Shown one piece after another: positions 1-64,000 of a DNA stretch of 64,000 bases (its first letter is position 1; each line of letters starts with the position of its first letter). Source of the stretch: Phytophthora sp. 'mugwort' (Eukaryota; Oomycota; Peronosporomycetes; Peronosporales; Peronosporaceae). The stretch lies in NCBI GenBank assembly GCA_033558025.1, contig JAUCEF010000012.1, positions 2,914,001 through 2,978,000 on the forward strand. The letters are read 5' to 3'. The translations under genes and the position numbers were made by a program. Under the pieces are notes generated by a model. The model saw only the letters and a list, made by a program, of their open reading frames with translations. It was not told the origin of the DNA and made no database searches.

Positions 1-3000
1 AAACCACAACATTGACACTCAGGCTCCCTGAAACCCTCGCGACTGGGACTAGAGAAAGCGACACCTTTGTAGGCACCCCCACGCCAGAGCCTAAACGCGT
101 TGAAACAGACGATAGAAGCTGTCCAGTGATCCCGCTTGCAGTCAACCACGTCTCACTCACGTTGCTTGCGGTGAAGACAACACCCGCTTCCGCTTCCTGG
201 CTGTAGTTCCCTGCTCCTGTCCAGTTACGGTCCGCCACTTCGGCAAGATAACCCGACGGGTAGAACGCTTCAACACGATAGTATAGCTCTGCCTTCGTCG
301 GCGTAACCGTGACATCACCCAAGAACACGCCATCCTCGCTGATCGACGTGCTCGCCATCACAACAGACAGTACAGGCTGCTCCGCCACCGTCAGGAACTC
401 GAGCGTCACAGGGATCATCGTCCTATTCCAGCTGCTGAAGGCATGCACAGAGGCGCGGAGCCATGCTTCCACACGACCCCAATGCTGCGGTCCTGCTGAG
501 ATAGACACGGATCTCGACTCAACTGACAACGGAACGACCGAGTAGACCGTGCTGTTCAGCGTCTCGCTCCCACTGGACAGTACCGTTGCGCCGTTCTCAC
601 TGACAGCCACGTTGCAGCCCTCGGGCAACAGCACTTCCAGAGAAAGCATCACGTCTGGAGCCGTCGCATCCAGCTCCGCCACCACTAACTCCGAGATCCA
701 CAGCACGCCCGGCTCGTCCTCGTACACCCTCGAACTCGTGCTAGCAAGCGTGAACGTAGGCGCTTGGGCGTGGTTCCACTGCACTGGCACCAGGCTTTCG
801 GAGATGGACGACGACAAGACCGTCAGCCACGCATACTCCTCGCCAGTATTGGTAGTGCTCTTAGCCTCACTTGCATCCATCTGCGACGGAATCAAACTAC
901 TCGTTACTGAAACAGACTGCAACGTTAGCGGCAGGCTGCCCGCGTAGTCTGGAGGAGGCAAGACGGTCAAGGTGCTGTTCATGCTCGTGCTCCCGTCTTC
1001 TTCATCCACTACCCAGACAATCTCCTGTTCCCACGGCGCATCATCGACTCTCGAGAGACTGTATCTCCAGAACGGCGACTCTCGCGCAGCCACCCCGGCG
1101 TCTGTGTTGCTATCCGCATTAACGAGGAACGACACCAGCTCCGCATCCACACTAGACGTCGTGCTTGCCTTGTCGCTTTCATGCACGATCACGTCCAGCA
1201 AGCGGTTAAAGCCCATGTGCACCATCGCCGACCCGTTCGGCGCAGAAGAGAAGAAGCGAGCAGATGCGACCGGAACCACCGAGACGCGCACGTTCGCCCT
1301 CAGGATAAACGACTGGTTCGACGTCCCCGAGTACGCGTCCACCGACAACGCCACGGCAGCTTCGCCAAAGTAGCCGTCTCCTGGAACCACACTCACGTTC
1401 TCCGATGTACTAAACTCAAACAAACGATCAGCAGCAAACGCGAGGGATGTGAACCCGGCACCGACGAAAGGAGACGCATCGAGTCCCCGACCATCGACAA
1501 ACACAGCTTCGACCCGACCGGCATCCCACACCAATCGACACGAACCGAAGCTCAGATCACTCACACCCGCCGCCACAACATCTGCCAGCAAGCTCTCTCG
1601 AACACTGCTCAGCGCTATCGCCACTGCGGTGTCTTCCTGTCCATCCACCCAGACATCGAGTGGACGAGCATAGTACACACTGGGCTCCAGCGACCAACCC
1701 ACCTCAGCCGTCGTCACCGCAGATGCCACCGTGGCGTTCGTCCCGGACGCGCCCATCAAATAGAGCTCGCGAGATGTCGCTGTGAGAGAGATGCTGAACC
1801 TGTCGGCGAACAGCGCGTCCAGCGCAACCAGCATCACCTCGGCATCGACGATGCCCACCAACGTTGGCGTCGGTACTGGCAGTGCATACCGCGAAGTCGT
1901 ATCGTTCTCGCTTGCTGAGACTGTAGGCAGCAGTAGTTGGTCGTTGAAGAATACGGCCACCACATCCGACCCGACGTCCGTCGACAACTCGACCGAGAGT
2001 TCCTCCGACCCATCCACGTCCTGGAGCGAGATAGAACCGATTGACACCACAATTACCATTCCCATTGGGGGTGTCGCCTCCGCAATGCTGACATCCAGCA
2101 GTGGCGTATCGGCTACGGGGGCGATGATAATATCGATGGGAATGGGCCACGCGCGCGCCACGGCCAGACCAACACGGTCGTTCGAGGTCAGATAGCCAGA
2201 AACGATGGACATACTCAAGAGATTCAGGTGCAGTTCTCCGCTATATCCCGGTACCAGCCCGATCTCCACACTGCCACGCATCTCCACTCGACCCGCTTCG
2301 GCCGCCACGATGCGCTGCGACGGATCGCTGAACGCCATCGCTGGCACCACACCGTCCGCCATTGTCGAGAACGCCACCGCTGACACATCGGATCTCCACG
2401 TGATGGAAGTCACGTAGTGTTCGTATTCACGCAGCTCCACCACCAAGAACAAAGCCTCCAACCCATCTGTATCTACCAGCGACGCCACCACCGAGTCGCA
2501 AACCACCACGCCGTCTTCTTCGGCTGCGAACGTCGTCGTCGCGATGGATACCAGAGGCGTCGTCGCCTCCGCGACCACTGCCACAGTCAGAGGCACTTCG
2601 TACATGTCTTCCGAGACCAGCCCGCCGCTATGGTCAATAGCGTGGGCAACAAACGTGCAGTCAATGAACCCCGAGAAGTACGTCGGTGGGCTCAATTGCA
2701 CGCTCAAGTCGGTGTGCTCTCCGCGCCGATATACACCGAGCGGGACCAACTCGAACACCGTCATGAACACAATGCCGGCCTCCTCGATTGACGACGTGTT
2801 GCTAGTATTTGCCTCTCTCACGACTTGTACCGGCATGTCGTTGACGGATACCTCTTTCCAAGCATTATTCTCGCAGCGAAGGTGCAGGTACATTTCCTCA
2901 GAGCCATCAATATCACTGATCGTCCAGTTGCTCACCGTAATAGAAGCGACGCCATTCTCTGGAATCGGAAGCTTGGCTGGAGTGACTACTAGTCTTGGCG

Positions 3001-6000
3001 CCTCGGCCACCGGATAAATTGTTAGCTCGATTGATTCAGACACCGTCGCCAGCGATTTCCACAGCCCGGAAGGAAGGCAGTCTAATGCGTCTTCACCCCC
3101 GCCGGACACACTCAGATAGCAATCAGACGCGAAAAAGGCCGGGTCCACATCCACACTGAAGGCTGAAACCACAACATTGACACTCAGGCTCCCTGAAACC
3201 CTCGCGACTGGGACTAGAGAAAGCGACACCTTTGTAGGCACCCCCACGCCAGAGCCTAAACGCGTTGAAACAGACGATAGAAGCTGTCCAGTGATCCCGC
3301 TTGCAGTCAACCACGTCTCACTCACGTTGCTTGCGGTGAAGACAACACCCGCTTCCGCTTCCTGGCTGTAGTTCCCTGCTCCTGTCCAGTTACGGTCCGC
3401 CACTTCGGCAAGATAACCCGACGGGTAGAACGCTTCAACACGATAGTATAGCTCTGCCTTCGTCGGCGTAACCGTGACATCACCCAAGAACACGCCATCC
3501 TCGCTGATCGACGTGCTCGCCATCACAACAGACAGTACAGGCTGCTCCGCCACCGTCAGGAACTCGAGCGTCACAGGGATCATCGTCCTATTCCAGCTGC
3601 TGAAGGCATGCACAGAGGCGCGGAGCCATGCTTCCACACGACCCCAATGCTGCGGTCCTGCTGAGATAAACACGGATCTCGACTCAACTGACAACGGAAC
3701 GACCGAGTAGACCGTGCTGTTCAGCGTCTCGCTCCCACTGGACAGTACCGTTGCGCCGTTCTCACTGACAGCCACGTTGCAGCCCTCGGGCAACAGCACT
3801 TCCAGAGAAAGCATCACGTCTGGAGCCGTCGCATCCAGCTCCGCCACCACTAACTCCGAGATCCACAGCACGCCCGGCTCGTCCTCGTACACCCTCGAAC
3901 TCGTGCTAGCAAGCGTGAACGTAGGCGCTTGGGCGTGGTTCCACTGCACTGGCACCAGGCTTTCGGAGATGGACGACGACAAGACCGTCAGCCACGCATA
4001 CTCCTCGCCAGTATTGGTAGTGCTCTTAGCCTCACTTGCATCCATCTGCGACGGAATCAAACTACTCGTTACTGAAACAGACTGCAACGTTAGCGGCAGG
4101 CTGCCCGCGTAGTCTGGAGGAGGCAAGACGGTCAAGGTGCTGTTCATGCTCGTGCTCCCGTCTTCTTCATCCAGTACCCAGACAATCTCCTGTTCCCACG
4201 GCGCATCATCGACTCTCGAGAGACTGTATCTCCAGAACGGCGACTCTCGCGCAGCCACCCCGGCGTCTGTGTTGCTATCCGCATTAACGAGGAACGACAC
4301 CAGCTCCGCATCCACACTAGACGTCGTGCTTGCCTTGTCGCTTTCATGCACGATCACGTCCAGCAAGCGGTTAAAGCCCATGTGCACCATCGCCGACCCG
4401 TTCGGCGCAGAAGAGAAGAAGCGAGCAGATGCGACCGGAACCACCGAGACGCGCACGTTCGCCCTCAGGATAAACGACTGGTTCGACGTCCCCGAGTACG
4501 CGTCCACCGACAACGCCACGGCAGCTTCGCCAAAGTAGCCGTCTCCTGGAACCACACTCACGTTCTCCGATGTACTAAACTCAAACAAACGATCAGCAGC
4601 AAACGCGAGGGATGTGAACCCGGCACCGACGAAAGGAGACGCATCGAGTCCCCGACCATCGACAAACACAGCTTCGACCCGACCGGCATCCCACACCAAT
4701 CGACACGAACCGAAGCTCAGATCACTCACACCCGCCGCCACAACATCTGCCAGCAAGCTCTCTCGAACACTGCTCAGCGCTATCGCCACTGCGGTGTCTT
4801 CCTGTCCATCCACCCAGACATCGAGTGGACGAGCATAGTACACACTGGGCTCCAGCGACCAACCCACCTCAGCCGTCGTCACCGCAGATGCCACCGTGGC
4901 GTTCGTCCCGGACGCGCCCATCAAATAGAGCTCGCGAGATGTCGCTGTGAGAGAGATGCTGAACCTGTCGGCGAACAGCGCGTCCAGCGCAACCAGCATC
5001 ACCTCGGCATCGACGATGCCCACCAACGTTGGCGTCGGTACTGGCAGTGCATACCGCGAAGTCGTATCGTTCTCGCTTGCTGAAACTGTAGGCAGCAGTA
5101 GTTGGTCGTTGAAGAATACGGCCATCACATCCGACCCGACGTCCGTCGACAACTCGACCGAGAGTTCCTCCGACCCATCCACGTCCTGGAGCGAGATAGA
5201 ACCGATTGACACCACAATTACCATTCCCATTGGGGGTGTCGCCTCCGCAATGCTGACATCCAGCAGTGGCGTATCGGCTACGGGGGCGATGATAATATCG
5301 ATGGGAATGGGCCACGCGCGCGCCACGGCCAGACCAACACGGTCGTTCGAGGTCAGATAGCCAGAAACGATGGACATACTCAAGAGATTCAGGTGCAGTT
5401 CTCCGCTATATCCCGGTACCAGCCCGATCTCCACACTGCCACGCATCTCCACTCGACCCGCTTCGGCCGCCACGATGCGCTGCGACGGATCGCTGAACGC
5501 CATCGCTGGCACCACACCGTCCGCCATTGTCGAGAACGCCACCGCTGACACATCGGATCTCCACGTGATGGAAGTCACGTAGTGTTCGTATTCACGCAGC
5601 TCCACCACCAAGAACAAAGCCTCCAACCCATCTGTATCTACCAGCGACGCCACCACCGAGTCGCAAACCACCACGCCGTCTTCTTCGGCTGCGAACGTCG
5701 TCGTCGCGATGGATACCAGAGGCGTCGTCGCCTCCGCGACCACTGCCACAGTCAGAGGCACTTCGTACATGTCTTCCGAGACCAGCCCGCCGCTATGGTC
5801 AATAGCGTGGGCAACAAACGTGCAGTCAATGAACCCCGAGAAGTACGTCGGTGGGCTCAATTGCACGCTCAAGTCGGTGTGCTCTCCGCGCCGATATACA
5901 CCGAGCGGGACCAACTCGAACACCGTCATGAACACAATGCCGGCCTCCTCGATTGACGACGTGTTGCTAGTATTTGCCTCTCTCACGACTTGTACCGGCA

Positions 6001-9000
6001 TGTCGTTGACGGATACCTCTTTCCAAGCATTATTCTCGCAGCGAAGGTGCAGGTACATTTCCTCAGAGCCATCAATATCACTGATCGTCCAGTTGCTCAC
6101 CGTAATAGAAGCGACGCCATTCTCTGGAATCGGAAGCTTGGCTGGAGTGACTACTAGTCTTGGCGCCTCGGCCACCGGATAAATTGTTAGCTCGATTGAT
6201 TCAGACACCGTCGCCAGCGATTTCCACAGCCCGGAAGGAAGGCAGTCTAATGCGTCTTCACCCCCGCCGGACACACTCAGATAGCAATCAGACGCGAAAA
6301 AGGCCGGGTCCACATCCACACTGAAGGCTGAAACCACAACATTGACACTCAGGCTCCCTGAAACCCTCGCGACTGGGACTAGAGAAAGCGACACCTTTGT
6401 AGGCACCCCCACGCCAGAGCCTAAACGCGTTGAAACAGACGATAGAAGCTGTCCAGTGATCCCGCTTGCAGTCAACCACGTCTCACTCACGTTGCTTGCG
6501 GTGAAGACAACACCCGCTTCCGCTTCCTGGCTGTAGTTCCCTGCTCCTGTCCAGTTACGGTCCGCCACTTCGGCAAGATAACCCGACGGGTAGAACGCTT
6601 CAACACGATAGTATAGCTCTGCCTTCGTCGGCGTAACCGTGACATCACCCAAGAACACGCCATCCTCGCTGATCGACGTGCTCGCCATCACAACAGACAG
6701 TACAGGCTGCTCCGCCACCGTCAGGAACTCGAGCGTCACAGGGATCATCGTCCTATTCCAGCTGCTGAAGGCATGCACAGAGGCGCGGAGCCATGCTTCC
6801 ACACGACCCCAATGCTGCGGTCCTGCTGAGATAAACACGGATCTCGACTCAACTGACAACGGAACGACCGAGTAGACCGTGCTGTTCAGCGTCTCGCTCC
6901 CACTGGACAGTACCGTTGCGCCGTTCTCACTGACAGCCACGTTGCAGCCCTCGGGCAACAGCACTTCCAGAGAAAGCATCACGTCTGGAGCCGTCGCATC
7001 CAGCTCCGCCACCACTAACTCCGAGATCCACAGCACGCCCGGCTCGTCCTCGTACACCCTCGAACTCGTGCTAGCAAGCGTGAACGTAGGCGCTTGGGCG
7101 TGGTTCCACTGCACTGGCACCAGGCTTTCGGAGATGGACGACGACAAGACCGTCAGCCACGCATACTCCTCGCCAGTATTGGTAGTGCTCTTAGCCTCAC
7201 TTGCATCCATCTGCGACGGAATCAAACTACTCGTTACTGAAACAGACTGCAACGTTAGCGGCAGGCTGCCCGCGTAGTCTGGAGGAGGCAAGACGGTCAA
7301 GGTGCTGTTCATGCTCGTGCTCCCGTCTTCTTCATCCAGTACCCAGACAATCTCCTGTTCCCACGGCGCATCATCGACTCTCGAGAGACTGTATCTCCAG
7401 AACGGCGACTCTCGCGCAGCCACCCCGGCGTCTGTGTTGCTATCCGCATTAACGAGGAACGACACCAGCTCCGCATCCACACTAGACGTCGTGCTTGCCT
7501 TGTCGCTTTCATGCACGATCACGTCCAGCAAGCGGTTAAAGCCCATGTGCACCATCGCCGACCCGTTCGGCGCAGAAGAGAAGAAGCGAGCAGATGCGAC
7601 CGGAACCACCGAGACGCGCACGTTCGCCCTCAGGATAAACGACTGGTTCGACGTCCCCGAGTACGCGTCCACCGACAACGCCACGGCAGCTTCGCCAAAG
7701 TAGCCGTCTCCTGGAACCACACTCACGTTCTCCGATGTACTAAACTCAAACAAACGATCAGCAGCAAACGCGAGGGATGTGAACCCGGCACCGACGAAAG
7801 GAGACGCATCGAGTCCCCGACCATCGACAAACACAGCTTCGACCCGACCGGCATCCCACACCAATCGACACGAACCGAAGCTCAGATCACTCACACCCGC
7901 CGCCACAACATCTGCCAGCAAGCTCTCTCGAACACTGCTCAGCGCTATCGCCACTGCGGTGTCTTCCTGTCCATCCACCCAGACATCGAGTGGACGAGCA
8001 TAGTACACACTGGGCTCCAGCGACCAACCCACCTCAGCCGTCGTCACCGCAGATGCCACCGTGGCGTTCGTCCCGGACGCGCCCATCAAATAGAGCTCGC
8101 GAGATGTCGCTGTGAGAGAGATGCTGAACCTGTCGGCGAACAGCGCGTCCAGCGCAACCAGCATCACCTCGGCATCGACGATGCCCACCAACGTTGGCGT
8201 CGGTACTGGCAGTGCATACCGCGAAGTCGTATCGTTCTCGCTTGCTGAAACTGTAGGCAGCAGTAGTTGGTCGTTGAAGAATACGGCCACCACATCCGAC
8301 CCGACGTCCGTCGACAACTCGACCGAGAGTTCTTCCGACCCATCCACGTCCTGGAGCGAGATAGAACCGATTGACACCACAATTACCATTCCCATTGGGG
8401 GTGTCGCCTCCGCAATGCTGACATCCAGCAGTGGCGTATCGGCTACGGGGGCGATGATAATATCGATGGGAATGGGCCACGCGCGCGCCACGGCCAGACC
8501 AACACGGTCGTTCGAGGTCAGATAGCCAGAAACGATGGACATACTCAAGAGATTCAGGTGCAGTTCTCCGCTATATCCCGGTACCAGCCCGATCTCCACA
8601 CTGCCACGCATCTCCACTCGACCCGCTTCGGCCGCCACGATGCGCTGCGACGGATCGCTGAACGCCATCGCTGGCACCACACCGTCCGCCATTGTCGAGA
8701 ACGCCACCGCTGACACGTCGGATCTCCACGTGACGAAAGTCGCGTAGTGTTCGTATGCACCCAGCTCCACCACCAAGAACAAAGCCTCCGACCCATCTGC
8801 ATCAACCAGCGACGCCACCACCGAGTCGCAAACCACCACGCCGTCTTCTTCGGCTGCGAACGTCGTCGTCGCGATGGATACCAGAGGCGTCGTCGCCTCC
8901 GCGACCACTGCCACAGTCAGAGGCACTTCGTACATGTCTTCCGAGACCAGCACGCCGCTATGGTCAATAGCGTGGGCAACAAACGTGCAGTCAATGAACC

Positions 9001-12000
9001 CCGAGAAGTACGTCGGTGGGCTCAATTGCACGCTCAAGTCGGTGTGCTCTCCGCGCCGATATACACCGAGCGGGACCAACTCGAACACCGTCATGAACAC
9101 AATGCCGGCCTCCTCGATTGACGACGTGTTGCTAGTATTTGCCTCTCTCACGACTTGTACCGGCATGTCGTTGACGGATACCTCTTTCCAAGCATTATTC
9201 TCGCAGCGAAGGTGCAGGTACATTTCCTCAGAGCCATCAATATCACTGATCGTCCAGTTGCTCACCGTAATAGAAGCGACGCCATTCTCTGGAATCGGAA
9301 GCTTGGCTGGAGTGACTACTAGTCTTGGCGCCTCGGCCACCGGATAAATTGTTAGCTCGATTGATTCAGACACCGTCGCCAGCGATTTCCACAGCCCGGA
9401 AGGAAGGCAGTCTAATGCGTCTTCACCCCCGCCGGACACACTCAGATAGCAATCAGACGCGAAAAAGGCCGGGTCCACATCCACACTGAAGGCTGAAACC
9501 ACAACATTGACACTCAGGCTCCCTGAAACCCTCGCGACTGGGACTAGAGAAAGCGACACCTTTGTAGGCACCCCCACGCCAGAGCCTAAACGCGTTGAAA
9601 CAGACGATAGAAGCTGTCCAGTGATCCCGCTTGCAGTCAACCACGTCTCACTCACGTTGCTTGCGGTGAAGACAACACCCGCTTCCGCTTCCTGGCTGTA
9701 GTTCCCTGCTCCTGTCCAGTTACGGTCCGCCACTTCGGCAAGATAACCCGACGGGTAGAACGCTTCAACACGATAGTATAGCTCTGCCTTCGTCGGCGTA
9801 ACCGTGACATCACCCAAGAACACGCCATCCTCGCTGATCGACGTGCTCGCCATCACAACAGACAGTACAGGCTGCTCCGCCACCGTCAGGAACTCGAGCG
9901 TCACAGGGATCATCGTCCTATTCCAGCTGCTGAAGGCATGCACAGAGGCGCGGAGCCATGCTTCCACACGACCCCAATGCTGCGGTCCTGCTGAGATAAA
10001 CACGGATCTCGACTCAACTGACAACGGAACGACCGAGTAGACCGTGCTGTTCAGCGTCTCGCTCCCACTGGACAGTACCGTTGCGCCGTTCTCACTGACA
10101 GCCACGTTGCAGCCCTCGGGCAACAGCACTTCCAGAGAAAGCATCACGTCTGGAGCCGTCGCATCCAGCTCCGCCACCACTAACTCCGAGATCCACAGCA
10201 CGCCCGGCTCGTCCTCGTACACCCTCGAACTCGTGCTAGCAAGCGTGAACGTAGGCGCTTGGGCGTGGTTCCACTGCACTGGCACCAGGCTTTCGGAGAT
10301 GGACGACGACAAGACCGTCAGCCACGCATACTCCTCGCCAGTATTGGTAGTGCTCTTAGCCTCACTTGCATCCATCTGCGACGGAATCAAACTACTCGTT
10401 ACTGAAACAGACTGCAACGTTAGCGGCAGGCTGCCCGCGTAGTCTGGAGGAGGCAAGACGGTCAAGGTGCTGTTCATGCTCGTGCTCCCGTCTTCTTCAT
10501 CCAGTACCCAGACAATCTCCTGTTCCCACGGCGCATCATCGACTCTCGAGAGACTGTATCTCCAGAACGGCGACTCTCGCGCAGCCACCCCGGCGTCTGT
10601 GTTGCTATCCGCATTAACGAGGAACGACACCAGCTCCGCATCCACACTAGACGTCGTGCTTGCCTTGTCGCTTTCATGCACGATCACGTCCAGCAAGCGG
10701 TTAAAGCCCATGTGCACCATCGCCGACCCGTTCGGCGCAGAAGAGAAGAAGCGAGCAGATGCGACCGGAACCACCGAGACGCGCACGTTCGCCCTCAGGA
10801 TAAACGACTGGTTCGACGTCCCCGAGTACGCGTCCACCGACAACGCCACGGCAGCTTCGCCAAAGTAGCCGTCTCCTGGAACCACACTCACGTTCTCCGA
10901 TGTACTAAACTCAAACAAACGATCAGCAGCAAACGCGAGGGATGTGAACCCGGCACCGACGAAAGGAGACGCATCGAGTCCCCGACCATCGACAAACACA
11001 GCTTCGACCCGACCGGCATCCCACACCAATCGACACGAACCGAAGCTCAGATCACTCACACCCGCCGCCACAACATCTGCCAGCAAGCTCTCTCGAACAC
11101 TGCTCAGCGCTATCGCCACTGCGGTGTCTTCCTGTCCATCCACCCAGACATCGAGTGGACGAGCATAGTACACACTGGGCTCCAGCGACCAACCCACCTC
11201 AGCCGTCGTCACCGCAGATGCCACCGTGGCGTTCGTCCCGGACGCGCCCATCAAATAGAGCTCGCGAGATGTCGCTGTGAGAGAGATGCTGAACCTGTCG
11301 GCGAACAGCGCGTCCAGCGCAACCAGCATCACCTCGGCATCGACGATGCCCACCAACGTTGGCGTCGGTACTGGCAGTGCATACCGCGAAGTCGTATCGT
11401 TCTCGCTTGCTGAAACTGTAGGCAGCAGTAGTTGGTCGTTGAAGAATACGGCCACCACATCCGACCCGACGTCCGTCGACAACTCGACCGAGAGTTCTTC
11501 CGACCCATCCACGTCCTGGAGCGAGATAGAACCGATTGACACCACAATTACCATTCCCATTGGGGGTGTCGCCTCCGCAATGCTGACATCCAGCAGTGGC
11601 GTATCGGCTACGGGGGCGATGATAATATCGATGGGAATGGGCCACGCGCGCGCCACGGCCAGACCAACACGGTCGTTCGAGGTCAGATAGCCAGAAACGA
11701 TGGACATACTCAAGAGATTCAGGTGCAGTTCTCCGCTATATCCCGGTACCAGCCCGATCTCCACACTGCCACGCATCTCCACTCGACCCGCTTCGGCCGC
11801 CACGATGCGCTGCGACGGATCGCTGAACGCCATCGCTGGCACCACACCGTCCGCCATTGTCGAGAACGCCACCGCTGACACGTCGGATCTCCACGTGACG
11901 AAAGTCGCGTAGTGTTCGTATGCACCCAGCTCCACCACCAAGAACAAAGCCTCCGACCCATCTGCATCAACCAGCGACGCCACCACCGAGTCGCAAACCA

Positions 12001-15000
12001 CCACGCCGTCTTCTTCGGCTGCGAACGTCGTCGTCGCGATGGATACCAGAGGCGTCGTCGCCTCCGCGACCACTGCCACAGTCAGAGGCACTTCGTACAT
12101 GTCTTCCGAGACCAGCCCGCCGCTATGGTCAATAGCGTGGGCAACAAACGTGCAGTCAATGAACCCCGAGAAGTACGTCGGTGGGCTCAATTGCACGCTC
12201 AAGTCGGTGTGCTCTCCGCGCCGATATACACCGAGCGGGACCAACTCGAACACCGTCATGAACACAATGCCGGCCTCCTCGATTGACGACGTGTTGCTAG
12301 TATTTGCCTCTCTCACGACTTGTACCGGCATGTCGTTGACGGATACCTCTTTCCAAGCATTATTCTCGCAGCGAAGGTGCAGGTACATTTCCTCAGAGCC
12401 ATCAATATCACTGATCGTCCAGTTGCTCACCGTAATAGAAGCGACGCCATTCTCTGGAATCGGAAGCTTGGCTGGAGTGACTACTAGTCTTGGCGCCTCG
12501 GCCACCGGATAAATTGTTAGCTCGATTGATTCAGACACCGTCGCCAGCGATTTCCACAGCCCGGAAGGAAGGCAGTCTAATGCGTCTTCACCCCCGCCGG
12601 ACACACTCAGATAGCAATCAGACGCGAAAAAGGCCGGGTCCACATCCACACTGAAGGCTGAAACCACAACATTGACACTCAGGCTCCCTGAAACCCTCGC
12701 GACTGGGACTAGAGAAAGCGACACCTTTGTAGGCACCCCCACGCCAGAGCCTAAACGCGTTGAAACAGACGATAGAAGCTGTCCAGTGATCCCGCTTGCA
12801 GTCAACCACGTCTCACTCACGTTGCTTGCGGTGAAGACAACACCCGCTTCCGCTTCCTGGCTGTAGTTCCCTGCTCCTGTCCAGTTACGGTCCGCCACTT
12901 CGGCAAGATAACCCGACGGGTAGAACGCTTCAACACGATAGTATAGCTCTGCCTTCGTCGGCGTAACCGTGACATCACCCAAGAACACGCCATCCTCGCT
13001 GATCGACGTGCTCGCCATCACAACAGACAGTACAGGCTGCTCCGCCACCGTCAGGAACTCGAGCGTCACAGGGATCATCGTCCTATTCCAGCTGCTGAAG
13101 GCATGCACAGAGGCGCGGAGCCATGCTTCCACACGACCCCAATGCTGCGGTCCTGCTGAGATAAACACGGATCTCGACTCAACTGACAACAGAACGACCG
13201 AGTAGACCGTGCTGTTCAGCGTCTCGCTCCCACTGGACAGTACCGTTGCGCCGTTCTCACTGACAGCCACGTTGCAGCCCTCGGGCAACAGCACTTCCAG
13301 AGAAAGCATCACGTCTGGAGCCGTCGCATCCAGCTCCGCCACCACTAACTCCGAGATCCACAGCACGCCCGGCTCGTCCTCGTACACCCTCGAACTCGTG
13401 CTAGCAAGCGTGAACGTAGGCGCTTGGGCGTGGTTCCACTGCACTGGCACCAGGCTTTCGGAGATGGACGACGACAAGACCGTCAGCCACGCATACTCCT
13501 CGCCAGTATTGGTAGTGCTCTTAGCCTCACTTGCATCCATCTGCGACGGAATCAAACTACTCGTTACTGAAACAGACTGCAACGTTAGCGGCAGGCTGCC
13601 CGCGTAGTCTGGAGGAGGCAAGACGGTCAAGGTGCTGTTCATGCTCGTGCTCCCGTCTTCTTCATCCAGTACCCAGACAATCTCCTGTTCCCACGGCGCA
13701 TCATCGACTCTCGAGAGACTGTATCTCCAGAACGGCGACTCTCGCGCAGCCACCCCGGCGTCTGTGTTGCTATCCGCATTAACGAGGAACGACACCAGCT
13801 CCGCATCCACACTAGACGTCGTGCTTGCCTTGTCGCTTTCATGCACGATCACGTCCAGCAAGCGGTTAAAGCCCATGTGCACCATCGCCGACCCGTTCGG
13901 CGCAGAAGAGAAGAAGCGAGCAGATGCGACCGGAACCACCGAGACGCGCACGTTCGCCCTCAGGATAAACGACTGGTTCGACGTCCCCGAGTACGCGTCC
14001 ACCGACAACGCCACGGCAGCTTCGCCAAAGTAGCCGTCTCCTGGAACCACACTCACGTTCTCCGATGTACTAAACTCAAACAAACGATCAGCAGCAAACG
14101 CGAGGGATGTGAACCCGGCACCGACGAAAGGAGACGCATCGAGTCCCCGACCATCGACAAACACAGCTTCGACCCGACCGGCATCCCACACCAATCGACA
14201 CGAACCGAAGCTCAGATCACTCACACCCGCCGCCACAACATCTGCCAGCAAGCTCTCTCGAACACTGCTCAGCGCTATCGCCACTGCGGTGTCTTCCTGT
14301 CCATCCACCCAGACATCGAGTGGACGAGCATAGTACACACTGGGCTCCAGCGACCAACCCACCTCAGCCGTCGTCACCGCAGATGCCACCGTGGCGTTCG
14401 TCCCGGACGCGCCCATCAAATAGAGCTCGCGAGATGTCGCTGTGAGAGAGATGCTGAACCTGTCGGCGAACAGCGCGTCCAGCGCAACCAGCATCACCTC
14501 GGCATCGACGATGCCCACCAACGTTGGCGTCGGTACTGGCAGTGCATACCGCGAAGTCGTATCGTTCTCGCTTGCTGAAACTGTAGGCAGCAGTAGTTGG
14601 TCGTTGAAGAATACGGCCACCACATCCGACCCGACGTCCGTCGACAACTCGACCGAGAGTTCTTCCGACCCATCCACGTCCTGGAGCGAGATAGAACCGA
14701 TTGACACCACAATTACCATTCCCATTGGGGGTGTCGCCTCCGCAATGCTGACATCCAGCAGTGGCGTATCGGCTACGGGGGCGATGATAATATCGATGGG
14801 AATGGGCCACGCGCGCGCCACGGCCAGACCAACACGGTCGTTCGAGGTCAGATAGCCAGAAACGATGGACATACTCAAGAGATTCAGGTGCAGTTCTCCG
14901 CTATATCCCGGTACCAGCCCGATCTCCACACTGCCACGCATCTCCACTCGACCCGCTTCGGCCGCCACGATGCGCTGCGACGGATCGCTGAACGCCATCG

Positions 15001-18000
15001 CTGGCACCACACCGTCCGCCATTGTCGAGAACGCCACCGCTGACACATCGGATCTCCACGTGATGGAAGTCACGTAGTGTTCGTATTCACCCAGCTCCAC
15101 CACCAAGAACAAAGCCTCCAACCCATCTGTATCTACCAGCGACGCCACCACCGAGTCGCAAACCACCACGCCGTCTTCTTCGGCTGCGAACGTCGTCGTC
15201 GCGATGGATACCAGAGGCGTCGTCGCCTCCGCGACCACTGCCACAGTCAGAGGCACTTCGTACATGTCTTCCGAGACCAGCCCGCCGCTATGGTCAATAG
15301 CGTGGGCAACAAACGTGCAGTCAATGAACCCCGAGAAGTACGTCGGTGGGCTCAATTGCACGCTCAAGTCGGTGTGCTCTCCGCGCCGATATACACCGAG
15401 CGGGACCAACTCGAACACCGTCATGAACACAATGCCGGCCTCCTCGATTGACGACGTGTTGCTAGTATTTGCCTCTCTCACGACTTGTACCGGCATGTCG
15501 TTGACGGATACCTCTTTCCAAGCATTATTCTCGCAGCGAAGGTGCAGAGACATTTCCTCAGAGCCATCAATATCACTGATCGTCCAGTTGCTCACCGTAA
15601 TAGAAGCGACGCCATTCTCTGGAATCGGAAGCTTGGCTGGAGTGACTACTAGTCTTGGCGCCTCGGCCACCGGATAAATTGTTAGCTCGATTGATTCAGA
15701 CACCGTCGCCAGCGATTTCCACAGCCCGGAAGGAAGGCAGTCCAATGCGTCTTCACCCCCGCCGGACACACTCAGATAGCAATCAGACGCGAAAAAGGCC
15801 GGGTCCACATCCACACTGAAGGCTGAAACCACAACATTGACACTCAGGCTCCCTGAAACCCTCGCGACTGGGACTAGAGAAAGCGACACCTTTGTAGGCA
15901 CCCCCACGCCAGAGCCTAAACGCGTTGAAACAGACGATAGAAGCTGTCCAGTGATCCCGCTTGCAGTCAACCACGTCTCACTCACGTTGCTTGCGGTGAA
16001 GACAACACCCGCTTCCGCTTCCTGGCTGTAGTTCCCTGCTCCTGTCCAGTTACGGTCCGCCACTTCGGCAAGATAACCCGACGGGTAGAACACTTCAACA
16101 CGATAGTATAGCTCTGCCTTCGTCGGCGTAACCGTGACATCACCCAAGAACACGCCATCCTCGCTGATCGACGTGCTCGCCATCACAACAGACAGTACAG
16201 GCTGCTCCGCCACCGTCAGGAACTCGAGCGTCACAGGGATCAACGTCCTATTCCAGCTGCTGAAGGCATGCACAGAGGCGCGGAGCCATGCTTCCACACG
16301 ACCCCAATGCTGCGGTCCTGCTGAGATAAACACGGATCTCGACTCAACTGACAACGGAACGACCGAGTAGACCGTGCTGTTCAGCGTCTCGCTCCCACTG
16401 GACAGTACCGTTGCGCCGTTCTCACTGACAGCCACGTTGCAGCCCTCGGGCAACAGCACTTCCAGAGAAAGCATCACGTCTGGAGCCGTCGCATCCAGCT
16501 CCGCCACCACTAACTCCGAGATCCACAGCACGCCCAGCTCGTCCTCGTACACCCTCGAACTCGTGCTAGCAAGCGTGAACGTAGGCGCTTGGGCGTGGTT
16601 CCACTGCACTGGCACCAGGCTTTCGGAGATGGACGACGACAAGACCGTCAGCCACGCATACTCCTCGCCAGTATTGGTAGTGCTCTTAGCCTCACTTGCA
16701 TCCATCTGCGACGGAATCAAACTACTCGTTACTGAAACAGACTGCAACGTTAGCGGCAGGCTGCCCGCGTAGTCTGGAGGAGGCAAGACGGTCAAGGTGC
16801 TGTTCATGCTCGTGCTCCCGTCTTCTTCATCCACTACCCAGACAATCTCCTGTTCCCACGGCGCATCATCGACTCTCGAGAGACTGTATCTCCAGAACGG
16901 CGACTCTCGCGCAGCCACCCCGGCGTCTGTGTTGCTATCCGCATTAACGAGGAACGACACCAGCTCCGCATCCACACTAGACGTCGTGCTTGCCTTGTCG
17001 CTTTCATGCACGATCACGTCCAGCAAGCGGTTAAAGCCCATGTGCACCATCGCCGACCCGTTCGGCGCAGAAGAGAAGAAGCGAGCAGATGCGACCGGAA
17101 CCACCGAGACGCGCACGTTCGCCCTCAGGATAAACGACTGGTTCGACGTCCCCGAGTACGCGTCCACCGACAACGCCACGGCAGCTTCGCCAAAGTAGCC
17201 GTCTCCTGGAACCACACTCACGTTCTCCGATGTACTAAACTCAAACAAACGATCAGCAGCAAACGCGAGGGATGTGAACCCGGCACCGACGAAAGGAGAC
17301 GCATCGAGTCCCCGACCATCGACAAACACAGCTTCGACCCGACCGGCATCCCACACCAATCGACACGAACCGAAGCTCAGATCACTCACACCCGCCGCCA
17401 CAACATCTGCCAGCAAGCTCTCTCGAACACTGCTCAGCGCTATCGCCACTGCGGTGTCTTCCTGTCCATCCACCCAGACATCGAGTGGACGAGCATAGTA
17501 CACACTGGGCTCCAGCGACCAACCCACCTCAGCCGTCGTCACCGCAGATGCCACCGTGGCGTTCGTCCCGGACGCGCCCATCAAATAGAGCTCGCGAGAT
17601 GTCGCTGTGAGAGAGATGCTGAACCTGTCGGCGAACAGCGCGTCCAGCGCAACCAGCATCACCTCGGCATCGACGATGCCCACCAACGTTGGCGTCGGTA
17701 CTGGCAGTGCATACCGCGAAGTCGTATCGTTCTCGCTTGCTGAAACTGTAGGCAGCAGTAGTTGGTCGTTGAAGAATACGGCCACCACATCCGACCCGAC
17801 GTCCGTCGACAACTCGACCGAGAGTTCCTCCGACCCATCCACGTCCTGGAGCGAGATAGAACCGATTGACACCACAATTACCATTCCCATTGGGGGTGTC
17901 GCCTCCGCAATGCTGACATCCAGCAGTGGCGTATCGGCTACGGGGGCGATGATAATATCGATGGGAATGGGCCACGCGCGCGCCACGGCCAGACCAACAC

Positions 18001-21000
18001 GGTCGTTCGAGGTCAGATAGCCAGAAACGATGGACATACTCAAGAGATTCAGGTGCAGTTCTCCGCTATATCCCGGTACCAGCCCGATCTCCACACTGCC
18101 ACGCATCTCCACTCGACCCGCTTCGGCCGCCACGATGCGCTGCGACGGATCGCTGAACGCCATCGCTGGCACCACACCGTCCGCCATTGTCGAGAACGCC
18201 ACCGCTGACACATCGGATCTCCACGTGATGGAAGTCACGTAGTGTTCGTATTCACGCAGCTCCACCACCAAGAACAAAGCCTCCAACCCATCTGTATCTA
18301 CCAGCGACGCCACCACCGAGTCGCAAACCACCACGCCGTCTTCTTCGGCTGCGAACGTCGTCGTCGCGATGGATACCAGAGGCGTCGTCGCCTCCGCGAC
18401 CACTGCCACAGTCAGAGGCACTTCGTACATGTCTTCCGAGACCAGCACGCCGCTATGGTCAATAGCGTGGGCAACAAACGTGCAGTCAATGAACCCCGAG
18501 AAGTACGTCGGTGGGCTCAATTGCACGCTCAAGTCGGTGTGCTCTCCGCGCCGATATACACCGAGCGGGACCAACTCGAACACCGTCATGAACACAATGC
18601 CGGCCTCCTCGATTGACGACGTGTTGCTAGTATTTGCCTCTCTCACGACTTGTACCGGCATGTCGTTGACGGATACCTCTTTCCAAGCATTATTCTCGCA
18701 GCGAAGGTGCAGGTACATTTCCTCAGAGCCATCAATATCACTGATCGTCCAGTTGCTCAACGTAATAGAAGCGACGCCATTCTCTGGAATCGGAAGCTTG
18801 GCTGGAGTGACTACTAGTCTTGGCGCCTCGGCCACCGGATAAATTGTTAGCTCGATTGATTCAGACACCGTCGCCAGCGATTTCCACAGCCCGGAAGGAA
18901 GGCAGTCCAATGCGTCTTCACCCCCGCCGGACACACTCAGATAGCAATCAGACGCGAAAAAGGCCGGGTCCACATCCACACTGAAGGCTGAAACCACAAC
19001 ATTGACACTCAGGCTCCCTGAAACCCTCGCGACTGGGACTAGAGAAAGCGACACCTTTGTAGGCACCCCCACGCCAGAGCCTAAACGCGTTGAAACAGAC
19101 GATAGAAGCTGTCCAGTGATCCCGCTTGCAGTCAACCACGTCTCACTCACGTTGCTTGCGGTGAAGACAACACCCGCTTCCGCTTCCTGGCTGTAGTTCC
19201 CTGCTCCTGTCCAGTTACGGTCCGCCACTTCGGCAAGATAACCCGACGGGTAGAACGCTTCAACACGATAGTATAGCTCTGCCTTCGTCGGCGTAACCGT
19301 GACATCACCCAAGAACACGCCATCCTCGCTGATCGACGTGCTCGCCATCACAACAGACAGTACAGGCTGCTCCGCCACCGTCAGGAACTCGAGCGTCACA
19401 GGGATCAACGTCCTATTCCAGCTGCTGAAGGCATGCACAGAGGCGCGGAGCCATGCTTCCACACGACCCCAATGCTGCGGTCCTGCTGAGATAAACACGG
19501 ATCTCGACTCAACTGACAACGGAACGACCGAGTAGACCGTGCTGTTCAGCGTCTCGCTCCCACTGGACAGTACCGTTGCGCCGTTCTCACTGACAGCCAC
19601 GTTGCAGCCCTCGGGCAACAGCACTTCCAGAGAAAGCATCACGTCTGGAGCCGTCGCATCCAGCTCCGCCACCACTAACTCCGAGATCCACAGCACGCCC
19701 GGCTCGTCCTCGTACACCCTCGAACTCGTGCTAGCAAGCGTGAACGTAGGCGCTTGGGCGTGGTTCCACTGCACTGGCACCAGGCTTTCGGAGATGGACG
19801 ACGACAAGACCGTCAGCCACGCATACTCCTCGCCAGTATTGGTAGTGCTCTTAGCCTCACTTGCATCCATCTGCGACGGAATCAAACTACTCGTTACTGA
19901 AACAGACTGCAACGTTAGCGGCAGGCTGCCCGCGTAGTCTGGAGGAGGCAAGACGGTCAAGGTGCTGTTCATGCTCGTGCTCCCGTCTTCTTCATCCACT
20001 ACCCAGACAATCTCCTGTTCCCACGGCGCATCATCGACTCTCGAGAGACTGTATCTCCAGAACGGCGACTCTCGCGCAGCCACCCCGGCGTCTGTGTTGC
20101 TATCCGCATTAACGAGGAACGACACCAGCTCCGCATCCACACTAGACGTCGTGCTTGCCTTGTCGCTTTCATGCACGATCACGTCCAGCAAGCGGTTAAA
20201 GCCCATGTGCACCATCGCCGACCCGTTCGGCGCAGAAGAGAAGAAGCGAGCAGATGCGACCGGAACCACCGAGACGCGCACGTTCGCCCTCAGGATAAAC
20301 GACTGGTTCGACGTCCCCGAGTACGCGTCCACCGACAACGCCACGGCAGCTTCGCCAAAGTAGCCGTCTCCTGGAACCACACTCACGTTCTCCGATGTAC
20401 TAAACTCAAACAAACGATCAGCAGCAAACGCGAGGGATGTGAACCCGGCACCGACGAAAGGAGACGCATCGAGTCCCCGACCATCGACAAACACAGCTTC
20501 GACCCGACCGGCATCCCACACCAATCGACACGAACCGAAGCTCAGATCACTCACACCCGCCGCCACAACATCTGCCAGCAAGCTCTCTCGAACACTGCTC
20601 AGCGCTATCGCCACTGCGGTGTCTTCCTGTCCATCCACCCAGACATCGAGTGGACGAGCATAGTACACACTGGGCTCCAGCGACCAACCCACCTCAGCCG
20701 TCGTCACCGCAGATGCCACCGTGGCGTTCGTCCCGGACGCGCCCATCAAATAGAGCTCGCGAGATGTCGCTGTGAGAGAGATGCTGAACCTGTCGGCGAA
20801 CAGCGCGTCCAGCGCAACCAGCATCACCTCGGCATCGACGATGCCCACCAACGTTGGCGTCGGTACTGGCAGTGCATACCGCGAAGTCGTATCGTTCTCG
20901 CTTGCTGAAACTGTAGGCAGCAGTAGTTGGTCGTTGAAGAATACGGCCACCACATCCGACCCGACGTCCGTCGACAACTCGACCGAGAGTTCCTCCGACC

Positions 21001-24000
21001 CATCCACGTCCTGGAGCGAGATAGAACCGATTGACACCACAATTACCATTCCCATTGGGGGTGTCGCCTCCGCAATGCTGACATCCAGCAGTGGCGTATC
21101 GGCTACGGGGGCGATGATAATATCGATGGGAATGGGCCACGCGCGCGCCACGGCCAGACCAACACGGTCGTTCGAGGTCAGATAGCCAGAAACGATGGAC
21201 ATACTCAAGAGATTCAGGTGCAGTTCTCCGCTATATCCCGGTACCAGCCCGATCTCCACACTGCCACGCATCTCCACTCGACCCGCTTCGGCCGCCACGA
21301 TGCGCTGCGACGGATCGCTGAACGCCATCGCTGGCACCACACCGTCCGCCATTGTCGAGAACGCCACCGCTGACACATCGGATCTCCACGTGATGGAAGT
21401 CACGTAGTGTTCGTATTCACCCAGCTCCACCACCAAGAACAAAGCCTCCAACCCATCTGTATCTACCAGCGACGCCACCACCGAGTCGCAAACCACCACG
21501 CCGTCTTCTTCGGCTGCGAACGTCGTCGTCGCGATGGATACCAGAGGCGTCGTCGCCTCCGCGACCACTGCCACAGTCAGAGGCACTTCGTACATGTCTT
21601 CCGAGACCAGCCCGCCGCTATGGTCAATAGCGTGGGCAACAAACGTGCAGTCAATGAACCCCGAGAAGTACGTCGGTGGGCTCAATTGCACGCTCAAGTC
21701 GGTGTGCTCTCCGCGCCGATATACACCGAGCGGGACCAACTCGAACACCGTCATGAACACAATGCCGGCCTCCTCGATTGACGACGTGTTGCTAGTATTT
21801 GCCTCTCTCACGACTTGTACCGGCATGTCGTTGACGGATACCTCTTTCCAAGCATTATTCTCGCAGCGAAGGTGCAGAGACATTTCCTCAGAGCCATCAA
21901 TATCACTGATCGTCCAGTTGCTCACCGTAATAGAAGCGACGCCATTCTCTGGAATCGGAAGCTTGGCTGGAGTGACTACTAGTCTTGGCGCCTCGGCCAC
22001 CGGATAAATTGTTAGCTCGATTGATTCAGACACCGTCGCCAGCGATTTCCACAGCCCGGAAGGAAGGCAGTCTAATGCGTCTTCACCCCCGCCGGACACA
22101 CTCAGATAGCAATCAGACGCGAAAAAGGCCGGGTCCACATCCACACTGAAGGCTGAAACCACAACATTGACACTCAGGCTCCCTGAAACCCTCGCGACTG
22201 GGACTAGAGAAAGCGACACCTTTGTAGGCACCCCCACGCCAGAGCCTAAACGCGTTGAAACAGACGATAGAAGCTGTCCAGTGATCCCGCTTGCAGTCAA
22301 CCACGTCTCACTCACGTTGCTTGCGGTGAAGACAACACCCGCTTCCGCTTCCTGGCTGTAGTTCCCTGCTCCTGTCCAGTTACGGTCCGCCACTTCGGCA
22401 AGATAACCCGACGGGTAGAACGCTTCAACACGATAGTATAGCTCTGCCTTCGTCGGCGTAACCGTGACATCACCCAAGAACACGCCATCCTCGCTGATCG
22501 ACGTGCTCGCCATCACAACAGACAGTACAGGCTGCTCCGCCACCGTCAGGAACTCGAGCGTCACAGGGATCATCGTCCTATTCCAGCTGCTGAAGGCATG
22601 CACAGAGGCGCGGAGCCATGCTTCCACACGACCCCAATGCTGCGGTCCTGCTGAGATAAACACGGATCTCGACTCAACTGACAACGGAACGACCGAGTAG
22701 ACCGTGCTGTTCAGCGTCTCGCTCCCACTGGACAGTACCGTTGCGCCGTTCTCACTGACAGCCACGTTGCAGCCCTCGGGCAACAGCACTTCCAGAGAAA
22801 GCATCACGTCTGGAGCCGTCGCATCCAGCTCCGCCACCACTAACTCCGAGATCCACAGCACGCCCGGCTCGTCCTCGTACACCCTCGAACTCGTGCTAGC
22901 AAGCGTGAACGTAGGCGCTTGGGCGTGGTTCCACTGCACTGGCACCAGGCTTTCGGAGATGGACGACGACAAGACCGTCAGCCACGCATACTCCTCGCCA
23001 GTATTGGTAGTGCTCTTAGCCTCACTTGCATCCATCTGCGACGGAATCAAACTACTCGTTACTGAAACAGACTGCAACGTTAGCGGCAGGCTGCCCGCGT
23101 AGTCTGGAGGAGGCAAGACGGTCAAGGTGCTGTTCATGCTCGTGCTCCCGTCTTCTTCATCCACTACCCAGACAATCTCCTGTTCCCACGGCGCATCATC
23201 GACTCTCGAGAGACTGTATCTCCAGAACGGCGACTCTCGCGCAGCCACCCCGGCGTCTGTGTTGCTATCCGCATTAACGAGGAACGACACCAGCTCCGCA
23301 TCCACACTAGACGTCGTGCTTGCCTTGTCGCTTTCATGCACGATCACGTCCAGCAAGCGGTTAAAGCCCATGTGCACCATCGCCGACCCGTTCGGCGCAG
23401 AAGAGAAGAAGCGAGCAGATGCGACCGGAACCACCGAGACGCGCACGTTCGCCCTCAGGATAAACGACTGGTTCGACGTCCCCGAGTACGCGTCCACCGA
23501 CAACGCCACGGCAGCTTCGCCAAAGTAGCCGTCTCCTGGAACCACACTCACGTTCTCCGATGTACTAAACTCAAACAAACGATCAGCAGCAAACGCGAGG
23601 GATGTGAACCCGGCACCGACGAAAGGAGACGCATCGAGTCCCCGACCATCGACAAACACAGCTTCGACCCGACCGGCATCCCACACCAATCGACACGAAC
23701 CGAAGCTCAGATCACTCACACCCGCCGCCACAACATCTGCCAGCAAGCTCTCTCGAACACTGCTCAGCGCTATCGCCACTGCGGTGTCTTCCTGTCCATC
23801 CACCCAGACATCGAGTGGACGAGCATAGTACACACTGGGCTCCAGCGACCAACCCACCTCAGCCGTCGTCACCGCAGATGCCACCGTGGCGTTCGTCCCG
23901 GACGCGCCCATCAAATAGAGCTCGCGAGATGTCGCTGTGAGAGAGATGCTGAACCTGTCGGCGAACAGCACGTCCAGCGCAACCAGCATCACCTCGGCAT

Positions 24001-27000
24001 CGACGATGCCCACCAACGTTGGCGTCGGTACTGGCAGTGCATACCGCGAAGTCGTATCGTTCTCGCTTGCTGAAACTGTAGGCAGCAGTAGTTGGTCGTT
24101 GAAGAATACGGCCACCACATCCGACCCGACGTCCGTCGACAACTCGACCGAGAGTTCCTCCGACCCATCCACGTCCTGGAGCGAGATAGAACCGATTGAC
24201 ACCACAATTACCATTCCCATTGGGGGTGTCGCCTCCGCAATGCTGACATCCAGCAGTGGCGTATCGGCTACGGGGGCGATGATAATATCGATGGGAATGG
24301 GCCACGCGCGCGCCACGGCCAGACCAACACGGTCGTTCGAGGTCAGATAGCCAGAAACGATGGACATACTCAAGAGATTCAGGTGCAGTTCTCCGCTATA
24401 TCCCGGTACCAGCCCGATCTCCACACTGCCACGCATCTCCACTCGACCCGCTTCGGCCGCCACGATGCGCTGCGACGGATCGCTGAACGCCATCGCTGGC
24501 ACCACACCGTCCGCCATTGTCGAGAACGCCACCGCTGACACATCGGATCTCCACGTGATGGAAGTCACGTAGTGTTCGTATTCACGCAGCTCCACCACCA
24601 AGAACAAAGCCTCCAACCCATCTGTATCTACCAGCGACGCCACCACCGAGTCGCAAACCACCACGCCGTCTTCTTCGGCTGCGAACGTCGTCGTCGCGAT
24701 GGATACCAGAGGCGTCGTCGCCTCCGCGACCACTGCCACACTCAGAGGCACTTCGTACATGTCTTCCGAGACCAGCACGCCGCTATGGTCAATAGCGTGG
24801 GCAACAAACGTGCAGTCAATGAACCCCGAGAAGTACGTCGGTGGGCTCAATTGCACGCTCAAGTCGGTGTGCTCTCCGCGCCGATATACACCGAGCGGGA
24901 CCAACTCGAACACCGTCATGAACACAATGCCGGCCTCCTCGATTGACGACGTGTTGCTAGTATTTGCCTCTCTCACGACTTGTACCGGCATGTCGTTGAC
25001 GGATACCTCTTTCCAAGCATTATTCTCGCAGCGAAGGTGCAGGTACATTTCCTCAGAGCCATCAATATCACTGATCGTCCAGTTGCTCAACGTAATAGAA
25101 GCGACGCCATTCTCTGGAATCGGAAGCTTGGCTGGAGTGACTACTAGTCTTGGCGCCTCGGCCACCGGATAAATTGTTAGCTCGATTGATTCAGACACCG
25201 TCGCCAGCGATTTCCACAGCCCGGAAGGAAGGCAGTCCAATGCGTCTTCACCCCCGCCGGACACACTCAGATAGCAATCAGACGCGAAAAAGGCCGGGTC
25301 CACATCCACACTGAAGGCTGAAACCACAACATTGACACTCAGGCTCCCTGAAACCCTCGCGACTGGGACTAGAGAAAGCGACACCTTTGTAGGCACCCCC
25401 ACGCCAGAGCCTAAACGCGTTGAAACAGACGATAGAAGCTGTCCAGTGATCCCGCTTGCAGTCAACCACGTCTCACTCACGTTGCTTGCGGTGAAGACAA
25501 CACCCGCTTCCGCTTCCTGGCTGTAGTTCCCTGCTCCTGTCCAGTTACGGTCCGCCACTTCGGCAAGATAACCCGACGGGTAGAACGCTTCAACACGATA
25601 GTATAGCTCTGCCTTCGTCGGCGTAACCGTGACATCACCCAAGAACACGCCATCCTCGCTGATCGACGTGCTCGCCATCACAACAGACAGTACAGGCTGC
25701 TCCGCCACCGTCAGGAACTCGAGCGTCACAGGGATCAACGTCCTATTCCAGCTGCTGAAGGCATGCACAGAGGCGCGGAGCCATGCTTCCACACGACCCC
25801 AATGCTGCGGTCCTGCTGAGATAAACACGGATCTCGACTCAACTGACAACGGAACGACCGAGTAGACCGTGCTGTTCAGCGTCTCGCTCCCACTGGACAG
25901 TACCGTTGCGCCGTTCTCACTGACAGCCACGTTGCAGCCCTCGGGCAACAGCACTTCCAGAGAAAGCATCACGTCTGGAGCCGTCGCATCCAGCTCCGCC
26001 ACCACTAACTCCGAGATCCACAGCACGCCCGGCTCGTCCTCGTACACCCTCGAACTCGTGCTAGCAAGCGTGAACGTAGGCGCTTGGGCGTGGTTCCACT
26101 GCACTGGCACCAGGCTTTCGGAGATGGACGACGACAAGACCGTCAGCCACGCATACTCCTCGCCAGTATTGGTAGTGCTCTTAGCCTCACTTGCATCCAT
26201 CTGCGACGGAATCAAACTACTCGTTACTGAAACAGACTGCAACGTTAGCGGCAGGCTGCCCGCGTAGTCTGGAGGAGGCAAGACGGTCAAGGTGCTGTTC
26301 ATGCTCGTGCTCCCGTCTTCTTCATCCACTACCCAGACAATCTCCTGTTCCCACGGCGCATCATCGACTCTCGAGAGACTGTATCTCCAGAACGGCGACT
26401 CTCGCGCAGCCACCCCGGCGTCTGTGTTGCTATCCGCATTAACGAGGAACGACACCAGCTCCGCATCCACACTAGACGTCGTGCTTGCCTTGTCGCTTTC
26501 ATGCACGATCACGTCCAGCAAGCGGTTAAAGCCCATGTGCACCATCGCCGACCCGTTCGGCGCAGAAGAGAAGAAGCGAGCAGATGCGACCGGAACCACC
26601 GAGACGCGCACGTTCGCCCTCAGGATAAACGACTGGTTCGACGTCCCCGAGTACGCGTCCACCGACAACGCCACGGCAGCTTCGCCAAAGTAGCCGTCTC
26701 CTGGAACCACACTCACGTTCTCCGATGTACTAAACTCAAACAAACGATCAGCAGCAAACGCGAGGGATGTGAACCCGGCACCGACGAAAGGAGACGCATC
26801 GAGTCCCCGACCATCGACAAACACAGCTTCGACCCGACCGGCATCCCACACCAATCGACACGAACCGAAGCTCAGATCACTCACACCCGCCGCCACAACA
26901 TCTGCCAGCAAGCTCTCTCGAACACTGCTCAGCGCTATCGCCACTGCGGTGTCTTCCTGTCCATCCACCCAGACATCGAGTGGACGAGCATAGTACACAC

Positions 27001-30000
27001 TGGGCTCCAGCGACCAACCCACCTCAGCCGTCGTCACCGCAGATGCCACCGTGGCGTTCGTCCCGGACGCGCCCATCAAATAGAGCTCGCGAGATGTCGC
27101 TGTGAGAGAGATGCTGAACCTGTCGGCGAACAGCGCGTCCAGCGCAACCAGCATCACCTCGGCATCGACGATGCCCACCAACGTTGGCGTCGGTACTGGC
27201 AGTGCATACCGCGAAGTCGTATCGTTCTCGCTTGCTGAAACTGTAGGCAGCAGTAGTTGGTCGTTGAAGAATACGGCCACCACATCCGACCCGACGTCCG
27301 TCGACAACTCGACCGAGAGTTCCTCCGACCCATCCACGTCCTGGAGCGAGATAGAACCGATTGACACCACAATTACCATTCCCATTGGGGGTGTCGCCTC
27401 CGCAATGCTGACATCCAGCAGTGGTGTATCGGCTACGGGGGCGATGATAATATCGATGGGAATGGGCCACGCGCGCGCCACGGCCAGACCAACACGGTCG
27501 TTTGAGGTCAGATAGCCAGAAACGATGGACATACTCAAGAGATTCAGGTGCAGTTCTCCGCTATATCCCGGTACCAGCCCGATCTCCACACTGCCACGCA
27601 TCTCCACTCGACCCGCTTCGGCCGCCACGATGCGCTGCGACGGATCGCTGAACGCCATCGCTGGCACCACACCGTCCGCCATTGTCGAGAACGCCACCGC
27701 TGACACGTCGGATCTCCACGTGACGAAAGTCGCGTACTGTTCGTATTCACCCAGCTCCACCACCAAGAACAAAGCCTCCAACCCATCTGTATCTACCAGC
27801 GACGCCACCACCGAGTCGCAAACCACCACGCCGTCTTCTTTGGCTGCGAACGTCGTCGTCGCGATCGATACCAGAGGCGTCGTCGCCTCCGCGACCACTG
27901 CCACAGTCAGAGGCACTTCGTACGTGTCTTCCGAGACCAGCCCGCCGCTATGGTCAATAGCGTGGGCAACAAACGTGCAGTCAATGAACCCCGAGAAGTA
28001 CGTCGGTGGGCTCAATTGCACGCTCAAGTCGGTGTGCTCTCCGCGCCGATATACACCGAGCGGGACCAACTCGAACACCGTCATGAACACAATGCCGGCC
28101 TCCTCGATTGACGACGTGTTGCTAGTATTTGCCTCTCTCACGACTTGTACCGGCATGTCGTTGACGGATACCTCTTTCCAAGCATTATTCTCGCAGCGAA
28201 GGTGCAGAGACATTTCCTCAGAGCCATCAATATCACTGATCGTCCAGTTGCTCAACGTAATAGAAGCGACGCCATTCTCTGGAATCGGAAGCTTGGCTGG
28301 AGTGACTACTAGTCTTGGCGCCTCGGCCACCGGATAAATTGTTAGCTCGATTGATTCAGACACCGTCGCCAGCGATTTCCACAGCCCGGAAGGAAGGCAG
28401 TCCAATGCGTCTTCACCCCCGCCGGACACACTCAGATAGCAATCAGACGCGAAAAAGGCCGGGTCCACATCCACACTGAAGGCTGAAACCACAACATTGA
28501 CACTCAGGCTCCCTGAAACCCTCGCGACTGGGACTAGAGAAAGCGACACCTTTGTAGGCACCCCCACGCCAGAGCCTAAACGCGTTGAAACAGACGATAG
28601 AAGCTGTCCAGTGATCCCGCTTGCAGTCAACCACGTCTCACTCACGTTGCTTGCGGTGAAGACAACACCCGCTTCCGCTTCCTGGCTGTAGTTCCCTGCT
28701 CCTGTCCAGTTACGGTCCGCCACTTCGGCAAGATAACCCGACGGGTAGAACGCTTCAACACGATAGTATAGCTCTGCCTTCGTCGGCGTAACCGTGACAT
28801 CACCCAAGAACACGCCATCCTCGCTGATCGACGTGCTCGCCATCACAACAGACAGTACAGGCTGCTCCGCCACCGTCAGGAACTCGAGCGTCACAGGGAT
28901 CATCGTCCTATTCCAGCTGCTGAAGGCATGCACAGAGGCGCGGAGCCATGCTTCCACACGACCCCAATGCTGCGGTCCTGCTGAGATAAACACGGATCTC
29001 GACTCAACTGACAACGGAACGACCGAGTAGACCGTGCTGTTCAGCGTCTCGCTCCCACTGGACAGTACCGTTGCGCCGTTCTCACTGACAGCCACGTTGC
29101 AGCCCTCGGGCAACAGCACTTCCAGAGAAAGCATCACGTCTGGAGCCGTCGCATCCAGCTCCGCCACCACTAACTCCGAGATCCACAGCACGCCCGGCTC
29201 GTCCTCGTACACCCTCGAACTCGTGCTAGCAAGCGTGAACGTAGGCGCTTGGGCGTGGTTCCACTGCACTGGCACCAGGCTTTCGGAGATGGACGACGAC
29301 AAGACCGTCAGCCACGCATACTCCTCGCCAGTATTGGTAGTGCTCTTAGCCTCACTTGCATCCATCTGCGACGGAATCAAACTACTCGTTACTGAAACAG
29401 ACTGCAACGTTAGCGGCAGGCTGCCCGCGTAGTCTGGAGGAGGCAAGACGGTCAAGGTGCTGTTCATGCTCGTGCTCCCGTCTTCTTCATCCACTACCCA
29501 GACAATCTCCTGTTCCCACGGCGCATCATCGACTCTCGAGAGACTGTATCTCCAGAACGGCGACTCTCGCGCAGCCACCCCGGCGTCTGTGTTGCTATCC
29601 GCATTAACGAGGAACGACACCAGCTCCGCATCCACACTAGACGTCGTGCTTGCCTTGTCGCTTTCATGCACGATCACGTCCAGCAAGCGGTTAAAGCCCA
29701 TGTGCACCATCGCCGACCCGTTCGGCGCAGAAGAGAAGAAGCGAGCAGATGCGACCGGAACCACCGAGACGCGCACGTTCGCCCTCAGGATAAACCACTG
29801 GTTCGACGTCCCCGAGTACGCGTCCACCGACAACGCCACGGCAGCTTCGCCAAAGTAGCCGTCTCCTGGAACCACACTCACGTTCTCCGATGTAATAAAC
29901 TCAAACAAACGATCAGCAGCAAACGCGAGGGATGTGAACCCGGCACCGACGAAAGGAGACGCATCGAGTCCCCGACCATCGACAAACACAGCTTCGACCC

Positions 30001-31531
30001 GACCGGCATCCCACACCAATCGACACGAACCGAAGCTCAGATCACTCACACCCGCCGCCACAACATCTGCCAGCAAGCTCTCTCGAACACTGCTCAGCGC
30101 TATCGCCACTGCGGTGTCTTCCTGTCCATCCACCCAGACATCGAGTGGACGAGCATAGTACACACTGGGCTCCAGCGACCAACCCACCTCAGCCGTCGTC
30201 ACCGCAGATGCCACCGTGGCGTTCGTCCCGGACGCGCCCATCAAATAGAGCTCGCGAGATGTCGCTGTGAGAGAGATGCTGAACCTGTCGGCGAACAGCG
30301 CGTCCAGCGCAACCAGCATCACCTCGGCATCGACGATGCCCACCAACGTTGGCGTCGGTACTGGCAGTGCATACCGCGAAGTCGTATCGTTCTCGCTTGC
30401 TGAAACTGTAGGCAGCAGTAGTTGGTCGTTGAAGAATACGGCCACCACATCCGACCCGACGTCCGTCGACAACTCGACCGAGAGTTTCTCCGACCCATCC
30501 ACGTCCTGGAGCGAGATAGAACCGATTGACACCACAATTACCATTCCCATTGGGGGTGTCGCCTCCGCAATGCTGACATCCAGCAGTGGTGTATCGGCTA
30601 CGGGGGCGATGATAATATCGATGGGAATGGGCCACGCGCGCGCCACGGCCAGACCAACACGGTCGTTTGAGGTCAGATAGCCAGAAACGATGGACATACT
30701 CAAGAGATTCAGGTGCAGTTCTCCGCTATATCCCGGTACCAGCCCGATCTCCACACTGCCACGCATCTCCACTCGACCCGCTTCGGCCGCCACGATGCGC
30801 TGCGACGGATCGCTGAACGCCATCGCTGGCACCACACCGTCCGCCATTGTCGAGAACGCCACCGCTGACACATCGGATCTCCACGTGATGGAAGTCACGT
30901 AGTGTTCGTATTCACCCAGCTCCACCACCAAGAACAAAGCCTCCAACCCATCTGTATCTACCAGCGACGCCACCACCGAGTCGCAAACCACCACGCCGTC
31001 TTCTTCGGCTGCGAACGTCGTCGTCGCAATCGATACCAGTGGCGTCGTCGCCTCCGCAACTACTGCCACAGTCAGAGGCACTTCGTACGTGTCTTCCGAG
31101 ACCAGCCCGCCGCTATGGTCAATAGCTTGGGCAACAAACGTGCAGTCAATGAACCCCGAGAAGTACGTCGGTGGGCTCAATTGCACGCTCAAGTCGGTGT
31201 GCTCTCCGGGCCAGTATACACCGAGCGGGAGCAGCTCAAACACTGTCATGGACACAATGCCGGCCTCCTCGATTGACGACGTGTTGCTAGTATTTGCCTC
31301 TCTCACGACTTGTACCGGCATGTCGTTGACGGATACCTCTTTCCAAGCATTATTCTCGCAGCGAAGGTGCAGAGACATTTCCTCAGAGCCATCAATATCA
31401 CTGATCGTCCAGTTGCTCACCGTAATGGCAGCGACGCCATTTTCTGGAATCGTAAGCTGGTCTGGAGTCACTACGAGTCTTGGCGCCTCGGCCACCGGAT
31501 AAATTGTTAGTTCGATTGATTCAGACACCAT
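1..31531 (-). CDS. Giant tandem-repeat protein, adhesin-like modules (3' partial, start uncertain)
   Basis: One minus-strand frame is open from 31609 to the left window edge; the first ATG is at 31531, giving 10,510 full codons without a stop. It consists of a 1055-residue unit repeated ten times in frame. Each unit holds about seven modules of roughly 150 residues. Five show an acidic E-D/N-G type motif (PENGVA, EEDGVVV, QEDTAVA, YEDEPGV, SEDGVFL) and three have DIDGSEE, DTDGLEA or DVDGSEE. The pattern V-A-D-x-P-x-L, then E-D-G, then D-x-D-G-S-E is known from cadherin-like/VCBS-type beta-sandwich repeats of giant bacterial adhesins, where such acidic clusters often bind calcium. N-glycosylation sequons (NWT, NVS, NYS, NQS) are frequent. 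Third codon positions are GC-rich as in PRP19. I infer a secreted or vesicle-stored protein. An in-frame TAG lies at 31610-31612 and no signal peptide is visible upstream, so an upstream exon or a decapitated gene are both possible. Confidence 0.72.
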   Translation of the reverse strand, partial: MVSESIELTIYPVAEAPRLVVTPDQLTIPENGVAAITVSNWTISDIDGSEEMSLHLRCENNAWKEVSVNDMPVQVVREANTSNTSSIEEAGIVSMTVFELLPLGVYWPGEHTDLSVQLSPPTYFSGFIDCTFVAQAIDHSGGLVSEDTYEVPLTVAVVAEATTPLVSIATTTFAAEEDGVVVCDSVVASLVDTDGLEALFLVVELGEYEHYVTSITWRSDVSAVAFSTMADGVVPAMAFSDPSQRIVAAEAGRVEMRGSVEIGLVPGYSGELHLNLLSMSIVSGYLTSNDRVGLAVARAWPIPIDIIIAPVADTPLLDVSIAEATPPMGMVIVVSIGSISLQDVDGSEKLSVELSTDVGSDVVAVFFNDQLLLPTVSASENDTTSRYALPVPTPTLVGIVDAEVMLVALDALFADRFSISLTATSRELYLMGASGTNATVASAVTTAEVGWSLEPSVYYARPLDVWVDGQEDTAVAIALSSVRESLLADVVAAGVSDLSFGSCRLVWDAGRVEAVFVDGRGLDASPFVGAGFTSLAFAADRLFEFITSENVSVVPGDGYFGEAAVALSVDAYSGTSNQWFILRANVRVSVVPVASARFFSSAPNGSAMVHMGFNRLLDVIVHESDKASTTSSVDAELVSFLVNADSNTDAGVAARESPFWRYSLSRVDDAPWEQEIVWVVDEEDGSTSMNSTLTVLPPPDYAGSLPLTLQSVSVTSSLIPSQMDASEAKSTTNTGEEYAWLTVLSSSISESLVPVQWNHAQAPTFTLASTSSRVYEDEPGVLWISELVVAELDATAPDVMLSLEVLLPEGCNVAVSENGATVLSSGSETLNSTVYSVVPLSVESRSVFISAGPQHWGRVEAWLRASVHAFSSWNRTMIPVTLEFLTVAEQPVLSVVMASTSISEDGVFLGDVTVTPTKAELYYRVEAFYPSGYLAEVADRNWTGAGNYSQEAEAGVVFTASNVSETWLTASGITGQLLSSVSTRLGSGVGVPTKVSLSLVPVARVSGSLSVNVVVSAFSVDVDPAFFASDCYLSVSGGGEDALDCLPSGLWKSLATVSESIELTIYPVAEAPRLVVTPAKLPIPENGVASITLSNWTISDIDGSEEMSLHLRCENNAWKEVSVNDMPVQVVREANTSNTSSIEEAGIVFMTVFELVPLGVYRRGEHTDLSVQLSPPTYFSGFIDCTFVAHAIDHSGGLVSEDTYEVPLTVAVVAEATTPLVSIATTTFAAKEDGVVVCDSVVASLVDTDGLEALFLVVELGEYEQYATFVTWRSDVSAVAFSTMADGVVPAMAFSDPSQRIVAAEAGRVEMRGSVEIGLVPGYSGELHLNLLSMSIVSGYLTSNDRVGLAVARAWPIPIDIIIAPVADTPLLDVSIAEATPPMGMVIVVSIGSISLQDVDGSEELSVELSTDVGSDVVAVFFNDQLLLPTVSASENDTTSRYALPVPTPTLVGIVDAEVMLVALDALFADRFSISLTATSRELYLMGASGTNATVASAVTTAEVGWSLEPSVYYARPLDVWVDGQEDTAVAIALSSVRESLLADVVAAGVSDLSFGSCRLVWDAGRVEAVFVDGRGLDASPFVGAGFTSLAFAADRLFEFSTSENVSVVPGDGYFGEAAVALSVDAYSGTSNQSFILRANVRVSVVPVASARFFSSAPNGSAMVHMGFNRLLDVIVHESDKASTTSSVDAELVSFLVNADSNTDAGVAARESPFWRYSLSRVDDAPWEQEIVWVVDEEDGSTSMNSTLTVLPPPDYAGSLPLTLQSVSVTSSLIPSQMDASEAKSTTNTGEEYAWLTVLSSSISESLVPVQWNHAQAPTFTLASTSSRVYEDEPGVLWISELVVAELDATAPDVMLSLEVLLPEGCNVAVSENGATVLSSGSETLNSTVYSVVPLSVESRSVFISAGPQHWGRVEAWLRASVHAFSSWNRTLIPVTLEFLTVAEQPVLSVVMASTSISEDGVFLGDVTVTPTKAELYYRVEAFYPSGYLAEVADRNWTGAGNYSQEAEAGVVFTASNVSETWLTASGITGQLLSSVSTRLGSGVGVPTKVSLSLVPVARVSGSLSVNVVVSAFSVDVDPAFFASDCYLSVSGGGEDALDCLPSGLWKSLATVSESIELTIYPVAEAPRLVVTPAKLPIPENGVASITLSNWTISDIDGSEEMYLHLRCENNAWKEVSVNDMPVQVVREANTSNTSSIEEAGIVFMTVFELVPLGVYRRGEHTDLSVQLSPPTYFSGFIDCTFVAHAIDHSGVLVSEDMYEVPLSVAVVAEATTPLVSIATTTFAAEEDGVVVCDSVVASLVDTDGLEALFLVVELREYEHYVTSITWRSDVSAVAFSTMADGVVPAMAFSDPSQRIVAAEAGRVEMRGSVEIGLVPGYSGELHLNLLSMSIVSGYLTSNDRVGLAVARAWPIPIDIIIAPVADTPLLDVSIAEATPPMGMVIVVSIGSISLQDVDGSEELSVELSTDVGSDVVAVFFNDQLLLPTVSASENDTTSRYALPVPTPTLVGIVDAEVMLVALDVLFADRFSISLTATSRELYLMGASGTNATVASAVTTAEVGWSLEPSVYYARPLDVWVDGQEDTAVAIALSSVRESLLADVVAAGVSDLSFGSCRLVWDAGRVEAVFVDGRGLDASPFVGAGFTSLAFAADRLFEFSTSENVSVVPGDGYFGEAAVALSVDAYSGTSNQSFILRANVRVSVVPVASARFFSSAPNGSAMVHMGFNRLLDVIVHESDKASTTSSVDAELVSFLVNADSNTDAGVAARESPFWRYSLSRVDDAPWEQEIVWVVDEEDGSTSMNSTLTVLPPPDYAGSLPLTLQSVSVTSSLIPSQMDASEAKSTTNTGEEYAWLTVLSSSISESLVPVQWNHAQAPTFTLASTSSRVYEDEPGVLWISELVVAELDATAPDVMLSLEVLLPEGCNVAVSENGATVLSSGSETLNSTVYSVVPLSVESRSVFISAGPQHWGRVEAWLRASVHAFSSWNRTMIPVTLEFLTVAEQPVLSVVMASTSISEDGVFLGDVTVTPTKAELYYRVEAFYPSGYLAEVADRNWTGAGNYSQEAEAGVVFTASNVSETWLTASGITGQLLSSVSTRLGSGVGVPTKVSLSLVPVARVSGSLSVNVVVSAFSVDVDPAFFASDCYLSVSGGGEDALDCLPSGLWKSLATVSESIELTIYPVAEAPRLVVTPAKLPIPENGVASITVSNWTISDIDGSEEMSLHLRCENNAWKEVSVNDMPVQVVREANTSNTSSIEEAGIVFMTVFELVPLGVYRRGEHTDLSVQLSPPTYFSGFIDCTFVAHAIDHSGGLVSEDMYEVPLTVAVVAEATTPLVSIATTTFAAEEDGVVVCDSVVASLVDTDGLEALFLVVELGEYEHYVTSITWRSDVSAVAFSTMADGVVPAMAFSDPSQRIVAAEAGRVEMRGSVEIGLVPGYSGELHLNLLSMSIVSGYLTSNDRVGLAVARAWPIPIDIIIAPVADTPLLDVSIAEATPPMGMVIVVSIGSISLQDVDGSEELSVELSTDVGSDVVAVFFNDQLLLPTVSASENDTTSRYALPVPTPTLVGIVDAEVMLVALDALFADRFSISLTATSRELYLMGASGTNATVASAVTTAEVGWSLEPSVYYARPLDVWVDGQEDTAVAIALSSVRESLLADVVAAGVSDLSFGSCRLVWDAGRVEAVFVDGRGLDASPFVGAGFTSLAFAADRLFEFSTSENVSVVPGDGYFGEAAVALSVDAYSGTSNQSFILRANVRVSVVPVASARFFSSAPNGSAMVHMGFNRLLDVIVHESDKASTTSSVDAELVSFLVNADSNTDAGVAARESPFWRYSLSRVDDAPWEQEIVWVVDEEDGSTSMNSTLTVLPPPDYAGSLPLTLQSVSVTSSLIPSQMDASEAKSTTNTGEEYAWLTVLSSSISESLVPVQWNHAQAPTFTLASTSSRVYEDEPGVLWISELVVAELDATAPDVMLSLEVLLPEGCNVAVSENGATVLSSGSETLNSTVYSVVPLSVESRSVFISAGPQHWGRVEAWLRASVHAFSSWNRTLIPVTLEFLTVAEQPVLSVVMASTSISEDGVFLGDVTVTPTKAELYYRVEAFYPSGYLAEVADRNWTGAGNYSQEAEAGVVFTASNVSETWLTASGITGQLLSSVSTRLGSGVGVPTKVSLSLVPVARVSGSLSVNVVVSAFSVDVDPAFFASDCYLSVSGGGEDALDCLPSGLWKSLATVSESIELTIYPVAEAPRLVVTPAKLPIPENGVASITLSNWTISDIDGSEEMYLHLRCENNAWKEVSVNDMPVQVVREANTSNTSSIEEAGIVFMTVFELVPLGVYRRGEHTDLSVQLSPPTYFSGFIDCTFVAHAIDHSGVLVSEDMYEVPLTVAVVAEATTPLVSIATTTFAAEEDGVVVCDSVVASLVDTDGLEALFLVVELREYEHYVTSITWRSDVSAVAFSTMADGVVPAMAFSDPSQRIVAAEAGRVEMRGSVEIGLVPGYSGELHLNLLSMSIVSGYLTSNDRVGLAVARAWPIPIDIIIAPVADTPLLDVSIAEATPPMGMVIVVSIGSISLQDVDGSEELSVELSTDVGSDVVAVFFNDQLLLPTVSASENDTTSRYALPVPTPTLVGIVDAEVMLVALDALFADRFSISLTATSRELYLMGASGTNATVASAVTTAEVGWSLEPSVYYARPLDVWVDGQEDTAVAIALSSVRESLLADVVAAGVSDLSFGSCRLVWDAGRVEAVFVDGRGLDASPFVGAGFTSLAFAADRLFEFSTSENVSVVPGDGYFGEAAVALSVDAYSGTSNQSFILRANVRVSVVPVASARFFSSAPNGSAMVHMGFNRLLDVIVHESDKASTTSSVDAELVSFLVNADSNTDAGVAARESPFWRYSLSRVDDAPWEQEIVWVVDEEDGSTSMNSTLTVLPPPDYAGSLPLTLQSVSVTSSLIPSQMDASEAKSTTNTGEEYAWLTVLSSSISESLVPVQWNHAQAPTFTLASTSSRVYEDELGVLWISELVVAELDATAPDVMLSLEVLLPEGCNVAVSENGATVLSSGSETLNSTVYSVVPLSVESRSVFISAGPQHWGRVEAWLRASVHAFSSWNRTLIPVTLEFLTVAEQPVLSVVMASTSISEDGVFLGDVTVTPTKAELYYRVEVFYPSGYLAEVADRNWTGAGNYSQEAEAGVVFTASNVSETWLTASGITGQLLSSVSTRLGSGVGVPTKVSLSLVPVARVSGSLSVNVVVSAFSVDVDPAFFASDCYLSVSGGGEDALDCLPSGLWKSLATVSESIELTIYPVAEAPRLVVTPAKLPIPENGVASITVSNWTISDIDGSEEMSLHLRCENNAWKEVSVNDMPVQVVREANTSNTSSIEEAGIVFMTVFELVPLGVYRRGEHTDLSVQLSPPTYFSGFIDCTFVAHAIDHSGGLVSEDMYEVPLTVAVVAEATTPLVSIATTTFAAEEDGVVVCDSVVASLVDTDGLEALFLVVELGEYEHYVTSITWRSDVSAVAFSTMADGVVPAMAFSDPSQRIVAAEAGRVEMRGSVEIGLVPGYSGELHLNLLSMSIVSGYLTSNDRVGLAVARAWPIPIDIIIAPVADTPLLDVSIAEATPPMGMVIVVSIGSISLQDVDGSEELSVELSTDVGSDVVAVFFNDQLLLPTVSASENDTTSRYALPVPTPTLVGIVDAEVMLVALDALFADRFSISLTATSRELYLMGASGTNATVASAVTTAEVGWSLEPSVYYARPLDVWVDGQEDTAVAIALSSVRESLLADVVAAGVSDLSFGSCRLVWDAGRVEAVFVDGRGLDASPFVGAGFTSLAFAADRLFEFSTSENVSVVPGDGYFGEAAVALSVDAYSGTSNQSFILRANVRVSVVPVASARFFSSAPNGSAMVHMGFNRLLDVIVHESDKASTTSSVDAELVSFLVNADSNTDAGVAARESPFWRYSLSRVDDAPWEQEIVWVLDEEDGSTSMNSTLTVLPPPDYAGSLPLTLQSVSVTSSLIPSQMDASEAKSTTNTGEEYAWLTVLSSSISESLVPVQWNHAQAPTFTLASTSSRVYEDEPGVLWISELVVAELDATAPDVMLSLEVLLPEGCNVAVSENGATVLSSGSETLNSTVYSVVLLSVESRSVFISAGPQHWGRVEAWLRASVHAFSSWNRTMIPVTLEFLTVAEQPVLSVVMASTSISEDGVFLGDVTVTPTKAELYYRVEAFYPSGYLAEVADRNWTGAGNYSQEAEAGVVFTASNVSETWLTASGITGQLLSSVSTRLGSGVGVPTKVSLSLVPVARVSGSLSVNVVVSAFSVDVDPAFFASDCYLSVSGGGEDALDCLPSGLWKSLATVSESIELTIYPVAEAPRLVVTPAKLPIPENGVASITVSNWTISDIDGSEEMYLHLRCENNAWKEVSVNDMPVQVVREANTSNTSSIEEAGIVFMTVFELVPLGVYRRGEHTDLSVQLSPPTYFSGFIDCTFVAHAIDHSGGLVSEDMYEVPLTVAVVAEATTPLVSIATTTFAAEEDGVVVCDSVVASLVDADGSEALFLVVELGAYEHYATFVTWRSDVSAVAFSTMADGVVPAMAFSDPSQRIVAAEAGRVEMRGSVEIGLVPGYSGELHLNLLSMSIVSGYLTSNDRVGLAVARAWPIPIDIIIAPVADTPLLDVSIAEATPPMGMVIVVSIGSISLQDVDGSEELSVELSTDVGSDVVAVFFNDQLLLPTVSASENDTTSRYALPVPTPTLVGIVDAEVMLVALDALFADRFSISLTATSRELYLMGASGTNATVASAVTTAEVGWSLEPSVYYARPLDVWVDGQEDTAVAIALSSVRESLLADVVAAGVSDLSFGSCRLVWDAGRVEAVFVDGRGLDASPFVGAGFTSLAFAADRLFEFSTSENVSVVPGDGYFGEAAVALSVDAYSGTSNQSFILRANVRVSVVPVASARFFSSAPNGSAMVHMGFNRLLDVIVHESDKASTTSSVDAELVSFLVNADSNTDAGVAARESPFWRYSLSRVDDAPWEQEIVWVLDEEDGSTSMNSTLTVLPPPDYAGSLPLTLQSVSVTSSLIPSQMDASEAKSTTNTGEEYAWLTVLSSSISESLVPVQWNHAQAPTFTLASTSSRVYEDEPGVLWISELVVAELDATAPDVMLSLEVLLPEGCNVAVSENGATVLSSGSETLNSTVYSVVPLSVESRSVFISAGPQHWGRVEAWLRASVHAFSSWNRTMIPVTLEFLTVAEQPVLSVVMASTSISEDGVFLGDVTVTPTKAELYYRVEAFYPSGYLAEVADRNWTGAGNYSQEAEAGVVFTASNVSETWLTASGITGQLLSSVSTRLGSGVGVPTKVSLSLVPVARVSGSLSVNVVVSAFSVDVDPAFFASDCYLSVSGGGEDALDCLPSGLWKSLATVSESIELTIYPVAEAPRLVVTPAKLPIPENGVASITVSNWTISDIDGSEEMYLHLRCENNAWKEVSVNDMPVQVVREANTSNTSSIEEAGIVFMTVFELVPLGVYRRGEHTDLSVQLSPPTYFSGFIDCTFVAHAIDHSGVLVSEDMYEVPLTVAVVAEATTPLVSIATTTFAAEEDGVVVCDSVVASLVDADGSEALFLVVELGAYEHYATFVTWRSDVSAVAFSTMADGVVPAMAFSDPSQRIVAAEAGRVEMRGSVEIGLVPGYSGELHLNLLSMSIVSGYLTSNDRVGLAVARAWPIPIDIIIAPVADTPLLDVSIAEATPPMGMVIVVSIGSISLQDVDGSEELSVELSTDVGSDVVAVFFNDQLLLPTVSASENDTTSRYALPVPTPTLVGIVDAEVMLVALDALFADRFSISLTATSRELYLMGASGTNATVASAVTTAEVGWSLEPSVYYARPLDVWVDGQEDTAVAIALSSVRESLLADVVAAGVSDLSFGSCRLVWDAGRVEAVFVDGRGLDASPFVGAGFTSLAFAADRLFEFSTSENVSVVPGDGYFGEAAVALSVDAYSGTSNQSFILRANVRVSVVPVASARFFSSAPNGSAMVHMGFNRLLDVIVHESDKASTTSSVDAELVSFLVNADSNTDAGVAARESPFWRYSLSRVDDAPWEQEIVWVLDEEDGSTSMNSTLTVLPPPDYAGSLPLTLQSVSVTSSLIPSQMDASEAKSTTNTGEEYAWLTVLSSSISESLVPVQWNHAQAPTFTLASTSSRVYEDEPGVLWISELVVAELDATAPDVMLSLEVLLPEGCNVAVSENGATVLSSGSETLNSTVYSVVPLSVESRSVFISAGPQHWGRVEAWLRASVHAFSSWNRTMIPVTLEFLTVAEQPVLSVVMASTSISEDGVFLGDVTVTPTKAELYYRVEAFYPSGYLAEVADRNWTGAGNYSQEAEAGVVFTASNVSETWLTASGITGQLLSSVSTRLGSGVGVPTKVSLSLVPVARVSGSLSVNVVVSAFSVDVDPAFFASDCYLSVSGGGEDALDCLPSGLWKSLATVSESIELTIYPVAEAPRLVVTPAKLPIPENGVASITVSNWTISDIDGSEEMYLHLRCENNAWKEVSVNDMPVQVVREANTSNTSSIEEAGIVFMTVFELVPLGVYRRGEHTDLSVQLSPPTYFSGFIDCTFVAHAIDHSGGLVSEDMYEVPLTVAVVAEATTPLVSIATTTFAAEEDGVVVCDSVVASLVDTDGLEALFLVVELREYEHYVTSITWRSDVSAVAFSTMADGVVPAMAFSDPSQRIVAAEAGRVEMRGSVEIGLVPGYSGELHLNLLSMSIVSGYLTSNDRVGLAVARAWPIPIDIIIAPVADTPLLDVSIAEATPPMGMVIVVSIGSISLQDVDGSEELSVELSTDVGSDVMAVFFNDQLLLPTVSASENDTTSRYALPVPTPTLVGIVDAEVMLVALDALFADRFSISLTATSRELYLMGASGTNATVASAVTTAEVGWSLEPSVYYARPLDVWVDGQEDTAVAIALSSVRESLLADVVAAGVSDLSFGSCRLVWDAGRVEAVFVDGRGLDASPFVGAGFTSLAFAADRLFEFSTSENVSVVPGDGYFGEAAVALSVDAYSGTSNQSFILRANVRVSVVPVASARFFSSAPNGSAMVHMGFNRLLDVIVHESDKASTTSSVDAELVSFLVNADSNTDAGVAARESPFWRYSLSRVDDAPWEQEIVWVLDEEDGSTSMNSTLTVLPPPDYAGSLPLTLQSVSVTSSLIPSQMDASEAKSTTNTGEEYAWLTVLSSSISESLVPVQWNHAQAPTFTLASTSSRVYEDEPGVLWISELVVAELDATAPDVMLSLEVLLPEGCNVAVSENGATVLSSGSETLNSTVYSVVPLSVESRSVFISAGPQHWGRVEAWLRASVHAFSSWNRTMIPVTLEFLTVAEQPVLSVVMASTSISEDGVFLGDVTVTPTKAELYYRVEAFYPSGYLAEVADRNWTGAGNYSQEAEAGVVFTASNVSETWLTASGITGQLLSSVSTRLGSGVGVPTKVSLSLVPVARVSGSLSVNVVVSAFSVDVDPAFFASDCYLSVSGGGEDALDCLPSGLWKSLATVSESIELTIYPVAEAPRLVVTPAKLPIPENGVASITVSNWTISDIDGSEEMYLHLRCENNAWKEVSVNDMPVQVVREANTSNTSSIEEAGIVFMTVFELVPLGVYRRGEHTDLSVQLSPPTYFSGFIDCTFVAHAIDHSGGLVSEDMYEVPLTVAVVAEATTPLVSIATTTFAAEEDGVVVCDSVVASLVDTDGLEALFLVVELREYEHYVTSITWRSDVSAVAFSTMADGVVPAMAFSDPSQRIVAAEAGRVEMRGSVEIGLVPGYSGELHLNLLSMSIVSGYLTSNDRVGLAVARAWPIPIDIIIAPVADTPLLDVSIAEATPPMGMVIVVSIGSISLQDVDGSEELSVELSTDVGSDVVAVFFNDQLLLPTVSASENDTTSRYALPVPTPTLVGIVDAEVMLVALDALFADRFSISLTATSRELYLMGASGTNATVASAVTTAEVGWSLEPSVYYARPLDVWVDGQEDTAVAIALSSVRESLLADVVAAGVSDLSFGSCRLVWDAGRVEAVFVDGRGLDASPFVGAGFTSLAFAADRLFEFSTSENVSVVPGDGYFGEAAVALSVDAYSGTSNQSFILRANVRVSVVPVASARFFSSAPNGSAMVHMGFNRLLDVIVHESDKASTTSSVDAELVSFLVNADSNTDAGVAARESPFWRYSLSRVDDAPWEQEIVWVVDEEDGSTSMNSTLTVLPPPDYAGSLPLTLQSVSVTSSLIPSQMDASEAKSTTNTGEEYAWLTVLSSSISESLVPVQWNHAQAPTFTLASTSSRVYEDEPGVLWISELVVAELDATAPDVMLSLEVLLPEGCNVAVSENGATVLSSGSETLNSTVYSVVPLSVESRSVSISAGPQHWGRVEAWLRASVHAFSSWNRTMIPVTLEFLTVAEQPVLSVVMASTSISEDGVFLGDVTVTPTKAELYYRVEAFYPSGYLAEVADRNWTGAGNYSQEAEAGVVFTASNVSETWLTASGITGQLLSSVSTRLGSGVGVPTKVSLSLVPVARVSGSLSVNVVV

Positions 31532-31600
31532 CGCCAGCGATTTCCACAACCCGGAAGGAAGACTCTCCAATGCGTCTTCGCCGCCGCACACACTCAGATA
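31021..31600 (-). repeat. Diverged edge of the last repeat unit
   Basis: Up to about 31,020 unit ten is as similar to the others as they are to one another. From there to 31,600 it carries about 28 substitutions and one 3-nt deletion (near 31,580), roughly 5 percent divergence, yet the minus-strand frame stays open. Homology to the unit ends abruptly near 31,600. Edge copies of tandem arrays are homogenised less, which fits this pattern. Confidence 0.88.
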
Positions 31601-33036
31601 CCTAAATGACTAGTAGATTATGTGGTCAAGGGTCGCCTTCCAAAGATATCGTGGTCATTGGCCTTCATGGACTGGAACCTCACTCGTAGGTCCGGGAAAG
31701 GAGCATGACGATGACCGCGTGCAAAACCTTGACATACAACTGACATCATTAATGTCGGCACTTGTTCTTCATGGCCAATAAGCTCACAGGGATCAAGTAT
31801 GGCGTTCACAGCCATTGAAGGGTCACTCGCTAACCGTCTAACCCTCATACTGCTCGTGGAAATGTTGCCAGCGGAACAAGTAATGTAGTCAGCGTAGTCT
31901 GCGTCATGTGGAGTTCGGACAAGCCTACAAGAGGTATACTCTGAGGCCCGTGCGATGTTTCGAATTGCGAAGTGGTAAACTCTTTTGGACTCCGGCGTGT
32001 GAAACTCGCGCTCAAAGGGCGCTTGGGGTAATGTTTGCTAGCAAGAGCAGGGCTGGACAACACATTGAAGAAACGCGACCGAAGACCAGGTGTGGGCACA
32101 TTGCGACCTAGGCGACGGATACAGGGAATTGTTAGTGAAAGTTTAGTGTTTGCATAATATAATATATGTATATATATATAAGCAAGGACGAACACAACGC
32201 TCGGTGCTCATGTACGTGCGGTAGCGGATGTCTACGAGCAAGGTGGAGGACTTGGCAGTGGGTGCACTATCCTGCCTGTTCAACCAGTTCTCGGACTACC
32301 TGCTCCCGCGACGCGTGAGAGTGTTTATCCCCAGAATTGCGGCTCCCTCGCGGTGGCTACGATGTGCAATGTTGCCGCACGAATTCCGCACTCACACACG
32401 AGTTCCGCATCCGCTTGCCTCAATGGGTACACGCAGGGTTTAGGTTACCCAGTGGTTAGTAACCACTTGTTACCAACCAGGGCTACGGATGTTTAAACTG
32501 CTTTTTGACGTGTATAAAACAAACGATTGACTGGTTTGTTTCCAACCAGCGTTATCCACGTAAGCTATACGCACAATGTAAACGTGTAAAGGCTGTTAGC
32601 CGTTAGTTTAGACCCCCAGGGCTCTTAAGAAAGCGAAACTAGGCTTCCAGAATTATTTCAGATTGCGAACTCTCCGGAAAGGTATAGTTTTTTTAATTGG
32701 CAACTTGTACGAACCAGGGGCAATCTATCGACGAGCGAAATGTACAAAACGATACGAACCAACAAAACGTAAGTAAGCAATATATCTGCTATTAATCTAC
32801 ACCAACGTTGCATCAAGACAATCCAAACTACCACACCGTCCGTATCAGGACTTTCCAATCTACCATACGTCGGTAGTACTTGTCCTACTTAACAGTCCTG
32901 CTAAGAAACCCGCAACCGCGGCTCGCTCCAGTTTGTACGTGTTTGTACGGTATTGCTTGACATCACTGTTTATTATTATAAAAATGTCTGATTTCAGTTA
33001 TTCACCGTGTGAATATATGGGAGGCTCTTTTCGATC
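31601..33036. other. Intergenic, no gene recognised
   Basis: This stretch lies upstream, on the minus strand, of the giant repeat gene. The minus strand holds an open segment 31618-31848 without recognisable homology and without a hydrophobic leader. A short TA-alternating stretch lies near 32,158-32,180. No promoter or first exon for the repeat gene could be identified; a possible splice acceptor (TTTAG) sits at about 31,602-31,606. Confidence 0.5.
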
Positions 33037-33352
33037 TTAGACCCTCTTCGTCTCGGTACATGCTGCCCGAAGTGGCTTCACTTTTTCGTCATGTACTCTG
33101 GTGTTGTCTTTACAATTATATTCGCAGTTCAAGGTTTTCGGATGCCGCGGAATAACAATCGATCTACATGTACTATCACTTGTGCGGAGGTAGCGCGAGT
33201 GTTGTTTCGTGACATCCAGTAAAAATATCAGGACGGGAAAAGAGGGAATTGCCAGGGTTTTTATTTTGGAACGCGCCAAGACTTTATTGAGCGTTTTGTA
33301 TTGAAAACTCCAATTGCGTTGCACCAATTTTACCAATGTATTTAATTGCTAT

Positions 33353-33916
33353 CTACTTAAATTGTATTTTCATCGATTGGAAACTGAAACAGGTTATTGA
33401 AACAATATTTGAGTCGGCATCCCATACTGAAAGCTGCTCCCTAAAGCTTGTCCTGTCTGGTGTATTTGTTAGCAGCGCCGAATTGGCGCCATACAGAGCA
33501 CGTCCACTTTTATCCAATCGGATGCCAATCGGGGGACCCTGTTGGTTCCTAATTTTTTGGGGCTTGAAGCAAGGTACAGTAACGTCATTTATTAAAAAGG
33601 TTTGTTTAGCTCTCTTCTTGCCACTTAATGTCCAAACCCCTCGAATGCCATTGCTACAGTTGTAGGTTTTGCGGACAAGTTCGAGTGAGTGACACAGGGA
33701 GTTAAGTCCCCCTATGATTACACTATGAAAGCGTCGGTCTCCAAGGAGGCCTTCGTTTCGGTTCCAGTGCAACGTTGATGTGACGGGACATACAACACCT
33801 TGCGCACAGGAAGTGTGACTTCTGGAGAGTATACAAACTCTCAGTGACGGCAGTTCACAAGTCCCTTGTCTGAGGGAACTGTTACCAAATAAGGTAGAAT
33901 ATAAGACTGAATACAT
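33353..33916 (-). CDS. Unrecognised 187-codon ORF, possibly a gene remnant
   Basis: An open frame of 187 codons with ATG at 33916 and stop at 33353. It is rather long for chance in a stretch of average composition, and the next minus-strand segment (33037-33336) is also open. No family, signal peptide or membrane segment is recognised. Composition is unremarkable, with several cysteines. It lies among transposon debris and may be part of an unidentified element or chance. Confidence 0.2.
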   Translation of the reverse strand: MYSVLYSTLFGNSSLRQGTCELPSLRVCILSRSHTSCAQGVVCPVTSTLHWNRNEGLLGDRRFHSVIIGGLNSLCHSLELVRKTYNCSNGIRGVWTLSGKKRAKQTFLINDVTVPCFKPQKIRNQQGPPIGIRLDKSGRALYGANSALLTNTPDRTSFREQLSVWDADSNIVSITCFSFQSMKIQFK

Positions 33917-35439
33917 TTATGGATGATCTCCTTTATGGCGTCTACATACTAACTATAAGTCACCAATAAAGTATTCTAAATGTTATCTTATTGGAAGACT
34001 CTGAGGTCCTTGTACCATATGTGTGGTACCCATCCGTGACGTGATTACAGTGACGTCATAGTGATGTTGGCTACATCACTAGGGATACATAGATACACTA
34101 TTATGAAGAGTAACCTGGCGCTATTCATGCAACCTCGTTATACTTGATATAGATCAGCTTTGGCGATGTTTGCGAGAGCAACTCACTACGCGCACTGTCC
34201 ACGCTCTAATGCGCAATCAACTTTCAGATTCACCTCGATCGTCTTATGAATTCGTATGCTGCTCCGTTGTGAGACTTGAGCCGCGCCGCCCAGCTTGGGA
34301 ACCACAGGGCATCCGAAAGCCGTAATGCTTTCCTATATGTCACAACCAGTCTCTGAACATGAGTGTTTCGTGCTACCGTGTCACTACGTTATTGACACCA
34401 GCGACGTGCACTGGTACCCATCCATGCCTGTGACATTCCTGCAGTCCCACAAGAAACCTTGATGCACCGCCAGCAAAAAGGGACAAGTCGCTCCAGTGTG
34501 TTGCCTACACCTATGTATTTGGCCATGGAGCTTCCTGTATTCCTGTGTAGCTGTATCACATCCTCCTATCTTGGTTTCTCCGGTTGCTCCTCCCGCAAAA
34601 TAAGAATGTAACGCCGCAGCTAGGCTTCTGCGGGGCTACAGTAATACCACAGGCATGGTCGTGCACCTCATTTCCATCGCTGCCCGTGGCCTTTCCCAGG
34701 CCGCCCCGAGAACTACACTTTTGTTTTGCTGAGTTGGCGTAGCAACTGACTGGACACCTTCGTATATCTGTCAAGTATCCAATTTATATGCATTACTTCT
34801 ACCTTAAGTCTTAGCAATTCTTCCAATTTGTTTCTAGTATCCAGATTAATATTTGATGTTTAGGTGGCAGACTTCATACTGCATTACCTGCTCATATTTA
34901 ATGAAACTGGTTCATCACGTTACAAGGCCATAATTATTTTCTATTTAGACCAGTAACTCGCCCAACAAACGATACATTAAATGGCATGCTCTTCGCTGCC
35001 GATAGCACGACCGCGGTACGACTCTAATTGAAAGGCTCGACTTAACGGGAAAACTGGCGTCTGACCACTTGCTGAATATCTATGGACCTCCGAAACTCAG
35101 CGAACCGACCGGAAGGTACATTGGCCACGAAGTACGCCAACATGGACAAGAGCGGTCTGTGCTGAGTTTCCCAAGAAGCGCGCCTTCCCAGCCATCCGGA
35201 ACGTGCGGCAGGTATAATTGTTTATTGAACGGTCTTCGTACTGATTCTACTATTATTATTATTAACACAAATATGTTCCTTTGATACGCAGGTGATACAC
35301 GGCGTGCTATTTACTTCCAGCAAGATGTTGGTCGCTGTAGAAGTGCGACTCAAATATTCAGAAGCGGGAAAATGGATGAATAGAACATGCATGTGAAATG
35401 CCAGTATGAAGGACTCCGGATACGCATGTCTTGGGTCTA
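33917..35439. other. Intergenic, nothing recognised
   Basis: No ORF with visible family resemblance on either strand. A TGACGTCA palindrome occurs near 34,053 in a locally repetitive GTGATG-type stretch. Probably decayed transposon or spacer DNA. Confidence 0.4.
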
Positions 35440-35660
35440 GTTTTTTCAACTTCTTTCGGTTTCTCCAATACCAGAGGAGGTGTACAACATTGACCGTCTT
35501 ATTGCTGCGGTATCACGCGCGTTGACAGCACTCGTACGAAACTCTCGATCACTGCTTTTGGGCTCACCAAAACGAAATGGAAACAGTAACCGAGCAGCAT
35601 GGCACGCCGACACACTTTACATGTGGCGTCGAGGTTCTATGCACTGTTATCAAATATACA
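35440..35660 (+). pseudogene. Mariner-like transposase C-terminal remnant
   Basis: Two plus-strand frames joined by a frameshift read FFNFFRFLQYQ and then EVYNIDRLIAAVSRAL. This resembles the stretch after the last catalytic acidic residue in mariner-type transposases of oomycetes (LGFFNAIQxLQYQ followed by an IDxLIxAV helix). A sister fragment of the same family lies at 36328-36504. No start and no catalytic residues remain. Confidence 0.5.
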
Positions 35661-35739
35661 ACAAAGTCTCATAAATGTTAGAGAGTATCACCAATTACCA
35701 ATACGGGTGAGACTCACTGCCTGGGTATAACTACGGCAG

Positions 35740-36060
35740 TCAAGAGCACTTTCTTGCTGTGACCCCTTTAGCAACATATAGAAGATCTTCTTGCCCTTGT
35801 CCTCATTGAACCGCTTTTCGTCACATGCACGACGTTCAACTTGGCCGAGAAGCGGGAATCGTTGGGGCCGTGCACCACGTAACGATGGCGCGCCGAAGGC
35901 AGGGATGCTTGTTTACCGTCAATAAATGCGGGCAGCGTGACACAAGAGCAACCTTCGCGCATCCCGAGCCACCAAATGTGCCACACCAAGTTACCATGCT
36001 AGGCGATGCGTCGCGCATCTGGTTTAAGGCGGCGCGTACCAAAATTGTAGTTCGGTCCGT
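35740..36060 (-). pseudogene. Mariner-like transposase catalytic-core remnant (opposite strand)
   Basis: Read on the minus strand, broken frames give VVHV followed, in another frame, by DEKRFNEDKGKKIFYML. That is the DEKWF-type block carrying the first catalytic aspartate of mariner-like transposases. A second part encodes a frame-shifted stretch containing VTWCTAPTIPASRP. Orientation is opposite to the C-terminal fragments on both sides, so these are separate insertions or an inverted piece. Confidence 0.5.
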
Positions 36061-36327
36061 TCGTTTCTTCCCGGCTACCCCCTAGCCACTTAGTCGGTGC
36101 TAACGTTGACCTGTAAGCCGGTTGGCAAGATTGGAAATCAATTTTTCATAAAAGGCTGGGTCTCAGCGCACCAGTAAGAACCGACTTGCAAAGACTATAG
36201 AGACCTGCTTAAATAAATCAGCCCCACAGTCAAGACAAATGACCGACCCGCGTAAAACAAGAGCAACCCCATCGTCATTCGGCCGACCGAACCGGGCGTT
36301 TTGGCTGCTGGAACATCCGAGTAGCGT

Positions 36328-36504
36328 TTCAGCCCAGACTACAATACCCTCGACTAGGAGTATATCTCGTTCATCCAGGCCCTTCAGTATCAGGAAGACG
36401 TCTACAACGTTGAGGAATTCATTCAGGCGGTACGAAAGTCATAGGTAGCTCTGGAAGCGTTCAAACTTGACAAAATATTCCACACCTTGCATATGGCGTT
36501 GTAA
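36328..36504 (+). pseudogene. Mariner-like transposase C-terminal remnant with stops
   Basis: The plus strand reads FSPDYNTLD, a stop, then FIQALQYQEDVYNVEEFIQAV, a second stop, then FKLDKIFHTLHMAL and a final TAA at 36502. SPDxNxLDLGFF is the block with the third catalytic acidic residue of mariner-type transposases and the remainder matches their C-terminal helices. Two in-frame stops make it non-functional. It is the better preserved relative of 35440-35660. Confidence 0.62.
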
Positions 36505-36759
36505 TAGGCTATACAAGCTGGCTGCTCCAACAACCTTCTCGTGAGGGGACGCCCTCAATGATTTCCTTGTAACTAGAGACATAATTCATAATGAAAAATG
36601 CTGTTCTTCATGAAGGAGTCGTTATCGAGATAAGACACAGTGGTGATGTTCTCTATCGCTACACCTGAAAATTTTGTACGAGTCCTACTAATTATAGCAG
36701 GTTAACCCGCGGTATGCAATCTTTTTCACCGGAAATTTGAAATCTTGTGTCTGCCAACT

Positions 36760-37256
36760 GCGGCTAGTTACAATAAATAAAATTATAACCAGCTATAAAT
36801 TTGGACAAAATTATTTAGATAAATTTTAATAATTACAAAAAGCTTATTATTTTGAAATGAGTTAGCAATGTCAACATGTTATATATATAAATTTAATCGA
36901 TTATATAAAATATATCAATTATTTAGAATTAATAATTGAATATAACACATTAGTATTATACGTCGATATCAGAAAAATACTATAATTGAATGTACATAAT
37001 TAAATACATAAATTATGGAATGTTTAAAGATGCACATAATCCACAAAATCAAAGAATACACAATATATGACATATTTGTTTTTGATATAAATTATATTAC
37101 ATATTTTGTTGGGTAGTAGTCTAAAACAATTAGTAGTGCTAGTAGTGTTATTATTTTAGTTGTAATAGAGATAAAGATGAGTAACATTATTAGTATTATC
37201 ATTATTATCATTATAATATCTCTATTACAACAACTATTACGATATTGCTTGAGATA
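36760..37256. other. AT-rich spacer left of the Tc1-like element
   Basis: Strongly AT-rich DNA without coding features, unlike the GC-rich genes. Near 37,128-37,150 it contains AGTAGTGCTAGTAGTG-type repeats that recur right of the Tc1-like element (about 38,810-38,840) and near 41,635-41,660. This suggests it belongs to the terminal region of the hAT element into which the Tc1-like element inserted. Confidence 0.5.
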
Positions 37257-37297
37257 CAGTCCGCGACAGTGGTATATGAAGACCATCGGTCTCTCCA
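37257..37297 (+). repeat. Left terminal inverted repeat of Tc1-like element
   Basis: This 41-bp end matches the reverse complement of 38754-38794 with one difference. The inner second arm 37343-37463 is separated from it by about 45 bp that differ from the right side. Confidence 0.9.
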
Positions 37298-37694
37298 ATT
37301 TTTTTTAATCAAATTGTGTTTTCATTCGCTGAAATTACCGTAGATTATAACGAATTGCAAGATCTGTCGATTGCACCAACTTTTGATGCTGAATTCCACC
37401 TGGTTTTGAAAAACGATGATAAATATTACTTCACGAGGTGCGACACAATATATGAACATAACTCCGGGTATGCGGAAAGTTTGCGTAAGTTGGATCCACA
37501 ACCCTCGCCACGCGTTGTTAATGTGTTTACTATAGAGACTGCTATCCCACCAATCGTGGCGCCACTTTTCAATTCGCCAACGATGGCACGAGCTTCGCAT
37601 CTGTCCGACAAAAACGCGAGTCAATTCGGACGCTCTTACTGCGCGGTTTTTCGGTCCGGAGTATCGCACAGGTACTCACACGCTCTGCGGTGCC

Positions 37695-38550
37695 GTGCAG
37701 AATGTGTTGAAGACGCCTGCCAATTTCCAGCCCAAGAAACGGCTTGGAAGCGTGTCGAAAGTGACTGCGCGTGAGAAGCGGCATATCATCCACTGTGTGT
37801 CCGTGCTCCGTTTGTCCGCAAAAAAAGTGAAAGAGAAGCTCAAGTTGGTGCACAGCGTGCGTACGATTCAGCGCGTGATCAAGTCGGTGAGCTGACTCAA
37901 GTACAAGAAGCGTGGTGCCGCTCCAGCGTTGACGAAGCGCCACCGAGAAGCAAGGGTCAAGTGGGCCGAGCGTATGGGCCTCAAGGATGACGAAGCGTGG
38001 TGTCAAGTGGCGTTCAGCGATGAGAAAAGTGGAACCTGGATGGCCCGGATGGCATGCGCTACGAATGGGTCGACACGCGTCGCCCTAAGGAGCTTAACGT
38101 CCGTCGTCATACTGGTGGCGGTGGTGTCATGATTTGGGGAGCATTTCGTGCGGACACCAAGTCTGCATTGAAGTTCGTGGATGGCAACCAAGACTCCGTC
38201 AAGTAGGTTAGCATCCTACGCACGCATTTGCAACCGTTCATCGATGCGGAAAACCATATTTTTCAACAAGACAATGCGGCCATCCACAAATCCCGCTACA
38301 CGATGAACTGGCTTCAGGCCCAAGGGATCGACGTTATGGACTGGCCAGCTTTGTCCCAGACCTCAATCCTATTGAGAATCTATGGGGCATCATGACTCAG
38401 CAAGTTTACGAAGGCGGGAAGCAGTACAACACGAAAGACGAGCTGAAGAAAGCGGTTTTGGCGGCATGGGCTGCAATTCCTCCCAAGACGCTCACAGATC
38501 TGACCCTATCAATGCGCAAACGCTGTATCCGGGTATTAGTACGCCGGTGA
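37695..38550 (+). pseudogene. Tc1-like DD34E transposase, degenerate
   Basis: The plus strand encodes an N-terminal helix-turn-helix-like region (TAREKRHI, RTIQRVIKSVS). Then come FSDEK with the first catalytic aspartate, the NLDGPDGMRYEW block in another frame, QQDNAAIHKS with the second aspartate, and PDLNPIENLW with the third acidic residue. Thirty-four residues separate the last two, the Tc1 spacing. It is broken by a TGA at 37893, a one-base loss in the A-run near 38,028, a TAG near 38,204 and another one-base loss near 38,357. All catalytic residues persist, so decay is moderate. Its translated inverted repeats give identical peptides on opposite strands, which are not genes. Confidence 0.85.
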
Positions 38551-38753
38551 GCATATATTTCGTATTAGCAACGCACGAATCGCATCCATAATGCTTTAAA
38601 ACAAATGTTTCGGTCATGTGGAAGTTATGTTCATATATTGTGTCGCACCTCGTGAAGTAATATTTCTCATCGTTTTTCAAAACCAGGTGGAATTCAGCAT
38701 CAAAAGTTGGTGCAATCGACAGATCTTGCAATTCGTTATAATCCAGGGTAACA

Positions 38754-38794
38754 TGGAGAGACCGATGGTGTTCATATACCACTGTCGCGGACTG
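38754..38794 (-). repeat. Right terminal inverted repeat of Tc1-like element
   Basis: Reverse complement of the left end, followed by TA at 38795. The inner arm 38623-38743 lies almost adjacent, only about 10 bp away, so the left side has an extra insert between outer and inner arms. Confidence 0.9.
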
Positions 38795-38958
38795 TAGTAG
38801 CGAGAAATGCTAGCACTAGTAGTGCTATTAGCACTACTATTTTTGAGAAGCTTCAAACTACGTGGGACATCGAAAGGGCATGCGAACTGGTGGCTTCTAT
38901 GCTCCCCCCCTCTTCATGTTCGTTCATTTCTGGATCCTTCAGTCCGAAGCCACGACCG

Positions 38959-39114
38959 ATGAAGTGTGCGAAGATCGACTGCAGTTGGGGGAACGTGCCA
39001 GAGACTTCTCCTTGTAGCGTGTGCGACCATCTAGTGCATCACTTGTGCAGCAACGGGCTCTGTAGCAAGGAAGAACTATCCAAAGGTGACACTACAACTC
39101 ACTGCTTCTTTTAG
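38959..39114 (+). pseudogene. Cys/His-rich zinc-finger-like fragment
   Basis: The open segment reads CAKIDC, then TSPCSVCDHLVHHLCSN, with paired cysteines and histidines spaced as in a small zinc-binding finger. The frame closes at 39114. It lies just upstream of the plus-strand hAT remnant and may be its N-terminal finger or a separate element; neither can be proved here. Confidence 0.4.
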
Positions 39115-39359
39115 CTCCTTCGTCGCTCGCTAACAGGAGTAATATGCAGGTTTTGCAGTCGTGCGTGCGTAGCCAAATTCTTCAATACTGATAGCTAGTC
39201 CCAGGATCTCACGCCTAGTAGCCTCTCCGGTGTATCGTTGTCGAGCTAGGCCACGGAGGTCGACCTTGCCCAAAGCGATAAGGACGTGGGATAAGAAAAC
39301 ATTTTAACATTATTCCGGCCCATATCAGCCATGCACCGGCTACTAACTCGATTGACTCC

Positions 39360-41597
39360 ATTTGGAAGATCATACACCGCTCGGGGAACCGTTTACGCAA
39401 GAGGATGTCGTTCACACACAGTTTCTTGTGTGCTTGAAGACGAAGACATGGAAGCAGTCTTTGTATAACGCCAGCAGCGCAGACGCTAAGACCCACTTGG
39501 TATCAAGGAACAAGAACCACGCAATGGGTATCAAGGAGCAGCAATCTCGGTTGCAACGCGCAGACCTCTCACGTGAATGTGACAGTCAAAAAGGATACGA
39601 AGCATGCAGTCTTGTGAGCCTATTTATCAATAAGAGCAGCCTGACAAGCGCCAGAAGACCTGGTGGAAAGCTCCGGTGAGCCCAAACCAGATTTCCGGCC
39701 ACACCGCTCGCTGGCTGATTCGAGATGGTAAAAAATGCTCCCATGATACGGCGAGGCTTACATCTAAAAAAGGTTCTGACCAAAATGTGTTATGTGCAAC
39801 CAAGTTTGCCTCACAATATGATAACCGCACCAACCTTTCACAACTTTCTCGTCGGCTTGACGGGAGACCCAGATGTTACCATACCATCGAGCAAGACGTA
39901 CAACAACATCGTGGACAATCACTATAACAACTACGAAAAAGATGCCTCCGAGCTGTTTGCTCAAGAGTTTTAGGAGCTGCACGAGATCCCGTTCATGATA
40001 GTGGAGCACGATTTGTCAACAAACAGTTCGAAGAACAGTATCGTTGGCGCATCCTGCAGCTTCATCGATCATCTGTTGCAGCCGCGTCGTCTAGCCCTTC
40101 TTGTGGAAGTAAAAAGAACGCAAAATGGCTCGGTTTACTATCTCAGATACTGTCGCAGCAGCAAGGAAATTTTCGAGGAAGTTTGACACCACACTGCAAA
40201 TGAATTGCGCGATGCGCGCACTCAATCTGTGTATCGGCTACGGTATTGGACTAAAGGAAAAAGTGCGTATGAGTACAGGGAGGATGCAAAGCCCATACTG
40301 TTCGTCAAGACGAGAATTGTAGTAACAAGCGGTAGGTCATTCCCGGAAGGTGGTATACTGATTCGTAAGCTATGTGCGCTAAACAGTTTCTTCGCTTCGA
40401 GAATATCACCCCAGCGAGCAGCCCGACTTGCGGAGGTTCAACGATTTCACAGGCTATCTCAGCTTGAAGATCTGTTTGATATCGACGTTCAATTATCAAC
40501 TATCCGGCGCTTCAGGCGTTCTTCCAGAACGCAAATGTAGGGAAGCGGAAAAAGGATATCTCTTTTTTTCAACTCTATCACACCTGCGGAGTGGGAACTA
40601 GTGGTTCAAATGGAGGCAGTCATGCAACGAATAGCAGAGTTAGCCCTGGTCGAGTCTCAATCGTCAAAGATGCTTTCTTCCACGATATACGTGATCCTGC
40701 CCGTAGCTTCTGCCCAAATGAAAATTCGTACAAGTTTTTCGTCGTACTGCTTGAAAGGCGCTCGTGACACTGAGACAAATGAGAGAAAATTTCCGCGTGT
40801 TCAGCTGACTCTTCCAGATTTGTCTGAGCTAGCAGAACGCTGCATTAAGCGTACACTACATCAGATAACCGAGCGGCTACCAAAGCCTTCTGTACCAATG
40901 GGCACGGCATTGCCTCTAGACCCGAGGACGAAGACGGCTGCCAAGCATATCTGCGCATTCCCTACAGTGCGGAAGCAGTCACCAACAAAAGTCAAGAGGA
41001 GACGAAGGCGCTTCTGCGCATTGAATACCGGGTGTTCTATAAAGCGCTGCATGCAAACGAGGAGCAGGGATATGACGAGATGGCATCCACTTCGAGCACA
41101 TCTGGAGGGGCTAGCAACAGCAGTTATGACTCTGAGTTGGACTTGTTGTATGGGGAAGTGGTATCTCAACCCGCCGAGGAATGCACAGCCGATCCTACAC
41201 TCAACGCCAAAGCGGATGCGCTGTTGGAGGAATGGCTAGGCCTTCGATTCGAGCGGGCGGAAACGGTGAAATCGAAGTATCCAACAAAGACGAGTGTGAA
41301 GATACGTGACAGGAAGTGGAATGTCTGTGAGTGGAACGTCGAGCAGCTGTGCCAGCAAATCGATGGGTCTCGCTGATTTTCTGAGTACGGCCAAGCAAAT
41401 TCCCTTCAATCGTGAAACATGCGCGCGTCTAGCTGGGTCGTGGATGTTCGACAACGTTCACAGAACATACGTTTTCGACAGGTTCGTTTACCATGAGTCC
41501 TCTGTATACAGTCAACGAACGGGCGCAACGGCGGCTGATACTACGCCACAACCGTCTTGAGCTCAAGCGCGTGGAGGAAAGCAAGAGGCAAGTGTAG
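39360..41597 (+). pseudogene. hAT-type transposase, degenerate (plus strand)
   Basis: Broken plus-strand frames keep the order of an oomycete hAT transposase. First is a BED-finger-like stretch (FLVCLKTKTWKQ, then ADAKTHLVSRNKNH; 39380-39520). Then ALNLCIGYGIGLKE (about 40,225), FPEGGILIRKLCALNSFF (about 40,340), EWELVVQMEAVMQRIAELALVE (about 40,590), LDPRTKTAAK (about 40,915), WNVCEWNVEQLCQQID (about 41,318) and a C-terminal NERAQRRLILRHNRLELKR ending at 41597. Frameshifts and stops separate these blocks, for example TAG at 39971. The catalytic triad cannot be assigned reliably. AGTAGTGCT-type subterminal repeats flank it on both sides. Confidence 0.75.
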
Positions 41598-42103
41598 TAG
41601 ACACCGATTCGACCTTGTTAATAGCTTGTTAGTAGTACTCTTAGTAGTGCTACTACTAATGCCTTCGCTCATTTATTAATGAAAATGGTTGTAACCGTTT
41701 ACAGAGCTGGTTAGCATTAGTATTAGCACACTTACCCGAAAAATTTCATTACTACCAAACACTGATTACATATCTTAATATGTTAATGTTATTCAATAGC
41801 TAATAACAATACTATGACAATAAGTTAAATCACCAGAAAACATTAATATATCAATATTATGTCAGTATTACTGTTTATGCAAATTACGTAATAAGATTAA
41901 AATTAAACCATGTTAAAACGCTATTTAATTTAGATACATCAGGGGATCGGAAGATACAATATTTAATTTTACGGAAGGTCGCTTCCTGGCATAATACTAA
42001 CTACAGTATGAAATGCAATGATAATAATAATTCCGCAATTTTAGTATGTATTGCCACGTGCGTTAACGTTTCTCGCGACTACCTCTTGTTTAGGAGCTTT
42101 CAC
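41598..42103. other. AT-rich spacer between two hAT remnants
   Basis: Non-coding and AT-rich. It contains TAGTAGTGCTACTACTA (about 41,643-41,659), which is palindromic and resembles subterminal repeats seen near 37,130 and 38,820, and CAGAGCTGG at about 41,703, a sequence of the kind found at hAT ends. Element borders could not be fixed. Confidence 0.4.
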
Positions 42104-43579
42104 TCAGAGGAGTGCCACAAGCGTATCTGCGTTCCACATGTCACCGTTATCGCTGAGGAAAGTAAGCATCACGAAGTTGGCATCAGCCAAATGTCCGCGC
42201 TGTGGGGTCAGGACCAACTTCGTCTGCGAGAAGAAACGCTCACATACGTTAATAGTGGGCGGTGTCTTCGTCAGAAGCGTATGGTATACCAGGGACGATC
42301 TTCCTGTCCGGCAAGGCGCTGAGCCTTGAAGGAGAAGCATCGTGGCGAAGTCTGATTCGTGATCCTTCTTGCGCTTCTCGCCGACGACCGGTCGATCAGT
42401 GACGAGTTTCGCGACACTTTAGTCTCACAGGTGTCAACAAGCACCAGTTGCAACCTTAATTGCAGCATTCTCAAAAGTGGGTGAATGCACAACTTTTGAT
42501 GCCGGATCCAGGTGTGATTCCATTTCAGGATACCTCTCCAATAGTGAGCTGAACAGCAATCGGACGTCACTCACCACTTTTGCAACATTTTGCAAACACT
42601 GTCGAAAATACCCAGATGCACCGCCAGTGCTGCGAGAGTCCGGTGAGTGGGTGCAGAAGAGACAAAGTCCTCGACAGATTTAACCTCCCGAATATCACTT
42701 CTGATGCGTAGGTACCGCCCGGCCATCTCGCGTGTAGAGGACCAATGTGTAGCGTTCCGCTTGACAGAACGTAGATCGGTAAATTTAGCGAGCTCAGCGC
42801 TGTTGTTGGGCTGTCGAAGCTGCACCATTAACGCGTTCACCGCGTTTAACTCAGCCTCGTAGCTGCTTAATTAAGCTTGCACAGCTAGGTTCAGGCGGTG
42901 ACTAGCACACCCGACCAGAAATACCACAATCTTTGTTGCAATTGACCGATTTGTAGTACAGTTGTCGCCGACGACGAACAAAACCATGCGAAGTTACTGC
43001 TTGTAGAGGTCCATAACTCTCTTAAAAGTGGTCAATCTGGGTATCAGCCGTCTGTGATCCGTCGTCGAGGCGGCGAAATTGAGAGCAGACGGCGCCGGAG
43101 AGTTCCACCGAAAATGTTACGACGAATATGCGATATAGTGCGTAGATCCGTGAGTCCATCCGTCAAAAACACCAAACATATCTCCCTTTTCCTCTGTAAT
43201 GATTCTGCCGATGCGTCCAGCAATAAGCTGCATTTTCAGCTTCAGTGTCTTGGAAGTCGTAGGCCGTAGCCGCGACATTCCACGGGGTCATCGACTTCGC
43301 ATAGAGGAAGGTTCCGTATCGCAACCCAGCGCATCCAGCGGTAGAGATGGTCATTCGCCTCCGAGACAAACCCAAACAACTCGATGGCCCCCTTATCCGC
43401 CCGCTGAGCTGTAGCCATGTCAGTAAGGTGCTCAGGGTGCTTCGTGCTCAGATGGGACAGTAGGTTGGAGTAGCCGGTCGCTGTCCTTGCTTGCGTGATC
43501 CATTGCATAGGTTGCAGGTGGCGCGAAAGTCTGCACCCTCCTTGGAGAAATAGGCGCAAATTTCTGAGCTCGTCGGCAT
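42104..43579 (-). pseudogene. hAT-type transposase with BED finger, degenerate (minus strand)
   Basis: The minus strand starts with ATG at 43579 and encodes MPTSSEICAYFSKEG, then TCNLCN, then in a shifted frame GYSNLLSHLSTKHPEH. Together these are a C2H2 BED finger split by a frameshift. Further on are [15 protein letters not shown] (about 42,965) and [12 protein letters not shown] (about 42,915) from the catalytic region, then LMVQLRQPNNSAELAKFTDL (about 42,830) and RNATHWSSTREM. Near the end, VCERFFSQTKLVLTPQRGH and LWNxxTLV-like residues match the C-terminal dimerisation region. Stops and frameshifts break it repeatedly. It is a different hAT subfamily from the plus-strand remnant 39360-41597 and lies back to back with it. 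Confidence 0.82.
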
Positions 43580-44541
43580 GTTGAGGCGGGAGGGTGGGTG
43601 GTGGGCGCTGTGCCAGGTGAGGGCTGGTGAGGAGCTAGTAAATAGCAGAGTGAGATGGTATTAAGCTCAAAATCGATGTGCTACGATTTCAACGATGGTT
43701 GGTCCAGAGGACTCGAGGTTTTGTAAATACTGAACTTCAGAATGTTCTTAGTAAAATCTTCTGTATGGTACTATATTGGGTATTTTTGACCAATTCGTGT
43801 ATTTATTTCTTGCTGTTTGCGTCCGTAATAAATAGTGTCCCCATTATTGTACGGATTATTAAAATGCATATTATTTGTATCCGATCCCTGGATTACATGA
43901 ATAGTTTCTTGAATAGATAAAAAAAAGTCATTTTAATGCTAAATATATTGAATAGCTTTTTATATCATATTATATAATATATTCAGCATATTATATATGC
44001 ATAAATGTATATATATTAATGCTATTTCTCTATTAATATGATGCACATTAAAAAGCATTCATAATTATAAAATTTAATAAAATACTCGTTAAACAGTTAT
44101 TTAATTTATTATAGCACGGACATAATATTTTATAGGCAATTTTAAAATGTTATTTAGTGCTGCTTTAAAACTTATGTACTGTACATATATAAATGATACT
44201 GACTATATTAATATATCAGATATAGTTAATTTATAATATTAATATATGGACTTATTGGTTGCACATTATATAGGTAGCTAGGTAATAATGTCTTCATGCT
44301 TAAACATGTATATAATAATTTCTCCATGATTTTTGTACTCATGATTCTATATTATTCAATTTGTGACAATGTATGTAAAATACTAAATGATATTGTTTTG
44401 TGATGTTTATGTATATCAAGTTATTATATTACGTTAGTATTGACATTATGCTGTGATCATTATTTATTGTGCAATGATGGATTTAGTATTGAAACATTGT
44501 AAATATCTGTATATTGGTATTTAATTGTATACATGCCTATA
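43580..44541. other. AT-rich island, no gene
   Basis: From about 43,700 to 44,540 the sequence is very AT-rich with many ATATAT and TTAATA runs and no coding signal on either strand. Together with 36760-37256 and 41600-42010 it frames the hAT elements. It is likely decayed transposon ends or relaxed intergenic DNA. Confidence 0.6.
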
Positions 44542-44818
44542 TACCGTAAACCACGGATTCACCGCAACAGGTGTAAAAAGTCCCATTGCTATATATATTG
44601 TTTATAAACTCTGAACCTTTTACGTGGTAAAAAGTGAGTCAGTAAATGCAAATCATTAGAAAGTTGATAATCTTTATGGTTTTACTTACAAATGGGGGGT
44701 ACTAAGGTGTTTTTTGTGTGGTCAAGGCCGGTTTACGTTCTTTCTCTGGCCTCGATTTCTTTGTTTTTACGGTGTTGCACTGAATCCGTGTGTTGCGGTG
44801 AACCCGTGGTTTACGGTA
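44542..44818. mobile_element. MITE-like non-autonomous element (277 bp)
   Basis: The ends 44542-44569 and 44791-44818 are inverted copies with 27 of 28 bases matching (TACCGTAAACCACGG...). If the outer TA is a target duplication, the element proper is 44544-44816 with ends CCGTAAACC/GGTTTACGG. The interior has no convincing ORF, and an imperfect second copy of the right end sits at about 44,768-44,790. It resembles a Tc1/mariner-type miniature element, unrelated in sequence to the 37257-38794 element. Confidence 0.75.
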
Positions 44819-45393
44819 CTAGTGCGCAGTTTGTTTCGTGGTGATGATTTCCCAGATAATCTAAATTTAAGTTATCTCATGCCAAAAAGCCGTATGAGAG
44901 ATAATACGATCTGAGTCCGAAACAACGTCATGTGCACTTGCCCTTGGAGAGTCGTTAATTGACCTCTGCAATGAGAATATCGGATCTCGTCATTCTCATC
45001 TAGGAGCGATTGCAGATATGGTCCCCTGTGGTGGTCGCCAATAACGAAAACGCTGGCACCACGTGGTCTTCAGGTATCTACGATAGTGTCTAAAAACTCC
45101 CTCTTAAGTCAACAACTCGTGAGAATCCTCATCTGAGCAACACCAACAATATTCCTTAGAAATGAAGACCAAGACGATAAGTAGTGTTCAAATTCCAGGC
45201 CAAGATAACGACAGGAACGAGTGCGACGCAATCAAGTGCCTTGCATAGGACAAGCTGAGGTGTGAACACCCTCTTCCTATGAGGAATTCTGCCGACATCT
45301 GCACGACGCTTTTGCCATTGGTGATAGACCGGCGGGACTCGATCACATACTGAAATGAACATAAACGTATCGAATTGATCACTCCCGTTGTGG
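44819..45393. other. Intergenic upstream of PRP19
   Basis: No gene recognised. Presumably it contains the PRP19 upstream regulatory region; composition returns from AT-rich to genic level by about 45,150. Confidence 0.5.
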
Positions 45394-45413
45394 CCATTCA
45401 TTCGTCCAAAATC
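45394..45413 (+). promoter_or_regulatory. Putative oomycete initiator of PRP19
   Basis: TTCATTCGTCCAAAAT resembles the oomycete initiator consensus GCTCATTYYNCAWTTT. It lies about 35-45 bp before the PRP19 ATG, the usual spacing for short oomycete leaders. Confidence 0.45.
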
Positions 45414-45443
45414 CTCCCACGCGCCAAGCAACACTAGGAGATA

Positions 45444-47021
45444 ATGCTGTGCAGTCTGAGCGGCCAAGTGCCCGTGGAGCCCGTGGTGTCACTCAAGTCT
45501 GGCCACGTATTCGAGAAGCGCCTGCTGCTCAAGTTCCTGGAGCAGAACCAGCAGCGCTGCCCCGTCACGGGCCAGGAGCTGGACCCCGAGAAGGATCTGA
45601 TCGCGCTTCAGGCGGCGCCGTCAGCGACGGCCAAGCCCACTAAACTCGCAGCGTTCTCGCCCGAAGCGGCCAGCATTCCACAGCTGCTGGCCACATTCCA
45701 GAATGAGTGGGATGCCGTCATGCTCGAGACCTTCACACTCAAGCAGCACCTGGAGCAGACGCGCCAGGAGCTCAGCCACGCGCTGTACCAGCACGACGCC
45801 GCCTGCCGCGTCATCGCGCGCCTTAACGCGGAGAACGCCACGCTCAAGGAGCGCGTCACGCAGCTGGCGTCCGGTGCCGCTCCCGAGCAGGACGACGTGG
45901 ACATGGGTGCCGGCGCGCAGGACGGCACCACGCTCGCGCCAGAAGTGCTGACCAACGTCGAGGCCAAACAGAAGGAGCTGGCTAAGAAGCGCAAGGACTT
46001 TAAGAAGAAGGACGGTCCACAGCGCGCCGCGTTGCTCAATGGCCTCGACGGCTGGAAGATGGCCTCGAGTCACACACTGCACGACTCGGACAAGCCTGGC
46101 GTCACGTGCGTGTCCATCGACAGCAAGCGCCCAACGCTGGTGGCCACGGGCGGAGTGGACAAGCACGCCAAGATCTTCGACACGGAGAAGCAGCAGCTTG
46201 TGGCCACCTTGACGGGCCACAACAAGAAGATCAGCCATGTGGAGTTCCACCTGTCCGCCGACATGGTGCTCACGGCCTCGTACGACAAGACGGTGAAGCT
46301 CTGGACCCCGAAGGAGGAAGGATATGGCGTGGGTTATACACTCGACGGCTTTGACGACGCTGTGACCAGCGCCTCCATCCACCCGACAGGCAACTACGTA
46401 CTTTCCGGCTCACTCGATGCTACGTGGGCTATTCACGACGTGCGTCGCGGGCAGCTTCTCTCACGCTACACTCTTAACGGCGAGCTGTCCATGCCCGATG
46501 CAGCGACCGGCAAGGCTAAGAAGGCAGCGAATGAGGCGCGCTGCGCGCGCTTCCACCCGGATGGCGGTATCTTTGGCACGGCGGCGAAGAGCAAACTGGT
46601 GCAAATGTGGGCCGTCAACTCACTGTCCAACGTCGTAACTTTTGAGGGCCATGCTGCGCCTGTGACGGCGCTGGGATTCTCGGAGAACGGCTACCATCTG
46701 GCTTCAGGAAGCGAGGACGGCGTGGTGAAACTCTGGGATCTGCGTAAGGCCACGAGCTTCTTCGAGCTGGATCTGAAGAAGGAGCAGCCCAAGCTCAAGC
46801 TGGGAGCCATCCACGCGATTAACTTCGATGCCAGCGGCTCTCACCTCGCGGTTGCTAGCGCGCAGAGTGTACAGGTGCTGAAGGAAGTGAACAAGAAGCA
46901 CTGGGAGCTGGTCAAGACGCTGAGCGACCACAAGGCTGTCGTCACAGGCGTTCAGTTCGCTCCCGACTCGAGCTTCTTGGCTTCCACGTCCATGGACCGT
47001 TCGCTCAAGATCTACAGATAG
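45444..47021 (+). CDS. PRP19: Pre-mRNA-processing factor 19 (U-box E3 ligase, WD40)
   Basis: Intronless gene of 525 codons. Residues 1-57 form a U-box (MLCSLSGQVPVEPV, GHVFEKRLLLKFL, CPVTGQEL), which recruits ubiquitin-conjugating enzyme without zinc. Residues about 65-135 are the Prp19-specific region and coiled coil used for tetramer formation and binding other NineTeen-complex proteins. From about 213 to the end are WD40 repeats (VATGGVDKHAKIFD, TASYDKTVKLW, ASGSEDGVVKLWDL, ASTSMDRSLKIY) that bind substrates. Prp19 is the core of the nuclear NineTeen complex, activating the spliceosome and acting in DNA repair. Length is close to the usual roughly 500 residues. The first ATG begins the U-box directly, so the start is secure. 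It converges on MNS1 with about 350 bp between stops. Confidence 0.95.
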   Translation: MLCSLSGQVPVEPVVSLKSGHVFEKRLLLKFLEQNQQRCPVTGQELDPEKDLIALQAAPSATAKPTKLAAFSPEAASIPQLLATFQNEWDAVMLETFTLKQHLEQTRQELSHALYQHDAACRVIARLNAENATLKERVTQLASGAAPEQDDVDMGAGAQDGTTLAPEVLTNVEAKQKELAKKRKDFKKKDGPQRAALLNGLDGWKMASSHTLHDSDKPGVTCVSIDSKRPTLVATGGVDKHAKIFDTEKQQLVATLTGHNKKISHVEFHLSADMVLTASYDKTVKLWTPKEEGYGVGYTLDGFDDAVTSASIHPTGNYVLSGSLDATWAIHDVRRGQLLSRYTLNGELSMPDAATGKAKKAANEARCARFHPDGGIFGTAAKSKLVQMWAVNSLSNVVTFEGHAAPVTALGFSENGYHLASGSEDGVVKLWDLRKATSFFELDLKKEQPKLKLGAIHAINFDASGSHLAVASAQSVQVLKEVNKKHWELVKTLSDHKAVVTGVQFAPDSSFLASTSMDRSLKIYR

Positions 47022-47373
47022 ACAAGCAGCAACAAGAACGAGCAGGACGGTCGACACGAGGTCTTTGACCACTGTAGCTACCTCGACAGGGCATCACGAC
47101 ACCGAGATTTTACCAATACACTGCAGTCTACAGCTGCCGCTACGACGCATTCAAACAGGTGAGCGACTGCGTTCTTTCATGAAGCTGTGAGTGATCTGGG
47201 TCTAACTATCGTTTCTTGCATAGTATTCAGTCGTAAAGCTTATTTTCTTGGCAGAACCCGAAGAATCAATACAAACGTTGGCTGTTGACTGGAACACCAA
47301 GTCTCAACTACTTACCCACAAGAGGGAACAACGCTTAACTCATGAATGAAGGTTTGCATGCCATTAGAAAGGA
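47022..47373. other. Convergent 3' spacer between PRP19 and MNS1
   Basis: 352 bp between two stop codons of converging genes. It should hold both 3' ends; no clear terminator or further gene is visible. Confidence 0.5.
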
Positions 47374-48855
47374 TCAACGGAAGATCGAGCCATTTGAAGA
47401 CGAGGACGGTCGTAACGCTCGCGGCAAATATCCTTGCAGCACGTCGGCGTGTTCGCGCAGTAGTCGCTGCTTGGCTGCCTCGACGACCTGGCGTCTGTAG
47501 TTCTCGTCCTGTTCCTGTCGCTCCCGTTCGCGACGTTCGCGCTGCAGTTCGGCGTATACCATCTCTTGCTTGAGCGCTCGGTGTCGGGAAATCTCCTCCA
47601 CAAACTGTTGACGCTGCTTGCGGCGGAAGGCCGCCAGCTCCATCTCGCGGCGTTCCTCGGAACGGAACCTCTCTTTGAGCATCTCGTTGAAGGCCTCTTC
47701 GTCGGCGCGTTGACGTGTCAGCAGTTCGTGCTTGAGCTGCACCTGCATCTCGTTGCTGCGCATCATGTCGTCCTTGGCCTGCTGCTTGGCGGCCATTTTG
47801 TCCTCTTCCTGGGCACGTTTCTTCTGCAGAAGTTCCTCCTCCCAGAGCTCGTCACGCAGGCGTTCGATCTCTTCGTCGTCGCGCATTTTGGCCTGGATCT
47901 CGGCCTCCACGGCGCGGAACAGGGCGTCTTCCTGTGCCTTCTTGACCTCGGACGCGGCCTTGACATCCGCTTCACGTGCGTCCACACGCCGTCGATACTC
48001 TGCAATGGCCTCGTCCTCACGTCGCGCAGCTTCAAGTTGCTCCTGCTTCATCCTCTCACGCTCTAAATGAGCGCGTTGAATCATCTCTCGGGTCTCATCA
48101 CGTGACTTGTCTCTCCTGGCGAGTTCCGCAGCGTCTTCTTCTTCCACTTGCTGCATGAGCTTCTCAATCTTAAGGCGCTCAAAGTCGGCCTCCATCTGAG
48201 CTTCACGTCGGAGTTCCTGGCGCTGCAGCATCTGAGATTGGAGCACGTGTTTGCTCTCTTCAGCTTCCACACGCTTCCGTAGCTCCTGGTTCTGCATGTC
48301 CACGAGAGCTCGTTGACGGTCGTACTCCATCTGCTGCTCGATAGCAGCTTCCCGTTGACGATCCAGAGCGCTCAAGGTCTCCCGTTCCAGTTGCTGCGTC
48401 GCTCGCTCCTTGTTCATGTAGGCCGTCTTGAGGAACGTCTCGAGTTCGCGCAGCTCCTCGCTCGACTCACAGATCCGCTGAACTTGTCGTTCCTGTTGCT
48501 CCTGCGTCTTCTTGCTGCTTTCTAGTGCCTGGGCCAGCGCCTCGTTCTGCTGGCGCTCGCGGGCGGCGCGTTGCCGCTCACTGAGCTGTCGGGCGTGAGA
48601 CTCTTCCAGCATCCGTTCGGCCGAGAGCTGGGCCGCGTGATTGGTGCGCCGACGCGACGCCACATTGGCGTCCGACTGGTTCTGCAGCGCCTGCAACTGG
48701 TTGTCCTGCGCGAACTTGGTCAGCGCCTGGTATCCCATCTCCTGTCGTCGCCGTTCGAGTTGAATCTTCTCGACATTGCGCGTCGTCATGCGCGTGCTCA
48801 CGGGGTACGGGAACGCCATACCGGGAGACGGACGGACGGACGGCACGGGTTTCAA
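47374..48855 (-). CDS. MNS1: MNS1-like axonemal coiled-coil protein
   Basis: Intronless gene of 493 codons. Almost the whole protein is charged coiled coil rich in E, R, Q and K (trichohyalin/plectin-homology type). The block ELRELETFLKTAYMNKERA at about residue 135 closely resembles the conserved ELRELExxLKxAYMNKERA of MNS1. Length also agrees with animal MNS1 (about 495 residues). MNS1 is an axonemal protein (microtubule inner protein, needed for dynein docking in cilia); here it would serve the flagella of zoospores. The start ATG at 48855 precedes a proline-rich head; a second ATG twelve codons later is possible. The stop of the upstream DRAM-like gene lies 96 bp away, so the promoter must be very short or overlap that gene. 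Confidence 0.85.
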   Translation of the reverse strand: MKPVPSVRPSPGMAFPYPVSTRMTTRNVEKIQLERRRQEMGYQALTKFAQDNQLQALQNQSDANVASRRRTNHAAQLSAERMLEESHARQLSERQRAARERQQNEALAQALESSKKTQEQQERQVQRICESSEELRELETFLKTAYMNKERATQQLERETLSALDRQREAAIEQQMEYDRQRALVDMQNQELRKRVEAEESKHVLQSQMLQRQELRREAQMEADFERLKIEKLMQQVEEEDAAELARRDKSRDETREMIQRAHLERERMKQEQLEAARREDEAIAEYRRRVDAREADVKAASEVKKAQEDALFRAVEAEIQAKMRDDEEIERLRDELWEEELLQKKRAQEEDKMAAKQQAKDDMMRSNEMQVQLKHELLTRQRADEEAFNEMLKERFRSEERREMELAAFRRKQRQQFVEEISRHRALKQEMVYAELQRERRERERQEQDENYRRQVVEAAKQRLLREHADVLQGYLPRALRPSSSSNGSIFR

Positions 48856-48951
48856 AGCTAGAATGGAGCTACCTACACTAACGGACGCTTGTGGGGAGTT
48901 ACGTGTATTTCCATCACGACCATTCTGTGGCTAGTTATGAACACTAAAAGG

Positions 48952-50240
48952 CTACGGGAGACGCGAATGCTTGGACGGCTCACTGACGGAGCTCAATGTG
49001 GACGTGCTCCGTCGCGTACTGCCTCGACGGGATTTCCGTGGGTTTGTCGGCATCGACGCATTGTGCTGGTAGTAGATGACGGTGGCCTCCGTGCGATCCT
49101 TATCCTTCATGGTCTCTTCTTCCTTGTTGTCGGCGAAGAAGCTCAGCGTGTATCCTATTAGCGTCAGCATACAGCCGAGCTGAGCTAGCGCTCGCACTTG
49201 GTGTACAGCAATGTCTTTCTCTGCAGGAAATACAACGTTATTAGTACGTGTTATTTGAGAAGGTAAAAACATGGGCATGAACGTCGTGTACCATAATCCC
49301 AGAGCTTGGTGTATACATCGTCGAGACGCATGGTGGACCTGCAGTAGTTCTCTCCTAGCTTCAACGCGACGCACTGGACGCACAAACAGCTCAAGTCAGC
49401 TCACTCGTGGTCTAGCAGGGGTCTAGCAGGGCACTTCTGGAGTACCTGTGCTATCGTGAGATGGGGAGCCTCCGAACCATTGTACAACACAGGCAGATAT
49501 ACCACCACACACATGGAATAGAGAGCTACACAGGACAGTTCGATGAGGAAACCACGTCTAACTGCTTGCAGTTCACCCAACTTGATCCGAGAGACGCTGC
49601 GTGGGCCGTACCGGTCGGTGATGAACACGCCAGCGTCCATCTCTGACCGCTTGACCAGGAAAATCCGATAGTTCAAGTACGTCTAGCAGCACATCAACTA
49701 CCATCCATTAGCTCAATGTATCGCAGCAGCAGCAGCGTCTCCGTACGTTCGTGAACATCGCCAGCGTCTCGCAGAGTAGAAACCCAAAGGCCGAGTTGTA
49801 ATGCAGCGTCGGAGAGGCATTAAAGGACGCGAACACTGGCAGCCCGAAGGCGCCCACGACGCCAAAGATGCAGCTCACGTATGAGAGCGAACACACAGCG
49901 CGCGTGACTTGGCCGCTCTCGAGACTCTGCTGCAAGAAACGGTGTTTGTACTCGTGGTTGAAGCTCCACGTGAGTCCCAGCAGCACGGCCACGATGTTGA
50001 GACCCAAGAAGAGTACGTACGAGCCGGGCGGATCTGTTAGGCACGTCAACGATAGCGTCAGGTGAGCAAGCGGCGCTTTGTTTGTTAGTCGAACTTACCG
50101 CGCCCCAAGTCCGAGACGAATGGCCAGGCCAGCCCGCCCACGTACACGTGGTTGGAACGTGCAATGACAAACGCGACGGCCACAGTCACGAGCGCCGTGA
50201 AGGCCGTGGCGAGCGCTGCGATGGCCCTCAACCGGCTCAT
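48952..50240 (-). CDS. DRAM/Frag1/Sfk1-family six-span membrane protein, five exons
   Basis: Spliced gene of 338 codons. Exons are 50240-50099, 50033-49747, 49682-49446, 49373-49292 and 49220-48952; introns of 65, 64, 72 and 71 bp all begin GT and end AG, and phases match. The product starts MSRLRAIAALA with a first hydrophobic span. The family signature HVYVGGLAWPFVSDLGRDPP follows at residues 34-50, split by intron 1. Five more spans come next: LFLGLNIVAVLLGLTW, YVSCIFGVVGAFGLPVF, FGFLLCETLAMFT, LSCVALYSMCVVVYLPVLY and LGCMLTLIGYTLSFFA. The tail is basic and serine-rich. Animal DRAM/TMEM150 members sit in lysosomal or plasma membranes; yeast Sfk1 supports phosphoinositide signalling. The role in oomycetes is unknown. 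No single open frame covers the gene, so it appears only after splicing. Confidence 0.86.
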
Positions 50241-50435
50241 GTCTGACGATCTGCTTATGACCTTTCAAGATATGGTACCCGATTGCTGGTACAATGAGAC
50301 GATGCATACGAAACCAAGTTGCACGTTGAAGTTGGCACATCATTTTAGGGTTCGGGCTTAGCTGTATACCCCGGATAACTAGCTGTCATCGTTATTCACT
50401 ACACAGTCACGACCTTATATGACAGCTCGCTACAC

Positions 50436-51099
50436 TTAGCACTGCATATTGCTCGGCCCGCCCTTGCATTGAGCAACGTTCGTGGCGTTCACGGCGATGT
50501 TCCTGAACTCCCAGTTGGACACTACGTCCGGATTGGCCAGAATATTGTACAAGTTCTTGGCCGACCCAAAGAGGCCGTCGATCTTGATGTTCGTAATCTT
50601 CCCGAGGCTGCTCGGGATGCCCGAGTACCCTCCTCGCGTTTTATTATAGTCCGAGTGGATAACAATGGCGTGCTTGACGTTGATGAGCTTGTTGTTACTG
50701 TAAGTGACGTTAGTGACCAATCCCTTCATTCCAATAATTGTCTTGATCCGGATACCGTTTTCACTGTCCACGATCGTGTTACCATTGACCAATAGACCCG
50801 GACGGTGTGTTGACGTTCTGTTGAGGGCCACCAAGCGAACCGATAGAGATGCCGTGGGAATCGCTGCAGTATTTTTTTTTTATTATTATTGCTGAAGATT
50901 GTAATTACCAGACAGCGTGCAAGTGTCGTCCTGCTGGTACCTGACTCGAAGAGTCTTGGCCAACTTGGCTTGCCGGAGATACATGTCCCACCTCGTACTC
51001 TTGGCTCTCCTGGGCGGCTTCGTTCTGGGTGATGTCGTCTCCGTTGGTAATAGCAGCCACGAGGGCGAGGACGGCGAGTATAGACGTGAAGAGCTTCAT
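50436..51099 (-). pseudogene. Polygalacturonase pseudogene A, internal deletion
   Basis: Starts at ATG 51099 with an intact secretion signal (MKLFTSILAVLALVAAITNG) and a short acidic linker. In another frame it reaches CTLSGNY, the start of the mature enzyme. It then jumps directly to TIFSNN and, after an A10 run, to SDSHGISIGSLGG and the C-terminal part (NGIRIKTIIG, IVIHSDYNK), ending at 50436. About 175 codons are missing, including the NTD and QDDC catalytic motifs. It is the only polygalacturonase copy here on the minus strand. Confidence 0.88.
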
Positions 51100-51696
51100 A
51101 CTTGGCGTTAATGTTTGCAACCGCGTGTTCAGCACAAGGCAAATGGAAAAATGAGGTGAGTTCGCGTTGGTATCAGGCACAGGAAGCACATCACGGATTA
51201 GTTATTGGAGACAGCTCGAATTCCATGTAAAGCACCGCAGTGGAGCCAACGCCACTCCCCAGTTTTCGACATAGGATATGGCAAATCGGACAAAGTTCGT
51301 GGCTCAAATCCCCAAAAAGTTAGGTCAAGTATTGAACTATTAGCACGAATATTGTCCGATCGTGAGATGGGCGGTTTGGCATCTTTGGGCATCAACGCTC
51401 ATGGACCCTTCAACGCTCGATGCCATACGAATTTCGTGCACCAAAACGAACAGATGGACGCCGACGTTAACGCTATGCATCGAGCGAGTCCAAAGCAACA
51501 TGACGACGGTCAGCAACATTTTGTTTCGCCAGTGCATTTGTGAACGGGCACAACTTACCTTTATCGTTCCGCGTTGATTGTAGGAGTCTGGCCCTGTCTG
51601 GGACTCCTTACTGTGTAGAACAACGAAGTCTCCGCTCGTACCTGGAAACTGAAGCGAATTCAAGCACCATCAACAGACGCAAGTTCGACTTGAGTG
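51100..51696. other. Spacer between polygalacturonase pseudogenes A and B
   Basis: No gene recognised. Weak open frames exist on both strands (for example 51205-51543 +) without family resemblance. Divergent promoter remnants of the flanking pseudogenes may be present. Confidence 0.4.
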
Positions 51697-52142
51697 CCTA
51701 TGTCCAAGAATTGGACGGTTTCGACTTCACGGCATCATCGTCACTGGGCACAAGTTCTACTGTTAACCAGGACGACTGTCGCGCCATACAGTCCAGCACC
51801 AACACCGTCTCCAGTAGTAACTACTTGTCGCGGCAGTAACGGCATCTCTATCGGGTTCACCGTTAATGTCAACACCGTCGTCAACAGCGTGAAATGCACC
51901 TTCATCAAGACCATCATCGGTCTCAAGGCCCTCGTTCCGAACGACAATACACGAACAACAAGCTGCCGAACATCAACAACGTCGTTGTTATTCACGCGGA
52001 CTACAGCAAGCCCAAAGGCGACTACATGGCCTCGACCATCAGCGAGGTGACAATCCAGGGCGTGACAATCTCGGGTCTTTCGGACACGGTCACGAACGTG
52101 TGCGATACCCTCAGCCAAAGGGCGAGCACGACCTGGCCAAGC
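51697..52142 (+). pseudogene. Polygalacturonase pseudogene B, 5'-truncated
   Basis: The plus strand retains ELDGFDFTASS, then NQDDCRAIQSSTNTV (catalytic DD kept), NGISIGF (the catalytic histidine of G-H-G replaced), FIKTIIGLKALV and, frame-shifted, VVVIHADYSKPKGDY and VTISGLSDTVTNVCDTL. The signal peptide and first half are absent and several frames are needed. It is more diverged from the intact genes than pseudogene D, so an older loss. Confidence 0.82.
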
Positions 52143-52617
52143 TATCCAGGGGCTATCTCACCCCTCTCAAGATCCCGCTATGGAGGCGGTAAGCATCGTA
52201 AAGGAACAAGGATACCTCTGATAAGGAGCAAGGATACCCTCAAGAAGGAACAACTCCGGATTCCGTATTTTTATTACGGGTCCACAAGGTCTACGCAAGA
52301 GCTTAAGACCAAACCGACATCTGATCTCGTGCGCAGGAATACCTGCGCAGATCCACCCCTCCCAAGTCCCCACAAGGACGCCCAAGGCCCACCAAGTGAT
52401 CATCTCGTGTCAAGGAGAGAGCAGTACCAGCCCGACGGGTTCACAAGATAAACCACTCAGCAACAACACGGCTATCGGAGTACCCCCTCCGTCAGTCGGT
52501 ATCTGGGGACAATGCGTGTGAGCTGGGATCCTACTGAATTTCGGCGGCTCCGCTCCACCACAGATTCGACCACAGGAAGACAGCATAGCGGATCAAATAC
52601 AGAAGTACCAACAGGAG
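52143..52617. other. Junction between pseudogene B and LINE remnant
   Basis: Includes a GGAACAAGGATACC/GGAGCAAGGATACC near-direct repeat at about 52,203-52,233. Weakly coding on the plus strand after about 52,500, where LINE similarity may already start (SWDPTEFRRL-like). No separate gene seen. Confidence 0.35.
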
Positions 52618-54141
52618 ATGGGCGAGTTTGAAACGGAGGCGATCCGTTGGACGGTGAAAGATGAATGGGTCCTCGAGTTGCCGCGAGAGCTACCTCCGCC
52701 GAGATTAGAACTGACAATGGAAAAAGAACGATTATGGCCGACTTATTGCTGGTGCAACAAACCGTGGATAGTGGATAAGGAGGTGCGAATGCTACATAGC
52801 AAGAAGTTCGACAAAATAAGGGTCTGATCGATAGCTGACTAAACATCAGCGCACCGGAAAACGGACATATTCGATCAAGATACCAGCAGCCAGCGATACA
52901 GCGCACTAGCAGCCACACTGAGACGATGGGCGCTGGCGATTCTGATGAATTCGCCCGCCATGGAACCAAGGGGGGGGGCTATAGATCAGCAGGGAGATAC
53001 AGATACGCCATCCAACACAATTACAGTACAGCTATACATGGGAAGTAGCCGAGGAAGGAAAGTGATGGAACGATGGTGGGATCCCAAAGAAGCCATCAAA
53101 GTACTATCGAGGTACAGCAGTTGAGTGATGGAATACATTGGAGTGTATGGGCGACAGTGGCGAAGGACAATGAGACGGCAGCAGACAGACAGAAACTTCA
53201 GAAATATCAGCATAACTGGAGTATCGTCTTCTACGCACATCCGCTGATTCACGGCGTTCCCTTGGAGTGTACCCGAAAATATCGGCAACAAACAATGTAG
53301 GGGTTACTTTGAAAAAGCAGCCATTCAAGAGGTTCAAAGGTGACGGCGGGGCGCTAGACAAGTTCCTCAGCAGACTGACAGAAGGAGCGCGGACCAGCGA
53401 GTCGCAAGCGGCGGCGATGCAGCAAACACCGACGCAGATCTGGGCTCACAACAACGAATCGACGGAATACCAAGTATGGGTCACGTATCGAAAAAAAAAA
53501 ACTCGGTGCGGCAACTCAATCTCTACCACGAAGGCAGGCGTCTCGACAATAGGTGTCGGAAACTGCGAGAGTGCAAGGGCACCAAAGAGACGATGGAATA
53601 TATATTCTGGGAGTGCAAGTGTGCTTAGGCATCCTGGCAGCAACTCATTCGGTAGTTGACAGGAGAGAGATGGGATATCGGGAATCTCACAGGATTCAGG
53701 CCCAACTGTGCCAACAAAAAGGCACCAAACCTGTCCAAAAGAACCAAGGGGCGCATCAGCAGCACCTACCCAGACGAAGTGAAGGAGTTTACGGCAGAAT
53801 GGAAGAGGATATGGCACATATTGAGCAACATTTGTGTCACAAGCCTTTGGATCCAGAGAAACCGCGTAGTGTTTCAGCAGGAGGAAGGAACAGCGGAGCC
53901 AAGCGCAAAAGAATTCTGGACGATAGCGATGCGGCATTTGCGAGCACTCGTGAAGCGAGAACGAAGACGACCGGAGAAACAAACACAGGGGATACGATTG
54001 CTGCTCTGCCTCGAGAGATTGGAGGATCAACCAGGAGAGCAGTTACCAAAGATGACGAGCCCCGTACAACCACCGGACCCCAACATGGCAGCGGCGTTGC
54101 TAACCAGGCTTAGGAAGTATCAGACATCTGGTCGTCAATAA
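52618..54141 (+). pseudogene. LINE retroelement remnant, C-terminal region with zf-RVT
   Basis: Plus-strand frames with several stops and shifts resemble the 3' part of an oomycete LINE polyprotein. In order: TYCWCNKPWIVDK (about 52,740), RWWDPKEAIKVL (about 53,075), VWATVAKDN and SIVFYAHPLIHGVPLECTRK (53,140-53,275), VTLKKQPFKRFKGDGG and a Cys-rich zf-RVT block (CKGTKETMEYIFWECKC, about 53,570). It ends with an uninterrupted frame 53656-54141 containing AEWKRIWHILSNICVTSLW and FQQEE. The reverse-transcriptase core lies outside this remnant. It is 5'-truncated, as usual for LINE insertions, and ends about 30 bp before the duplicated polygalacturonase promoter. Confidence 0.75.
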
Positions 54142-54332
54142 GACCAAATAGAACAGTTTGCCTCTCTCTTAAAAGGTCCTTGAGGATCAGCGGCAAATCG
54201 AGCAGATGGTAGTGTGAGGGAGCTGTATTTGCGCAGGCCCTTGATGCTGAAACTCATGTTACTGCCTCAAGTCGTTTATTCCCTGGACTGAGGGGGCATT
54301 TGTAGGCTCAATCGATCCAGCTGGACTTCATT

Positions 54333-54348
54333 CTTCACTCTCCAAGTT
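54333..54348 (+). promoter_or_regulatory. Initiator-like element of pseudogene C
   Basis: CTTCACTCTCCAAGTT is the counterpart of CCTCACTATCCAAGTT at 61217 and resembles the oomycete initiator. It lies about 50 bp before the ATG. Confidence 0.55.
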
Positions 54349-54397
54349 GCCTCGGAAAGCACAACCGATTGAGCTCTAAGACATATACAGAACAGCC

Positions 54398-54541
54398 ATG
54401 AAGCTCCTCTCCACAGTACTCGCCGTTTTCGCACTCCTTGTGGCTACCACAGAGGGTTCCCCCATTCTTCGTCAAGCTGCTGAGGGCAAGAAGAGTAAGA
54501 CCAAATATCAGCCGACTGAAGCTCCGGAAGACCCGTCGTAG
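54398..54541 (+). pseudogene. Polygalacturonase pseudogene C, N-terminal stub
   Basis: Forty-seven codons starting MKLLSTVLAVFALLVATTEG, nearly identical to the intact gene at 61282, ending in TAG at 54539 where that gene has CAG (Gln). Homology is lost a few bases later, so no catalytic domain follows. The leader is still a good secretion signal, so a short secreted peptide could be made if the promoter works; this is inference. Confidence 0.9.
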
Positions 54542-55894
54542 CAAGATCCGGGCGCCCAGCCAAGTGTAGCAAGGCTAGTACTTATGGACTGATCCCATTA
54601 TGTGGTTGGTGTGTTAGCTTACCAAAACTGTGGATTAAGTAAAATCATCGTTGTGGAGTCACAGTACAGTAACATGTACGTACTGGGGGGTTCTGGGTTA
54701 AAGTAACTATGGAAGCCCTCTAATAGAAGCATACTGAGGGTTGACCCCCAATAGCCCCCCCCCCCCCCCCCCCCTCCCCCCCCCGAGTCGTGGCAACGAG
54801 TCCGATAGCTGGGAATCTCGTTGCTGAGCTCCTGGAGCGGCCCTGCTTGGCAGGCACCCGCTCGGGTTTAACCCTCGCTACCGCCTTCTATTAAAAGCAT
54901 ACCCAATTAGGACCTATAAAGGGTTGTTGTTGTACAAAACGCGGACTCTAAACAAAATAACGAGATACATACAGTACATATATTATAAAAGCCACGTCTT
55001 CGTCTCATAGGCTCCGGACCGTCCGGTTCTCAACAACCTGATGGCCTGCACAATTCGTTAGATCGTGCGGCGAAAAATGGTCAACGTGCAGCAAAACGCA
55101 TATTTATCACCCTGACTCACCGTAGCTAGTGTTCTGGTACCTTCGAGCCTTACACTGTGGTTGTCTTCAATCTGGCTGTTCCAAGAGGAGCTTAATTTTC
55201 GTCTTACAGTAACGTTCCGTTACAATATTCACAGTCTTGATTTTCGACCGGAGCGTGATTGACAGCATACGTCTCGTTGCAGTTTTGACCTGCTCTAAGG
55301 CCGACTAGCAAAGAATTCTTAGGAGACGAGAGCCTGCTCCTGTTCAGATCTCAAGATCGTTCGCATGGACGTCACCAAAAGGACGGCGGCGTTCACATAC
55401 AGCGATGGCATTCGCGTCCGAGAGCGCGACTACCATTTTGTTGCTCCGTTCTGCGGTGAGGGCTAAATTAATGGTGGCGACCAGCAATAATCACGATAAA
55501 GCATTAATCCATTCTTGGAGGTCGAAGTAAATGCCTGAAGCATCAAAGCTGATGGCATCGTGACTCGTCATTGCAACTGGATTCCCTGAGGGGGTACAGG
55601 ACTTACACTTAATGCGTTTCTACATTAATAGCACAGCCCCCAAATTCGTTGAAAACACTTGTTTCAGTCGGTAGTAGGCCGCTGGGCTTGTTTTACCCGC
55701 ATACGACACAATGTGCACCGGTTTAGCACCAAAACGCCCCCCTCCGCGTGCATTAAGGGTCTTGCCAACGGATTTCGACGCGGACCTCGCGTTCGTTCGG
55801 ACAGCACAGCGAAGTAACAGTCCCTGGCTCAATAGCAACCATACCCTGTTCCGAAGAAACTCCTGTACCGCGACTTGATCCAGCTCAGAACAGA
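54542..55894. other. Intergenic with poly-C tract
   Basis: No gene recognised. It contains the homopolymer at 54755-54784 flanked by imperfect inverted repeats (about 54,718-54,746 and 54,866-54,897, both with TAATAGAAG and GAGGGTT), suggesting a small decayed element. The last 140 bp resemble the promoter of pseudogene D. Confidence 0.5.
54755..54784. repeat. Poly-C tract (C20-T-C9)
   Basis: Twenty C, one T, nine C. The complementary strand is a near-pure G run able to form a G-quadruplex. Such runs are prone to length error in replication and in sequencing. Confidence 0.95.
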
Positions 55895-55910
55895 CCTCAC
55901 TTTCCAATTT
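55895..55910 (+). promoter_or_regulatory. Oomycete initiator of polygalacturonase gene 1
   Basis: CCTCACTTTCCAATTT agrees with GCTCATTYYNCAWTTT at 14 of 16 positions and lies 47 bp before the ATG. The same element in the same place is found at 58254 (pseudogene D) and, weaker, at 61217 (gene 2). Confidence 0.75.
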
Positions 55911-55957
55911 ACCGCGCCCTCAACACACCCGACAGAGCTACACGCCTAGTATCTACG

Positions 55958-57094
55958 ATGAAGCTTCTCTCCGCCACGTTAGCTGCCTTCGCCCTCTTCG
56001 GTGCCACCGTCAACGGTTCGACCATGCTCCGCATGGAGGCTGAAGGCAAGGGCAAGGGCAAGGCCAAGACTGGTCTGCAGCAACAACAACAGAGTAGTAG
56101 CGGTTGCAACCTTAGTGGCACCTACAAGAAGGGTACCGATATCTCGTCGTGTGGAACTATCACTGTTGACTCGCTGACTGTGCCGGCTGGTGTCACGCTT
56201 GACTTGAGCGCAGCTAAGAATGGCGCCATCATTGAGTTCGTCGGGACCACCACTTTTGGCACGCAGAAGTGGGAAGGCCCTCTCGTGCGTGTTGGCGGAA
56301 CTGGCCTTAAGGTCAGGGGCACCGGCATCCTCGATGGCCAGGGAGCTTGGTACTGGAAGCAGGGCCAATCGATCAAGCGCCCGGTCTTCTTCAAGGTGCA
56401 GAACGTCATGGGCTCGACTATCTCGGGTTTCACCCTCAAGAACTCCCCCTTCCGTACATTTAGCATCGTTAACAGCAAGCAGACTACCCTGAGCGGTCTG
56501 ACGCTTGACTCAAAAGCTGGCAACGGTCTTGCGAAGAACACGGATGGCTTCGACTTGACCAAGAACGACCATATCACTATCACCGGTAACAAGATATACA
56601 ACCAGGACGACTGTCTCGCTATGCAGTCCAGCACTAACACCATCTTCAGCAAGAACTATTGCTGCGGTGGCCACGGTATCTCGATTGGTTCGCTCGGTGG
56701 TAATGCCGTCGACCAGTCGACTACGGTCCAGGGTCTCACTGTCGAAGATAACACGATCGAGGACAGCGATAACGGCATCCGTATTAAGACCATCATCGGA
56801 CTGAAGGGCCTGGTCACGGGCGTCGAGTACCTGAACAACCAGCTTTCGAACGTGAAGAACGCCATTGTCATGCACTCGGACTACAGCAAGTCGAAGGGTG
56901 GCTACACTGGCTCGGCTACCAGCCAGGTTAAGATCAGCGATGTGACTGTCTCGGGTCTAACTGGTTCGGCCACTAACCTGTACGACATTGTCGCCAACCC
57001 GAAGGTGGTATCGGGCTGGTCGTTCTCGGGTATTCAAGTAAGCGCCTCCAAGACTGGCAAGGCGGTGGGCCAGCCCAACAGCCTTAACGTGTAG
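55958..57094 (+). CDS. Secreted endopolygalacturonase (GH28), gene 1
   Basis: Intronless gene of 378 codons. Residues 1-20 are a signal peptide (MKLLSATLAAFALFGATVNG), then a short basic and Gln/Ser-rich linker to about 48. The catalytic right-handed beta-helix starts at CNLSGTYKKGTDISSC. GH28 catalytic motifs are all present: NTD at 194-196, QDD at 216-218, GGHG at 237-240 and RIK at 275-277. The enzyme hydrolyses alpha-1,4 bonds between galacturonic acid units in pectin outside the cell. Length and cysteine pattern fit oomycete polygalacturonases. The ATG follows the initiator by 47 bp and begins the leader directly. It shares promoter and sequence with pseudogene D 2.4 kb downstream, so the two are recent tandem duplicates. 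Endo rather than exo action is inferred from motif similarity. Confidence 0.95.
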   Translation: MKLLSATLAAFALFGATVNGSTMLRMEAEGKGKGKAKTGLQQQQQSSSGCNLSGTYKKGTDISSCGTITVDSLTVPAGVTLDLSAAKNGAIIEFVGTTTFGTQKWEGPLVRVGGTGLKVRGTGILDGQGAWYWKQGQSIKRPVFFKVQNVMGSTISGFTLKNSPFRTFSIVNSKQTTLSGLTLDSKAGNGLAKNTDGFDLTKNDHITITGNKIYNQDDCLAMQSSTNTIFSKNYCCGGHGISIGSLGGNAVDQSTTVQGLTVEDNTIEDSDNGIRIKTIIGLKGLVTGVEYLNNQLSNVKNAIVMHSDYSKSKGGYTGSATSQVKISDVTVSGLTGSATNLYDIVANPKVVSGWSFSGIQVSASKTGKAVGQPNSLNV

Positions 57095-58253
57095 ATCAGT
57101 CTCTTGTCTTGTAAATTGGCACCCATCGGGTCGACAGCAGGCCGATAGAGCGTAGGGACAGATAGCCAATACATAACTTTGATGTAAGTTTTGCTAGTGA
57201 TTGCTGGCTTTTTGATTTGAATGAGTCTAACTGTAAACTTGTCTATTGATACCAGACTAGTGACGTCCGGAACGTAAAACAACGCAACAGCTATACAGGA
57301 TAAGCTTTTTTGCTACTTCGAAGTATTAACCGTTTCTCATCCGTCGATTTAAACGTCATGATCGATAATTCTTTGCAAGCTTTCGAGCGTTCATTCGGTT
57401 GAAGAGCGAACTCAAGCTCTCGACAACACCGCGTAGATTACCTTCGTTTATATCAGTGATGTTGTCGGAAACAACGGTGTCACAGTACGCTTGAAAGGAC
57501 AGTGAACGACGAGTACAGAGCAAGACGATACGGTTGTCTGTCGGAACGAGGTCACGTTTTGCTAGTGGCTGTCGTTGAGTTACCCCCACCTGCTTTGTCC
57601 GAAACCTCAAAAATGATAATTCAGAGGCGGGCAAGACGCGGGGCAGATCATGGAGCACATTTAAATCAACGATATGAACGCATTGGCACACAAGGTGACA
57701 ATAGAGTAAGGCGCGCGACTACCATTACGTTGAGCGCGCCGATTAAGTGGCGACCAGATATTTAGTACCAGCAGAAACCTCTTATCGGCGCGGCTACACG
57801 GAATTCTTGCCCATACAATCGTCAAAGAAGACCGAAAATCGAGATGGAGCTACTGCACAGGTCGTACAGTATCGATTCATTGAGGTGGCTATCGTTGTGG
57901 ACTCCGCAGCCGTAGAGCTGTACATGTATTACTGCGGAGACAGCAGTGGCTGTGACATCGCCCACAGCTGCTCAGTTCGGGGAAACCACTTGTTAACTTG
58001 TCTAGAAGATTTCCGGCTCAGCATGCATTTAAATTGTTTTGATTTGCTCTCTGTTGGGATTTTGAATACAACTCAAGCAACGATAGCTTCGATACGAAGT
58101 GTGTCCGATCGAGCTAAGTGATCAGCTGCAACCCGATCCGTCTGGTTCTATACCCGTGCAACGATTGTAGACCTTTATGCGGTCCCTGGCTCAGTGCCAA
58201 CAATGACCCTGAAGAGACTCCTGTGGCACGGCTTGATCCAGTTCAACCACAGA
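57095..58253. other. Spacer between polygalacturonase gene 1 and pseudogene D
   Basis: No gene recognised. The last 140 bp are promoter sequence shared with gene 1. A block at 57971-57997 recurs before gene 2. An open frame at 57502-57765 (+) has no recognisable product. Confidence 0.5.
57971..57997 (+). promoter_or_regulatory. Conserved upstream block, copy before pseudogene D
   Basis: CTCAGTTCGGGGAAACCACT... matches CTCGGTTCAGGGGAAACACT... at 60904-60930 with few differences. The two lie about 346 and 378 bp upstream of their ATGs. It may be a shared regulatory site or simply leftover duplicated DNA. Confidence 0.4.
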
Positions 58254-58269
58254 CCTCACTTTCCAAATT
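58254..58269 (+). promoter_or_regulatory. Oomycete initiator of pseudogene D
   Basis: CCTCACTTTCCAAATT, same position and flanks as the initiator of gene 1 and again within 50 bp of the ATG. The promoter therefore survives although the coding region is dead. Confidence 0.7.
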
Positions 58270-58316
58270 GCCGCACCTTCGACACAACCGACAGAGCTAC
58301 ACGCCAAGCATCAACG

Positions 58317-59440
58317 ATGAAGCTTCTCTCCGCTACTTTCGCTGCCTTCGCCCTCTTCGCTGCTACCGTCCACGGTTCGCCCATGCTCCGTATGGAGGCC
58401 GAGGGCAAGAGCAAGACAGGTTAACAACAAGTACAGCAACAACCACAGAGTAGCACAAGCAGCAGTGGTTGCAACCTCAGTGGCACCTACAAGAAGGGCA
58501 CGGACATCTCGTCATGTAGCTCCGTGACGATCGGATCACTCACGGTGCCTGCTGGTGTCACATTGGACCAGAGCCAGGCTAAGACTGGTGCTACCATCAC
58601 TTTCACCGGTACCACGACCTTCGGCACGGCCAAGTGGCCTGGTCCGCTCGTGCTCCTTGGTGACAGCGGCCTCACAGTCGAGGGTTCCGGCACGCTCGAC
58701 GGCCAGGGTGCGTAGTATTGGAAGCAGGGTGAGTCGATCTCGCGCCCTGTTTTCTTCCGCCTCGAGAACGTCATGAACTCGACGCTCTCTGGTTTCACCC
58801 TCAAGAACTCCCCGTTCCGTACGTTTAGCCTCGTTATTTGCAAGCAGACTACCCTGAGCGGGCTGACGCTTGACTCAAAAGCTGGCAACGGTCTTGCGAA
58901 GAACAGGGATGGCTTCGACTTGACCAAGAACAACCATTTCACTATAAATGGTAACAAGATTTACAACCAGGACGACTGTCTCGCTATGAAGTCGAGTACC
59001 AGCACTATCTTCAGCAACAACCTCTGCTGTGGTGGCCACGCCCTCAGTGGTACTGCTGCCGACCATATCTACGGTTCAAGGTCTTACTGTCCAGGGGAAC
59101 ACCATTTAGGACAGTGACAATGGCATCCGTATCAAGACTATCATCGGTCTGAAGGGTCTCGTCTCGAATGTCAAGTACGTTGACAACCAGCTTTCAAACG
59201 CGAAGAACGCTATTGTCATGCACTCGGACTATAGCAAGTCAGAGGGAGGGTATACGGGTTCTCCTACCAGTGCTGTCTCAATTGAAGGCGCGACGATCTC
59301 GGGTCTTACGGGCTCGGCCACCAACCTGTATGACATTGTCGCCAACCCCAACATGGTCTCAGGCTGGACGTTCTCGGGTATTCATGTCAGTGCGTCCGTG
59401 ACCGGCAAGGCTGTCGGTCAACCCAACAGTCTTGCCGTAG
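58317..59440 (+). pseudogene. Polygalacturonase pseudogene D, recent and full-length
   Basis: Full-length copy close to gene 1, starting MKLLSATFAAFALFAATVHG. Defects: TAA in the linker at codon 36 (58422), TAG replacing the first Trp of the conserved GQGAWYW block (about 58,713), NTD changed to NRD at the catalytic site, a deleted and shifted stretch after CCGGHAL (about 59,035-59,110), and loss of the normal stop near 59,440. QDDC, RIKTIIG and the C-terminus are otherwise preserved. Multiple independent lesions exclude a single sequencing error. Confidence 0.93.
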
Positions 59441-61216
59441 AAAGTGGTAGAAACGTTTGTTCTCTTTGTCTTGTGAGCGAGTCCATAGAGCGTAGTCAAT
59501 ACGATAAATTGATGTACTTTTGTTTTTTAGACTCATGTTCTCGTCGCTTCCAGGGAGAATCAGCAGTGAGTTCCTACAAACATACATAAGCAGGTTTCTT
59601 AACCTGTTGACTCGGTCTGTCGGGGACAGCGTCAACAGGGCCAACTATATCATGGTTCAAGTTTTCTTTGCCAGCATCATCGTTTTTCCGGGGATGACGT
59701 CGTCGATCCGAAGCTGACTCAGCGCACATGTATAGCTGACAGCATTACTGTTGGTACCGCTCCATAAGCAGAAAACACGATAACTCGTCCCCTGACAAGT
59801 CAACGCCGCGTTTAGAGTAAAGCCACCTATAGCTCAAGTCTGAACCCCGGCAGCTAAATAAACGTGGCAGTATGCAATCGCGGTTACTATAAATTATATA
59901 GCCTATAATAGCAATACATGTACACAATTAATTGAGCTACAGTGCACGTACATTACCTATTCAAGCAACTACTGAATAGGTGTGTATGTCTTGAAAGTGT
60001 AGTCAAAGCACAATGGCCATCAATAAGTCCGGTGTCAAATCCCTCTGCATAGCCTGCATTGCCAAACCCCGAGCTTGTGATAGGATCCTCATGGTTTTCT
60101 CAATTCCTATCATAGGAATCCATCGAGAGCCGTGGGGCTACCACATAATGCCCAAATCAGCGTTGACCGTGAACTTGACGACGTGACTGACGTCTTCTTC
60201 TTGGCAATCTGATGGCAGGTACCTGTCGTGTCACTCGTACACATTTCGTAAGATCGTTCCACCACATGGCTATTGATAGTCGATTATACACTGTGCATAC
60301 AGTACACGTACAGTGTGTGTATAGCCAGCTCTGAATCAAAGTCTGATGGCAGATGTCAGTGCAGAGTCGAATCGAAAGGCCAACGGTATTTTACGACAGG
60401 AATTAACACTTAAAACTGGGGCGAAGACCAGCGAGGAAATGAACACTTAAAAGTGGCGTCAGCTCCGACCAATGCTTTCAAAACATTGGAATCAATCCCT
60501 AATAAAAACCGTACAATACTAGAAAGCGCTGTGCAGTGAATGCAGCCTGTCAGGCATTGAGCCGTCGCGAGTGTCGCGTGGTTGAGGCCTGTGCAAAGAT
60601 TGGAGTTTTGACCACCAGTCATCGATTTGTACATACAGTACATGAATAACGCTCATATTGACGGCACGAACACAAATGACTGCACGTACATCCATCGGTA
60701 CACTTGGTATCGCAGAGTATGCTGAGTGACCTCGTACAAATTCTCCATCCAGGAGCAGTCATTGCCTTCTCGATATCCTAGCGTCAACTACATGTAGACC
60801 AAAAATCGTCTTGAACACACTGTACTATGTTTTTCGGGATCGCGCTGGAGCGGCGGTTTGCGGGCATTTTGCCGCCATGAAGACGCAGCGGCAATTCCAG
60901 CCGCTCGGTTCAGGGGAAACACTTGTTTACTGTCGCATGGTTGGCAATCCGGGATATTGCTCGACCCTTTCGCTCTCGATTTGCTGACCGCCGTACAGCA
61001 GCGTTGACGCGGAGGTCTATCGATTAAAAAATGGTCACGTTTGTAAGGGGGTATTAAAAGTCCTTGAGGATCAGCGGCAAATCGAGCAGATGGCAGTGTG
61101 GGGGAGCTGTACTAGTGCAGGCCCGTGATGCTGAAACTCATGTTGTTGCCTCAAGTCGTTTACTCTCTGGACTGAGGGGGCATTCATAGGCTCAATCGAT
61201 CCAGCTGGACCTCATT
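59441..61216. other. Intergenic between pseudogene D and gene 2
   Basis: No gene recognised on either strand. ACATACAGTACATG/TGTACATG-type motifs are frequent (about 59,930, 60,300 and 60,640). A CTGATGGC...TTCGTAAGATCGT-like stretch (60,209-60,260) resembles 55,038-55,070, perhaps fragments of one old repeat. From about 61,048 the DNA is the promoter block shared with pseudogene C. Confidence 0.45.
60904..60930 (+). promoter_or_regulatory. Conserved upstream block, copy before gene 2
   Basis: Counterpart of 57971-57997. Conservation between otherwise dissimilar upstream regions hints at a function, but distance and count are too small to prove it. Confidence 0.4.
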
Positions 61217-61232
61217 CCTCACTATCCAAGTT
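61217..61232 (+). promoter_or_regulatory. Initiator-like element of polygalacturonase gene 2
   Basis: CCTCACTATCCAAGTT, a slightly diverged oomycete initiator, 49 bp before the ATG at 61282. Confidence 0.6.
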
Positions 61233-61281
61233 GCCTCGGCAAGCACAACCGACTGAGTTCCAACATACATACACCACAACA

Positions 61282-62487
61282 ATGAAGCTCCTCTCCACAG
61301 CACTCGCTGTTTTCGCACTCCTTGTGGCTACCACTGAGGGTTCTCCCATGCTTCGTCAAGCTGCTGCGGGCAAGAAGGGTAAGACCAAATATCAGCCGAC
61401 TGAGGCTCCAGAAAACCCGTCGCAGCAAGACCCAACGCAACAGGACGAGGAAGATCAGACGCAACAGCAGCAGCAACCGACGGCATCGGGCAAGGGCTGC
61501 ACCCTGACTGGCACGTACAAGAAGGGCACCGATATTTCGTCGTGCGGTACCATCACCGTTGACTCGCTGACTGTGCCGGCTGGTGTCACGCTTGACTTGA
61601 GCGCGGCCAAGAAGGGCGCCACCATCAAGTTCTTGGGGACCACCACTTTCGGCACGCAGAAGTGGGTTGGCCCTCTCGTGCGGGTCAGCGGAAGTGACCT
61701 GACGGTCACGGGCACCGGCACCCTCGATGGCCAGGGAGCTTGGTACTGGAAGCAGGGCCAATCGATCACGCGCCCGGTCTTCTTCAAGTTGCAGAACGTC
61801 ATGAGGTCGACGGTGTCGGACTTCACCATCAAGAACATGCCGTTCCGAACCTTCAGCATCGTTACGTGCAAGGACACGACCCTTAGAGGTCTCACGATTG
61901 ACTCTAGGGCCGGCAACGGCATTGCGAAGAACACAGACGGCTTTGGTTTGACCAAGAACGACCATATCACTATCACCGGCAACATAATTTACAACCAGGA
62001 CGACTGCCTCGCCATGCAATCGAGTACCAACACCGTCTTCAGCAAGAACTACTGCAGTGGCAGCCACGGTATCTCGATTGGTTCGCTCGGTGGTAATGCC
62101 GTCGACCAGTCTACCACGGTCGATGGTCTCACTGTCGAAGGTAACACGATCGTGGACAGCGACAATGGCCTTCGTATTAAGACTATTATCGGCCTCAAGG
62201 GCCGCGTGTCGAATGTGAAGTACGTCGACAATACGCTTTCGAACGTAAAGAACGCCGTCGTTATCCGCTGCGACTACAGCAAGGCGAAGGGTGGGTACAC
62301 GGGATCCCCCACCAGTCAGGTGCTTATCACCGATGTGACGGTCTCGGGCCTTGTGGGTACGGCGCAGAACCTGTACAGCATCAAGACGAACCCGACGTTC
62401 GTGTCAGACTGGACGTTCTCGGGGATTGAAGTGAGCGCGTCGGCGAAGGGCACGCTATCCGGCCTGCCTAATAACCTTGCCGTTTAG
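61282..62487 (+). CDS. Secreted endopolygalacturonase (GH28), gene 2
   Basis: Intronless gene of 401 codons. Residues 1-20 are the signal peptide (MKLLSTALAVFALLVATTEG). Residues about 38-70 form a Gln/Pro/Thr/acidic-rich linker with repeated QQ, longer than in gene 1. The beta-helix begins at CTLTGTYKKGTDISSC. Catalytic motifs are NTD at 217-219, QDD at 239-241, GSHG at 260-263 and RIK at 298-300, all consistent with active GH28; the residue after NTDGF is Gly rather than Asp. Predicted role is extracellular pectin cleavage. The ATG at 61282 is preferred because it starts the leader directly and matches the sister genes; the open frame extends a little further upstream. The promoter is duplicated at 54171-54397 in front of pseudogene C. 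Confidence 0.95.
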   Translation: MKLLSTALAVFALLVATTEGSPMLRQAAAGKKGKTKYQPTEAPENPSQQDPTQQDEEDQTQQQQQPTASGKGCTLTGTYKKGTDISSCGTITVDSLTVPAGVTLDLSAAKKGATIKFLGTTTFGTQKWVGPLVRVSGSDLTVTGTGTLDGQGAWYWKQGQSITRPVFFKLQNVMRSTVSDFTIKNMPFRTFSIVTCKDTTLRGLTIDSRAGNGIAKNTDGFGLTKNDHITITGNIIYNQDDCLAMQSSTNTVFSKNYCSGSHGISIGSLGGNAVDQSTTVDGLTVEGNTIVDSDNGLRIKTIIGLKGRVSNVKYVDNTLSNVKNAVVIRCDYSKAKGGYTGSPTSQVLITDVTVSGLVGTAQNLYSIKTNPTFVSDWTFSGIEVSASAKGTLSGLPNNLAV

Positions 62488-63408
62488 AGCTAGAAGTGTG
62501 GACTTCCTGTCGTATGAATTTCCGTTCCAATGGTCGATAGTTGGCGGGTCGAACGCGGAATATCGAACCAATACCATAAGTTTGATGTATGCGTTTGCAA
62601 TGTCTATCTTAAGCATGAAATCCTAGGCTTCAGTCTCGTAACCACAATGAACCACATTCACGTTGCTATCGCTGTGGACCACTATCGTATTCTCCGTACT
62701 CAACAGCGAGTTGTCCGTGTAGGTAATGCTCTATCACACTGCGCCGTACTCGTCTACTTGTACTAAGATGGCCTTTCATTCACACTGTATGCGATCCTGG
62801 AGCTTCTTGACCGACAGCGTGTCGGAGCAGCTTATGAATGAGCCTCGGAACAACCCGATGAAGTGCCGTTTCCGTGACGTACTCATTAGATACGAGGGCG
62901 TCAAAACATACAGCTTTTTGGGTCAAACCATACAAAGCTGGGTTAGTTACATACCAGGTGGTGTCGTACCATACATTTCGGGCAACCGTACCAGCAGGGT
63001 CAGAATATACCAGCAGGCCGGCTGAATTATGCTCAGTGACAGATTACTTCAAACGATCTAACGGCACTATAGCTAGGCACCAGAAGCACTTTATCCATGT
63101 TGAGCGTTGGGATCGTTGTAAGACAACCAGGCGCTATACGATAGCGCCTGGCTTCATTTTCTTTACTGGCAGATACCCTGTATAGGGGGGGGGGGTGAAT
63201 ATGTATAGATCTATAATCGCTCCAGCGGAGGGACCGCGAAACCAACCTCATCCACGCTGCGGCATCAACCGAAAAGAAAGGTACGATCAAGCAATGGAAC
63301 CGTGGCGTCAGCTTTCGGTACTGGACTCGGTGGATGTCTACGAGAACTTTCGAGTCGATTCAATGTGTTGCTCTGCTGTATTTCTGAAGCGATTTCAATA
63401 TCTGCCGA
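62488..63408. other. Intergenic right of gene 2
   Basis: No gene recognised. Contains a perfect hairpin at 63127-63151 and a G11 run at 63185-63195. Two short overlapping plus-strand open frames (62726-63185) show no family resemblance. Confidence 0.45.
63127..63151. repeat. Perfect 11-bp inverted repeat (hairpin)
   Basis: CCAGGCGCTAT, three loop bases ACG, then ATAGCGCCTGG. It lies 640 bp after gene 2 and just before a poly-G run, so it is not an obvious transcription end signal. Confidence 0.85.
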
Positions 63409-64000
63409 GTGTGTGGTGGGCAACATACAATGACAGAGCGCCGTCTTAAATGTACAAGCAAGACCTGTAGTGAGCTTGGGACCTGTCTGATTATCTGGAA
63501 GGTATTTACATGTTCAGCCCAGAATATGTGGACAATATGGATGAATGAACATGGATATATACGAGGTGTTGTCCCTTGCACTACAGCTCATCCCGCGCGC
63601 ATTACACCGACCATCAACGTCTTTTTAGCAGAGCAAGACGAGAAAGGAATTCCGCCGCGCCTCATGCTGGTGAATTTGAAAAAGCAAAACAGAGCATCTG
63701 CACCTGGTTCAAGTCGTGAGTTGCCCAATTTAATGCCGATACGCAACGCACTCAAACGTATACGCCGTGAGCAAGGATCTAAAAATTCGAGTAGCGCCAT
63801 CCAACAACTCATGCGGCTTCGGCGCTATCGCGCTGGCATGGGGATTGATATAGCTTGCTATTTTTGGTGAAACGCTGGATAGAGAGGGATATGGCTACGT
63901 CGGGAATGGCTCAGATGAGGACCCTTTCATCATTGGAATTTCGTCCTTAGCCATGATCGATTCATGTTTGCGTTTCTCAACGGCTGATGCGTACTGCCAA
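63409..64000 (+). pseudogene. MULE-type transposase, N-terminal part, frame-shifted, runs off the window
   Basis: An open frame of about 153 codons (to 63870) contains TCLIIWKVFTCSAQNMWTIW, typical of the zinc-finger-like N-terminus of oomycete MULE elements, then TPTINVFLAEQDEKGIPPRL and a charged DNA-binding-like region. After a stop and frame change, another frame reads YGYVGNGSDEDPFIIGISSL from about 63,887, matching the sequence before the MULE catalytic domain. That frame is open to the window edge. The shift argues for a degenerate copy, though the catalytic domain lies outside the window. Confidence 0.6.

Follow-up and report, generated by a model that had tools for sequence, protein, structure and literature searches.

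A tandem array of 1,055-residue units in a giant reading frame of Phytophthora sp. 'mugwort', with the tail of a predicted REJ-GAIN receptor

The 64,000-nucleotide stretch of Phytophthora sp. 'mugwort' DNA analysed here (the window; contig C12, 2914001-2978000, in a genome of 86.26 Mb and 154 contigs against which the DNA searches were run) begins within a single minus-strand reading frame that stays open for 10,536 codons, from position 31609 to the left edge at position 1, with no stop and with TAG as the next codon upstream. A preliminary description of this DNA had recognised an open minus-strand frame of more than 10,500 codons; the count bears this out, with the start moved from 31531 to 31609. 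When 40 kb of left flank was added and the frame was followed to its end, an extension that the same description had proposed, a TAA stop was reached at contig C12 2885730-2885732, some 28.3 kb beyond the window's left edge. The whole frame runs from 2945609 down to 2885733 on the contig and comprises 19,959 codons, TAG being immediately upstream. Its first methionine is residue 27, within the first partial unit of the array, and the 19,933 residues from there have a predicted mass of 2.11 MDa, so that the mass above 1 MDa foreseen for an intact product holds for a frame that has proved nearly twice as long. GC content at codon positions 1, 2 and 3 is 0.594, 0.473 and 0.671, and the GC-rich third positions reported before are recovered in the last of these values.

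The frame consists of a tandem array followed by a unique tail. Within the window, 26,789 neighbouring pairs of repeated 20-mers are spaced at 3165 bp, the period expected of the unit of 3165 bp, or 1055 codons, that had been proposed. The repeats are in frame, as had also been stated; their number was given as ten and becomes about 15.3 units in the whole frame. Sixteen copies start in register: 12 have 1,055 residues, one has 1,034 and two have 1,024, and the sixteenth is cut short at about 345. The last 3,835 residues of the frame are unique. Copies 1-9 are complete in the window and copy 10 is not (Table 1), and three of the 12 complete 1,055-codon copies lie wholly or partly to the left of it. 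Each unit also carries a plus-strand open stretch of 329 codons (window 929-1915 and then every 3165 bp, ten in the window). These stretches are probably incidental, and a gene on the opposite strand was rejected because the homology sits on the minus frame.

Table 1. Features of the reading frame and its upstream flank, in window positions
Feature	Position	Strand	Remark
Open frame, part in window	1..31609	-	codons 1-10,536; frame reading
Upstream flank	31610..32609	.	single copy by genome DNA search; without homologue of relatives' N-terminus
Frame start, truncated end of a unit	31505..31609	-	35 codons; precedes copy 1
Unit copy 1	28340..31504	-	of the complete 1,055-codon copies the one that differs most, 29-44 nt from the other 11
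Unit copies 2-9	3020..28339	-	3165 bp each; register of repeats
Copy 2	25175-28339	-	
Copy 3	22010-25174	-	
Copy 4	18845-22009	-	
Copy 5	15680-18844	-	
Copy 6	12515-15679	-	
Copy 7	9350-12514	-	
Copy 8	6185-9349	-	
Copy 9	3020-6184	-	
Unit copy 10	1..3019	-	cut by window edge, 146 bp outside
Copies 11-16 and tail	left of window	-	flank sequence
Two-module stretch modelled as Ig-like beta-sandwiches	24290..25195	-	model, 302 residues, mean pLDDT 69.7

The tail is where the frame can be compared with other proteins over a long colinear region. Over about 2,700 residues it is 49-78% identical to 14 oomycete homologues, so that the frame belongs to a genuine gene, one member of a conserved family of predicted receptors. 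Pfam detects in the tail a REJ domain (PF02010, E 6.5e-66, residues 321-711 of the final 2,756) and a GPS (PF01825, E 2.1e-9); both are present in all nine family members scanned, and the H, L and T of the GPS cleavage motif are invariant in 15 of 15 aligned sequences. A profile of the family, compared with the PDB, matches ADGRF1 over the GPS (E 2.5e-5) and the zinc fingers of TRAF6 (E 0.0048). TRAF-like zinc fingers reach E 0.53 in the protein's own sequence, below the cut-off, and E <=1 in five of nine members, the best at 7.3e-5. A single-sequence PDB search with the part between GPS and membrane returned chance matches only (best E 2). Under a strict hydropathy cut three stretches follow the GPS (residues 18471-18498, 18605-18632 and 19154-19177); the same cut is also passed by four stretches of the ectodomain, which makes the membrane segments a weak prediction. 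Pfam scans that admitted tail matches up to E 1 found neither a PLAT domain, of which a diverged form may escape, nor a polycystin channel family, and Pfam gave no 7tm family. By its domains the frame is predicted to encode a protein resembling REJ-GAIN (GPS) membrane receptors, and many oomycetes have an orthologue of it.

For the repeated unit, domain libraries are less informative: Pfam gives no family at its cut-off, NCBIfam nothing above cut-off, and there is no Pfam match to thrombospondin, the repeat of the Vsv1 protein named as a precedent in the preliminary description. A predicted structure for two modules of the unit (Table 1) matches Ig-like beta-sandwiches in a fold search, and the unit is suggested to comprise seven Ig-like modules. 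Fold matches to integrin legs and bacterial pilins reflect the common Ig-like arrangement alone, and kinship with these proteins is not claimed. A model of the full canonical unit (1,106 residues) was poor, with a pLDDT of 44.5, and was set aside.

Relatives of the protein are spread across the oomycetes. Three protein searches gave at least 22, at least 5 and at least 6 matches; 16 of the 22 listed matches of the first bear an oomycete name. Among the relatives listed are P. infestans, P. ramorum, P. lilii, P. rubi, P. cactorum, P. nicotianae, P. capsici, P. oleae, P. citrophthora, Nothophytophthora, Globisporangium and Pythium, and three proteins (P0007, P0023 and P0025) align with the frame over 4,930-6,046 columns at 61-66% identity. 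Predicted oomycete proteins annotated as 'GPS family', 'GPS domain-containing' or 'Sperm receptor for egg jelly' (P. infestans P0005, P. lilii P0001, P. cactorum P0023 and P0025, P. citrophthora P0024) have REJ and GPS in common with the frame and a unit 46-60% identical to that of the array; they differ in their annotated lengths of 2,863-6,818 residues. The unit was found in 13 of 21 homologues scanned. Annotated relatives have one or two units each, with two in succession in P. rubi P0017 and P0028, P. cactorum P0023 and Nothophytophthora P0029, and short-read assemblies may hide longer arrays. Beyond the oomycetes, a bicosoecid protein aligns by profile comparison over 595 columns (E 7e-37), so that the REJ part and the region preceding it appear to be old in stramenopiles. 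Among the literature titles and abstracts listed, none deals with this oomycete protein; one listed study (PMC7399828) concerns oomycete polycystic-kidney-disease ryanodine-receptor proteins.

Tandem near-identical blocks recur in the family with different lengths, about 1,025 residues in P. rubi, 1,049 in Nothophytophthora, 1,057 in P. cactorum and 1,100 in P. citrophthora. The last of these, in P0024 (residues 755-3365 onward; 2,161 shared 10-mers at an offset of 1,100 residues), is a different block that covers the junction and also the beginning of the tail. In P. infestans P0031 it is N-terminal modules that recur, spaced 249-279 residues apart, and the gene model ends within the unit. 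A junction insert of about 22 residues distinguishes type A junctions, which bear the insert mark, from type B. Type A is found in copies 1-12 of the array, at the first junction of P. cactorum and partly in Nothophytophthora; type B is found at the last junctions of the array, in P. infestans, P. nicotianae, P. oleae, P. capsici, P. rubi and P. citrophthora, and at the last junction of P. cactorum. Position-by-position orthology of the junction modules is supported for type B (62% identity to the last P. cactorum junction, 55% to the first); for type A, at 61% and 61-62%, identity gives it no support, and the scheme was set aside.

The array is very probably the ectodomain-coding part of a conserved oomycete REJ-GAIN/GPS receptor gene in which a block of about 1,055 residues has been amplified to about 15.3 copies in this lineage. 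Unequal crossing-over together with gene conversion would have multiplied the block in tandem, and the ancestral 5' end of the gene would have been lost in this assembly or kept elsewhere.

A complicating issue is this 5' end, where the sequence turns unit-like at a sharp boundary, at TATCTGAGTG, nine bases past the in-frame TAG. The P. cactorum protein P0025 differs in having its own hydrophobic, signal-like start and some 1,000 further residues before its first unit, and this N-terminal region is common to P. lilii, P. rubi, P. infestans and Nothophytophthora, whose best alignments with P0025 show 44-68% likeness. When the N-terminus of five relatives was compared with 314 kb of the contig (2774001-3088000, extending 111.7 kb past the 3' end and 142.4 kb past the 5' end of the frame), nothing better than E 0.98 was found outside the array. 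Residues 1-450 of P0012 were also tried as the N-terminus and discarded, since their matches lie inside the array and tail. The abrupt 5' end and the absence of the N-terminus from the 314 kb together indicate that the gene would be either 5'-truncated or rearranged in this assembly.

One possible reading, to which slightly less than even weight is given, is that the frame is a 5'-truncated relic, in which a rearrangement, perhaps helped by a transposon, removed promoter, signal peptide and N-terminus, and in which the frame is still open through recency of the loss and homogenisation of the array. The start inside a unit and the missing N-terminus would fit such a history, as would the repeat elements upstream (window 37254-38799 and 41943-43860) and a ratio dN/dS between copies that is just moderately low, at 0.38-0.61 in nine of ten copy pairs (the tenth pair has one synonymous base difference). 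A relic would nevertheless have to retain 19,959 codons without stop or frameshift, the unique tail of 3,835 residues included. Furthermore, copy 1 is the most diverged, as expected of an edge that escapes homogenisation, so that the right-hand edge of the array is probably real and not very young; with 29-44 bases of divergence at the edge, the frame is still intact.

Alternatively, and more tentatively, the gene could be complete, with an upstream exon across an intron or a changed N-terminus, and its secreted product would then reach or exceed about 20,000 residues. A splice acceptor could be provided by the in-frame TAG that precedes the frame, and seven in-frame donor-acceptor combinations occur within 3 kb upstream, against a mean of 2.56 in shuffles. 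However, among these seven candidates for a signal-peptide exon, the score of the best hydrophobic start was equalled by 39 of 200 shuffles, and it was not accepted; nor does any upstream candidate resemble the N-terminus of the relatives.

Variation among the copies bears on whether the array is correctly assembled. The 12 complete 1,055-codon copies are all distinct in DNA, with 1-44 differences per pair and no length change, and copies 13-16 are mosaics in which a core 99-100% identical to other copies is joined to a junction of about 230 residues with only about 61-70% identity in DNA. These distinctions, the edge-specific sequence in copy 1 and in copies 13-16 and the single-copy upstream flank argue against an assembly error in copy number or at the right-hand edge, which is judged improbable, although the exact copy number is unsure because a single base separates copy 7 from copy 8 and copy 14 from copy 15, and two bases separate copy 11 from copy 12. 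Scarcely credible is a non-coding macrosatellite open in one frame by chance: near-identical kilobase tandem units are a habit of satellites, but the protein is conserved in relatives both in the unit and outside the array, 1 kb of the unit matches the genome in at least 15 places that, among the matches listed, are all at this one locus, and the five other frames are full of stops (45, 36, 21, 12 and 41 per unit).

How the copies have remained so alike is suggested by the distribution of their differences. The 60 variable sites among the 12 complete copies comprise 24 synonymous and 36 replacement changes (2,396 and 6,800 being possible), and, as had been noted earlier for the variable positions then found, none makes a stop. 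The open frame in all copies is weaker evidence of coding than it appears, since copies under homogenisation take over their openness from a single unit: of the 9,495 single changes possible in a unit 299 create a stop, and about two stops would be expected among 60 changes. Neighbouring copies are the most alike, with a mean of 12 differences, and the number rises the farther apart two copies lie. A maximum-likelihood tree was built from 23 unit cores, among them eight of the 15 complete copies of this array; in it, copies are grouped by species at 100/100 in all four multi-copy species (this array with eight copies, P. rubi with four rows, P. cactorum A with two and Nothophytophthora with two), and the closest relative of the array's cores is P. 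lilii (97/97). Given this grouping, homogenisation within species, or concerted evolution, is the simplest reading of the sequences.

Several known systems resemble the predicted receptor in part. In the polycystin-1/REJ/PKDREJ family of animals, REJ is followed by GPS and then by membrane segments, as here. That family, however, has a PLAT domain after the first membrane segment and a channel region of 11 membrane segments, for neither of which this tail has a Pfam counterpart, its strict-hydropathy segments numbering three; instead the protein has a long coiled stretch and weakly predicted zinc fingers of TRAF-like type, with Ig-like tandem units in front. Adhesion GPCRs, with their GAIN domain, have the GPS motif in common with it, as the ADGRF1 match illustrates, but the 7-transmembrane domain of that class has no counterpart here in the Pfam scans. 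Closer in lineage is the stramenopile Ectocarpus Esi0130_0068, described as a REJ/GPS protein of male gametes that crosses the membrane in 6 or 7 segments and likened here by that description, with an extracellular part of 976 residues (PMC4700764). The zoospore large-peripheral-vesicle glycoprotein PnLpv is, from its description, also a very large Phytophthora glycoprotein, exceeding 400 kDa by immunoblot, but it is stored in vesicles (PMC3869178). As far as tested, the tail points to kinship with REJ-GAIN receptors rather than with vesicle proteins.

If the array is the ectodomain of such a receptor, its units would form a long, glycosylated extracellular stalk, in keeping with the position of 235 of 240 N-x-S/T sequons before the GPS. 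By comparison with known GAIN proteins, the GAIN domain would cleave itself at the HLT site (HL/T) with the two parts remaining joined, and a pull or binding on the stalk could be relayed through the membrane segments to the cytoplasmic coiled-coil and zinc-finger part, giving force- or ligand-dependent signalling. The number of units would set the length of the stalk, which at more than 100 Ig-like modules of about 4 nm might reach some 0.4 micrometre if extended. That an intact receptor of 20,000 or more residues is made, with a reach that differs among individuals or species through the fast-changing count of this recombination-homogenised 1,055-residue block, is rather doubtful; to our knowledge, an intact product of about 20,000 residues would be the longest cell-surface receptor. 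That the protein serves adhesion or the recognition of mates can only be guessed by analogy with REJ relatives, those in other stramenopiles being described as candidate gamete-recognition proteins (PMC4700764).

The gene is real and very unusual; it belongs to a known kind, the REJ-GAIN receptors, and its ectodomain is extreme and specific to the lineage. If made intact, the product would be among the largest predicted proteins of eukaryotes, where PKZILLA proteins reach about 45,000 residues. The latter, giant enzymes of Prymnesium (named in PMC12300183), are eukaryotic giants too but modular enzymes, and no kinship is claimed. Unlike titin, it would be encoded, in array and tail, by one uninterrupted exon. 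The gene is one that annotation pipelines miss or split, and collapse of its array in short-read assemblies is likely. As the ectodomain has been re-amplified repeatedly, with blocks that differ among P. rubi, Nothophytophthora, P. cactorum and P. citrophthora, the family lends itself to testing whether unequal crossing-over tunes the length of a receptor on the surface of plant pathogens.

The remainder of the window holds repeats and further genes. An element of about 1.5 kb (window 37254-38799) has inverted terminal repeats of about 180-210 bp and, with 39 scored out of 835 candidates, more than 30 further genomic copies that are 90-95% identical; a second repeat element (41943-43860) occurs in at least three other places at 84-88% identity. 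By eye, window 45444-47021 (+) encodes a Prp19-like U-box/WD40 protein and 47374-48855 (-) an MNS1-like coiled-coil protein. Two proteins that resemble secreted endopolygalacturonases, also by eye, are encoded at 55958-57094 and 61231-62487 (+), and a third endopolygalacturonase-like piece, decayed-looking, lies on the opposite strand at 58487-58957.
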